NCBI GenBank assembly: GCA_020152595.1
Contig: JAIGNY010001753.1
Span: 1 to 64,000, forward strand
Origin: Chiridota heheva
Taxonomy: Eukaryota; Echinodermata; Holothuroidea; Apodida; Chiridotidae
Length of the DNA: 64,000 nt
Direction: 5' to 3'
Of the stretch, positions 1 to 64,000 are shown piece by piece. Under the pieces are notes generated by a model, which worked only from the letters and a program-made list of their open reading frames with translations, was not told where the DNA came from and ran no database searches. Within the stretch, counting starts at the first letter, position 1, and every line of letters begins with the position of its first letter. The position numbers and the translations under genes were made by a program.

Positions 1-15
1 CTCTCTCTCTCTCTC
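1..15. repeat. CT microsatellite at the window edge
   Basis: A run of CT dinucleotides opens the window and probably continues to the left. Confidence 0.85.
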
Positions 16-78
16 ACCGTTACGCTCTAGGCGCGCCTCTAAGAGCGAACCTTCTCAGTGAATCTCTTTTATATCTGA

Positions 79-382
79 AAGAGAAGAACATATATCCATG
101 CGCACATACACAAATACGGCAAAGTAAGTATGATCTACGGACACGCTAAAAGAGACGAGGCCTAGCAGTCTAAACAGAACATCAAAACTCTCTTAAACAG
201 AAAAAAAAATTACTGAAAAATAAATTTCTTAAGAGAAGAACGTAAGTCCAAGCGTACAAACCTAAACACGGCAAAGTAACTATGATCTTACGGACACGCT
301 AAAGAGAGACGCAGGCATAGCATTCTAAACAGAACAACAACACTTGCTTTAACAGAAAAAATTTAAAACCAAATAATTTTCT
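79..382. repeat. Diverged tandem duplication, ~152-bp unit
   Basis: Two units (about 79-230 and 231-382) share in order AGAGAAGAAC, GGCAAAGTAA, TATGATCT, ACGGACACGCTAAA and TCTAAACAGAACA. Each ends in an A-rich tract. Non-coding. Confidence 0.8.
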
Positions 383-521
383 ATCTGAAAACTTTAGAAA
401 CCCGAGAAAACGATCCAACGTAATGACTTTACTAGCGCCGGGGTAGCGTGGGAAACACCAACCACTGTGTACTTGAGGTCTGTAAAGATAAAAGGAAAGA
501 TTATTTTCCTGTAATTAGGTC

Positions 522-552
522 GTCGGAGAGACCCACCCACGGTCTCTCCGAC
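522..552. other. Perfect 12-bp stem hairpin
   Basis: GTCGGAGAGACC (522-533) and its exact complement GGTCTCTCCGAC (541-552) are separated by the 7-nt loop CACCCAC. No flanking feature identifies it as a known RNA gene, and it lacks the histone 3' stem-loop sequence. Confidence 0.75.
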
Positions 553-639
553 ACCCCAATTTCAATCCTGAAAATTAAATATTTTATCTCAAAACTGTGT
601 GAGAAAAATAAAAATATTCATATGCTGTTAACGTGAAAA

Positions 640-2505
640 CGAAAATAAGCTCGCTAGTAACAACTGTAGCTCCCTAGAGTTGTTACAGGGCGACCACATT
701 TACCCAGCGGTGACTATGACCCAATGCGCATCGCCCAAAATCGAAAAGGAAATTGGCTTAATGCATACGAGAAGGTGTACTGAAATATCCTAACGTGCTA
801 AACACTATACATAGTATAACGCTAGGGTCACCTCGAGGCGGGTGGGGCTAAAGGGAGAAAAGACTAATTCCCGGGCGAGAGGTCCCCTAGACAGGCACAA
901 CCTGTGCTCTAGGACCTAAAACACCCACCACGAGAGTAGGACGCTCCGCACCAGCCACTCGCTGTACGAATGGAGACAAAAACCCGCTATCCTAGTGTAG
1001 GCTACACGGGTAAAGTCGTGTAGGTCGGCCAAGAAATCTCGGACCCATGGCTATCTCACCCTTCTCTCGGAAGACTTGAAAAGGCGAGCCAGATGAGAAC
1101 GGGCAGCGTAAAAACCCTTCAGGTAGAAGCTGCAAGAGAAAAGAGTTAGAAAGGTTAATTAAAAATAAAATAAAAAGTGACCAGTTTTCAGCGATGTTAG
1201 TGACAACAACGCGCTGAAAAAGAGTGAGGTGGTACAGAGGTATTATGGAGGTCAGGGCTTGGCTGGTTACTGCGTTTTTTAGGTTCGGTTAGAAGTGCGT
1301 TAGAATCAGGTCGTGTGACCAGATTGCATATTATAGCATGGAAGGTAAGGTATAACTTGAAGTAAATAATGTGATATTGGCTTCTACAGTAAGTAGATGA
1401 TTTATGATGTGAATTCTATTCTGACAGTAAATGACATACTAATATAAAAATATGGTTATGGAAAAAATTCTTCCTTCATCTGATCTTCTTGTTTTAATCT
1501 TTCTTCATAAAGTCCTAAAGTAGTGACAATTAATGTCTCAGAGTTACGAAATAGGCCACACCCATCATAGCAACGCGGTAACCAGGTAGGGGCAAATAAA
1601 CCTCAAATCCATAACAATGCATTAATATTTAGATGTTCGCAATGCCTGCCGCAAGCTTTGATTCATTTATGGCACTTTTCCGGATCTTTATAGTTTTTAG
1701 CAAATGGGATAAACAAAATGCAGTTTGCTAAGTGTTCTGGGTGACAGCAATGAGATTTACAAAGCCCGCAGCGGCCCGTGAGCGCAATTTTTTGTTCACC
1801 ATTTTGCTATCACTCAGTCTATGTGTGCAGAAATTTGTTTTGTACAGTAAATCGCATTAACTACATGAGCGCGTTCTGCTAGCTAGTTTTTAAGAAAACT
1901 GACTCACGACACTAATTGTTATTATCACTAATGTTATGATCATGGACTTACAATTTACTCCTTAACATGATGAATGCAAGAAAAAATGATTGGCAGAAGT
2001 AGCAGATGACATGATCGCGTGATCTATTATGTTCATCATGCATATGGTACGCATCACACACGTGTTTGGTAATTCAGCCAATGTGACCATGAATCATCGA
2101 AGTGAGATCCTGAGTGGCACATTGTAGACCAATTTTTCATTCTTTATGCCATCTTACATCGGCCAGTGTGTTGTGACGAAACACGATTTGTAATTAGTTA
2201 TTTTTATGTTTCACGATGATTTTTCTCATGTTTAATGGCCTAAACTTGACTATTAGATTAAGCACTGTAATGTTAGAATTGTAATGTGCGAAGTAGCCTA
2301 GCCTAGTTGCGCAAACATTTCTTAGTTGAGTATTAGCTTTTGGTATCGCGATATGTTGCGAGAGGCATATTTCAAAAGAGATATCTCGATAATAGATATG
2401 TCATGACAGCACTATTAGTTATGCAGATTTTGTTGCTAGGCAAATTCATGCGATGTAAGGTTGAAAAAGCTGTCAATCATCTAACTGAGAGACGTTAATT
2501 GAAAC
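640..2505. other. No gene recognised (presumed intron 5 of the glycosidase gene)
   Basis: No exon or RNA gene was found. From 640 to 1,170 the sequence is less AT-rich than its surroundings and has short self-complementary stretches, for example CCTAGA (893-898) pairing with TCTAGG (909-914) around GCACA/TGTGC. It matches no snRNA I could recall. The rest is ordinary AT-rich sequence. Confidence 0.5.
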
Positions 2506-2614
2506 TTAACCCTTACTCTACCACGCGGCGATATTATCGCCGTTTTGGGTGCCCCGTCTTTGGCCCCGCCTCCCGAGCGCATTTTCAAAAAAGTGCTGGT
2601 AGAGTAAGGGTTAA
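2506..2614. mobile_element. piggyBac-like MITE, copy 1
   Basis: A 101-bp element (2,510-2,610) flanked on both sides by TTAA, the piggyBac target site. Its termini are inverted: CCCTTACTCTACCA at the left, TGGTAGAGTAAGGG at the right. The interior has a GATATTATC palindrome and a GC-rich block. It has no coding capacity, so it would need a transposase from elsewhere. Confidence 0.75.
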
Positions 2615-2747
2615 TCAACCCGCGACATATCGCCAACCCAAAATATAGGCAGCATGATCCCGGTGGCGCCCAGCTGGTCCCGAAAGCGAAAGGGGCCCGG
2701 ACTTTTCTGCCTGGAAGACAGAGGACCCTTCAATAATCACGCCTTGA

Positions 2748-2852
2748 TTAACCTTACTCTACCACGCCGCGATATTATCGCGTTTTGGGTGCCCGTCTTT
2801 GGCCCCGCCTCCCGAGCGCATTTTCAAAAAGTGCTGGTAGAGTAAGGGTTAA
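2748..2852. mobile_element. piggyBac-like MITE, copy 2
   Basis: Same element as copy 1, with one C lost in the left terminus, and again bounded by TTAA on both sides. The ~135-bp spacer between copies 1 and 2 recurs between copies 2 and 3, so spacer and element were duplicated together. Confidence 0.75.
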
Positions 2853-2987
2853 TCAACCCGCGACATATATCGCCAACCCGAAAATATAGGCAGCATGATT
2901 CCGGTGGGCGGCCTAGCTGGTCCCGAAGCGGAAGGGGCCCGACTTTTCTGCCTGGAAGACAGAGGACCTTCAATAATCATGCCTTGA

Positions 2988-3093
2988 TTAACCCTTACTC
3001 TACCACGCCGCGATATTATCGCGTTTTGGTGCCCGTCTTTGGCCCCGCCTCCCGAGCGCATTTTCAAAAAAGTGCTGGTAGAGTAAGGGTTAC
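2988..3093. mobile_element. piggyBac-like MITE, copy 3
   Basis: Third copy, with TTAA on the left but TTAC on the right (3,090-3,093). Here the shared sequence stops at the element end, so this copy marks the edge of the tandem block. Confidence 0.72.
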
Positions 3094-3129
3094 AAGTAAA
3101 TCACTTAGCCTATTCTCAATTTAAGAAAA

Positions 3130-3398
3130 AGCTGCAAGCATTCTTGCATTATTATCTCTGCAAGCATTCTTGCAATCGTACATCATCATCGCTGCAAGCA
3201 TTCTTGCAATCGTGCATCATCATCGCTGCAAGCATTCTTGCAATCGTGCATCATCATCGCTGCAAGCATTCTTGCAATCGTGCAGCATCATCGCTGCAAG
3301 CATTCTTGCAATCGTGCATCATCATCGCTGCAAGCATTCTTGCAATCATGCATCATTATCGCTGCAAGCATTCTTGCAATCGTGCATCATCATCCTCT
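3130..3398. repeat. 34-bp minisatellite with an internal hairpin
   Basis: About eight units, each starting GCTGCAAGCATTCTTGCAAT and ending in ATCATCATC. Each unit contains TGCAAG-CATT-CTTGCA, a 6-bp stem with a 4-nt loop. It lies 200 bp past exon 5, inside intron 5. Open frames through it are periodic artefacts. Confidence 0.92.
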
Positions 3399-3598
3399 CT
3401 CAGTATCATAGCAGACGATTATTTTCATTCCATCCGTAAGCTGCTGTGAACCATTGATTGGCCCATGAAGACGTCTCTTATAGTGTCTTGTTGCCTATAC
3501 TTGTGTCTGACCTGGTCATACCTCATGTGCTTTTGTTCATCATGCAATTTATATAAAATACAACAATATGAAAGTGCCAAAGATTGAGAGTTACAAAC

Positions 3599-3760
3599 CA
3601 TGTCAGGATCGGTGAAGTTGCCCGGACCTGAGACAGCCGCTAGCTCATCTTGATGCCCTGCCTCATAATCTATGATTGACAGCACACTATCCCATGAGTC
3701 CTGAATATCATTATAATTTCTCCATATGTTGCAATTAGCTGCTACAGAAGTCCAGTTTAT
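3599..3760 (-). CDS. NAGA: NAGA/GLA-type glycosidase, coding exon 5 (acid/base residue)
   Basis: Residues 202-255, exactly 54 codons as in the human paralogues. WRNYNDIQDSW contains Asp219, equivalent to the acid/base Asp217 of NAGA, 61 residues after the nucleophile as in the human enzyme. It ends GPGNFTDPDM|GTTTGT; the donor is weak but at the conserved family position. The next block expected (a VIGNFGLS-like start, barrel end and C-terminal beta domain, ~150 residues) was not found on the minus strand between 3,598 and 1, so the gene is taken to continue beyond the window. Confidence 0.92.
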
Positions 3761-3894
3761 CTAAAATGAGAAAAAGAAGATTGTGGTTTATTCTGGTCGT
3801 AATAAATCTTGATAAACTTACAATATCAAAATTTGGGTTTTACACATATCTCCTTGACTGCCAAAAGAATTAATTCTGTGGTCAAGTATAAAGT

Positions 3895-4060
3895 TCATTT
3901 TATATGAAAGAGGACTTTAAAAGAAATAAACTTGTGAAGAAACTACTCAATTTAATATCTTATAACACAACAGAGAAATTTTAAGTTTAAAGTGCTGTCT
4001 CGTTTGTGTAGAAACGGCTGGTGTGGAAGTCTACATCTGTCCTAAACTTTAGTTACTGAA
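3895..4060 (+). repeat. Dispersed repeat fragment shared with both palindrome arms
   Basis: Contains ATATGAAAGAGGACTTT, GTGAAGAAACTACT and GAAACGGCTGGTGT in the order found in the ends of the long-TIR element at 32,558-33,190 and its mirror copy. It lies in intron 5 / intron 4 sequence downstream of exon 4 and is probably a solo end of that element. Confidence 0.6.
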
Positions 4061-4487
4061 AATTATATTTTTTCTTCTGCTAAAGTTTGAATGAGGGTAT
4101 GACCGAGATTCAAAACCTTTTGGTCAAAACCTGCTCCCAATGTAGTACATTGGTGAAGGTTGGAAAACAATAAGTGAACATAAAGAATGCATATGGTTTC
4201 TCTTTCTGATATCACAAATTTATATGAAAACCTGGATAATTTATTCAAATAAGGCCTAAAAATTCAAAATGCTGGAAACTGGTCAATTTCCAATCAAATT
4301 TTGAAGAAATGATTTTCTTTCCTCATGGTTTATAGAACATGTATATGTTTTTCCAATTGGACTGAAGTTGTTGCTACATGTCCAAAAGGATTTCAGATGA
4401 ACATCTGATGGGAAAAGAGACAAGTGAGAAAATAGAAGAATTGCAGATAGAATCTCCTGAAGTCCTGATTAACGTTTTTTTACTTAC

Positions 4488-4582
4488 CTGGATACCAGCA
4501 GCTCTCTCATAGTCAGGCCAGCTGCATGAGAATAATATCGGTCTACCAGTGGCATTCAAGTATTTGGTCATTTCCGGGTACC
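4488..4582 (-). CDS. NAGA: NAGA/GLA-type glycosidase, coding exon 4 (substrate-recognition loop)
   Basis: Residues 170 (completed) to 201, 95 nt, ending in phase 0 at ATCCAG|GTAAGTA. It includes [17 protein letters not shown]. In human NAGA the pocket that accepts N-acetyl sugars uses Ser188 and Ala191; GLA has Glu203 and Leu206 there. Here the equivalents are Ser190 (NAGA-like) and Asp193 (neither). NAT at 179-181 is a potential glycosylation site. Confidence 0.93.
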
Positions 4583-4600
4583 CTAAAATAAACAAAAACA

Positions 4601-5885
4601 TTGTGTTAGATTATCAAGTAAATTAGCAAAAAATCTCTTAAAAAAAATGCACTTAACTAGTATGTTATGGATCACAGCAGACCCCAATATGAGAAAACAG
4701 ACCAGACTGATAAAAAAGTTTTGCTTAAATGTTATTTCCCTCAGCAGATTTATTTCTTAAATGAAAAAGATTCCTCAAAGATACTTTAATACATAGAAAA
4801 AAGGATACAAGTTGCATCTTCACCAGAGTGGCAAGATTTGAGGAAGGGAGAGTGGGAGGTAGTTATAACCTAAAAATTAGTGAAACTTTTTGCAAATTTC
4901 TGAACAAGTTTCCGTTTGGATATAGACCAGTAGCACAGCTGCAAGTCAGAATTTAAATAAAATAAATTGACAAAAAATCTAGCTTTGCTGCTGATTCAGT
5001 CCATCAAAAGTGTACGATTGTTGCACATGTTGTTTCTAAGGTCGCATCCCATTCCAATGTATTCCATTCTATACGTCCAAAGCAGGTAAGTATAATCATG
5101 TTAGGAGAAAGGTCTTTCAAATGAGTACTTGATACCAGTTTACACATGTGCATTAGGGGAATAGTCAGCCCCAAAATGACTGAACTCGTTACACCCAAAT
5201 AGGTTGAACATGTCAGTCAGTGATTGTCAATGTCTGTCTGAACTGAAGTGGTTAAACTTCACCTCTGCACCCTGTTCAGAGACCCATTACGAAAGTGAAG
5301 AGCCATGCCAAGAGTCGAGGACTCTGCTATGAAACAACCATCCTCATCTAAAAGGGAAGGGCATTCCACACCCTTCACCACCTTTCCCTATGATGAATAA
5401 GATCAGCAACCCCACCCCACGTAAGTGTACTGTTTGTGCAAATATCACGAGATGAATCACTGTGATTAACTTGAGAAATATCCGTGGGTCTCCGCTGCAA
5501 CATCATATATAATGGTAATACGTGCTCTGAAAAATGTTCCCCCCCCCCTTATTAAATTGCAAAAGAGGGAAGCATATATAAAGATGTATTTACCACATTA
5601 ATATTATTTCTGTCACAATTTTTCATGAGAAGATTTTTTGACACCTTTATTCAGAACTGTGAAAACTTTTATAATAAAAAAATTCTAACTCTGGTTCAGA
5701 GTAACATCTTCATTTAATACTTTGCTATTTTACATTCATTTACAGTTAAAATCAACAAAAACAAATACCATTTCTTACCAAGATTGAGGTAAGTAAGTCA
5801 TGTAGACTTGTTGCCTTCCTTCTACAGATCATGGTTTGCAGTGTTGCAGACCGATTTTTCAAACACTTCAAACATGCAGTGGGCA
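4601..5885. other. Intron 3 sequence without recognised genes
   Basis: AT-rich sequence with no exon. Bases 5,570-5,690 match 14,390-14,500 (AAAGATGT, CACATTA, TATTATTT, CACAATTTTT, CCTTTATTCAGAAC in the same order), marking a dispersed repeat family present at least twice in this gene. Confidence 0.55.
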
Positions 5886-5889
5886 AGAG

Positions 5890-6995
5890 CCAGCACTTAC
5901 AGGCAGTCAGGGTTGAACTTTAACTGGTGATCATTCCAAAACACATTAAGCCTCGACTTAAAACTGTTAATTGATGGATCATTCAAATCGTTCCAAGTAT
6001 TGATAAACCGATAAGCAAAAGTAGATAGGTGTCATGTTGTACTGCATCTAGTTTTTAAAGTTTCCAAGTGTAACCTCTTGTACTGAAATCTTTATCTTGC
6101 TCAAAAGAGGTCTCAAAATTAAGGTCCTCCAAACCATGCAGAATTTGATACACTTGTATCATATTTTCTGATACGTCTATACTGAAGTGATGGCATACCA
6201 ATAGTTCTTAAACAGTGACAATACGGAAGATCTTGAATAGGAAGAATCACTTGGTTCCTCTTTGCTATACTTTTTCAATTTTCCTGGCATCTTGTTTTGT
6301 ATAAAAATTCCAAACTGGCATGCAGTATTCTGAAACTGGTTTCACTTGGGCTTTGTAAATAACTTGGAACATATCCACCACATCCATACACTGAAAAGAT
6401 TTCTTAATAAGGCCGAGGATCCTATTTGCTTTGGATGAAAAATTGGCAAAATTCTTCGACTAAGGAAGATTATCTTGAAATGTCACGCCAAGATCACACT
6501 CCTCAGAAACAACCATTTAGTTGAAATAAACTCCATTATTACACATGTGATAATTACTACAGGGATTGTTTCTTCCAAAATGCATCACTTTACATTTTAT
6601 AGAAATAAACTGCAGTTGTCATTTACTGGACCAGCAAACAAAGCTGTCAATGTCAGTTTGAAGTAATAAATAGTCCTTAAAAAGAGAAATACTTGACATT
6701 TGGTATCAGCAAATAATCTGGTATGACAGTTCACATAATCAGGCATGTCATCAATAAAAAACAAAAAACAGAATTAAACCAAGTACACTACCCTGGGGTA
6801 CGCCACTAATAACACAATTTAAATCTAATTGTGTGCGGTTTATGGACACTCTCTGTTTTTCGTTTATCAAAAAGTTTTTAATCCAGCCAAGTATCTTGTC
6901 CTTGACTCCAATAGAGTTAAGCTTGAGAAGTAATCGCTTGTGAGGTACACTATCAAAAGCTTTCTGAAGTCCAAGTATAAAATACCTCAACAACC
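5890..6995 (-). pseudogene. Degenerate CR1-like non-LTR retrotransposon (reverse transcriptase to C-terminus)
   Basis: Read on the minus strand in several frames. It starts with LQKAFDSVPHKRLLLKL and SGVPQGSVLG (reverse transcriptase blocks, 6,751-6,993), continues with LFADT (the FADD catalytic motif, damaged), KANRILGLIKKSF, and YKAQVKPVSEYCMPVWN, then the C-terminal block MIQVYQILHGLEDL, ending RFINTWNDLNDPSINS near 5,930. These are hallmarks of CR1/jockey-group ORF2 proteins. Frameshifts and stops throughout show it is dead. It lacks the endonuclease and the N-terminal part of the reverse transcriptase. It lies in intron 3 on the gene's own strand. Confidence 0.8.
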
Positions 6996-7034
6996 TCCTT
7001 TATCGAGAACAGAAGAACAACATGAATCGTATCA

Positions 7035-8165
7035 AATCGAATACATGTAAGTACCAGCCTGATGGGGCCTGAAGGTCTTTTAATTCTGTTTACAACATTT
7101 ACAAGACCAGCCTGATAGGGCTTCAAGGTCTTTTAGCTCTTGATTAAGCTGTTTACAACATTTACAAGCACGGTATCTGTTGAGAGGTTGAGTGAGGTTT
7201 TACCTTACCTTTTTTCATTGTTGTTATATTAGAGTTGCACCCATCCATTTTCAGCATGTCTACTCCCCAGTCTGCAAAGGTTTGAGCATCAACCTCTAGA
7301 TAGTCCAGGCTTCCAGGGTAACCTCCACATGTCTTAGTCCCATAATCATTGTAGATCCCAAGCTTCAGTCCTTTGCCATGAACCTAAAGAAACAAGTGGT
7401 ACCATAAGTAGCAGTAGGAGCGTAGCTTGGTATACAATTTAAAAAAATCAAAGTATACTCAACTGAGACACAATGCAAAAGGTACTGGGTTCGATGGGAG
7501 TGCTTCATTTACTGTACTTGCTCCCCTTCACTCAGCTGTAAAATCAATCCCAACACAGCTGGGGAGTTGTTATGGACTGGCTGCCTATCTAGGGGGAGTC
7601 ATGTGCTACCATGCACTTACACCAAGGAAACCATGGATAAGCACCGGCCTGATGGGCTTTCATGGCTCTAGTATGGATGGACTGGCATCCTGTCCAGGGG
7701 GAGTCATGAGCTCTCATCCACTTACACCAAGGAAACCATGGATAAGTACCGGCCTGATGGACCTTCATGGCTCTAGTATGGATGGACTGGCATCCTGTCC
7801 AGGGGAAGTCATGTGCTCTCATCCACTTACATCAAGGAAACCATAGATAAGTACCGGTCTGATGGAAACCATGGATAAGGACCGGCCTGATTGACCTTCA
7901 TGGCTCTAGTATGGATGGACTGGCGTCCTGTCCAGGGGGAGTCATGTGCTCTCATCCACTTACACCAAGGAAACCATGGATAAGCACCGGCCTGATGGAC
8001 CTTCATGGCTCTAGTATGGATGGACTGGCATCCTGTCCAGGGGGAGTCATGTGCTATCATCCACTTACACCAAGGAAACCATGGATAAGCACCGGCCTGG
8101 TGGACTTTCAAGGTCTTTTAGCTTTGTTTCAGCTATTTACAACATTTACAAGCAAGGTACCTATT
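7035..8165. repeat. Minisatellite array, main unit ~105 bp, in intron 2
   Basis: From about 7,560 to 8,105 there are about five units carrying ATGGATGGACTGGC, TCCTGTCCAGGGGGAGTCAT, CATCCACTTACACCAAGGAA and ACCATGGATAAG. The flanks (7,050-7,170 and 8,085-8,155) share GCCTGATGG...GGTCTTTTA and ACAACATTTACAAG, so the array looks inserted in, or amplified from, a dispersed repeat. A weak tRNA-like box B (GGGTTCGATGG at about 7,488) hints that a SINE head contributed. Open frames are periodic artefacts. Confidence 0.85.
7209..7383 (-). CDS. NAGA: NAGA/GLA-type glycosidase, coding exon 3 (catalytic nucleophile)
   Basis: Residues 112-169 plus the first base of Gly170. The acceptor is CTTTAG|GTTCATGGC and the donor [24 protein letters not shown] is the family's strand-3 block. 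VDMLKMDGC contains Asp158, equivalent to the nucleophile Asp156 of human NAGA and Asp170 of human GLA. NIT at 163-165 is a potential N-glycosylation site. The frame is open across all 58 codons. Confidence 0.94.
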
Positions 8166-8904
8166 GATGCATATTTGACAATTTCTTTCTGAATGTATTG
8201 CTTCTCTCTGTACTTTTACTAGGCTATTTGTATTATTTTAACAACAATATAAAGTCAATAAAAAAGTTACTTATTTACCAAGGGCAAATTGCTAAATATT
8301 CAGTTGATGGGCTGTATAACAGGGGAAGGAAATGCTATAAATGACACAATAAGAGGCAATGTGTGTCATGAATACTTTCCATGTACCTTGAATTATCTGA
8401 CCAAAGTTCTGGTCTAGCAAGGGTCAACTATAGGCATAGAAAGAGAGGTATGAATCAGTAACAGATTTTGTGAATAGCAGATTTACATACAACATGCGGC
8501 TTCTTATGTTTTGACCTAAAAAAATAGCTTACTAAATTGGACCTAACATAAAATCTTTAAAACCAAAAGTTTACCAAGCTAGCTACGAAAAGATAACTTG
8601 CTGATTGTTACCGAATACAAATCCCTCACAAATACACTGTTCATTGGGCAGTTTTTTATGGCACCGTCTCCAGCTGCTGTGTGAAGGATTTGACAGCCGC
8701 CCAATGAGACTTTGCAAAATAATGGTTATTGCGCGTTACAAGAAACCAATACGATATAATAAAATGTACTTTTCCACTACTTTGCACCTACTGTAAGCTG
8801 GTTTGGTATTAGACAAACATTTTTTCACAAATAATTGTGTAAATTTTATCATCAAGCAAAACGTGAAATTCAAGACTCATATGAATGTATGCTTTTCAAC
8901 TCAC

Positions 8905-9079
8905 ATAATCTGCAAGCCCTTTGATTCCATTTGGAAACCGGTCAGGATCCGCTTGAAGACGTCCTTTGGAATCCCGTGACTTGGACATCCAGCAGTCGTC
9001 AATGTTTACGTATTCATATCCTACAGCCTTGTATCCATCTTCAACCAACCTATCAGCCATGTCTTTGAACAATCTTTCA
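8905..9079 (-). CDS. NAGA: NAGA/GLA-type glycosidase, coding exon 2
   Basis: Residues 53 (split codon) to 111. The acceptor is TTTTTAG|TGAAAG and the donor TAT|GTGAGT, leaving phase 0. It carries the conserved NIDDCW motif (Asp80, Asp81, Cys82, Trp83) of the GH27 TIM barrel, which lines the sugar pocket, and a DPDRFPNGI motif typical of the family. Length is 175 nt. It follows a 9.6 kb intron filled with repeats. Confidence 0.93.
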
Positions 9080-9114
9080 CTAAAAAGTTTAAGAAAACAA
9101 ATCCTCACTTCCAA

Positions 9115-9725
9115 TAAATGCTGTACATAGCTTGGAATGAGATCAGGGAATCAGGCATATGCTCCACCCTCCCTTTTCCCAATTTCTTTTCAAACAGTGG
9201 TCAAGTTGGTAAGAATTTGGCCAAATATCACAAATTTATGACCTCTATTTGCTAGCCAGAAATCATTCCTTTAAAAAGGTTTGGTCAAAATTAGTCCAAA
9301 ATTTGTAACAAAATACGACTTCCCTCTTAGAATAAAGCTGCGAAAGACACATTTTTCTACTGTACATGCATTTATTGAAAAGGTGGGATATTTAAATGAA
9401 TGCATATATACAATTTTATGATGATGAGCAAGAAAATTAGTAAATGGCATTTACATTTGTATTTTTCTTAAAACCTTACAAACATTTTAATCACCATAGA
9501 ATAACAAACCTATAATTATTTATGATTCTCCAAACATTTTCCCAAAGTTCAGCCATCACTTTCAGTGAGATTATCTACTCCAGTTGATTGTCGGTAGAGG
9601 GAACTTTCAAATATTACTCTTTGCACTTTCTTGAAGGTGGAAACCCAATATTATTTTCTGAAATAATTAGAATGGTAAATACTGTCATGGTTTGCATGCC
9701 CATGCAAATTGATACCCATATCATA
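9115..9725. other. Intron 1 sequence, nothing recognised
   Basis: AT-rich sequence between exon 2 and the first 24-bp satellite. I see no gene or named repeat. Confidence 0.5.
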
Positions 9726-9744
9726 TGACCCGGCCAAATAAAAA

Positions 9745-10004
9745 AATGGCATCTCACACTAAGTCCCACATGTCATCCCATGTTCCACATGGCATCCCAC
9801 CCCACATTCCACATGACTTCCCATCCCATGTCCCACATGGCATTCCACCATATCTCCTACATGGGGCATTCCACCATATCTCCTACATGGCATCCCATCC
9901 TATAACCCACATAGCATCCCACCCTGTGTCCCACATGGATCCCATCCCATGTCCCAAATGGCATCCCACCCCATGTCCACATGACATTCCTTGTCCATCC
10001 ATCC
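9745..10004. repeat. Degenerate ~24-bp satellite, left block
   Basis: Variants of CCCACATGGCATCCCA with CATCCCATCC or TATGTC spacers recur about every 24 bases. The same family resumes at 12,776 on the far side of the retroelement and recurs in both palindrome arms. Confidence 0.85.
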
Positions 10005-12777
10005 ATCCATCCATGTTCATTTGTAGTAGGCGCCTTTTCCATAGGATACAAAGCGCCCAGAATGCTGCCCCAAAGTTCAGTAAGTAATGCATGATTAAAA
10101 AAGAAAAGTCTTAAGACGTGTTTTGAACTGTCCAAGTGAACTGGCATGGCGAATGTGTGAAGGCAAAGAGTTCCAAACATGGGGTGCTGCAGCTGAAAAA
10201 GCCCTAGAACCAGCTTTGGTGTTAGTTCTGGGTTCAGTCAGGAAGTTTTCAGAAGAGGAGCGAAGGGATCGTGCTGGTGTATAAAGTTTCAGACTGTTGG
10301 ATATGTATTCAGGTGATTGATGTATCAGGGATTTGTAGACAATAACACATGTTTTGTATCAAATTCGCTGTGACACAGGGAGCCAATGCAATTTTTTGAG
10401 CAAGGGTGAGGCATGATTAGACGACGTTTCCTGAAGATAAGCTTAGCAGCTTTATTTTGGAGTTTCTGTAGGCGATTTACATTTGTCATGGTAATACCAT
10501 TCAAAAGGGAATTACAGTAGTCCAAACGTGATAGGATGAGTGATTGAACAACATAATGACAGGTTTCAACGTCAATGTACCGTGAATCTTGCCAATGTTT
10601 CTAATGTGATAATTAATTGTTTTACTAAGTTGTGTCACATGGTTGTCCATTGACATTCTATTATCGAAAGCAACTCCCAGATTTTTAACTGAAGTGACTG
10701 GTGAGATGCAAGTATTGCCAAAAACAAACTTGAGGTTCTCAAGGGCTTTACTAGCATTTGATGAAGAGAATATGATACACTCTGTTTTGTCCTCATTAAG
10801 TTTAAGTTTGTTTGCAATCATCCACTGTTGGATATCTTGCACACAGGAGGTCAGTTTGAATAAAGCACATTCAGCATCGAGTGGAACTTTAGGGTTAAAG
10901 GCTAAGAAAATCTGTATATCATCAGCATATATGTGATACTCGATCTTGTGCTTCCGCAATATGTCACCTATTGGGATAGTATAAAGTGTGAATGACAAAG
11001 GTCCTAAAACAGAGCCTTGTGGGGTCCCATATTCAAGATTTACAGTGTTGAGTCAGCTCCAGGAACATGGACATGGTTAGTCCGACAATTAAAATATGAT
11101 GATAGCAATCCAAAGCGTTGCCAGAAATGCCAAAGCTATGCTCAAAACGAAGCATGATTTGGTGGTCTAGCGTATCAAACGCAGCAGACAGATCCAACAT
11201 AAGAAATAAAATAGCTTTCTGCTGGTCGAGCACTTGAAGAACATAATCTTGCACATGTAGTAGGGCAGACTCAGTACTGTGTGAAGTTGGTAGGCCGATT
11301 GTAGTGGCTCAAAAAGTTTGTGTTTGTTGATGTGTTCAGTGAGTCTACTGGTTACAACTTTTTCAATATATTTTGAAACTGTAGCAATGTTTGAGACTGG
11401 GCGGTAGTTTTTGAGTTCATTTTTGTCCAAAGATTGTTTTTGATGATGGGAGCCACAATTGCATGTCCATAGGCTTTCGGGAAAATACCATGTTCCAAGG
11501 AAGCATTCACAACTTCTGTAAGTTTCGGGAGGATAGTTTTCACATGTTGTTTCAACAGCCATGTTGGAATCATATCAAGAGCACATGTCTTGGAAGGTGA
11601 CTTCGCGATTATATTCATAAGTTCATCTTCAGTGACAGGCTGGAAATCAGAAAGAAGTGAACAATTGAAAGGAAACCTTCTGTCTATCAGAATAGATGAT
11701 GAGTCAGCATGTAGGTCATTAATCTTGTGCCTGATGTCCTTGACTTTATTCTGGAAAAAATTACTAAAGTCATTTGCAAGTGTAATTGGACATTCACTCT
11801 GTGGAAGAATTCTTGAATTATTGTTGAGAAGTGTGTTGACAGTGGCAAACATGTCCCTTGGGGTGGAAGACTGTAACTTCTCCATGTAGAATTCTTTCTT
11901 TGCAGAGAAAAGAACAGTTCTTACATGTTGCTTTGAATCATTATACGCTGATAGGTCAGAGAGAGATCTACTTTTGCGCCACTTGCGCTCACAGCGCCGC
12001 CGTTCTCTCCTGGCATCATCAACTGATTTGTTGTACCATTTAGGGCGCGAACAGACACTCTTCTTGCGTTCAATAACAGGAGCATGCAGATCAAGGGCTG
12101 ATGTAATGGCAGTGCCAAAATCAGCTACAAAGTCATCAACATTTGTTTCTTGCAAAGAAATTTGATTAAGATTGGATGACAAATCTTGTGAAAGTTGGGA
12201 GTGATCAATGGCACTGTATCTTCTTGTTAAAATAATTCCATTATTGGGAACTACTTTAGGTAAGTCAAGTTTACAGCATATGACAGAATGATCTGAGACA
12301 TGATTTTCATGAATTTCAACAGATGATAAAAGTGTTTCATTTTCTCTGGTAATGACAAGATCAAGAATGTGGCCTTTGCTGTGTGTAGGTTGATTTACAT
12401 GTTGAATGAGTCCAGAAGATGAAAGTGTAGTAGCAATTTGATTAACATCAGGCTTAGTTGGGACATCAAAGTGCACATTGAAATCACCCAGCAAAACAAG
12501 TTGACCAGGAAGATCATTTAAATTGTCTACAAAATCATCAAACTCATCTAAAAATTCTTTAACTGTGAGTTTCTTAACACTAGAAGGTGGAGGACGGTAT
12601 ATCACCACAAGATCGAAGGATCTATTATTGTTTGAGATTATGGCATATTCAAAAGATTTGGCATTAAACAAGTTTGATGTGACATGCTTCAAATTAATTT
12701 GAGATTTATGAATGACAGCAATGCCCCCTCCACGCCGGTCTCCTGGCCTAGGTATATTGATGAAGGAGTATCCTCTA
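10005..12777 (-). mobile_element. 5'-truncated L2/CR1-like non-LTR retrotransposon
   Basis: On the minus strand it opens inside the endonuclease domain (GDRRGGGIAVIHK, YRPPPSS, LVLLGDFNVHFD, SDHSVI), then the inter-domain region. Next come reverse transcriptase blocks: ITKSP-like SPSKTCALDMIPTWLLK, NYRPVSNIATVSKYIEKVV, QSAYQLH, DLSAAFDTLDH, YADD (near 10,930), LNEDKTECIIF and VKNLGVAFD, ending LDYCNSLLNG near 10,520. The catalytic YADD is intact, but the frame breaks several times (near 11,430, 11,250, 11,030 and 10,520), so it is not functional. The 3' end shows GGGCGCTTTGTA and an (ATGG)n tail at about 9,998-10,015, as in L2-type elements. The N-terminal part of the endonuclease and any ORF1 are missing. 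Confidence 0.88.
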
Positions 12778-13340
12778 GGTGTCCCACATGGCATTCCATC
12801 ATATCTCCCACATGGCATTTCATCATATCTCCCACATGGCATTCCACCATACATGTACAGTATGTCCCACATGGCATTCCACCCTATGACCCTATGTCCT
12901 TTATAGATCCCATCCTATGTCCCAAATTAATCCAACCATACGTCCCACATGGCATCCCTCCCTATGTTCCACATGGCATCCCTCCCTGTGTCCCACATGG
13001 CATCCCTTCCTATATTCCCATGTCATCCCACCTTATATTCCCACATTAGTGGCCTCCTACCTGATGTTCCACATGGCATCCCACCTTATGTCCCACATTG
13101 GATCCTACCATATGTTCCACATGTTGCCAACCTACTTTATGTCCCACACATAGCATCATATCCCATGTCCCCATGGCCTTCTACCCTATGTCCCACATAG
13201 CCTCCTACCCTATGTCACACATGGCATCCCAACCTATGTCATACTCTTGTGTTACTTGTGGCATCCCACCCCATGTCCGACATGGCATCCCACTCTGTTC
13301 CACATGGCATCCCACCCCATGTCCCACATGGCATAGGCTC
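12776..13340. repeat. Degenerate ~24-bp satellite, right block
   Basis: Same unit as 9,745-10,004 (CCCACATGGCAT with CCCACCCTATGT variants), about 23 units. Together the two blocks bracket the L2-like element. Confidence 0.88.
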
Positions 13341-14825
13341 CATTAGAAAGTTTTGTCCTAGCTATTACAGTCCCTGAATGAGCACACTATGTATGAAAGT
13401 CTGTCAGTCCATATAATAAGTTATATGCAAATGTCTTGTTGAATAAGAAAGAAAAAAAAAGGCGGGGTCAAATAATCATGCCTTGGTGCATATCACATGG
13501 TATATATTCTATCCTATGTCCTGCATGGCCCCCATCCATGTCTCATATGACTTCCCTCCCTATGCCCATTAGAGTCACATCCTGTCACACTCCCTGACTG
13601 AGCATACTAAGTAAAAAAGTTTTGTCAGTTCACATACTGTAGCAACTTTGTGCAAATGAACACAATAATAAAGGCAGAGTTTAATAATCATGCCTGATAC
13701 AGCTGTTGGTGCACAAATATTTTGAAGAAGTTCAAGGGTTTTAAACCTCCAGTGTTATAAGAGACACTTAAAGATCTCTGAAGAATTTTCGGAAAATTAT
13801 ATCATCTTACACTTATCTTCTAAAAAATATCAAATGTTTAGTTGACTTTTTAGGAAAGCATTTTTAACCTGTCTTAAGAGTCTCTGAAAAACTTTAAGTA
13901 AGAAAATTTCAGCCTTCCATAAGGATATCTGAATAAACTGTAACTTTTTTTGAGGAACTCTGAAGAAACTTTAACATTTTCTAAGAAATTCTCAAAAAAC
14001 TTTAACATTTCTGAGGAAATCTCAGGCAAAACTGTGGATGGCCGGACGGACAAACAAAATTGCCATTACATAGGTTCGCATTATACTTTGCATGCTCACC
14101 AAAAATAAAATAAGATTTTCCGTTCTTTAGACGTCTACCCTTTCATAATATCAGACCTGAAAAAAAGCCATTGTTCCTGGGTTTATAATCATAAGAAAAA
14201 CAGAAATTCGCAAGATGAAATCAAAAACAGATTTTTTTTATCAGCAAGAAATGTACACTGTATGTGGTAAAAAGTTAAAGTTAAATTTCAGCCGCAATAT
14301 TTCAGGTTCATTTCTCTGAGAACATCCCCCGTGTAATTGTGCGGTGAAGAGCACATTAAAGAGGGAACATGAGTGGTCAAGTGTAAGCGCATAAAGATGT
14401 TTTTACTACATTATTATTATTTTGGTCACATTTTTTCTTGGAGAGATTGTTGATACCTTTATTCAGAACCGTGGGAAATTTTCAAATTAATTTAAACTCT
14501 GCATATAATATATATCATTTTTGTCAATATATTCTTTATTAATGGATTGAGAAAAATCTCTACGAAAATCGCCCTAGCAACGCCTTAGCAACCACAAGAC
14601 AAATTTTCATTTCTCAATATTCCAAAAACTATAAGAGCTATTCATTCCCCTTTTAGCAAGCTCGGTTATAACTTTCACATAAAGTAGATTGGCGCCCTCT
14701 ACTGCTTCCTTCAAGATTTCTTTGCTTACTGTGCTATTTTCACTAGTAATACAACCTTCAACAAAGTGAACTCAACATGAAGATTTTGGTGCCATTGGTT
14801 ATCATCTCCAGTCATATTATGGTTT
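13341..14825. other. Intron 1 sequence with weak internal repeats
   Basis: No gene. 13,500-13,570 has a last few decayed 24-bp satellite units. 13,880-14,030 repeats ACTTTAACATTT and GAGGAA..TCT several times. 13,360-13,390 and 13,585-13,640 share CCCTGA.TGAGCA and a following TTTGTCAGT, marking a local duplication. Confidence 0.5.
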
Positions 14826-15225
14826 GTTTGATGAGAGTTTAACGGCACCACAACAGCAAGGGACAAATTGTGCCTGAGAGTTTAGATCATTCCAGAGGTA
14901 GGAAGGACAGTAAACAGGGGGAAATTGAGAGAAACACGAGAACTAAAAGCCAGAAAGCTGGGATCAAGAGAGGTGTATGGGTGGAAAAATAATATAGAGA
15001 GAGAGAAGGGGTGGGGAAGGAGGACAAAATATGGTTGTAGAGGGAAAGATGATGAAGGAAGGAGATAATTTTATCCGAAGGTTTTTTTTGGAAGAGCTCG
15101 GCTACCGAGTTGTGGGCAGCGAGGGAGGCTGTGGGAAGGTTGTACAGGGGGCAAGCAAGGAGAACGTGACAAATATTTATTAAGCAGAAACTTTCTTCAG
15201 TTATGAGTAAAGTATTATTCTGCAC
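14826..15225 (-). pseudogene. 3' end of a non-LTR retrotransposon (same family as in the palindrome arms)
   Basis: The minus strand encodes ICHVLLACPLYNLPTAS...ISFLHHLSLYNHI, the Cys/His block that ends many non-LTR ORF2 proteins. It is followed by a 3' UTR with GTGCCGTTAAACTCT (complement at 14,837-14,850). The arms' copies give HIFLTCPLYQNSRP...INFLRNNNLFHHI and a matching GGTGCCGTTAAACATC. The three are old members of one family. Confidence 0.65.
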
Positions 15226-15835
15226 AATAAACTAATTATCTATAGCTGAGGCCACTGTTCTGGATGATCCATACTTCATTTTTTAAAAATTGGATGTAAT
15301 AGACGCTCTTACAAGAAAAAACAAAACATGCAGTTGCCACATATTTGAGTTCATTGGATGCAGCACTTCATAAGCTTTAAAATGTTACATCATTCATTAT
15401 GATGTTAATTAGTGGCAATCAGGTAAGAGGCAGATAACAATTTCTATTGTTGACTTTCCTTTTTTCTCAGTCAATCAAGATTATTCAGTTTGCACATTCA
15501 GTCACTGAAAAGAAATTTGCTCGAATGGGTGGACACAATTATTCTGTGAATCTTACTGTTAATGGGAAAATATGCTGTTGACACTGTTTGAAAATTTCAA
15601 TTAAAATATTAATACCCAGCTTCCTTAGTTGAACTAGGGAAAATGACAGCTCCTTGGTCAACCATTACTTGATAGTATTTGTCACTTTGTTACTAAACAA
15701 AGGCTTTTTTATTGAGAGGACCACAACTCTCACCCACAAAGAGGGAAGACCATGGGCAGATACCTTCCAACTAAGATACACACAATAGACCAAACTTGTT
15801 CAAGGCACAAAAACTTTACTTTTAAATTCCCACCT

Positions 15836-18285
15836 GAAAAGGTGAGATGGGTGCAAGTCCTCTAGTCCCCCATGCATTTGGGTGAGATGGGTTTCCTTTA
15901 GTAATTTAGGGTGAGATGGGTTTAGTACTTTAGTCCCCCATGCATTTAGGGTGAGATGAGTTAAAGTCCTCTAGTCCCCCAGGCATTAAGGTGAGATGGG
16001 TTTAAGTCCTCTAGTCTCCTAAGTATTTAGGGTGAGATGGATTCAAGTCCTTTAGTCCCCCAGGCATTTGGGGTGAGATGTGTTCAAGTCCTCTAGTCCC
16101 CCAGGCATTTGGGGTGAGATGTGTTCAAGTCTTCTAGTCATCCAGGCATTTAGGGTGAGATGTGTTCAAGTCCTCTAGTCATCCAGGCATTTAGGGTGAG
16201 ATGGTTTCAAGTCCTCTAGTCATCCAGGCATTTAGGGTGAGATGGTTTCAAGTCCTCTAGTCCCCCATGCATTTAGGGTGAGATGAATTCGAATCATATA
16301 GTCCCCCATGCATTTAGGGTGAGATGGATTCAAGTCCTCTAGTCCCCCATGCATTTAGGGTGAGATGGATTCAAGTCCTCTAGTCATCCAGGCATTTAGG
16401 GTGAGATGGATTCAAGTCCTCTAGTCCCCCATGCATTTAGGGTGAGATGGATTCAAGTCCTCTAGTCCCCCAGGCATTTGGGGTGAGATGTGTTCAAGTC
16501 CTCTAGTCATCCAGGCATTTAGGGTGAGATGGTTTCAAGTCCTCTAGTCATCCAGGCATTTAGGGTGAGATGGTTTCAAGTCCTCTAGTCTCCTAGGTAC
16601 TTAGGGTGAGATGGGTTCAAGTCCTCTAGTCTCCTAGGCATTTAGGGTTAGATGTGTTCAAGTCCTCTAAACATCCAGGCATTTAGGGTGAGATAGGTTT
16701 AAGTCCTCTAGTCTCCTAGGTACTTAGGGTGAGATGGGTTCAAGTCCTCTAGTCATCCAGACATTTAGGGTGAGATGGGTTCAAGTCCTCTAGTCTCCTA
16801 GGTATTTAGGGTGAGATGGGTTCAAGTCCTCTGGTCTCCTAGTATCTAGGGTGAGATGTGTTCAGGTCCTCTGGTCATCCAGGCATTAAGGGTGAGTGAG
16901 ATGGGTTCAAGTCCTTTAGTCTCCTAGGTATTTAGGGTGAGATGGGTTCAAGTCCTCTAGTCTTCAGGAATTTGGGGTGAGATGTGTTCAAGTCCTCTAG
17001 TCATCCAGGCATTTAGGGTGAGATGGGTTCAACTCCTCGAGTCTCCTAGGTATTTAGGGTGAGATGAATTAAAGTCATCTAGCCCCCAGGCATTTAGGGT
17101 GAGGTGGGTTCAAGTCATCTAGTCCCCCAGGCATTTAGGGTGAGATGTGTTCAAGTCCTCTAGTCTCCTAGGTACTTAGGGTGAGATGGGTTCAAGTCCT
17201 CTAGTCATCCAGACATTTAGGGTGAGATGGGTTCAAGTCATCTAGTCCCCCAGGCATTTAGGGTGAGATGTGTTCAAGTCCTCTAGTCTCCTAGGTACTT
17301 AGGGTGAGATGGGTTCAAGTCCTCTAGTCATCCAGACATTTAGGGTGAGATGGGTTCAAGTCCTCTAGTCTCCTAGGTATTTAGGGTGAGATAAGTTCAA
17401 GTCCTCTGGTCTCCTAGTATTTAGGGTGAGATGTGTTCAGGTCCTCTGGTCATCCAGGCATTAAGGGTGAGTGAGATGGGTTCAAGTCCTTTAGTCTCCT
17501 AGGTATTTAGGGTGAGATGGGTTCAAGTCCTCTGGTCTCCTAGTATTTAGGGTGAGATGTGTTCAGGTCCTCTGGTCATCCAGGCATTTAGGGTGAGATG
17601 GGTTCAAGTCCTTTAGTCTCCTAGGTATTTAGGGTGAGATGGGTTCAAGTCCTCTAGTCTTCAGGAATTTGGGGTGAGATGTGTTCAAGTCCTCTAGTCA
17701 TTCAGGCATTTAGGGTGAGATGGGTTCAAGTCCTCTAGTCTCCTAGGTATTTAGGGTGAGATGGGTTCAAGTCCTCTGGTCTCCTAGTATTTAGGGTGAG
17801 ATGTGTTCAGGTCCTCTGGTCATCCAGGCATTTAGGGTGAGATGGGTTCAACTCCTCGAGTCTCCTAGGTATTTAGGGTGAGATGGGTTCAAGTCCTCTA
17901 GTCTTCAGGAATTTGGGGTGAGATGTGTTCAAGTCCTCTAGTCATCCAGGCATTTAGGGTGAGGTGGGTTCAACTCCTCGAGTCTCCTAGGTATTTAGGG
18001 TGAGATAAATTAAAGTCATCTAGCCCCCAGGCATTTAGGGTGAGGTGGGTTCAAGTCATCTAGTCCCCCAGGCATTTAGGGTGAGATGTGTTCAAGTCCT
18101 CTAGTCATCCAGGCATTTAGGGTGAGATGGGTTCAAGTCCTCTAGTCATCCAGGCATTTAGGGTGAGATGGGTTCAAGTCCTCTAGCCTCCTAGGTATTT
18201 AGGGTGAGATGTGTTCAGGTCCTTTAGTCTCCTAGGTATTCAGGGTGAGATGGGTTCAAGTCCTCCAGTCCCCTAAAGTATCTAA
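15836..18285. repeat. ~41-bp minisatellite, about 59 units
   Basis: A 2.45 kb array in intron 1. A typical unit is TTTAGGGTGAGATGGGTTCA followed by AGTCCTCTAGTC and one of three joiners: TCCTAGGTA, ATCCAGGCA or CCCCATGCA/CCCCCAGGCA. The joiner types alternate in blocks, and several multi-unit segments are repeated (for example around 16,600-16,800, 17,170-17,400 and 17,410-17,600). This points to higher-order duplication. Confidence 0.95.
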
Positions 18286-18342
18286 TATGATTAGCTTCAT
18301 TGACACATTTAAAACTATAATTTTAGCACTAGTAGAGTGCAT

Positions 18343-18690
18343 ACTTTACCTGATGCAGTTTATGCACAATGCCTTTACCTGATGCAGTTTATGTACAATG
18401 CCTTTACCTGATGCAGTTTATGCATTATGCCTTTACCTGATGCAGTTTTTGCACAATGCCTTTACCTGATGCAGTTTATGCACAATGTCTTTACCTGATG
18501 CAGTTTATACACAATGCCTTTACCTAACGCAGTTTATGCACAATGCCTTTACCTGATGCAGTTTATGCACAATGCCTTTACCTGATGCAGTTTATGCACA
18601 ATGCCTTAACCTGATGCAGTTTATGCACAATGCCTTTACCTGATGCAGTTTATACACAATGCCTTTACCTGATGCAGTTTATGCACAATG
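18343..18690 (-). repeat. 29-bp minisatellite of splice-donor copies (12 units)
   Basis: Twelve 29-bp units directly downstream of the exon 1 donor. On the minus strand nearly every unit contains CTGCATCAGGTAAAGG, identical to the true exon end plus donor at 18,691-18,706. One unit differs in the exon part (CTGCGTTAG) and one has GGTTAAGG. Confidence 0.95.
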
Positions 18691-18697
18691 CCTTTAC

Positions 18698-18855
18698 CTG
18701 ATGCAGTTTTTTGGGTCATCTTTGCAGTTTATGTTACACCTGAACCTTTCCCAGGCCAGCCAGCCCATTGGTGGTGTCCGAGCTAAGCCATTATCCAATC
18801 CATGTGATAAAGATAAAAACATGACAAGCACTAAAATGGACCACACAGAAGCCAT
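18698..18855 (-). CDS. NAGA: NAGA/GLA-type lysosomal glycosidase, coding exon 1 (start codon, signal peptide)
   Basis: First coding exon of a glycoside hydrolase family 27 enzyme, which removes terminal alpha-GalNAc or alpha-galactose from glycolipids and glycoproteins in the lysosome. The ATG is at 18,855. Residues 1-19 form a hydrophobic signal peptide, followed by [13 protein letters not shown], the family's N-terminal signature, then an NINC...DPKNC stretch close to vertebrate NAGA. The exon ends in phase 2 at CTGCATCAG|GTAAAGG; joined to exon 2 this gives NCIS-ERLF, matching the known family junction. A pyrimidine-rich tract ending CCCAG at 18,865-18,870 (read on the minus strand) lies just upstream of the ATG, so a separate upstream 5' UTR exon is likely. 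No promoter was recognised. The five exons found encode 255 residues of a family usually 400-430 long. The NAGA rather than GLA name rests on similarity; substrate is not proven. Confidence 0.9.
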
Positions 18856-18864
18856 CTTCAGAAT

Positions 18865-18866
18865 CT
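18865..18866 (-). promoter_or_regulatory. Candidate 3' splice site in the 5' UTR
   Basis: On the minus strand TTGTTTGTTTTGTTCCCAG precedes ATTCTGAAG and then the ATG. The pyrimidine tract and CAG fit an acceptor, so the start-codon exon may be joined to an upstream non-coding exon that I could not locate. Confidence 0.5.
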
Positions 18867-19024
18867 GGGAACAAAACAAACAAGAACTAATTATGTGAAG
18901 TTCCTTTAAAGGACTATTAACACCTAAAGGCAACATGGGCGTAATTTGTTCAAAACATGATTCCAACCATTAAAACAGCAAAAAATTACATCAAAATTGG
19001 TTAAAAATTGACCAATTCACAGTA

Positions 19025-19453
19025 TTTTTTATCTATTTTTTATTGTATTTTGTATTGTATTTCACTTTTAGGCATATGCCAGGGAAAGCACACGTAAGTC
19101 ACAATGACTTGTTTTTAGTGTGTACCCAATGAATTTGCCAGGATGGGTTAACACCCTGCTGTTTTCGAGAAGTGTTTAGAGAGCCAGGCAGGCGGTAAAA
19201 CTCCTACCATTGGGACCACGGCTTTACGTCCCCTCCGAAGGACGGTGATCGCCACCCAACCATTGGTCACTTTTCACAAAGGTCAGGTGGGGGAGAAGGT
19301 GTGCTGCAGAAGACAAACCTCTGCGCTTGATGTCAGCATATATATCATTCTGCATATCTGTGGAAAAGTTGCTGATTAAATTGCCATTGGCCTTGAACTT
19401 GGAACCTCCAGCATCTCAGTCTTACGCTCAGCTGACTGAGCTACCTGCCTCCC
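19025..19453 (-). mobile_element. tRNA-derived SINE
   Basis: On the minus strand the head reads GGCAGGTAGCTCAGTCAGCT (box A) and, ~45 bases later, GTTCAAGGC (box B, 19,390-19,398), with tRNA-like spacing. The body contains GGAGGGGACGTAAAGCCGTG (about 19,217-19,236). The 3' end runs TGCTTTCCCTGGCATATGCC then CTAAAAGTGAAATACAATAC with further ATACA units. Diverged copies of the 3' tail lie in both palindrome arms. Confidence 0.85.
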
Positions 19454-19459
19454 ATTTTA

Positions 19460-20595
19460 AGCAATAATCTGTGACATCAATGGGGGACGGATCCTTCATC
19501 ACCTTTTGTAAAACCTTTTTGTTTTTTATTTCTCTGTCAATGTTGTTTTAGATATAGCATTAGACTTCAGGCAAATGTTTTCAAAATTGGTCATACCCGA
19601 ATCATCATGTATCTAGAACAGACATTCTGAAATTCACAAGTACACTGTAGCTGAAATTAAAAAAACATAATTTAAAGAATTACATCAAGTTTTTGAGATG
19701 TGTTCCTCTTACTATGTCACAATTTTTGCACAAATTAACAAATCTTGAAACTTTGTTTAGTCATAATTTGAAAATTTAATCAGCTTTTTATCAATTGTAA
19801 AATTTGTTTTACTAAGAATTCCATGCTCTTTCACGTATCTTAAATCTGCTGCTGTCCATAGTCCTTTCAACCACTACACTTCCAAACCGACTTGCAGCAG
19901 ATCAGATAACTAGCTTTACAACTGGTTCAATCTTGCCCTCCAGGGGCAAATTACATATATGCAGGAAGACTAAGACTGTAAGAATTTAAGCTTTAAAATC
20001 TTAACTGGACATCTTTATAATCTCTACGTACAATGGATATTATTTTGTACGTATTAAAAATAAAACACTTTATTTAGAAGGTCATGCCTCTTTTCTTTAG
20101 ACACTGTTCATGATGCTTGTGTATAAATAGCATTTTGCAGAATCACCGCCACCGTGGCAACAACTCATTTTTGAAAAAGAGATAAAAGACAATACTAAAT
20201 AGCCACCAGGTAATATTTTGCTGTTCTGTGTAAAAATCACACGGTTTTGGTCTAATATTAATATCAGTAAAATATTTCTTAACATATTCAGACCTACATA
20301 TAGCCATTTAAATTTCTAAACATATTCAGACCTACATGTACATGTAGCCTACAGTATAAATGGAAAAGGCAAATGAAAACGGATTTTTTTTTTTATCATG
20401 AAGTGAAAAAGAAAAATTTATATTTTACTCCTGCATAGATCAGTATTCAAATTGGTAAACAGAGTAAAATGCAGAATCAAATGCACTTTTGAATTCCCCG
20501 TAAATTTGTTAAGACCGGAGTCCGAGTGTCTTATTCTTATCTAATATTTTTATTCTTTTGTTGGAGACTCAGTCATAGTGATAATCTTTTAGTCT
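19460..20595. other. No gene recognised
   Basis: AT-rich intergenic sequence upstream of the glycosidase gene. The only local repeat seen is CATATTCAGACCTACAT near 20,283 and 20,320. Confidence 0.5.
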
Positions 20596-20617
20596 AAAAA
20601 CGACACACCATAAAGAA

Positions 20618-20703
20618 ATACAGGTTGACCATGATCCACTGCGACCAAGCCTCCAGAATACAGGTTGACCATGATCCAGTGCGACCAACTGAGCCTCCAG
20701 AGT
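20618..20703. repeat. Short tandem duplication (~40 bp, 2 units)
   Basis: ATACAGGTTGACCATGATCC followed by A(C/G)TGCGACCAA and GCCTCCAGA occurs twice in direct succession. Confidence 0.85.
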
Positions 20704-20739
20704 CAGAGATGGAGTTTTAAAAATGCGCTGGATTCTGCA

Positions 20740-20900
20740 ATTATTTAATTAAGTCTGGTAGACTTTGAGATGTCTTCGCATATGAGCGCGGGTTTGATAC
20801 CTGCCTGTTGTCGTGGGTTTTTCTCAGGGCACTCTGGCTTTCCTCCCACTTGGCACAATTGGCTTGCAAGTTATAATACAAATTGATGGCATTAACATAG
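20740..20900 (+). mobile_element. Probable SINE fragment
   Basis: GAGCGCGGGTTTGATACC resembles a tRNA box B, followed by GTGGGTTTTTCTCAGGGCAC and CTCTGGCTTTCCTCCCAC. I recall that last motif from dispersed repeats in many invertebrate genomes. Box A is not clear. Confidence 0.4.
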
Positions 20901-21603
20901 TCAGTTTTGCTTAAAGTGAAGTTCCTTCTGGTGGACCACATAAGAGCCATTCTTTCCTTTCCTTTGGGTAGGCCACTAACATTAAGCCTATGAGAATTCT
21001 TCTTCAAACAAATAGTAATACGGTAAACCATGCAGCTGTGCCCCTGCATGCAAGCTAGTCCTAGTACTTAGTACTGTAGTTAACTAGTAGGCCTACTCAC
21101 AGGTATTCATAGTAGACACGATTACTAATACATAACCTCTTCTACAGTACAGTGGTCACAAAAGAGCATGAAAATTAACACAGACACCCTTAACTTTTGC
21201 CTAATATAACCATACAGACATAAACCTGATCAACTTTTTTAACTTACGTTTTGGTAGATTTCCCAAATTCCTTGTGAAAAAAGGTAAAAATTGTCAAATT
21301 TTTAGAAGAAAATCAGTGTCTTGTGCACAGAACGTTAGCATTGCAACTTATGTTGAAAACGCGCGCGTATAACTGAAAAAGGAGGGGCCAAGACAGGCGC
21401 AGATACAACAAAAAACCCAGATTGCCCATTCGTTACAAGACGCGATAATTGCATTGTTGCGCACTATATATTCAAATTTAACTACCTCAATGCCCTTGTT
21501 CTTTTGTTAATATAAATACATACAAATTGTACGCGCCAATATAAGTAACACACACGTAGGATGCACATGTTCATATGCTCAACAAGGTTATACAGGCAAT
21601 GCA

Positions 21604-21707
21604 CATACGCACTCAAATAATGTCAATCACTTCCCTATGCAAGCGTCCTACAGTACATACGCACTCAAATAATGTCAATCACTTCCTTATGCAAGCGTCC
21701 TACAGTA
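21604..21707. repeat. 52-bp tandem duplication
   Basis: Two near-identical units: ACATACGCACTCAAATAATG, TCAATCACTTCC(C/T)TATGC, AAGCGTCCTACAGT. Confidence 0.9.
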
Positions 21708-21809
21708 CGTGTATCTTCTTATTGGATGGAAAAAAATGCTCATTTGTGTATCACATTTTAGTTAAGACGCTCGTAGAAAATCTGTTGAAACTTTATTTTT
21801 GAACAAAAA

Positions 21810-22615
21810 ATGTGTATTCTTTTAGGAACGCAATTGAGTTATTATGAGATTTACAGGGTGTAAAACTAATCTAAGTTTCTGTGTGCTGCTTTTTAGGTTA
21901 AAATATGAGTCTTCATACCAAAAATCAACTTGCCCAGAATTCCTGTGCAACTTTTTTGAAAACACACTTTAAAAGCAAATTGACTTTGCTTATACATGTT
22001 TAGAATCATGGTCAGATGGGAAGAATGCATATGCCGCAAACCAGTCTATCTTTAATCCTCAAAAACAATTTAAGAATAAAAACAGTTAGAAACCTAACCT
22101 TAACCCTAACCCCCACTTTACTACAATAACTTTTCTCCAGTAATTCTTACTTTTTGTTGTTCTTAAAAAATAAAACAAAGTGAATATGACATGCAAATTG
22201 ATCAAGGTAAACTTATTTGTGACATCTTCATTTTTCCCAAACTGACCGATTTGCAGGTTGCCACAACGCTAGGAACACCTTAGTGAGATAAACATCTCAC
22301 TCAGTATGCTTTACATGCTACACACTTGCAATATTGTACAGCCGATGCATATCTGATATCAGATATGGCAACAGTACAGTCATGTTATCTGATTAGGAAT
22401 ACCTGTGCTGTAGGCCTAGGCTTGTATTACAGCGTTAAGAAAGATATGTGGAATAACGTACAATGATCGCCAACTGTCCTTCGAACAAATCCTGGAGTTT
22501 TTGGTCAGAAAAACACTTTACTGCAGCTACATTAGCTGCACACAATTACAAGTGTGCAAAAACTGGCGCAGGTTAGGCTAGGCAAGCATAATAGTAATAT
22601 ACAAGATTTGTTTAG
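21810..22615. other. No gene recognised
   Basis: AT-rich intergenic sequence. It includes a very short telomere-like run (CCTAACCTTAACCCTAACCC at about 22,094) too short and irregular to be called a telomeric array. Confidence 0.5.
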
Positions 22616-22641
22616 GCCTAGTTATGACAGACTGACTATCA

Positions 22642-22700
22642 CATGACAGATCATATGACCAAGGCTGGTAGATCATATGACCAAGGTTGGTAGATCATCC
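22642..22700. repeat. 22-bp tandem repeat
   Basis: About 2.5 units of GATCATATGACCAAGG(C/T)TGGTA. Confidence 0.85.
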
Positions 22701-22719
22701 CAGCAAAAAAGCCAAATTA

Positions 22720-22723
22720 GGCT

Positions 22724-22760
<37 letters not shown>

Positions 22761-23112
22761 AAAGGGGACAAATAAATTAAAAAAAAAAAAAAAAAAAATA
22801 AGGAAGACAAAAACAAAACAATTAAGCTATGAACAAGCCAAATCAAGCTATGAAAAAGCCAAATTAAGCTATGAAAAAGCCAAATTAAGCTATAAAAAAG
22901 CCCAATTAATCTATCAAAAAGCCCAATTAAGCTATCAAAAAGCCAAATTAAGCTTTTAAAAAGCCTAATTAAGCTATCAACTTGAAAAAGCCAAATTAAG
23001 CTATCAAAAAGCCCAATTAAGCTATCAAAAAGCCTAATTAAGCTATCAGAAAGCCAAATTAAGCTATCAAAAAGCCAAATTAAGCTATCAAAAAACCAAA
23101 TTTAGCTATCAA
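22720..23112. repeat. Poly-A tracts plus 20-bp AAGCTATCAAAAAGCC array
   Basis: Two long A runs (about 22,725-22,757 and 22,778-22,798) followed by about 15 units of AATTAAGCTATCAAAAAGCC. The adjacent 23,330-23,560 region has further dispersed AAAAGCCAA words, so the array probably grew from local sequence. Confidence 0.9.
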
Positions 23113-23114
23113 AA

Positions 23115-24740
23115 TGTAATAAAGTCAAAAAAATCCTAGGGCTTTTCTGTATAGGCTCCTACCATATTACACTAAAAAGCAAAAAATAAATGCTATTATG
23201 ATTTCGGGGAACACATTCAAAATATTACATATGGTTGAACGTCATCAGAAACTTGTTTTGTACTTTCTTTTTATTCTCCATCAAAGCCTTAGTGAGAACT
23301 GCCATTGATAGGCCTTGATATTAGCCAAATAAGATATTTTAAAGCCAAAAATATGGTCACCAAACATGCAAAGGGTTTTTTTTTTTCTTCTTTAATTTAA
23401 TTTAAGTTATACTTGTTGTGGCCAAACAAGTCTCAAAATGCTATAAAAAAAAAGGTCACAAAATAGCTAAGTAACTCTTTTTGCGGCCAAACTAAATCTC
23501 AAAAAGCCATTGTTTTCAAATTTGGCTTCCTAAAAGCTAATTTACTTAAAGCCAATTTACCAACCTTGCATATGACGACAAGTGAACACACAATTACAAT
23601 AACGGGGTCGTCGCATGCGTATTCGGTTATGATAGTAACAACTTGAGTATCACGAAACCAACAACGAAATCGACAACCATGTCATCGCCACGGCCTTTGA
23701 TTTGATAACCAGTTGTGGTGCACTAGCGTGTCTACCCAACCCAGGCTTGAACCCCTGCATATGACTAGTGGTACTGCGCATTTATATGGACAATCAACCG
23801 GCGTCCGCAATCAATGCTGACAGGTACTTTAACTGTTTAAAGCCAACTAGACTGATTGTGGCATTCAGTTGGCATTGTAGGATGGGGTGGCTCTGAAACG
23901 ACTCCTTTGTGTTCACGTAATAACTTGTATGTCCCCTGGCTGCAGTCAGGCGCATGCTTGTTTTCGTGTAGCGTTTGCCCTCCCCTTGTCCTTGCTCGTT
24001 CATTTATGCTTGTCTATTTTGTTGTGACATTAGAGCACGGCCTGCAGCTGTGGAGCCCGGTCATTAAACTATACATTTCGTTCAGTTGGCTCCTCTCTCC
24101 ATGCTCTTGCCTCCTCTACCTATCATTTTTTTTTTTGTGTTTTCCTACATGTAAGACTTTGTAGCACGGCCTGTTGTGAACCTCGTTCTCTAATCTACAC
24201 GGATTCGTTCGTGGCCTTGGCCTATCATTAAAGAGTTGGAATAAAAATGAAACAAAATATCAGTGAATGTAGGCTGAAGGCTGAAAAATGCTTGACGAAG
24301 ACGACGTGACTGCCCTTCAGCAGTTCAGAGGTGTAGGAAGCGAGGGAGGAGAAAGCTGCGTCCCCTGCTCTGCGTCCCCCCCCCCCTCCCTGCTGAGCGG
24401 ATTTCACTTTCCCGGTTGCATGCTTTCTGCCCGGTGGAGCAGTGGAGTAGGTACAATTTCCAGAAAACTAACCAAAATTTCCCTGAAATTGAAGAAAATT
24501 TCCTGAAAAGGAAGGGAATGTTCCAAAATGAATGAAATATCTCGGAAATTGAAGAGTGTTTCCCGATTAGCAGCAATTTACCAGTGCAATTTTTGCACTT
24601 GTCACAGGGATTCCCCAGAAAGTGACCCTTCCTACGCCCCTATTGCTCTTCACCTAATAAGGGAAACGGGGAAAGAAGTGATATTTGAGAATTTTTTCAC
24701 TGAACGATTGATTCAATTTCATTTATTTTGTTAATAAATG
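23115..24740. other. Dispersed repeat fragments, no gene
   Basis: 24,030-24,085 carries AGCACGGCCTGCAGCTGTGG followed by AGCCCGGTCATTAAACTA. The same words occur at 32,960-32,995 (reverse) and 54,120-54,155 inside the arms; a weaker copy is at 24,165-24,235. The remainder shows no coding signal. Confidence 0.5.
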
Positions 24741-24768
24741 TTTCAATCAATCAATCAATCAATTAATT
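24741..24768. repeat. (CAAT)n tail
   Basis: About six CAAT units after TTGTTAATAAATGTTT. This resembles the 3' end of a non-LTR element or SINE, but its body was not recognised. Confidence 0.7.
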
Positions 24769-25327
24769 GAACAAAATTCGTTGTATGTGTGATTTTCAGC
24801 ACTTTTTATGTGACTTACTCTTGGCCCTTTAAGCAGCCGTTACACTGCTTTTCAATTTTTTCATTCGTAATTTAGAAAGTGGGTGAAGCACTACGCTGTT
24901 GGTAAATTCCATATGGAATGTAAAATAAGTTGAATTATCATTGCGTGGGAGTACACACAAACGATAGAATGTTGATTTGTCCATATTTTTTTGTTATGTT
25001 CAAAAGAAAACACTTAGTAAAACGGTGAATGCATAGTATATATCTACGAAGAAGAGAAAGGTATATTACTGACTTTGAAAATTTAACTTTACAAACAATT
25101 TGTATATTATATGCGCAGTCTCAGGTTTTAATGTTCAAAAAGTTGAGTTGACACGACTTCTAAGTAAATAGAGACTTCATACATTGTTAGTATAGACTTT
25201 GTAGTGTATAAGTTTAGACCCTCTCCTTGATAGCTACTGTACTTGAATACCCCAAATAACCATCAAACCCACCAGTAAAGTCAGCAATCCGCGTCATATA
25301 GATGCCTATCATTAGGTAATGTAATTA

Positions 25328-25381
25328 CACACACACACACACACACCCTCCCTCACACACACACATACACACACACACACT
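25328..25381. repeat. (CA)n microsatellite
   Basis: Two CA runs separated by CCCTCCCT. Confidence 0.95.
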
Positions 25382-25969
25382 TTCTTGGTAAAGTTCAAAA
25401 AGCGCACACTTAGAGAGGTACATTATTCTTTCAAAGTGACACAAACATGTGGAAGCTGTGAAAGCTTCCCAAATTTCGATGGTGGAGCACCATTAATATG
25501 TGGTCGAGGGAAAAACTATACCGTTGGATCCTTGTCACTGATCAGCTGAAGACCGAGTGTAAATGTCATGACCAATATACCAAGTTTAAATTATTTTTAG
25601 CAAGAAAATGATGAAAAAACCCTGAACCATTCTAAGGACCCCTTATTTGCTTATCACATTGTTTGGGACTGTCTCATTGAAGTTTCGGTTTCATGATAAA
25701 CTGATAAATGTATTCTCCCCAATTTTGGTTCTGACTATCTTGATCTAAGAGTTTTGTGGCAGCAAAAATGTATGGGTCACCAGAAATTTTCAGACCGATA
25801 AAAGTTGAAAATTTTCGGGGGGGGAAGAGGTGGGGTGTGGGGAGATTGCTCCTAAAGCTATAATGCTGTCGTACATGCTTTCGAAATACGTCAATCGAAA
25901 AGTGCTCCTAATAGTCTGTGTACCCCTCCCCCTCTTTCTTCATTAGATTCACATGTCTTCCGCCACCCC

Positions 25970-26245
25970 TGCCTACCAGGGCTTCCCCCATGGACTCCAC
26001 AATTTTACCCGATTTTTCTCAATTTGTATATAAGAAATGTATTTCTACTCTGCTGCTCAGCCTACTTAGAAGTGGTAACTCTAATATACAGTAGACATTA
26101 ACATGAGAATTTAAGATTGTCTTCTTCTCATCAAGTATACATTGTGAAACTTTGTATTGATTTTAAGCCCGTTTGGGGTATCAAAAACAAGAAATCTTCA
26201 GACCAAAGCTTCACCCATGAACCCCACAATTTTGCCCGAATTGTC
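25970..26245 (-). repeat. Dispersed repeat, inverted relative to 63.25-64 kb
   Basis: Two units here (about 25,975-26,015 and 26,165-26,245) contain CCATGGACTCCACAATTTTA and CAAGAAATCTTCAGACCAAA, then GCTTCACCCATGAACCCC. In reverse complement these match the ~180-bp tandem units at the right end of the window. Confidence 0.75.
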
Positions 26246-26249
26246 TCCC

Positions 26250-27041
26250 TTTTCAGGAAAAATTCCCAGGCTCATGCCTGTTTATAAACGACAGTACTGT
26301 ATCTATATAAGGGGACTGAGGGGTGGTGGAGGGGCTATTGGGGCATAGTAAATTCCGTAGGCTCCTTCCCCATGTTTTCATGTTTTTTTTAATATATTTT
26401 TTTTTATCAAAACCATAAATATAATTTAGTGAAATGAGAAATGAAACAAAAATTATAGATGTTGGCATTTTGTATTTGTGTCGACTGAATTATTGTTAAT
26501 TCTATATCAAAAATCTTTAGTTTTGTATTGTACAACCTTTAATTTTGGATCAAAATTCTCCAATTTGCGGTCAAAAATCGTTCAATTTTACATTTCAAGA
26601 TCTGCCCCTTCAAGCTTTTGCCACAACTCCATTCCAATTTTCATCCATACCATAGTATGAAGGAGAAGGTGACACTAGCCAGCTGATTGGCCTATGTACA
26701 TGTCGTAAACATGGTCCCACATTTAAATGACTGAGATCATTATGGGAGTCGTGATTACATAACGTTACACATGCCGCCAATTTGGAAAGGAATGACCTTG
26801 GGTGATCTCTAAGTTGCAAGTCCCGTTGACTAAAGAACAGATCTTGGAAAGTGATCAAAAATTTCAAATTTTAAGTAAAAAAATCTTTACTTTTGGACTA
26901 CAAATCTTCAATTCTTCGACCAAAAGTTACAATTGAGGGTCAACTATATTGAAGTTTGGACCAAAACCTACAACTTGGGATCCGCAAAAATCTTTAATTT
27001 TGTACCAAGTGTCATTCCAAAATCTTCCTGTAGGCGGTGTG
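26250..27041. other. Left flank of the palindrome, no gene
   Basis: AT-rich sequence. 26,510-26,600 and 26,870-27,010 repeat phrases such as AAATCTTTA.TTTTG and ATCAAAA, suggesting a short degenerate repeat. Nothing here matches the flank at 59,935-60,700, so the high-identity inverted repeat ends at 27,042. Confidence 0.5.
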
Positions 27042-27224
27042 TTTCAAGACATTAAGTTATGTTTTTAAATTAAAATCAAAATTTGAATTATGTCGGAAAT
27101 TGTGTGCGTGTGTGGAGGAGGGGGTGGGGGTGGTCACCTGCCCACATGAATTAAGATCCTGGTTTTGATAATCCAAATCGTGTTTCTCAGATTAATATTT
27201 CGTCAGTCGAAGTGTCATCCAATG

Positions 27225-27345
27225 CGTATAGCCAAGGCGTATATAACCAATGCGTATAGCCAATGCGTATATAACCAATGCGTATAGCCAATGAATGCGT
27301 ATAGCCCATGCGTATAGCCAATGCATATATAACCAATGTATTTTT
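27225..27345. repeat. ATGCGTATAGCCA short tandem repeat (left arm)
   Basis: Units ATGCGTATAGCCA and ATGCGTATATAACCA alternate, about seven in all. The mirrored site at 59,680-59,755 has about five, in different order. Confidence 0.88.
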
Positions 27346-27749
27346 TACTTTATTTGATCTCAACTTGCTATAGTCAGATAGTGCAGATGACTCACGGGGC
27401 GTAATAGAAATACCCCTTCTTGAGTTTCGTCCGTGGCACTATTGGATGGCGTCCATGTCTTTACCAACTGTATTTGCCCCATTCCAGGGTCATAAATCCT
27501 GGGGGTATTTAACATAATAGCTTTTGAAGAAAAAACAGTGTTGGTGAACACTGTCTGACTGTTGAGGAAAATATATGCATCATTAATTAAAGTAGGGCAT
27601 TAAAATTTTAAATGGTGGGTCTGCAACCAGTGAGTTTACAACTGGTTATCAAAGGCCGTGGACATTAAAGCTTGCTACGCTATGCTAAATGCTGTAAAAT
27701 GATTAATTGTTAATCCATCTTGATGGAACGTTCTACTGCATATTTTCTT

Positions 27750-28015
27750 CCAATTAAAGCTCAAGGTAAATGTCAGGGTTGTAGGAAGCTTTTGAAAAGT
27801 GTGTGTGTGTGTGTGGGTAGGAGGGGGGAGGGGTGGGGGTGCTTTCCCAAGTCATATGCAAAAGTCCGCCTCTGTTTGTAGACAATAAAGTGGCCTGGAA
27901 GGGCATTTTATTTTTAGGAAAAGGCACGTTTTCAATGGGACTACATTCCCCCGTACATGGGATGGCAAAAATCGCCATTTTCCTACTATTGGGTCGGTAA
28001 TTAAGGGGAATTTCT
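27750..28015 (-). repeat. Dispersed repeat with poly-pyrimidine core (left-arm copy)
   Basis: Shares with 59,036-59,275, 59,995-60,262 and 62,855-63,120 the ordered words TACTGACCCAATAGTA-like start, AAAAATAAAGTG, TTATTGTCTACA, CATATGACTT and AAAGCTTCCTACA. The last two copies lie outside the palindrome, so this is a genomic repeat family. Confidence 0.75.
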
Positions 28016-28228
28016 GAGATTATATGCTATCAACAAATTAATTTAGCATTAATCACGGAAGGTTGTAAGGTGCATACACGGCAACTAATTCTTGTAAGCG
28101 TGTGTGCACTTACACTGAGGTATATGGGGATATAATGCTGCTACCAAATTTCCAGGCTACCGTATAATATATGGCAAAACCGATGTAATGAACGTGGGCA
28201 GCGGACCGATTGCTTTAATCCTTAAAAT

Positions 28229-28318
28229 GGGCTTTCAGACAAAAGATTTGAAAAAATGGGCTTTCAGACAAAAGATTTGAAAAAATGGGCTTTCAGACAA
28301 AAGATTTGAAAAAATGGG
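28229..28318. repeat. 29-bp triplication unique to the left arm
   Basis: Three units of GGGCTTTCAGACAAAAGATT followed by TGAAAAAAT. The mirrored site in the right arm (58,775-58,805) has one. Confidence 0.92.
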
Positions 28319-28599
28319 AAAGAAAGAACGGTTAAAGGTGAACTAAACCCATATTTCAGGGGGTCTTTTTGGTGAATTTTCAAATCTCCATTGACCTGTT
28401 TTACCTCCCTAAGTGAAAAAATTGTATTAATTATAAATCTCAGAAAACTTTACCTCGTATAAATATTTGTGTTAGAGAAGTTTTGAGGCTCTCTAAAAGG
28501 ATCGAAAAACATTTGTGAGTCTCTGGAAAATTATGTCCTTATTTTTGGTGTAGTGCCCCTTTAATATAATTGAAGGAGATTATATGAGGTCACGATGCA

Positions 28600-29355
28600 G
28601 ATGTCAAATGTCATTGAATGCAGAACTTGAAAGACGCGGGGAAATTGTTATTCTGGATTTAATCAATGCACTTCGAAGACGTCTGAAGCTTGCTGTCTAT
28701 TAGGCGGGAAATTTAACCTCTACGGAAAAGGTAATTAATGCTTAAATAATTTGCTATTATATCATAATCTAAGAAAGAATGAGTTACCATGTTTATTTAT
28801 TGTGACTTACATGTGCTTTTCCTGGAATATGCCTAAAAAAAGTGAAATACAAGTGAAATGTTTTTTGTTATCATAATTCTGAGTATTAGGCCTAATTAAC
28901 GTTTATTGACAAATGTCTTTGATTGTACTAATACAGCCTTTGATTCCCCTCGGTTGCAGAGCTTTTGTTTTCCTTAGGCTGTTTCTCTAAATTACCCATA
29001 TTCTCCATAAAGCTATTTAACACTGATTTTAACCTTTTCCATTTTTTCAGAAACGTTTTGCTGTCTGTTAGGCGGGACAATGTCAATTAATGCAGCAAAG
29101 TGAGTTTAAAAAGCAAAAAGATGTTATCATTTGTTATTCCGGATTTGTTCATGGCACGATCGGAGACAGCTTATCTACATGAATGCAGTCAGGCTGGGGC
29201 AATGTCAATACATGCAGGAAATAAATTTAAAAAACAAAGGACGCGAGAAATTTTGAATATTTTTTTTATTTTGGATGATCATGGTTCTTCGGAGACAGTC
29301 TGCAGGGCAACCAGGCTGGGAAAATCAACCTCTTTTGGAAAGGTAATGCCTTTTT
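28600..29355 (+). repeat. Diverged ~120-150-bp repeats ending in a donor-like GGAAAGGTAAT (left arm)
   Basis: Three or four related blocks share GACGCG(G/A), GTTATTC(T/C)GGATTT, a Cys/Gly-rich stretch with GCGGGA or CTGGG, and end ACGGAAAAGGTAATT or TTGGAAAGGTAATG. Mirror copies lie at 57,725-58,500. I cannot show that they are exons; stops interrupt each frame. Confidence 0.5.
28795..28862 (+). repeat. SINE 3' tail fragment (left arm)
   Basis: TTGTGACTTACATGTGCTTT, TCCTGGAATATGCC and AAAGTGAAATACAAGTGAAA match the 3' end of the SINE at 19,025-19,453. The mirror copy is at about 58,245-58,310. Confidence 0.75.
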
Positions 29356-29719
29356 ATTTCTTTTTATATATATACATATAATAGCATGATCTAAGAAATA
29401 ATGATTTATTATGTTTGTCAATGGTTTTTATAATGAAATTTGAAAGATATGTAGGCCTAAGTGTTATTTTTCTAAAAACCATTGGATATGTTAGAAAAGT
29501 ATACAGAATTTTAGTACTATAATTTACCACCTGAAGAAAGTTTGAGCAAAAATGAATTTTCTTCAAAATACATTAACAATTGTTGTTAATGTGAGGAAGA
29601 GAGTGCCAACATTATACAGCTCACTTATTACACAGTCATTTTTAGCTTGACTTTTCGAAGAATAGAAGAGCTATTCTACTCCCCCTCCCCCTCCCTTCCT
29701 GCGTCGGCGTGGGTAAAGT

Positions 29720-31370
29720 TTTGGTTAAAGTTTTCATAAGTTAAGTTATGAATGGTGTACATTCATGTGACTTGGCATATGGTTAGACGACATGAGTACT
29801 GATCAAATGAGCATGATTAGAGGGTTGTGTGTGCACACTAATTAGCTTATTTGCATAACAATGAAAATATACTTCATGTTTTGCTTAGTTTTTGGTTAGA
29901 CGTTTTTTGTTAAAGTTTTCATAACTTATGAATGGTGTACATTCATGTGACTAGGCATAGGGTAAAGGACATGGGTACTGTTCAAATGAGCATAATTGAG
30001 GGATTGTGTGTGCATACTAATTAGCTTATTTGCATAACTGCAAATATTTGTATCTATGATATCTCTTAAATTAAAGTGGATGTGGGGATTTTGTTTGAAC
30101 AAATGATCATATATGTAAAAAGTATTGTCTACACTTAATGATAAGGTGAAGTGTGCATAGTAATTAGGTTATTTGCATAACAGTAGACTCGTACAAGATG
30201 TTTAACATTCATGAGCGCATAACTAGTTATGAATGATGTACATTCATGTAACTTAGCACAGATGTAGATGGCATGGGTACTGTTCAAATAAGCATGATTA
30301 CATTAGTATGTTGTGTGTGCATACTAATTAGCTTATTTGCATAACAATGAAAATATGTGTATCTATGACATATCTTAAATTAAATTGGGAGTGGTGATTT
30401 TGTTTGCACAAATGATCATATATGTGAAGAGCATTGTCTACACTTAATGGTAAGATGTAATGTGCATGTTAATTAGGTTATTTGCATTACAACAAACTTT
30501 CGCGTAAAATATTTAACCTTAGATAATAACTTGGTACTTGTGACAGGGATAGAGAACATGGGTACTGTTCAAATAAACATGATTTGCTGCTGTGTGTGCA
30601 TACTAATTAGCTTATTTACATAGCAATGAAAATATTTGTCAAATTACAGTTTTGGTTAAAAGTTTTTGGTTAAAGTTTTCATAACTTATGTTATGAATGG
30701 TGTACATTTATGTAACTTGGCATAGGGGAACTGTTCAAGTGAGCATGATTAGGGTTTGTGTGCATACTACTTAGCTTATTTGCATTACAATGAAAATATT
30801 TGTATCTGTGATATCTCTTAAATTAAGTGGATGTGGGGATTTTGTTAACACAAATGATCACATATGTGAAAAGCATTGTCTACACTTAATGTTGAGGTGA
30901 AGTGTGCGTATGAATTAGGTTATTTTGTATTTGTATCTGTGATATTTCTTAAATTATTATTATTATCTTTAATTATATCTTAAATTAAAGTGGGAGTGGA
31001 GATTTTGTTTTACACAAATGATTATATATGTGAAGAGCATTGTCTACACTCAATGGTGAGGTAGAGTGTGCATATTAATTAGGCTATTTGCATAACAATA
31101 GACTTGGGTACAAAATATTTAACCTGAAATAATAACTTGCTATTTGGTTCAGTGGTAGAGGGCATTGGTACTGTTTATTTGAGCATAATTGGGGGATTGT
31201 GTGTACATAATAATTAGCCTATTTGCATAGCAATGAAAATTGTTGTATATGTTGTATCTCTTGAATTAAAGTGGGTATGATGATTTTGCTTGAACAAATG
31301 ATCATACAGTATATGTGAAAAGCATTGTTCACACTTAATGGTGAGGTATAGTGTGCATTTGCTGCAATAT
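29720..31370 (+). repeat. ~320-bp tandem repeat array rich in octamer motifs (left arm)
   Basis: About five diverged units. Each contains GAATGGTGTACATTCATGT, GGTACTGTTCAAATGAGCAT, TGTGTGTGCATACTAATTAG, CTTATTTGCATAAC, then AAATGATCATATATGTGAAA, GCATTGTCTACACTTAATG and a second TTAGGTTATTTGCATAAC. Each unit therefore carries two ATTTGCAT octamers about 150 bases apart, about eight intact in the array. Confidence 0.88.
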
Positions 31371-31599
31371 GTTTGACCGGAGATTAAAAATATATGGCTT
31401 ATGGCTTACTAACTTCACATTGCTAGTTTTGTTATGATATTGACATTCCTGACAATCAAATGTTTGTCTTCTCATGAACAAAGAAGCAAAAAAAAGTGTC
31501 CTCGCTTCTAAAGAATGTTAAATTAGAAATTTGTGAAATATAAACAATACGCAGAATGCGGGGTAGAAGATGACATGATGATAAAGTAGCTGAAGGATT

Positions 31600-31965
31600 T
31601 AGGATGAGGTCATGTGGGACAGGGTGGAATTGTATGTTATGGCAGGGTGCGGTGGGATGTTGGTCAGGATGTGTTGGCATGTTAGACATGGTGGATTGGC
31701 ATGTAGAACAGGGTGGGTTGGCATGTGGAACAGGATGGCTTGGCATGTGGAACAGGGTGGGTTGGCATGTGGAACAGGGTGGGTCGACATGTAGGACAAG
31801 GCGGAATGACATGTGGTGGGATGTCTTCTGGATTTCAGTTGTGATGGCATATGCCGGGTCTTGCAAGTGGTGGAATGACATACAGTATCTGGTTTTCAGG
31901 TGTGATTGCATGGAGTATAAACGTGGGATGACATTTGGGACAGGTTGGGATGGAATGTTGGACAG
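31600..31965. repeat. 24-bp satellite block (left arm)
   Basis: Units such as GGCATGTGGAACAGGGTGGGTT. This is the complement orientation of the CCCACATGGCAT family, with tighter copies at 31,670-31,790. Open frames here are periodic artefacts. Confidence 0.85.
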
Positions 31966-32557
31966 TCTGGAATATGCATATATATATATATTAGCGGTGA
32001 GGGAATTTGTATCGTTTCCAATGTCTAGATTGTCATACCTTAAGCAATACTGTTTTGCATAATTTTGCTTTAATGTTATTGTACATTTTTTATGCTGCTT
32101 GACTTTGCTTGACACACATATTTTCTTCAATTGAAAGTTGTATTACAATCCAAGATGTAGTTCTGGGAATGTGTAGGGGCTTGGGGAGGGTACAGGTTGG
32201 AAAGGGGATTGGATGGTATTCTTTCATTGACATTGACAAGTCAGGGCCTCTCCTTTCTTTCTTATTCAATTGATAGAACTAAAAGAGGTGTTGTAGTTAT
32301 AAAGACTGCAAAGTTGTACATGTTTTTTGAGGTTATTCTACCTTTTTTGTCTCAAAATATCTTTGAAAATCTCAAAATATCTTGAAATATTTTGAAGCTT
32401 GTAGTGCAAATGAAAATGTAAGTGCATCTTTCAAAGCTCAAGTAATTTGAAATCATCTGCCCCGGCTACCCTACTTTTGTATATACTTCTCTCTATAAGC
32501 CCATTCTCTACACTAGCTTTGAATAGTCAAGCATACTGTCCTTCCGACAGTTCTAGA

Positions 32558-33190
32558 TTTTTATATGAAAGAGGACTTTGAAGAAAAAAATGGTGAAGAA
32601 AGCATTCAAAAATCTTATTCTGTAAGGAAATTCGTTAATTTAAAGTTTGGTATCATTTAGAAACGACTGAAATCAGACTTGCTGTGACATCACAGCCTCA
32701 GATTCCTCAAAGTCTTTACGTATTCTATCATATTTTGTCATGCGATTTTGCGGCTTAAAAACCATTGTTTATGTAAGGAAAGTAGTAAAACAGAATCTTG
32801 AAAGGGTAATTATAATTTAACACCTGAACAAAGTTAGAGGGAAAATAATCAAAATAGTAAAAAATTTCAATCAATTTTCTTTAATTAAAACACATTAACA
32901 AATGTTGATAATGTGAGGATAAGGACCCCAACCTTCTATGAAACGAAACTTTTAGTTTAATGACTGGGCTCCACAGCTGCAGGCCGTGCTACAAATTCAC
33001 ACCAACGAGATACAAGCACAAATGAATGTAGAACGAGCACGGACAAACCCTCTATAGTAGACTTACAACACCAGTCATTTCTACATAGATAAAACAGAGC
33101 CTTCAACTTGAATATCTCATTAACCGAATAAGATATTAAAGTAGTTTCTTCACCATTTTATTTCTCTTCAATTCCTCTTTTATGTAAAAT
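32558..33190. mobile_element. Long-TIR non-autonomous element (left arm)
   Basis: The left end (TTATATGAAAGAGGACTTTG, AATGGTGAAGAAA, ATCTTATTC, AAACGACTG) recurs as an inverted copy at the right end (33,060-33,190), giving terminal inverted repeats of roughly 110-130 bp. The interior includes CTCCACAGCTGCAGGCCGTG, shared with 24.0 kb. No transposase is seen. The mirrored copy is at 53,925-54,550. Confidence 0.6.
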
Positions 33191-33524
33191 AAACTTGCTT
33201 GACCACTAAACTAATCCTTTAAAGTCCGGTCTATATACACACAGTAAAAGTATATGGGAAGTAGGGTGCATTATGGGAACATGCATCAAATCAAATGAAT
33301 CTAAATTTAAAATCTTAAGTTTTAAAGAAGTGAGCCCTTCGAATAACTCCCTGACTGTTTCTGTGCCTCTACCTGCCCATAAAAAAACAAGTATTGATTA
33401 AAGATCTATGGACAGGTGTCATATAACAATAACATCAACCATGAAAATAGCAAAAAAAGTAACATATTCGGTTAAAAAAACGACCATTTTACTGCTGCAT
33501 TTTGAATTTTCAGGCCTTATTATA

Positions 33525-33925
33525 ATATGTTCTCTTATCCGGCTCCCCTGCCCCTTTCTGCCCCACTTGCAACATCGATCTCTCCATCAAGCATATATAT
33601 TTAACCTGTCCCCTCTAACAGAACTCCAGACCTCTTCTCTCCTCAATCTCGGACCAATTTGAAAACAATTCTTCCTCAAACATCATCAACTTTCTCCGCA
33701 ACAACAAGCTCTTCCACCACATATAATCTCTTCTCCTTCTACACCTAACCTTATACACCCCTTTCTTTTCATCTAATTTGTTCTCCCATATTCAGTTTTT
33801 CCCTTTTATCTCTCTTACAAACCTTCCATCTCCTCACTATCCTTACTCTTATACCATTATTTATTTACCCCCTCTTTGCACATTTGACTCCGACTGTCGC
33901 GGTGCCGTTAAACATCAACGAACCA
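33525..33925 (+). pseudogene. 3' end of a non-LTR retrotransposon (left arm)
   Basis: The plus strand encodes CPTCNIDLSIKHIYLTCPL, then an in-frame TAA where the mirror copy has Tyr, then QNSRPLLSSISDQFENN and INFLRNN. This is the C-terminal Cys-Cys-His-Cys block of an ORF2 protein. The 3' UTR ends GTCGCGGTGCCGTTAAACAT then AACGAACCAAACC. Confidence 0.75.
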
Positions 33926-34429
33926 AACCAAACCTTATAAAAAATTATGCAAATTTATAGAAATGAGACATAGTATTAAGTTAACCTATTGTTTTTTTAA
34001 TCCTCCAACAACGTTTTAAATCTCCATCATACCTTTCTCAAAATTTAGCAGGAGAAAATAGTCTTGATTTTCAGTGACCTGGTGACTGACATTTTGGAGA
34101 GAAAGCATAACTTTAAAGATATTCAGCTGTCCTATGTACATCAAAACTTTTGCTTATATTTTAATTATATTTAATTTTTGCATATATTTTAATTAGCCAT
34201 GTATCGGAAACTACGGGTGCTTTTGACATAATCAAAATACATTCTGTTCCGCATTTAAGGATCTTTGTGGTGAATACAACATCTCTATCTGTTCATATAC
34301 ACATCTAAATCAGGTATTTGTTCTATAACACATCGTGCTAAAATCCAACATGCTATTATTCATAGTTTTTATCATTAGTATTTTTGCTGTTGAAAATCTT
34401 CATAGGTTCTTTAATATGGAATGTAGAAT

Positions 34430-36939
<2,510 letters not shown>

Positions 36940-37990
36940 GAGCGATGGCGTACAAACGAAGGATGGGTTGTGTGAATAAAGCATGACACTGGATAGTAAT
37001 AGGTAGGCATAAGATGAGATAAAGAGCTGGATGGTTTAAGTTGAAATGGCATGTGGGACATAGGGTGCGATGGAATGTGTGACATAGGGGTGACATAGTG
37101 TTTTGGACATATGAATGGAAGGTATTGCATAAGGGTGATATTGCGTATAAAAATAAGCCTAGTTTGAAATATATGTGATATTGGGTGGATCGACATGTGG
37201 AATTAGGTGATATGCATAGGATAGTGGGTTTGGCATATGCGACATACAGTGATATGTCACATGGGACATAGTTTGGGATGGGACATATGATGAGATAACA
37301 TATGGGAAATAGATTGGGATGACATTCATGACATGGTGGGATGGCACGTGGAACATAGGGAACAAAGTGGGATGACATGTGTGAGATGGTGGATATCGCG
37401 TACATGTTTAATACAGAGAGTGCTTATAATATGAGTCATAGGTGGAATGGCATATGGGACATGGATGGGAGGGTATATGAGGCATAATATTGTATTGTAA
37501 ATACATATATTGTAATACAATATTGTATATTGTACGGTGGGACATACCGGGTCGGATGTCATATGGTACATAGGTTTTAGTGACGTATGGGGCATAGAGT
37601 GCGATTGACACGGGTGACGTATTGTGGCTGCATCGATGGTGTATGCGACATGGGCTAAAATATCAAATGGGAAATAGGGTGGGATGGAAGATATTGGACA
37701 TGTATGGGATTGCGTACAAATATTAAGATATAGGCAGGGGTATCATAGGACCAGGGACCTAAATAGCAGGTCCCTGATAGGACATAGGATGAATTGGCAT
37801 ATGGGACAGGGCGGGATGGAATAGTGGGTGTGATGGCGGACATGTCTAAAACAGAATGACCATATGGACATAGGACGGCTTATGGCATAAGGTGGGATGG
37901 AAGTTCGGATTATATATGGGACATAGGGTGGGATATCATATGGGTAGGGATGCTATTTGGTATGGAGGTTGGGATGGCATAGCTTGTCTC
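36940..37990. repeat. Degenerate ~24-bp satellite field, inner part (left arm)
   Basis: Continuation of the CATATGGGACATAGGGTGGGAT family. Near 37,735-37,775 a local hairpin AGGGACCT...AGGTCCCT, and near 37,490-37,535 a palindrome of TGTAATACAATATTG type, add structure. Confidence 0.85.
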
Positions 37991-38342
37991 TTATGCTCTC
38001 TCTTATGCTTAGTTTATTCTAAGGTATGAGCAGGTATAATTTTTTATATTTACCAAAAGATCTTAAAAAACCTTAAATTTCAAAATTTGGAAATTTGTAA
38101 TGAATGCAAAGTTGTTGTTTTAATTCCTGTTCAGTGTATCCAGATTCTTCCATTCAAAATATTTGAGGGAAGGACCAAAAAGGATCATCATACTGTACAA
38201 CAACTTTAAAATGCAATTAGGATATGTTTAACATTCCATATCTCCTGAATGAAATATGATATCAACTTGATTTTTGTACCAAATTGGATCTAAATGTATT
38301 CTTTTTTAAATAAAATTTTACAAAAAACCATGGGAATATTCC

Positions 38343-41300
38343 TTTAAGTTGCGACTTAAGGTTGCGACTTGAGGTTGCGACTTGAGGTTGCGATTGAGGT
38401 TGCGACTTGAGGTTGCGACATGAGGTTGCGCTTAAGGTTGTGACTTGGGGTTGCGACTTGGGGTTGCGGCTTGGTGTTGCGACTTGAGGTTGCGACTTGA
38501 GGTTGCGACTTGAGGTTGCGACTTGAGGTTGCGACTTGAGGTTGCGACTTGAGCTGGCGACTTGAGCTGGCGACTTGAGCTGGCGACTTGAGCTGGCGAC
38601 TTGAGCTGGCGACTTGAGCTTGCGACTTGAGCTTGCGACTTGAGCTTGCGACTTGAGTTAGCGACTTAAGTTAGCCACTTGCTTAAGTTAGCAACTTAAG
38701 TTAGCGATTTGAGGTTGCGACTTGAAGTTGCGACTAGAGAATTTGCGACTTGAGGTTTCGACTTGAGGTCAATTGAGTCTTACGACTTGAAGTTGCGACT
38801 TGAGCTGCGACTTGAGGTTGCAACTTGAGCTTGCAACTTGAGCTTGCAACTTGAGCTTGCAACTTGAGCTTGCAACTTGAGCTTGCAACTTGAGGTTGTG
38901 CCTTGAGCTCGCCACTAGAGCGCCTTGAGCTCGCAACTTAGGATCGCAACTTGAGTTCGCGACTTAAGAGCTTGCGACTTGAGCTCATGACTTAAGTTAG
39001 CAAATTGAGCTAGCGACTTGAGTTAGCGACTTGACTTAGAGACCTGAGATAGAGACCTGAGTTAGCGACTTGAGTTAGCGACTTGAGTTAGCGACTTAAA
39101 GTCAATTAAGTCTTGCGACGTGAGCCGCAACTTGCGTTAGCGACTTGAGTTAGCGAATTGAGTTAACGACTTGAGTTAGAGACTTGAGTTAGCGACTTGA
39201 GTTAGCAACTTGAGTTAGCCACTTAAGGTCAATTAGGTCTTGCGACTTGAGCTGCGACTTGAGCTTGCGACTTGAGGTTGCGCCTGGACTTTGCGACTTG
39301 GGGTTGCACCTTGAGGTTGCGACTTGAGGTCAATTGAGTCTTACGACTTGAGGCTTGCGACTTGAGGTCAATTGAGTTTTACGACCTGAGGTTGCGACTT
39401 GAGCTGCGACTTCAGCTTGCAACTTCAGCTTGCAACTTGAGGTTTTGCCTGGAGTTGGCGACTTGAGGCTGGGACTTGAGCTTGCGACTTGAGCTAGCGA
39501 CTAGAGCTAGCGACTTGAGCTTCCGACTTAAGGTTGCGACAAGTTACGCTCGCGACTTGAGCTTGCGACTTGAGCTTGCGACTTTAGCTCCGACCTGATT
39601 TAACGACTCAAAGTTGCGACTTGAGATTGCGACGTCTTGAGCTCGCGACTTGAGCTCGCGACTTGAGCTCGCAACTTGAGTTAGCGACTTGAGTTAGCGA
39701 CTTGGGTTAGAGACTTGAGTTAGAGACTTGAGTTAAAGACTTGAGTTAGCGACTTGAGTTGGCGACTTGAGTTGGCGACTTGAGTTGGCGACTTGAGTTG
39801 GCGACTTGAGTAGGCGACTTGAGTTGGCGACTTGAGTTGGCGACTTGAGTTGGCAACTTGAGTTGGCGACTTGAATTAACGACTTGAGTTAGCGACTTGA
39901 GTTAGCGACTTGAGTTAGTGACTTGAGTTAGCGACTTGAGTTAGCAACTTAAGTTAGCAACTTAAGTTAGCGATTTGAGGTTGCGACTTGAAGTTGCGAC
40001 TAGAGGTTGCGATTTGAGGTTACGACTTGAGGTCAATTGAGTCTTACGACTTGAAGTTGCGACTTGAGCTGCGACTTGAGATTGCAACTTGAGCTTGCAA
40101 CTTGAGCTTGCAACTTGAGCTTGCGACTTGAGCTCGTGACTTAAGTTAGCAAATTGAGCTAGCGACTTGAGTTAGCAACTTGACTTAGAGACCTGAGTTA
40201 GAGACCTGAGTTAGCGACCTGAGTTGGCGACTTGACTTAGCGACTTAAGGTCAATTAAGTCTTGCGACTTGAGCTGCAACTGCGTTAGCGACTTGAGTTA
40301 GCGACTTGAGTTAGCGAATTGAGTTAACGACTTGAGTTAGCCACTTAAGGTCAGTTAGGTCTTGCGACTTGAGCTTGCGACTGGAGTTAGCGACTTGTGT
40401 TAGCAGCTTGAGGTCGCGATTTGAGGTTAATTAAGTCTTGCGACTTGAGCTGCGACTTGAGCTTGCGACTTGAGGTTGCGCCTGGACTTTGCGACTTGGG
40501 GTTGCAACTTGAGGTTGCGACTTGAGGTCAATTGAGTCTTATGACTTGAGGTTTGCGACTTGAGGTCAATTGAGTTTTACGACTTGAGGTTGCGACTTGA
40601 GCTGCGACTTGAGCTTGCAACTTCATCTTGCAACTTGAGGTTTTGCCTGGAGTTGGCAACTTGAGGCTGGGACTTGAGCTTGCAACTTGAGCTAGCCACT
40701 TGAGCTAGCGACTTGAGCTTCCGACTTAAGGTTGTGACAACTTACGCTCGCCACTTGAGCTTGCGACTTGAGCTTGCGACTTTAGCTCCGACCTGAGTTA
40801 GTGACTTGAAGTTGCGACTTGAGATTGCGACGAGTTGAGCTCGCGACTTGAGCTTGCAACTTGAGTTAGCGACTTGACATACCGACTTGAGTTAGCGACT
40901 TGAGTTGGCGACTTGAGTTGGCGACTTGAGTTGGCGACTTGAGTTGGCGACTTGAGTTGGCGACTTGAGTTGGCGACTTGAGTTGGCGACTTGAGTTGGC
41001 GTCTTGAGTTGGCGTCTTGAGTTGGCGACTTGAGTTGGCGACTTGAGTTAGCGACTTGAGTTAGCGACTTGAGTTAGGGACTTGAGTTAGCGGCTTGAGT
41101 TAGCGGCTTGAGTTAGCGGCTTGAGTTAGCGGCTTGAGTTAGCGGCTTGAGTTAGCGGCTTGAGTTAGCGGCTTGAGTTAGCGGCTTGAGTTAGCGGCTT
41201 GAGTTAGCGGCTTGAGTTAGCGGCTTGAGTTAGCGGCTTGAGTTAGCGGCTTGAGTTAGCGGCTTGAGTTAGCGGCTTGAGTTAGCGGCTTGAGTTAGCG

Positions 41301-42065
41301 GCTTGAGTTAGCGGCTTGAGTTAGCGGCTTGAGTTAGCGGCTTTGAGTTAGCGGCTTGAGTTAGCGGCTTGAGTTAGCGGCTTGAGTTAGCGGCTTGAGT
41401 TAGCGGCTTGAGTTAGCGGCTTGAGTTAGCGGCTTGAGTTTGCGGCTTGAGTTTGCGGCTTGAGTTTGCGGCTTGAGTTTGCGGCTTGAGTTTGCGGCTT
41501 GAGTTTGCGGCTTGAGTTTGCGACTTGAGCTCGCGACTTGAGTTTGCGACTTGAGCTCGCGACTTGAGCTCGCGACTTGAGTTTGCGACTTGAGTTTGCG
41601 ACTTGAGTTTGCGACTTGAGTTTGCGACTTGAGTTTGCGACTTGAGTTTGCGACTTGAGTTTGCGACTTGAGTTTGCGACTTGAGTTTGCGACTTGAGTT
41701 AGCGACTTGAAGTCAATCAATTAAGTCTTGCAACTTGAGCAAGCTTAGGCTTGAGCTTGCGACTTGAGCTTGCGACTTGAGCTTGCGACTTGAGTTAGCG
41801 ACTTGAGTTAGCGACTTGAGTTAGCGACTTGAGTTAGCGACTTGAGTTAGCGACTTGAGTTAGCGACTTGAGTTAGCACCTTGAGTTAGCGACTTGATTT
41901 AGCGACTTGAAGTTAATCAATTAAGTCTTGCAACTTGAGCAAGCTTAGCCTTGAGCTTGCGACTTGAGCTCGCGACTTGAGTTGGCGACTTGAGCTCGGG
42001 ACTTGAGCTCGCGACTTGAGATCGCGACTTGAGGTTGCGCCTGGAGCTTTCGCCTTGAGCTTGCG
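38343..42065 (+). repeat. 13-bp satellite, orientation A (left half of spacer)
   Basis: Units of GCGACTTGAGTTA and variants (GAGCTC, GGTTGC, GAGTTGGC forms). Longer segments recur at about 1.2 kb: for example GGTTGCGCCTGGACTTTGCG at about 39,277 and 40,475, and GAGGCTGGGACTTGAGCTT at about 39,465 and 40,662. This is a higher-order repeat of roughly 1.2 kb. Confidence 0.96.
41088..41440. repeat. Homogenised 13-bp sub-array TTGAGTTAGCGGC
   Basis: About 27 almost identical units with a single one-base insertion (near 41,342), against a background where neighbouring units differ from one another. This indicates recent local expansion. Confidence 0.95.
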
Positions 42066-42069
42066 TCCG

Positions 42070-42690
42070 CCTTGAGCTCGTGACCGACGACCGGGGCTCG
42101 CTACCGACGACCAGGGCTCGTGACAGACGACAGGGGCTGGCGACCGACACCCATGGCTCGCGACAAACTCCTGGGGTTCAGGACCGACGCGCGGGGCTCA
42201 CGACCGACGACCGGCGCTCGTGACCAACGACAAGGGCTGGCGACCGACGCCCATGGCTCGCGACTGACTCCTGGGGCTCGCGACTGATGCGCGGGGCTCG
42301 CGACCGGCCAAGGCACGCACCCGGCCAAGGCTCGCGACCGGCCGGGGCTCGCGACCGGCCGGGGCTCGCGACAGGCCGGGGCTCGTGACCGGCCGGGGCT
42401 CGCGACCGGCCGGGGCTCGCGACGGGCGGGCTCGCGAAGGCGGGGCTCGCGATGGGCGGGGCTCGCGACGGGCGGGGCTCGCTCGACGGGCGGGGCTCGC
42501 GACGGGCGGGCTCGCTGACGGGCGGGGCTCGCGCCGACCGGGGCCGCGCGGCGACCGGGGCTCGCGACCGACCGGGGCTCGCGACCGACCGGGGCTCGCG
42601 ACCGACCGGGCTTGCGGCCGGCGACCCGGCTCACGACCGACGACCGGGGCTCGACCGGCGACCGCGCTTCGCGGTGGCGGCCGTTGCGAC
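42070..42690 (+). repeat. GC-rich 17-bp satellite, orientation A
   Basis: Units of GGGGCTCGCGACCGACC. The core GGGCTCGCGACC is one or two changes from the 13-bp satellite's GAGCTCGCGACT form, so it looks like a GC-shifted derivative. Confidence 0.9.
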
Positions 42691-42699
42691 CGGCGACCG

Positions 42700-43275
42700 C
42701 TGGGACGGTCGGCCGCGAGCCCGGTCGCCGCGAGCCCCGGTCGGCCAGCGAGCCCGGTCGACGCATGAGCCCCGTCCGAGCCCGGTCGGCCGCGAGCCCC
42801 GTCGTCGCGAGCCCCGGTCGACGCGAGCCCCGGTCGGCCGCGAGCCCGGTCGTCGCGAGCCCGGTCGACGCGAGCCCCGGTCGGGCGCGAGCCCCGGTCG
42901 GCCGCGAGCCCCGTCGGCCGCTGAGCCCGTCGGGTCGCGAGCCCGTCGGGTCGCGAGCCCCGGTCGGCGCTGAGCCCCGGTCGACGCGAGCGGTCGCCGC
43001 GAGCCCCGGTCGGCCGCGAGCCCGGTCGGCCGCGAGCCCCGGTCGACGCGAGCCCCGGTCGGCCGCGAGCCCCGGTCGTCGCGAGCCCCGATCGGTCGGG
43101 GTCGAGCCCCGGTCGGTCGAGCCCGGTCGGCCGCGAGCCCGGTCGCCGCGAGCCCGGTCGGCCGCGAGCCCCGGTCGGCCGCGAGCGGTCGACGCGAGCC
43201 CGGTCGGCCGCGAGCGGTCGGCCGCGAGCCCCGGTCGCCGCGAGCCCCGGTCGCCGCGAGCCCCGGTCGGCCGCG
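42700..43275 (-). repeat. GC-rich satellite, orientation B (mirror of 42.07-42.69 kb)
   Basis: Units such as GGTCGGCCGCGAGCCCC, the reverse complement of the preceding block. The flip near 42.69 kb is the centre of symmetry of the satellite. Confidence 0.9.
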
Positions 43276-44842
43276 AGCGGTCGGTCGCCAGCCAGCCACC
43301 GTCGCCGGTCGCCAGCCACCGTGCCGGTCGCCAGCCACCGTCGTCGTCGCCAGCCACCGTCGCCGGTCGCCAGCCACCGTCGTCGGTCGCCAGCCACCGT
43401 CGTCGGTCGCCAGCCACCGTCGTCGGTCGCCAGCCACCGTCGTCGGTCGCCAGCCCCCGTCGTCGGTCGCCAGCCCCGGTCGTCGGTCGCCAGCCACCGT
43501 CGCCGGTCGCCAGCCCCGCCGCCGGTCGCCAGCCCCGTCGCCGGTCGCCAGCCCGATCGCCGGTCGCCAGCCCGGTCGCCGGTCGCCAGCCCCGGCCGCC
43601 GTCGCCAGCCCCGTCGCCGGCCGCCAGCCCCGGCCGCCGGTCGCCAGCCCCGGCCGCCGGCCGCCAGCCCCGGCCGCCGGGGTCGCCAGCCCGCCGCCGG
43701 TCGCCAGCCCGGCCGCCGGGTCGCCAGCCCCGTCGCCGGTCGCCAGCCCGGGCCGCCGGTCGCCAGCCCCGGCCGCCGGTCGCCAGCCCCGGCCGTCGGT
43801 CGCCAGCCCGATCGCCGGTCGCCAGCCCCGCCAGGTCGCCGGTCGCCAGCCCCGCCGCCGGTCGCCAGCCCGCCGCCGGTCGCCAGCCCCGTCGCCGGTC
43901 GCCAGCCCCGTCGGTCGCCAGCCCCGGCCGCCGGTCGCCAGCCCCGGTCGCCGGTCGCCAGCCCCGCCGCCGGTCGCCAGCCCCGGCCGCCGTCGCCGGT
44001 CGCCAGCCCCGCCGCCGGTCGCCAGCCCCGCCGCCGGTCGCCAGCCCCGCCGCCGGTCGCCAGCCCCGGCCGCCGGTCGCCAGCCCCGTCGCCGGTCGCC
44101 AGCCCCACCGCCGTCGCCAGCCCCAATCGGCCGCGAGCCCTGGTCGGGCCGCGAGCCCCGGTCGTCGGCCGCGAGCCCCGGTCGGCCGCGAGCCCCGGTC
44201 GGGCCAGCGAGCCCAGGTCGGGCCGCGAGCCCAGGTCGGGCCGCGAGCGGTCGGCCGCGAGCCCCGGTCGGTCGCGAGCGGTCGGTCGCCATCCCCGGTC
44301 GGTCGCCATCCCCGGTCGGTCGCCATCCCCGGTCGGTCGCCATCCCCGGTCGGTCGCCAGCCCGGTCGCCGGTCGCCAGCCCCGGTCGCCGCCAGCCCTT
44401 GGTCGCCGCCAGCCCCGCTCGCCGGTCGCCAGCCCCGGTCGCCGGTCGCCAGCCCCGTCGTGCCGGTCGCCAGCCACCGCCGCCGTCGCCAGCCACCGCC
44501 GCCGGTCGCCAGCCACCGTCGCCGGTCGCCAGCCACCGTCGCCGGTCGCCAGCCACCGTCGCCGGTCGCCAGCCACCGCCCGATCGCCAGCCACCGCTGC
44601 CGATCGCCAGCCCCGGCCGCCGGTCGCCAGCCCCGCCGCCGGTCGCCAGCCCGGCCGCCGGTCGCCAGCCCCGTCGCCGGTCGCCAGCCCCGTCGCCGGT
44701 CGCCAGCCCCGGCCGCCGGTCGCCAGCCCCGATCGCCGGTCGCCAGCCCCGGTCGTCGGTCGCCAGCCCCGGTCGTCGGTCGCCAGCCCCGGTCGTCGGT
44801 CGCCAGCCCCGGTCGTCGGTCGCCAGCCCCGGTCGTCGATCG
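43276..44842 (-). repeat. GC-rich 19-20-bp satellite (GGTCGCCAGCC family)
   Basis: Units GGTCGCCAGCCACCGTCGTC, GGTCGCCAGCCCCGTCGCC and similar. On the left side only isolated GGCTGGCGACCGACG words occur (about 42,127 and 42,236), so this block was amplified on one side only. It is open in several frames on both strands, which rules out reading any as a gene. Confidence 0.93.
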
Positions 44843-44845
44843 CGA

Positions 44846-45188
44846 ACTCAGGTCTCTAACTCAGGTCTCTAACTCAGGTCTCTAACTCAGGTCTCTAACT
44901 CAGGTCTCTAACTCAGGTCTCTAACTCAGGTCTCTAACTCAGGTCTCTAACTCAGGTCTCTAACTCAGGTCTCTAACTCAGGTCTCTAACTCAGGTCTCT
45001 AACTCAGGTCTCTAACTCAGGTCTCTAACTCAGGTCTCTAACTCAGGTCTCTAACTCAGGTCTCTAACTCAGGTCTCTAACTCAGGTCTCTAACTCAGGT
45101 CTCTAACTCAGGTCTCTAACTCAGGTCTCTAACTCAGGTCTCTAACTCAGGTCTCTAACTCAGGTCTCTAACTCAGGTCTCTAACTCA
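44846..45188. repeat. Homogenised 13-bp sub-array CTCTAACTCAGGT
   Basis: About 26 units that appear identical. The mirror form AGAGACCTGAGTT occurs only a few times on the left (near 39,045-39,060 and 40,195-40,210). Confidence 0.96.
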
Positions 45189-48100
45189 AGTCGCTAACTC
45201 AAGTCGCTAACTCAATTTGCTAACTCAAGTCAAGAGCTAATGTCGCAAGCTCAAGTTGCGAGCTCAAGTCGCGAGCTCAAGTCCCGAGCTCAAGTCGCGA
45301 GCTCAAGTCCCGAGCTCAAGTCGCGAGCTCAAGTCGCAAGCTCAAGCCCAAGCTCAAGTTGCAAGACTTATTTGACTTCAAGTCGCAAGCTCAAGCCGCT
45401 AACTCAAGCCGCTAACTCAATTTGCTAACTCAAGTCGATAACTCAAGTCGCTAACTCAAGTCGATAACCCAAGTCGATAACCCAAGTCGATAACCCAAGT
45501 CGATAACCCAAGTCGATAACCCAAGTCGCTAACTCAAGTCGCTAACTCAAGCCGCTAACTCAAGCCGCTAACTCAAGTCGCTAACTCAAGCCGCTAACTC
45601 AAGTCGCTAACTCAAGTCGCTAACTCAGTCGCTAACTCAAGCCGCTAACTCAAGTTGCTAACTCAGTCGCTAACTCAAGCCGCTAACTCAAGTCGCTAAC
45701 TCAAGTCGCTAACTCAATCCGCTAACTCCAGCCGCTAACTCCAGCCGCTAACTCCAGCCGCTAACTCCAGCCGCTAACTCCAGTCGCTAACTCCAGTCGC
45801 TAACTCCAATCGCTAACTCCAGTCGCTAACTCAAGTCGCTAACTCAAGTCGCTAACTCAAGTCGTTAACTTAAGTTGCTAACTCAAGCCGCTAACTCAAG
45901 TCGTTAACTTAAGTCGCTAACTCAAGCCGCTAACTCAAGTCGCTAACTTAAGTCGCTTACTTAAGTCGCAACCTCCAGTCGCAACCTTCAGTCGCAACCT
46001 CCAGACGCAACCTCCAGTCGCTAACTCAAGTCGCGACCTCAAGTCGTGACCTCAAGTCGCGACCTCAAGTCGCAAGCTCAAGTCACCAGCTAAAGTCGCG
46101 AGCGTAAGTTGTCGCAACCTTAAGTTGGAAGCTCAAGTCGCTAGCTCTAGTCGCTAGCTCAAGTCGCAAGCTCAAGTCGCAAGCTCAAGTCCCAGCCTCA
46201 AGTCGCAAACTCCAGGCAAAATCCAAGTTGCAAGCTCAAGTCGCAGCTCAAGTCGCAACCTCAAGTCGTAAAACTCAATTGACCTCAAGTCGGAAACCTC
46301 AAGTCGTAAGACCTAATTGACCTCAAGTCACAACCTCAAGTTGCAACCTCAAGTCACAAAGTCCAGGGGCAACCTCAAGTCGCAAGCTCAAGTCGCAAGA
46401 CCTAATTGACTTCAAGCCGCTAACTCAAGTCGCTAAATCAAGTCCCTAACTCAAGTCTCTAACTCAAGTTGTTAACTTAATTCGCTAACTCAAGTCGCTA
46501 ACTCAAGTCGCTAACGCAAGTTGCGGCTCAAGTCGCAAGACTTAATTGACCTTAAGTCGCTAACTCAAGTCGCTAACTCAAGTCGCAAACTCAGGTCTCT
46601 AACTCAGGTCTCTAACTCAAGTCGCTAACTCAAGTCGCTAAGTCAATTTGCTAACTCAAGTCGCGAGCTCAAGTCGCAAGCTCTTAAGTCGCGAACTCAA
46701 GTTGCCATCCTAAGTCGCGAGCTCAAGGCGCTCTAGTTGCGAGCTTAAGTTGCCAGCTCAAATCCTGATCAAGTCGCGAGCTCAAGATGCGAGTTTAAGT
46801 CGAGAGCTAATGTCGCAAGCTCAAGTTGCGAGCTCAAGTCGCGAGCTCAAGTCGCGAGCTCAAGTCGCGAGCTCAAGTCGCGAGCTCAAGTCGCGAGCTC
46901 AAGTCGCGAGCTCAAGTCGCGAGCTCAAGTCGCGAGCTCAAGTCGCGAGCTCAAGTCGTGAGCTCAAGTCATAAGCTCTTAAGTCGCTTGAACTCAAGTT
47001 GCCATCTAAGTCGAGCTCAGGCGCTCAGGCGAGTCTTAAGTTGCCAGCTCAAATCTGATCAAGTCGCAAGCTCAAGATCAGTTTAAGTCGAGAAGCTCAA
47101 GTTGCGAGCTCAAGTCGCGAGCTCAAGTCGCGAGCTCAAGTCGCGAGCTCAAGTCGCGAGCTCAAGTCGCAAGCTCAAGCCCAAGCTCAAGCCCAAGCTC
47201 AAGTTGCAAGACTTATTTGATTTCAAGTCGCAAGCTCAAGCCGCTAACTTAAGTTGCTAACTCGAGTCGCTAACTCAAGTCGCTAACTCAAGTTGCTAAC
47301 TCAAGTCGCTAACTCAAGTCGCTAACTCAAGCCGCTAACTCAAGCCGCTAACTCAAGCCGCTAACTCAAGTCGCTAACTCAAGTCGCTAACTCAAGTCGC
47401 TAACTCAGTCGCTAACTCAAGCCGCTAACTCAAGTTGCTAACTCAGTCGCTAACTCAAGCCGCTAACTCAAGTCGCTAACTCAAGTCGCTAACTCAAGTC
47501 GCAACCTCCAGTCGCAACCTCCAGTCGCAACCTCCAGACGCAACCTCCAGTCGCTAACTCAAGTCGCGACCTCAAGTCGCGACCTCAAGTTGCAAGCTCA
47601 AGTCAAGTCGCGAACTCATGTCACGAGCTCATGTCGTTGCAACCTCAGGGTCGCGACCTTAGGTCGCTACCTCCAGTCGCAACCTCCAGTCACGGCCTTC
47701 GGTCGCAACCTCATTTGCAACCTCCAGTCGCGTGCTCAAGTCGCTAACGTAAGTGGTGAGCTCAAGTGGTGAGCTCAAGTCACGAGCTCAAGTCGGGAGC
47801 TCAAGTTGCAAGCTCTAGTCGCAAGCTCAAATCCCGAGCTTAAGTCCCGCTCAAGTTACGAGCTCAAGTCGTGAGCTAAAGTCGCGAGCTAAAGTCGCGA
47901 GCTAAAGTCGCGAACTAAAGTCGCCAGCTTAAGTCGCGAGCTTAAGTCTTGAGCCCAAGTCGTGAGCTCAAGTCGCAAGCTCAAGTCGCAAGCTCAAGTC
48001 GCAAGCTCAAGTCGCAACCTCAAGTCGCAACCTCAAGTCGCAAACTCCAGGCACAACCTCAAGTTGCAAGCTCAAGTTGCAAGCTCAAGTTGCACTCTCA

Positions 48101-48474
48101 AGTTGCAACCTCAAGTCGCAGCTCAAGTCGCAACTTCAAGTCGTAAGATCAATTGACCTCAAGTCGTAACCTCAAGTCGCAACCTCTAGTCGCAACTTCA
48201 AGATGCAACCTCAAATCGCTAACTTAAGTTGCTAACTCAAATCGCTAACTTAAGTCGCTAACTCAAGTTGCAAGCTCAGGTCGCAAGCTCAAGTCGCCAG
48301 CTCAAGTCGCCAGCTCAAGTTGCAATCTCAAGTCGCAACCTTAAGTCGCAACCTTAAGTCGCAATCCCAAGTCGCAACCTCAAGTCACAACCTTAAGCGC
48401 AACCTCATGTCGCAACCTCAAGTCGCAACCTCAAGTCGCAACCTCAAGTCGCAACCTCAAGTCGCAACCTAAAG
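45189..48474 (-). repeat. 13-bp satellite, orientation B (right half of spacer)
   Basis: Reverse-complement forms of the left array: TCGCTAACTCAAG, CTCAAGTCGCGAG, CTCAAGTCGCAAC. A homogeneous CTCAAGTCGCGAG run lies at 46,830-46,955. Larger segments recur, for example CTAATGTCGCAAGCTCAAG at 45,238 and 46,808, and CCAGACGCAACCTCCAGTCG near 46,000 and 47,525. Confidence 0.96.
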
Positions 48475-49870
48475 GAATATTCCCATGGTTTTTTGTAAAA
48501 TTTTATTTAAAAAAGAATACATTTAGATCCAATTTGGTACAAAAATCAAGTTGATATCATATTCCATTCAGGAGATATGGAATGTTAAACATATCTAATT
48601 GCATTTTAAAGTTGTTGTACAGTATGATGATCCTTTTTGGTCCTTCCCTCAAATATTTTGAATGGAAGAATCTGGATACAATGAAGAGGAATTGAAACAA
48701 CAACTTTGCATTCATTACAAATTTCCAAATTTTGAAATTTAAGAGTTTTTAAGATCTTTTGGTAAATATAAAAAAAAGTACCTGCTCATACCTTAGAATA
48801 AACTAAGTATAAGAGAGAGTATAAGAGACAAGCTATGCCATCCCAACCTTCATACCAAATAGCATCCCTACCCATATGATATCCCACCCTATGTCCCATA
48901 TATAATCCGAACCTCCATCCCACCTTATGCCATAAGCCGTCCTATGTCCATATGGTCATTCTGTTTTAGACATGTCCGCCGTCACACCCACTATTCCATC
49001 CCGCCCTGTCCCATATGCCAATTCATCCTATGTCCTATCAGGGACTTGCTATTTAGGTCCTGGTCCTATGATACCCCTGCCTATATCTTAATATTTGTAC
49101 GCAACCCCATACATGTCCAGTATCTTCCATCCCACCCTATTTCCCATTTGATATTTTAGCCCATGTCGCATACACCATCGATGCAGCCACAATACGTCAC
49201 CCGTGTCATCGCACCCTATGCCCCATACGTCACTAAAACCTATGTACCATATGACATCCGACCCGGTATGTCCCACCGACAATATACAATATTGTATTAC
49301 AATATATGTATTTACAATACAATATTATGCCTCATATACCCTCCCATCCATGTCCCATATGCCATTCCACCTATGACTCATATTATAACCACTCTCTGTA
49401 TTATACATGTACGCGATATCCACCATCTCACACATGTCATCCCACTTTGTTCCCTATGTTCCACGTGCCATCCCACCATGTCATAAATGTCATCCCAATC
49501 TATTTCCCATATGTTATCTCATCATATGTCCCATCCCAAACTATGTCCCATATGACATACCACTGTATGTCGCATATGCCAAACCCACTATCCTATGCAT
49601 ATCACCTAATTCCACATGTCGATCCACCCAATATCACATATATTTCAAACTAGGCCTATTTTTATACGCAATATCACCCTTATGCAATACCTTCCATTCA
49701 TATGTCCAAAACACTATGTCACCCCTATGTTACACATTCCATCGCACCCTATGCCCCACATGCCATTTCAACTATGTACCATCCAGCTCTTTATCTCATC
49801 TTATGCCTATATTACTATCCAGTGTTATGCTTTATTCACACAACCCATCCTTCGTTTGTACGCCATCGCT

Positions 49871-50399
<529 letters not shown>

Positions 50400-51429
50400 A
50401 CACATGCCACCCTATCCCATATCCAATGTTTAAAATGGTATCTAACTCTTTCTTATACGCAACCGACCTTTATCCAGTATGTTCCATCCCACCCTTTTGT
50501 CTCACATACCATCCTACTCTTTGTCCTGCATACCATCCCCACCATATGCCCCTAATCCCCCCTATGTCACATATGACAACACACTTTTATGTCCCATATG
50601 CCATTTCACCATATGTTCCATCCCAACACATGTCCCATATGACAACCTACGCTATGTCGCATAAGTGTACGCCAAACTCATTATCATATACATATCATAT
50701 CACACTGTTCCAAATGACATTCCACAATGTGACATTTTACCCTTGTCCCATATAACATTCCACACTATATGTCCCATATGATATACCACCCTATGTCGTA
50801 TAATCAATTTCACCCTCGATCCAATATTTTCCATGGCAACATACGACCCACATGCTTCATGTGACATTTTAACCTATGTACCATATGCCATCCATGTCGT
50901 ACGCGCATTATCCCCTTTATGCCACCCTACGTCTCTTATGCCAACCCACCTCATGTTCCACATGATATCCCACCCTTTCTCTTTTAATCAATCTCATCCT
51001 CTATCCAATATTTTCTATCTACCATTTATGCTCAACATACATGTCCCACATGCCAGTATGCTTCACATGGCATTTCAACCTATGTACTATATGCCATCCA
51101 TCTCACCTTATGCCTCATATGCTATTCCATGCTATGCGCCATAAGTCATACCACCCTTGTCCCATACGCCACACCAAATTATGTCCCATATGACAGCAAA
51201 CTTTATGTCTTATACACGTTCGCCATTACACCCACCATACCATCCCATCCTGTCCCACGTGATAGTCGACCATTTTTCGTATAACAATCCAACCCTCTAT
51301 CCATTATCATGCATCCCCCACTTTTATCATTTCCTATTTCGCATCTCAGCCCATTTCACATTCATCATCGACGCAGCCACCATAAGTGACACATGTCGTC
51401 GCTCCTATGCGCATATACGTGATTCAAAT

Positions 51430-52000
51430 CTATGTAACACCCAACTCACCTTATGCCCCATATGCCATACAATACTGTGCATCACATTCCATCTCATCCA
51501 TTTCTCATATGCCATACAATACTGTGCATCACATTCCATCTGATCCATTTCCCATATGCCATACAATACTGTGCATCACATTCCATCCCATCCATTTCCC
51601 ATATGCCATACAATACTGTGCCTCACATTCCATCTCATCCATTTCCCATATGCCATACAATACTGTGCCTCACATTCCATCCCATCCATTTCCCATATGT
51701 CATGCAATACTTGCCTCGCATTCCATCCCATCCATTTCCCATATGCCATACAATACTGTGCCTCACATTCCATCTCATCCATTTCCTATATGCCATACAA
51801 TACTGTGCCTCACATTCCATCTCATCCATTTCCCATATGCCATACAATACTGTGCCTCACATTCCATCCCATCCATTTCCCATATGTCATGCAAACTTGC
51901 CTCGCATTTCCATCCCATCCATTTCCCATATGCCATACATTACTGTGCCTCGCATCCCATCCCATCCATTTTCCATACAATGCTGTGCCTCAGAACCCAC
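51430..52000. repeat. 47-bp minisatellite (right arm)
   Basis: About eleven units of CCATACAATACTGTGC(A/C)TCA followed by CATTCCATC and CATCCATTTCCCATATG, mirror of 35,100-35,510 with about three extra units. Confidence 0.92.
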
Positions 52001-53189
52001 CCTGTTTTCTACATGTTCGCCATTATATCCACCATCTCACACATGCCATCCAACTACTTCGTCCCATATACCAACTCCCGCGATGTCCCATATGATATTC
52101 CATTATACGCAATCCCACTCTTTACCTTTCATCCCAATCAATTCCCATATGACGTCCCACCCTATGCCCCATACGCCATTCCATCTGATGAACCATATAA
52201 GCCACCCAACTCTCCCTCCCATCACGTGTCCAATGTGATGTATCATTTGTGCCATCACATTACATGTACCATATGCCATTCTACACTATGTCCCACATTT
52301 TATCTCACCCAATTTCTTATACACAAACCCACCCTTTGTCCAATACCGCCCCCCTCCTCGAACTGTACCCATATGGCATCCCATCTATGACGCACATACC
52401 ATCCCATCTATGACCCACGAGTCATCTCAGCTACGCCCCATATGCCATTTCGCCTATTATCCACATGCCATCTCAGCTACGTCCCATATGCCATTCCACC
52501 TATGACCCATATGCCACCCCACCTATGACCCACATGCCATCCCACCTATGGTCCACATGCCATCCCACCTATGGTCCATGCCATGACCTATGATACACAT
52601 GCCATCCCACCTATGATCCGCATACCACCCCACCTGTGATTCACATGCCATTCCGCCATCTATGACCTGATAACCGACATGTCATTGCATTCTACATTCC
52701 ATATTAAAGAACCCATGAAGATTTTCAACAGCAAAAATACTAATGATAAAAACTATGAATAATAGCATGTTGGATTTTAGCATGATGTGTTATAGAACAA
52801 ATACCTGATTTAGATGTGTATATGAACAGATAGAGATGTTGTATTCACCACAAAGATCCTTAAATGCGGAACAGAATGTATTTTGATTATGTCAAAAGCA
52901 CCCGTAGTTTCCGATACATGGCTAATTAAAATATATGCAAAAATTAAATATAATTAAAATATATGCAAAAGTTTTAATGTACATAAGACAGCTGAATATC
53001 TTTAAAGTTATGCTTTCTCTCCAAAATGTCAGTCACTGAAAATCAAGACTATTTTCTCCTGCTAAATTTTGAGAAAGGTATGATGGAGATTTAAAACGTT
53101 GTTGGAGGATTAAAAAACAATAGGTTAACTTGATACTATGTCTCATTTCTATAAATTTGCATAATTTTTTATAAGGTTTGGTTTGGTTC

Positions 53190-53590
53190 GTTGATGTTTA
53201 ACGGCACCGCGACAGTCAGAGTCAAATGTGCAAAGAGGGTGTAAATAAATAATGGTATAAGAGTAAGGATAGTGAGGAGATGGAAGGTTTGTAAGAGAGA
53301 TAAAAGGGAAAAACTGAATATGGGAGAACAAATTAGATGAGAAGAAAGGGGTGTATAAGGTTAGATGTAGAAGGAGAAGAAATTATATGTGGTGGAAGAG
53401 GTTGTTGTTGCGGAGAAAGTTGATGATGTTTGAGGAAGAATTGTTTTCGAATTGGTCCGAGATTGAGGAGAGAAGAGGTCTGGAGTTCTGGTAGAGGGGA
53501 CAGGTTAAGAATATATGCTTGATGGAGAGATCGATGTTGCAAGTGGGGCAGAAAGGGGCAGGGGAACCGGATAAGAGAACATATTATAAT
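53190..53590 (-). pseudogene. 3' end of a non-LTR retrotransposon (right arm)
   Basis: Minus-strand mirror of 33,525-33,925. It reads CPTCNIDLSIKHIFLTCPLY then QNSRPLLSSI, without the stop seen in the left arm. It is still only a C-terminal fragment with no polymerase domain. Confidence 0.78.
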
Positions 53591-53924
53591 AAGGCCTGAA
53601 AATTCAAAATGCAGCAGTAAAATGGTCGTTTTTTTAACCGAATATGTTACTTTTTTGCTATTTTCATGGTTGATGTTATTGTTATATGACACCTGTCCAT
53701 AGATCTTTAATCAATACTTGTTTTTTTGTGGGCAGGTAGAGGCACAGAAACAGTCAGGGAGTAATTCGAAGGGCTCACTTCTTTAAAACTTAAGATTTTA
53801 AATTTAGATTCATTTAATTTGATGCATGTTCCCATAATGCACCCTACTTCCCATATACTTTTACTGTGTGTATATAGACCGGACTTTAAAGGATTAGTTC
53901 AGTGGTCAAACAAGTTTATTTTAC

Positions 53925-54550
53925 ATAAAAGAGGAATTGAAGAGAAATAAAATGGTGAAGAAACTACTTTATATCTTATTCGGTTAATGAGATATTCAAG
54001 TTGAAGGATCTGTTTTATCTATGTAGAAATGACTGGTGTTGTAAGTCTACCATGGAGGGTTTGTCCGTGCTCATTCTACATTCATTTGTGCTTGTATCTC
54101 GTTGGTGTGAATTTGTAACACGGCCTGCAGCTGTGGAGCCCAGTCATTAAACTAAAAGTTTCGTTTCATAGAAGGTTGGGGTCCTTATCCTCACATTATC
54201 AACATTTGTTAATGTGTTTTAATTAAAGAAAATTGATTGAAATTTTTTACTATTTTAATTATTTTCCCTCTAACTTTGTTCAGGTGTTAAATTATAATTA
54301 CCCTTTCAAGATTCTGTTTTACTACTTTCCTTACATAAACAATGGTTTTTAAGCCGCAAAATCGCATGACAAAATATGATAGAATACGTAAAGACTTTGA
54401 GGAATCTGAGGCTGTGATGTCACAGCAAGTCTGATTTCAGTCGTTTCTAAATGATACCAAACTTTAAATTAACGAATTTCCTTACAGAATAAGATTTTTG
54501 AATGCTTTCTTCACCATTTTTTTCTTCAAAGTCCTCTTTCATATAAAAAT
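53925..54550. mobile_element. Long-TIR non-autonomous element (right arm)
   Basis: Mirror of 32,558-33,190: TTTTACATAAAAGAGGAATT at the left end and CAAAGTCCTCTTTCATATAA at the right. Confidence 0.6.
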
Positions 54551-55119
54551 CTAGAACTGTCGGAAGGACAGTATGCTTGACTATTCAAAGCTAGTGTAGA
54601 GAATGGGCTTATAGAGGAAGTATATACAAAAGTAATGGGCAGATGATTTATAAGGCTTTGAAAGATGCACTTACATTTTCATTTGCACTACAAGCTTCAA
54701 AATATTTCAAGATATTTTGAGATATTCAAAGATATTTTGAGACAAAAAAGGTAGAATAACCTCAGAAAACATGTAAAACTTTGCAGTCTTTATAACTACA
54801 ACACCTCTTTTAGTTCTATCAATTGAATAACAAAGAAAGGAGAGGCCCTGACTTGTCAATGTCAATGAAAGAATACCATCCAATCCCCTTTCCAACCTGT
54901 ACCCTCCCCAAGCCCCTACACATTCCCAGAACTACATCTTGGATTGTAATACAACTCCCAATTTAAGAAAATATGTGTGTCAAGCAAAGTCAAGCAGCAT
55001 AAAAAATGTACAATAACATTAAAGCAAAATTATGCAAAACAGTATTTGTTAAGGTATGACAATCTAGACATTGGAAACGATACAAATTCCCTCACCGCTA
55101 ATATATATATATGCATATT

Positions 55120-55490
55120 CCAGACTGTCCAACATTCCATCCCGACCTGTCCCAAATGTCATCCCACGTTTATACTCCATGCAATCACAACTGAAAACCA
55201 GATACTGTATGTCATTCCACCACTTGCAAGACCCGGCATATGCCATCACAACTGAAATCCAGCAGACATCCCACCACATGTCATTCCGCCTTGTCCTACA
55301 TGTCGACCCACCCTGTTCCACATGCCAACCCACCCTGTTCCACTTGCCAACCCATCCTGTTCCACATGCCAACCCACCCTGTTCTACATGCCAATCCACC
55401 ATGTCTAACATGCCAACACATCCTGACCAACATCCCACCGCACCCTGCCATAACATACAATTCCACCCTGTCCCACATGACCTCATCCTA
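55120..55490. repeat. 24-bp satellite block (right arm)
   Basis: CACATGCCAACCCACCCTGTTC units, mirror of 31,600-31,965. Confidence 0.85.
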
Positions 55491-55739
55491 ATTCCTTCAG
55501 CTACTTTATCATCATGTCATCTTCTACCCCACATTCTGCTTATTGTTTATATTTCACAAATTTCTAATTTAACATTCTTTAGAAGCGAGGACACTTTTAT
55601 TTGCTTCTTTGTTCATGAGAAGACAAACATTTGATTGTCAGGAATGTCAATATCATAACAAAACTAGAAATGTGAAGGTAATAAGCGATAAGCCATATAT
55701 TTTTGATCTCCGGTCAAACATATTGCAGCAAATGCACAC

Positions 55740-57380
55740 TATACCTCACCAATAAGTGTGAACAATGCTCTTCACATATACTGTATGATCATTTGTTTAA
55801 GCAAAATCATCATACCCACTTAAATTCAAGAGATACAACATATACAAATATTTTCATTGCTATGCAAATAGGCTGATTATTATGCACACACAATCCCCCA
55901 ATTATGCTCAAATGAACAGTCCCAATGCCCTCTACCACTGAACCAAATAGCAAGTTATTATTTCAGGTTAAATATTTTGTACCCAAGTCTATTGTTATGC
56001 AAATAACCTAATTAATATGCACACTCTACCTCACCATTGAGTGTAGACAATGCTCTTCACATATATGATCATTTGTGTAAAACAAAATCTCCACTCCCAC
56101 TTTAATTTAAGATATGATTAAAGTTTTAATAATAATTTAAGAAATATTACAGATACAAATACAAAATAACCTAATTAATACGCACACTTCACCTCAACAT
56201 TAAGTGTAGACAATGCTTTTCACATATATGATCATTTGTGCCAACAAAATCCCCACATCCACTTAATTTAAGAGATATCACAGATACAAATATTTTCATT
56301 GTTATGCAAATAAGCTAAGTAGTATGCACACAAACCCTAATCATGCTCACTTGAACAGTTCCCCTATGCCAAGTTACATAAATGTACATCATTCATACAT
56401 AACAAAAGTTATGAAAACTTTAACCAAAAACTTTTAACCAAAACTGTAATTTGACAAATATTTTCATTGCTATGTAAATAAGCTAATTAGTATGCACACA
56501 CAGCAGCAAATCATGTTTATTTGAACAGTACCCATGTTCTCTATCCCTGTAACAAGTATCAAGTTATTATCTAAGGTTAAATATTTTACGCGAAAGTTTA
56601 TTGTAAAGCAAATAACCTAATTAACATGCACATTACATTTTACCATTAAGTGCAGACAATGCTTTTCACATATATGATCATTTGTGCAAACAAAATCACC
56701 ACTCCCAATTTAATTTAAGATATATCATAGATACACATATTTTCATTGTTATGCAAATAAGCTAATTAGTATGCACACACAAGATACTAATGTAATCATG
56801 TTTATTTGAACAGTACCCATGCCATCTACATCTGTGCTAAGTTACATGAATGTACATCATTCATAACTAGATGCGCTCATGAATGTTAAACATTTTGTAC
56901 GAGTCTACTGTTATGCAAATAACCTAATTAATATGCACACTTCACCTCATCATTAAGTGTAGACAATACTCTTTAAATATATGATCATTTTTTTCAAACA
57001 AAATCCCCACATCCACTTTAATTTAAAAGATATCATAGATACAAATATTTGCAGTTATGCAAATAAGCTAACTAGTATGCACACACAATCCCTCAATTAT
57101 GCTCATTTGAACAGTACCCATGTCCTCTACCCTATGCCTAGTCACATGAATGTACACCATTTATAAGTTATGAAAACTTTAACAAAAAACGTCTAACCAA
57201 AAACTTTAAGCAAAACATGAACTATATTTTCATTGTTATGCAAATAAGCTAATTAGTATGCACACACAACCCTCCAATCATGCTCATTTGATCAGTACTC
57301 ATGTCGTCTAACCATATGCCAAGTCACATGAATGTACACCATTCATAACTTAACTTATAAAAACTTTAACCAAAACTTTA
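55740..57380 (-). repeat. ~320-bp octamer-rich tandem array (right arm)
   Basis: Mirror of 29,720-31,370, with TTATGCAAATAAGCTAATTA and TTATGCAAATAACCTAATTA recurring. ATGCAAAT octamers are retained at nearly the same sites as on the left; a few are lost on each side. Confidence 0.88.
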
Positions 57381-57724
57381 CCCACGCCGACGCAGAAAGG
57401 AAGGGGGGGGGGGGGAATAGTTCTACTATTAGCTAAAAATGACTGGTGTAATAAGTGAACTGTTTAATGTTGGCACTCTCTTCCTCACATTAACAACAAT
57501 TGTTAATGTATTTTGAAGAAAATTTATTTTTGCTCAAGCTTTCTTCAGGTGGTAAATTATAGTACTAGATTCTGTATACTTTTCTAACATATCCAATGGT
57601 TTTTAGAAAAATAACACTTAGGCCTACATATTTTTCAAATTTCATTATGAAAACCATTGACAAACATAATAAATCATTATTTCTTAGATCATGCTATTAT
57701 ATGTATATATATAAAAAGAAATAA

Positions 57725-58500
57725 AAAGGCATTACCTTTCCAAAAGAGGTTGATTTTCCCAGCCTGGTTGCCCTGCAGACTGTCTCCGAAGAACCATGAT
57801 CATCCAAAATAAAGAAAATATTCAAAATTTATCGCGTCCTTTGCTATATAAAATTCATTTCCGGCATGTATTGACATTGCCCCAGCCTGACTGCATGCAT
57901 GTCAGCATGTAGATAAGCTGTCTCCGATCGTGCCATGAACAAATCCGGAATAACAAATGATCAACATTTCGCGCGTCTTTTTGCTTTTTAAACTCACTTT
58001 GCTGCATTCATTGACATTGTCCCGCCTAACAGACAGCAAAACGTTTCTGAAAAAAATGGAAAAGGTTAAAATCAGTGTTAAATTGCTCGATGGAGAATAT
58101 GGGTAATTTGGAGAAACAGCCTAGGAAAAACAAAAGCTTTGCAACCGAGGGGAATCAAAGGCTGTATTAGTACAATCAAAGATATTTGTCAATAAACGTT
58201 AATTAGGCCTAATACTCAGAATTATGATAACAACAAACATTTCACTTTTATTTTACTTTTTTTAGGCATATTTCAGGGAAAGCACATGTAAGTCACAATG
58301 AATAAACATGGTAACTCATTCTCTCTTAGATTATGATATAATAACAAATTATTTAAGCATTAATTACCTTTTCCGTAGAGCTTGATTTTCCCGCCTAATA
58401 GACAGCAAGCTTCAGACGTCTTCGAAGTGCATTGATTAAATCCAGAATAACAATTTCCCCGCGTCTTTTTTGCATTCAATGACATTTGACATCTGCATTG
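57725..58500 (-). repeat. Diverged ~120-150-bp repeats (right arm)
   Basis: Mirror of 28,600-29,355, for example ATTACCTTTCCAAAAGAGGT and ATTACCTTTTCCGTAGAGCT. The SINE tail fragment lies within it at 58,245-58,310. Confidence 0.5.
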
Positions 58501-59035
58501 TGACCTCATATAATCTCGTTCAATTATATTAAAGGGACACTACACCAAAAAATAAGGACATAATTTTCCAGAGACTCACAAATGTTTTTCGATCCTTTTA
58601 GAGAGCCTCAAAACTTCTCTAACACAAATATTTATACGAGGTAAAGTTTTCTGAAATTCATAATTGATACAATTTTTTCACTTAGGGAGGTAAAACAGGT
58701 AAATGAAGATTTAAAATTTCACCAAAAAGACACCATAAATATGGGTCTAGTTCACCTTTAACCGTTCTTTTTTCCCATTTTTCAAATCTTTTGTCTGAAA
58801 GCCCATTTTAAGGATTAAAGCAATCGGTCCGCTGCCCACGTTCATTACATCGGTTTTGCCATATATTATACGGTAGCCTGGAAAGTTGGTAGCATCGACG
58901 TATCCCCATATACCTCAGTGTAAGTGCACACACGCTTACAAGAATTAATTGCCGTGTATGCACCTTACAATCTTCCGTGATTAATGCTAAATTAATTTGT
59001 TGTAGCATATAATCTCAGAAGTTCCCCTTAATTAC

Positions 59036-59275
59036 TGACCCAATAGTAGAAAAATGGCAATTTTTGCCATCCCATGTACGGGGGAATGTAGTCCCATTGA
59101 AAACGTGCCTTTTTCTAAAAATAAAGTGTCCTTCCAGGCCACTTTATTGTCTACAAACAGAGGCGGACTTTTGCATATGACTTGGGAGAGCACCCCTCCC
59201 CCTCCCCCCTCCCACTCACACACACACACTTTTCAAAAGCTTCCTACAACCCTGACATTTACCTTGAGCTTTAAT
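59036..59275 (+). repeat. Dispersed repeat, right-arm copy
   Basis: Mirror of 27,750-28,015: GACCCAATAGTAGAAAAATG at the start and TTTTCAAAAGCTTCCTACAA at the end. Confidence 0.75.
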
Positions 59276-59994
59276 TGGAAGAAAATATGCAGTAGAACGT
59301 TCCATCAAGATGGATTAACAATTTACCATTTTACAGCATTTAGCATAGCATAGCATGGTTGAATGTCCCACGGCCTTTGATAAGCTTTTGTGAACTCACT
59401 GGTTGCAGACCCACCATTTAAAATTTTAATGCCCTACTTTAATTAATTATGCTTATATTTTCCCCAACAGTCAGACAGTGTTCACCAACACTGTTTCTTC
59501 TTCAAAACCTATTATGTTAAATACCCCCATGATTTATGACCCTGGAATGGGGCAAATACAGTTGGTAAAGACATGGACGCCATCCAATAGTGCCACGGAC
59601 GAAACTCAAGAAAGGGTATTTCTATTACGCCCTGTGAGTCATCTGCACTATAGCAAGTTGAGATCAAATAAAATAAAAATACATTGGTTATATATGCATT
59701 GGCTATACGCATTGGCTATACGCATTGGTTATAAACGCATTGGCTATACGCATTGGATGACACTTCGACTGACGAAATATTAATCTGAGAAACACGATTT
59801 GGATTACAAAACCAGGATCTTAATGTATGTGGGCAGGTGACCCCCCCCCCCCCCACACACACACACACGCACACAATTTCCGACATAATTCAAATTTTGA
59901 TTTTAATTTATAAACATAACTTAATGTCTTGAAATTGAAAAGTGCCCCTCAATCACTGTCAAAGATGCAAGAACTGGTGGAATTTGAGCACACT

Positions 59995-60262
59995 TAAAGA
60001 AATTAGAATATTACAAAAGTGCCCCTTTTAAAATTAAATGCCCCTTAATTATTTATCCAATTGTAGGAAACTGGCAACTTTTGTCAGTCCCATTTACAGG
60101 GAAATTGGTTCTCATTGGAAAATTACCCCTTCCTAAAAATGAAGTGCCCTTTTACCTTAGTTTATTATCTACAGACAGGGGCGGGCATATGCATATGACT
60201 TTGGGAAGTTCACCTTTAAAAGGTTTTGCCCCTACTTTTCGAAAGCTTCCTACACCCCTGTC
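59995..60262 (+). repeat. Dispersed repeat, third copy (outside the palindrome)
   Basis: TATCCAATTGTAGGAAACTG, CCTAAAAATGAAGTGCCC, TTATTATCTACAGACAGG, CATATGACTT and CGAAAGCTTCCTACACCCC, in the same order as the arm copies but clearly diverged. Confidence 0.75.
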
Positions 60263-61084
60263 TTCTGGACAAGTACATCAGCTTTTTGGCAGGTAAAGCA
60301 AAACGTCTCTTTTTCTTCTTTTACAATAGATTAACCAAGAAAATATCTCCAACCAGTTGGCAAAGAAACTTCTCTGCTGATGCATTACTTCAGAGCTCCC
60401 AGGGCTTCGTCTTCTAGACCCTAAGCAAAGCTTCACCCCATAGACCTCGCCAGGGCCCGTAAATGGGAACACGGTGTTACGCAGTAAAATTTCTGGCGAC
60501 AGGATTGGCGGTAATGGTGGTGGAGGGGGTGGGAGGAGGGGGTGATCTGTTCCCAACTGTTCTATATTGTGTGATTGTATAGACACATGTATTTCGTTTT
60601 TTAATGAGTAGGGCAAAGGAAAATTTGACTTACACCCCTTCTTGGGCTCGAGGCCCCAAAGAGTCCCAATAAGGCACCGTATGAAAAAGATCCCGGGGCC
60701 TGCCAATGACTATGATAAGTGGCTCCGAATTACCTCAAAGGAGTTAAGGTTCAAATGAAGGGAAGGGTGGGGGGGGGGGTGGCTCTTTCAAGATAAAGCA
60801 ATTTGGGCGTGATAACAAAAGGTCGAATTAATATATGTCTCAACGATCTACTAAAACCCAAGCATTAAAACAAAAAGTAACGTTAATATGGAAGAAAGGT
60901 ACAGTCTTAGAAACCTCACTATCCGTAAGTTCATTTTCATTCTTTTGAATTAGGAAGTGCCGGATTATGTTCCATTTTGACCCCAACTTTTTTTCTTTCA
61001 ATTTTATTGTATGAAACACGTTACGTGTTGGAGGTTCGCTAAGAAATGGGGTATGAATACCCACATTTCCCAGGATCTACGTCC
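60263..61084. other. No gene recognised
   Basis: A minus-strand open frame at 60,278-60,706 has a proline run made by a GGT/GGGGG-rich stretch and no recognisable domain. I treat it as chance. Confidence 0.45.
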
Positions 61085-61449
61085 ATGATTATCAGTGGCG
61101 CTACCAGGGGTTTGATATTGGGGGCACAAACCTTTTCGGTATGGGGCCAGGTGGGACAAAGCTCCGGTGGGAGTCCTGGTTGCAAAGCCCCAGGGAAACC
61201 TCGCATTTCCAAGTTTTTAATACCCCAAAAGACTGAATATGTACAATACACGGCTTTTCAAACTAAAGTAGGATGATTACGAACGATCTAGTATAACAGC
61301 ATATCATTTTGCAATGATACAGACTACCCCCAACCTCACATTAAAAAGGTCTAAAATAACTATTTTGGACAAAATACAATTTTCGACATTTTGGACAAAG
61401 GGGGAAGGGGGGGGGGGCACGTTCCCCCCATGGCGCCACTGATGATTAT
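61085..61449. mobile_element. hAT-type MITE with perfect 8-bp target-site duplication
   Basis: The element (61,093-61,441, 349 bp) begins CAGTGGCGCTACCAGGGG and ends CCCCCCATGGCGCCACTG, imperfect terminal inverted repeats of hAT style. The 8 bp on each side, ATGATTAT (61,085-61,092 and 61,442-61,449), are identical. The interior is non-coding, with long G runs near the right end. Confidence 0.88.
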
Positions 61450-61569
61450 GTCTAAATGATAAATCATGCATTATGCTTCTTACCGTGATCGTGAACTAGA
61501 TTTTCTGCCTCTGATGAGACACATGAGACACTGGCACCATCTTTTCCACTTGTTGGAGTTTCACATTCG

Positions 61570-61772
61570 CTTCTCCTGGGTGGCGGCACCAGGATTTTGG
61601 TCATGGGGGGAAAAGAGGAGGAAATGCCTCATGGAGTGGGGAGGCAAAAAATCTATCAATCGGACAAAATATGTCACTTTACACACATTTCTAAGGGGGA
61701 GGGGGGGGGGTAGAGGAAGGTAGGGGAAAAGTGATCTATGGATACAACCAAAGCCCCGCCACTGATTCTCCC
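61570..61772. mobile_element. Second, degraded hAT-type MITE
   Basis: The left end GGGTGGCGGCACCAGG (61,578) resembles CAGTGGCGG; the right end is CCCCGCCACTG (to 61,764). Flanking octamers CTTCTCCT and ATTCTCCC agree at six of eight positions, consistent with a decayed target-site duplication. About 187 bp, non-coding. Confidence 0.6.
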
Positions 61773-62850
61773 AAAGGCTCACCCTCTTTACTTTCTTTTG
61801 CAAGATATTTTTTGACAAAAATTCGGATATCCATACTATTTCAATTTGATTTTTGTAGTGTCTTCTTCAATCGAGATCGGTCGAATGTGTCCGTACATCT
61901 TGTATTTGGCAACAGGTTTCATTCATGGGACCTTGCTTCTGACTTGTGAGTGTTAAGTTATGATGAATATTGCCGCTGTGTATATAACCTTGGGCAGGGA
62001 AACAAAATGTTTTTGCGGTTTATGAAATCCAACAAATCCTTATTTCTTTGAATATAATCCGGAAATTTTCCCTTTAAGATATTTTCTATAAGATTTAGAC
62101 AAATTAAAAGCAAATATTGGGGAGGGGGCTAAACAACACATTTGTCCCACTTTTTTCGTTCCCCCTGGTTCCGCCGCCACTGAATGATATCAAGACATCA
62201 ATGTTTGGGAGGTTAGCCAACCCATCACAGAGATCCTAGAACCGCCTTCAAAGGTAAAATTACAAAATTCAGTTATATAGATTGGTTGGGTTTACATGTA
62301 TTCAATTTAAATGTATCGGAATTATTTTAGATTATTAGATTAAAATGATCGGGATTTTTTTTCGATAACTGCATTGTCCTATTTATAATGAAGGAAGGAG
62401 GGGGGGTGTATTGTACATATTCAGAGCCTTTTGGGGTGTTTCAATTTTTCAAAAAAGCTTTAGCACTTGAACAGAAATAAAATTGATATAGGCCTATACT
62501 TCACGGGAAGTTGAAAAATGACCGTACTTGAAAAATACAAGGAATTAGATCAATTTTCTGTTATATCAATAAAGTTATCGCACGAAGCGCGAACATATTT
62601 TAAAGGGTCTAGAAATTAGATGTAAAAATCTTGAAAAGTTTTAAAATGTTCATTGATTTTGAAACATATTTGAAATGCGTTTCTGATTTTGGATGCTAAA
62701 ATTCAGTCTAAAATAAAGGAAAATTGTTTTTATTTATTTAAAAAACTAGAAAATGTAATTTGATAGATTGGTCTTTATTCATCTTTGAGATGCACTTTTA
62801 GGTGTGTGAACAGAGGAGGGGAGGAGGCACGTCCCCCACTTTTCCGAAAA
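61773..62850. other. No gene; possible hAT MITE remnant
   Basis: CCCCCTGGTTCCGCCGCCAC then TG at 62,161-62,182 looks like the right terminus of another CAGTGGCGG element, but no left terminus or duplication was found. The remainder is AT-rich without coding signal. Confidence 0.4.
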
Positions 62851-62854
62851 ATTA

Positions 62855-63120
62855 CAAACATGCCCCTTTTGAAAATGAAGAGTGCCCCTCAATTACTGAC
62901 CCAATAGTATGAAACTGGTGACTTTTGTCAGTCTCATGTATGGGATGAATGTGTCCCATTGGAAAAGTGTCCCTTTCTAAAAATAAAGTGCCCCTTTTAC
63001 TTTACTTTGTTGTTTTGGGATCACTGATATTATCTACAGATTGAAATGGGGAACATATGACTTAAAAAGTGCCCCCTAAAAGGTCATGCCCCACTTTTCG
63101 AAAGCTTTCTATACCGCTGA
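62855..63120 (+). repeat. Dispersed repeat, fourth copy
   Basis: TACTGACCCAATAGTATGAA, CTAAAAATAAAGTGCCCC, CATATGACTT and CGAAAGCTTTCTATACC follow the family order. An internal insertion (TTGTTTTGGGATCACTGA) sets this copy apart. Confidence 0.75.
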
Positions 63121-63249
63121 CGCATCCTAATATGCTCATCGGATTCCACCGTTGTTTAACTTATTCATTAAAATCGTATTATGCAGAAACTGTCAAAGGT
63201 TTTTTTTTTTTGTCGTGATTACATGCGCCCTTTGATAACTTGTGGGAGA

Positions 63250-64000
63250 GGTATTCCCAAAATGGCAGAAAATTAACACAAAGGTCGAAAATTAAATAAA
63301 TGAAAAGAAGACGATTTTAAATTCTCATGTTAAAATCTAGGTTACCATTTCTAAACGTCAGAAGAGAAATTTGCCCTAAAAAATGAGGGAAATGGGGGGA
63401 AATTGTGGGATTCATGGGCAAAGCCCTGGTCTGAAGATTTCCAAAATGGCTTAAAAACAACACAAACTGACAAAGCTCGGACAGTTTAAGTGACAATAAG
63501 AAGATAATTCTACAATTTACTTAGATAAGCATTATGTAGGGTAAACAGCCAGCGGATATACTTCCCCTACAAATTTGGGCACAATTTTGAAGGGGTTTAT
63601 GGGTGAAGCCTTGGACTGAAGATTTCTTGTTTTGGGCTGTTTGATGCACCAAAATGGCTTAAAATAAACACAAAGTTCCAAAATGTAAAGGAAAAATCGT
63701 TGGGTCCCGGGGCAAAGCTAGGATATACGATCCAGGGGAAGACGTCCAACATAAGGGCTTGGGAGGGGTATAAGGGTGAAGCCCAAGGAAGTTCTGAAGA
63801 TTTGTTGTCTTTGATGCCCCCAAAATGGCTAAAAATAAACACAAACTGCAGAACTGAGAAAGTTCGGAAAACTTAATTGATTAGACAATTCTACATTCTC
63901 ATATTAAATCTACTCCCCTGAAAATTCATAGACTTTAGGCAAAAGTGTTTAAGGGTTCATGGGTGAAGCCTTGGTCTGAGGATTTGTTATTTTTTTGCCC
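63250..64000 (+). repeat. ~180-bp tandem repeat reaching the right edge
   Basis: Four units are phased by (T)GGTCTGAAGATTT or its variants at about 63,429, 63,613, 63,791 and 63,971. Each is preceded by TTCATGGG(T/C)(G/A)AAGCC and followed by CAAAATGGCT.AAAA.AACAC. The array probably continues beyond the window. Confidence 0.85.

Follow-up and report, generated by a model that had tools for sequence, protein, structure and literature searches.

A 33-kb imperfect palindrome within a probably rearranged copy of a large dispersed repeat in Chiridota heheva

Introduction

Fold-back inverted duplications described from human patients are large and are accompanied by terminal deletions, translocations or rings (PMC3907307). 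The palindromes of mammalian sex chromosomes undergo gene conversion, with an arm identity above 99% and a GC bias (PMC8981503), and in Caenorhabditis long inverted repeats with gene pairs, which have been compared between species, are maintained by an active process (PMC1803023). Tetris, a foldback transposon of Drosophila virilis, has inverted arms with tandem repeats that can grow into a satellite (PMC4079207). Our search of the literature, covering open-licence papers, recognized no family or case of the kind described below.

The palindrome reported here, about 33 kb in length, lies within a copy, probably rearranged, of a large dispersed repeat in the genome of the holothuroid Chiridota heheva, and its left arm is one half of that repeat. 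The window, that is, the whole stretch of DNA analyzed, comprises bases 1–64,000 of a contig of 2,651,170 bp (labeled C1689) in an assembly of 1.10 Gb and 3,744 contigs; labels such as C91, C1264 and C3725 denote other contigs of the same assembly that carry copies of the repeat. Throughout, L is the left arm of the palindrome, L' its right arm, and R the diverged right arm of the other copies. Searches of the genome scored the best 40 places, and the counts derived from them are lower bounds, not copy numbers.

Results

Self-alignment of the window, a check put forward in a preliminary description of this DNA, bears out the claim made there of an imperfect palindrome of about 33 kb, in which L and L' are inverted and collinear (Table 1). 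The inverted pairs are 27042–28260 with 59934–58774 (91%, gaps counted), 28282–35501 with 58809–51598 (95.7%), 35106–36936 with 51859–50021 (96.5%), and 36561–42699 with 50247–44159 (82%), the long pieces having E = 0 and both the length and the order of the match being far beyond chance. As that description had also stated, the homology stops at 27042 and 59934, and the arms differ by scattered substitutions together with indels and changes in copy number: over 27042–36540, 264 of the 9,242 sites compared (one minisatellite excluded) are different. Transitions between the arms number 160 and transversions 106, and the biggest indels (140, 60, 45, and 19 bp) are located in tandem repeats. Two of its points need revision, however. 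The sequence to the right of 59934, taken there to be unrelated, in fact also belongs to the repeat family and forms its right side. The arm length of 11.3–11.5 kb is correct for the portion outside the satellites, but the satellite, regarded as a spacer, is itself inverted and belongs to both arms.

The inversion of the central sequences is seen at two levels. Matches to the 13-bp satellite motif number 129 on the plus strand (at about 38365–42025) and 103 on the minus strand (at about 45184–48455), the two ranges being without overlap, and the GC-rich repeats are inverted about the central gap, with a local alignment score of 295 in the inverted against 29 in the direct orientation. Because the satellite and the GC-rich repeats are both inverted, the arms therefore measure about 15.6 and 17.1 kb, and the spacer is at most about 115 bp. 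DNA folding of the strand at the center predicts a strong hairpin (z = −5.8), with none of 200 shuffled sequences being equally stable. The core varies copy by copy: C1264 has arrays of CGACTGGCGGGTC and GGGGAGCGGA, C2342 has a 25-bp array, and C3255 and C1961 have still other arrays.

Table 1 Features of the palindrome and of the repeat copy that contains it (positions in the window)
Feature	Position	Strand	Basis or remark
Copy of the dispersed repeat in the window	25381..64000	+	Starts after an (AC)n run; match to C91 extends to ~64084, past the window
Left palindrome arm L, including its satellite part	27042..42674	+	Self-alignment; orientation of satellite motif; inverted GC-rich repeats
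(AT)n tract in L	36561..36936		
13-bp satellite in L	38349..42065	+	
GC-rich minisatellite core	42076..44843		Unlike the cores of other copies looked at
Palindrome center, hairpin-prone	42675..42789		Inverted GC-rich repeats; DNA folding
Right palindrome arm L', inverted copy of L	42790..59934	-	Self-alignment; sister grouping; shared deletion; satellite orientation
13-bp satellite in L', inverted	44840..48465	-	
(TA)n tract in L', at the mirrored position	49873..50398		
5-bp microhomology TGAAA, join of L' to the right side	59930..59934		
Right side of the repeat	59935..64000	+	Shared with other copies, but lacking ~110 bp near 60651

The repeat to which the palindrome belongs is widely dispersed. 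The arm's outer 659 bp occur at 40 or more places on 38 contigs (best 40 scored), and among these best 40 places a close-set inverted pair of this piece is found on C1689 only. Other copies extend outward beyond 27042 to 25381, this left end being present at no fewer than 40 places, each on a different contig and one of them in the window; the right-end stretch 61728–63990 is likewise repeated at at least 40 places (best 40 scored), two of which, on C3496, are pieces of one copy. A list compiled by hand has 17 cases, including the window, of a contig with both ends of the repeat no more than 60 kb apart (9 from the searches with the two ends, 7 more from those with the outer arm and the right end, and C91), and the orientation of the pieces in the window recurs in 16 of these 17, the window counted, C2428 having both orientations. 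The distance between the shared ends, calculated from coordinates entered by hand with the value for C1142 left out, is shortest in C3694 (17.5 kb), longest in C1449 (51.0 kb), and 38.6 kb in the window; the copy in C91 spans about 30.1 kb, as judged from its match to the window.

Further sequence, missing from the window's copy, is shared by 6 of 7 other copies beyond 25381 and by all 7 beyond about 64084. Since the copies share sequence past both points, the true ends of the family lie further out, and a target-site duplication at 25381/64084 was rejected on the same grounds. Position 27042 was also rejected as a transposon end, because other copies continue as far as 25381 and past it. A Pfam scan of 14 open frames of the repeat family yielded no domain above the cut-off, and Rfam gave no hit at the gathering threshold for the window and most of the C91 copy. 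An open frame of 198 amino acids in C91 was rejected as a gene of the family, since the locus it comes from gave the single full match and the two others were weak (28% and 36%). The family looks large and non-coding, and its mobility is only putative.

In those copies that are seen to the far side, the layout is L, the 13-bp satellite, copy-specific GC-rich minisatellites, R, and the right side. An R arm was seen in 3 of the 12 other copies (C91, C1264, and C1562), at the place where L' stands in the window, and none was found within the 10–20 kb fetched for the remaining nine. In all three, R gives an inverted collinear match to L of 70–82%, following the core or a cut-down L. The R arm of C1264 matches that of C91 at 93–95% (one short piece at 75%), and that of C1562 matches it at 76–97%, mostly 83–95%; the R arms are closer to one another than to L, so that the split between L and R is older than the spread of these copies. 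An inverted 13-bp satellite was looked for in C91 and C1264, and none was seen. Missing from the window's copy are both the R arm and the R-side minisatellite; C91 has both, and C3658 also has the minisatellite. The L–R homology in C91 ends at about 27,095–27,105, some 60 bp from 27042, and about 2 kb, including the R-side minisatellite, lies between this end and the right side.

In the window, L' adjoins the right side directly. When 59800–60070 was compared with the 39 other places scored, 37 had the right side only (34 of them starting exactly at 59930), 2 had L only, up to 59934, and none spanned the junction; among the best 40 places, the outer junction is found once in the assembly. Inward of this point, C3658 carries the R-side minisatellite instead of L'. 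The TGAAA at the join is common to both sides, and a microhomology of 5 bp can also occur by chance.

Trees group L and L' as a sister pair against the other copies in the outer (n = 12, support 99), middle (n = 11, support 99), and inner (n = 11, support 100) segments. For the trees and for the counts of private sites, tandem arrays were excluded, and copies covering less than 70% of a segment were dropped from that segment; C1350, C1562, C3493, C2010, and C129 are absent from some or all of the inner segments (10–20 kb fetched). L and L' have in common a deletion of about 70 bp near 27218, the sequence being kept in C91, C1264, and C1961. In the outermost stretch (27042–27215), the distance of L' is 4.7% to C1350, 5.2% to C1961, and 5.2% to L, and over some of the outer arm C91 or C1350 is at least as close to L' as L is.

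The divergence between L and L' amounts to 4.71% outward of 29,265 and 2.34% inward of it (identity of 95.3% and 97.7%, respectively), a contrast matched by 0 of 300 permutations, in which the change point was scanned at every 20th site, as against every site in the data, slightly favoring the observed value. Heterogeneity is also evident when the divergence is divided into three zones (p = 4e-7), and the ratio of sites private to both arms to those private to one arm is 18:91 outside about 32 kb and 63:62 inside (p = 5e-8). The divergence of L from C91 is 3.0–4.4% in all but one of 12 segments, the exception being the outermost 173 bp (8.7%), so that a difference in rate does not account for the contrast between inner and outer arms. 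In the trees, the tips of the two arms have lengths of 0.022 and 0.025 in the outer part and 0.011 and 0.009 in the inner part, and the stem of L + L' has a length of 0.006 and 0.019, respectively. As judged from these sequences, the inner arms split later than the outer arms. The change point at 29,265 and the split at about 32 kb used for the private sites disagree, so that several tracts may be involved. GC-biased conversion was not seen and was rejected because the shared private changes lean toward S>W (S>W:W>S of 11:3 in the outer and 34:19 in the inner part).

Another contig, C3725 (186 kb), matches 18344–27848 of the window at 89–94% with indels, and 19100–21110 was found, among the places scored, in C1689 and C3725 only. 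From both findings, C3725 is probably the other allele, the alternative being a two-copy duplication. C3725 entered the comparison over the outermost ~800 bp of the arm only, where it groups with L and not with L' (support 97), with eight sites shared by L and C3725, two by L and L', and one by L' and C3725; L' is therefore not the other, misjoined haplotype of L. C3725 ends inside the arm, where the assembler might have stopped at the palindrome, leaving the junction without confirmation from a second haplotype. No second haplotype of the right flank turned up, 66000–67110 matching nowhere else within the best 40 places.

Discussion

The palindrome is real in the assembly and is probably real in the genome. 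The sequences show the architecture of the locus, a sister relationship between L and L', the microhomology where L' meets the right side, the missing R arm, and the difference in divergence between regions of the arms. The likely, though far from certain, history is an inverted duplication, made by fold-back or template switching, in which R was lost and after which the arms underwent conversion. In the predicted course of events, a broken end or stalled synthesis would have turned round inside the GC-rich core, at about 42,690, and the copy's own L arm would have served as the template for about 15.6 kb. The new end would then have rejoined the right side at the 5-bp microhomology, and the R arm and its outer neighbor would have disappeared. 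The outcome would be an inverted duplication accompanied by a deletion, whether through fold-back or through template switching guided by microhomology. Gene conversion between the arms, or another round of copying, may afterward have made the inner arms alike again, leaving L and L' different by about 2.3% inside and 4.7% outside; we infer this cause, which applies to the inner part only, as well as the enzymology and the order of the events.

The locus displays several features of fold-back duplications, namely, a short spacer with inverted sequence (the GC-rich repeats) at the turn, microhomology at the outer junction, and loss of sequence on the rearranged side (the R arm and the R-side minisatellite).

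Some observations count against such a history. The end of the L–R homology in C91 is only about 60 bp from 27042; in the outermost 27042–27215, L' is as near to C1350 and C1961 as to L, and it is there that L and C91 differ by 8.7%; and the R arm is known from three of the 12 other copies, the junction is single in the assembly, and a GC bias, which commonly marks conversion, was not seen.

It is unlikely that the palindrome is an artefact of assembly, produced by two haplotypes or loci joined head to head in the GC-rich core or by a chimeric read at the outer junction. Such an origin would accord with the single occurrence of the junction, which holds our confidence down, with a GC-rich core that is hard to assemble, with the end of C3725 within the arm, and with 66000–67110 being without a second copy among the matches scored. 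However, the probable other allele groups with L rather than L', the two arms are sisters with a shared deletion, their divergence is patterned along the arm, and a misjoin in the core would leave the join between L' and the right side, itself needing a real rearrangement. A simple fold-back read artefact was rejected, since the arms differ by the transitions and transversions given above and by indels of tandem units. The preliminary description had argued against both a fold-back read and a haplotype misjoin and had regarded a real inverted duplication as a serious possibility, and it is upheld by the mutations private to each arm, the locus-specific ones common to L and L', and the grouping of C3725 with the left arm; its suggestion that gene conversion kept the arms homogeneous survives for the inner part, whereas the outer part gives it no such support.

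Gene conversion in register, by which L overwrote R up to the end of homology in a copy that had always been L + R, with no new join being made, is quite improbable. It would explain the nearness of the L–R homology end in C91 to 27042, but R is separated from the right side by the R-side minisatellite in C3658 and C91 (about 2 kb in total in the latter), whereas L' abuts the right side directly at the microhomology, and L' has an inverted satellite unseen in the R arms of C91 and C1264. The data are fitted better by a turn within the core, with L then copied and the end rejoined non-homologously, than by this conversion of R. It is very improbable indeed that L' derives from the L arm of a different copy, inserted independently next to L; this would suit the stretch of the outer arm where C91 or C1350 is at least as close to L' as L is but conflicts with the L + L' clade in every zone, with their shared deletion and private substitutions, and with there being no closer donor among the copies compared.

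A broader and tentative idea, to which we allow a small chance, is that the family represents a new type of dispersed element, very large and non-coding, in the form of an ancient imperfect palindrome whose core, with GC-rich minisatellites grown by each copy for itself, breaks and turns round repeatedly, renewing satellites and occasionally rebuilding a fresh palindrome from one arm. If so, the window would show the hairpin-prone core of the element engaged in such rebuilding. The unrearranged members of the family give the ancestral state, so that the case shows how a large palindrome can arise and how inner arms become younger than outer ones, in a context that differs from the familiar genes on sex chromosomes. 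With many comparable copies in one genome, the family can be used to test how frequent arm replacement or conversion is and whether GC-rich minisatellite cores provoke it.

The locus is worth comparing with the known systems. Like the palindromes of mammalian sex chromosomes (PMC8981503), it has large inverted arms, their divergence here being probably lowered by arm-to-arm conversion; unlike them, its arms are 95–98% alike instead of more than 99%, only the inner part looks converted and is more alike than its age predicts, the changes are without GC bias, and no gene was found. With the Caenorhabditis repeats (PMC1803023) it has in common inverted repeats, here presumably outside a sex-chromosome setting, and a symmetry that outlasts sequence, but it concerns one genome and a dispersed repeat, not gene pairs. 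Tetris (PMC4079207) resembles the family in being dispersed, each end of the latter occurring at 40 places or more, and in its inverted arms holding tandem repeats, such arms being seen here in the three copies with R; in contrast, the shared ends are 17–51 kb apart here, and the arms of ordinary copies are 70–82% alike. Finally, as in human fold-back duplications (PMC3907307), an inverted copy adjoins its source across a short spacer, inverted sequence marks the turn, and what lay beyond the turn is lost, whereas the present duplication lies inside a dispersed repeat, measures about 15–17 kb, was rejoined internally, and is old enough for its arms to have diverged.

Sequence variation among copies of the dispersed repeat

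The left arms of the dispersed-repeat copies on contigs C91 and C1350 differ from each other at only 6 of 2,585 sites over the stretch corresponding to 31000–34120 of the window, but at 54 of 2,294 sites over that corresponding to 27042–29720. These two arms may be alleles, recent copies, or products of conversion. A tandem repeat within the arm (29770–31358) is much shorter in the window than in the copies on C1961 and C1350. The 8-mer TAGGCCTA occurs 10 times in the 74 kb formed by the window together with the fetched piece L009, and 32 times across 229.9 kb of fetched repeat copies, a frequency roughly estimated at ~10 times that expected from base composition.

Sequences flanking the repeat copies

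Left of the palindrome, the window contains an exon-like frame, a broken retrotransposon and two large minisatellites (see table). The minisatellites immediately precede, on the left, the sequence that the window has in common with C3725, the probable other allele. The segment 21110–21993 of the left flank is a separate dispersed repeat, with 74–84% identity to many places in the genome among the matches listed. For the open frame adjoining the C91 copy, the relatives in the genome, among the matches listed, are only weak (28% and 36%).

Features flanking the palindrome and the C91 copy (L038, sequence beside that copy; other positions, window)
Feature	Position	Strand	Details
Exon-like frame, alpha-galactosidase match	3425–3757	−	Melibiase_2, E 1e-18
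Broken LINE-type retrotransposon	10501–12914	−	Matches to RVT_1 (reverse transcriptase) and Exo_endo_phos_2 (endonuclease)
Large minisatellite	15904–18270		41-bp × 58
Large minisatellite	18344–18709		29-bp × 13
Open frame adjoining C91 copy	L038:5919–6512	−	198 aa; sub-threshold Pfam match

Several contigs of the assembly have round sizes (3,930,000; 2,165,000; 3,187,500; 680,000), as if cut by a scaffolder at fixed bins.
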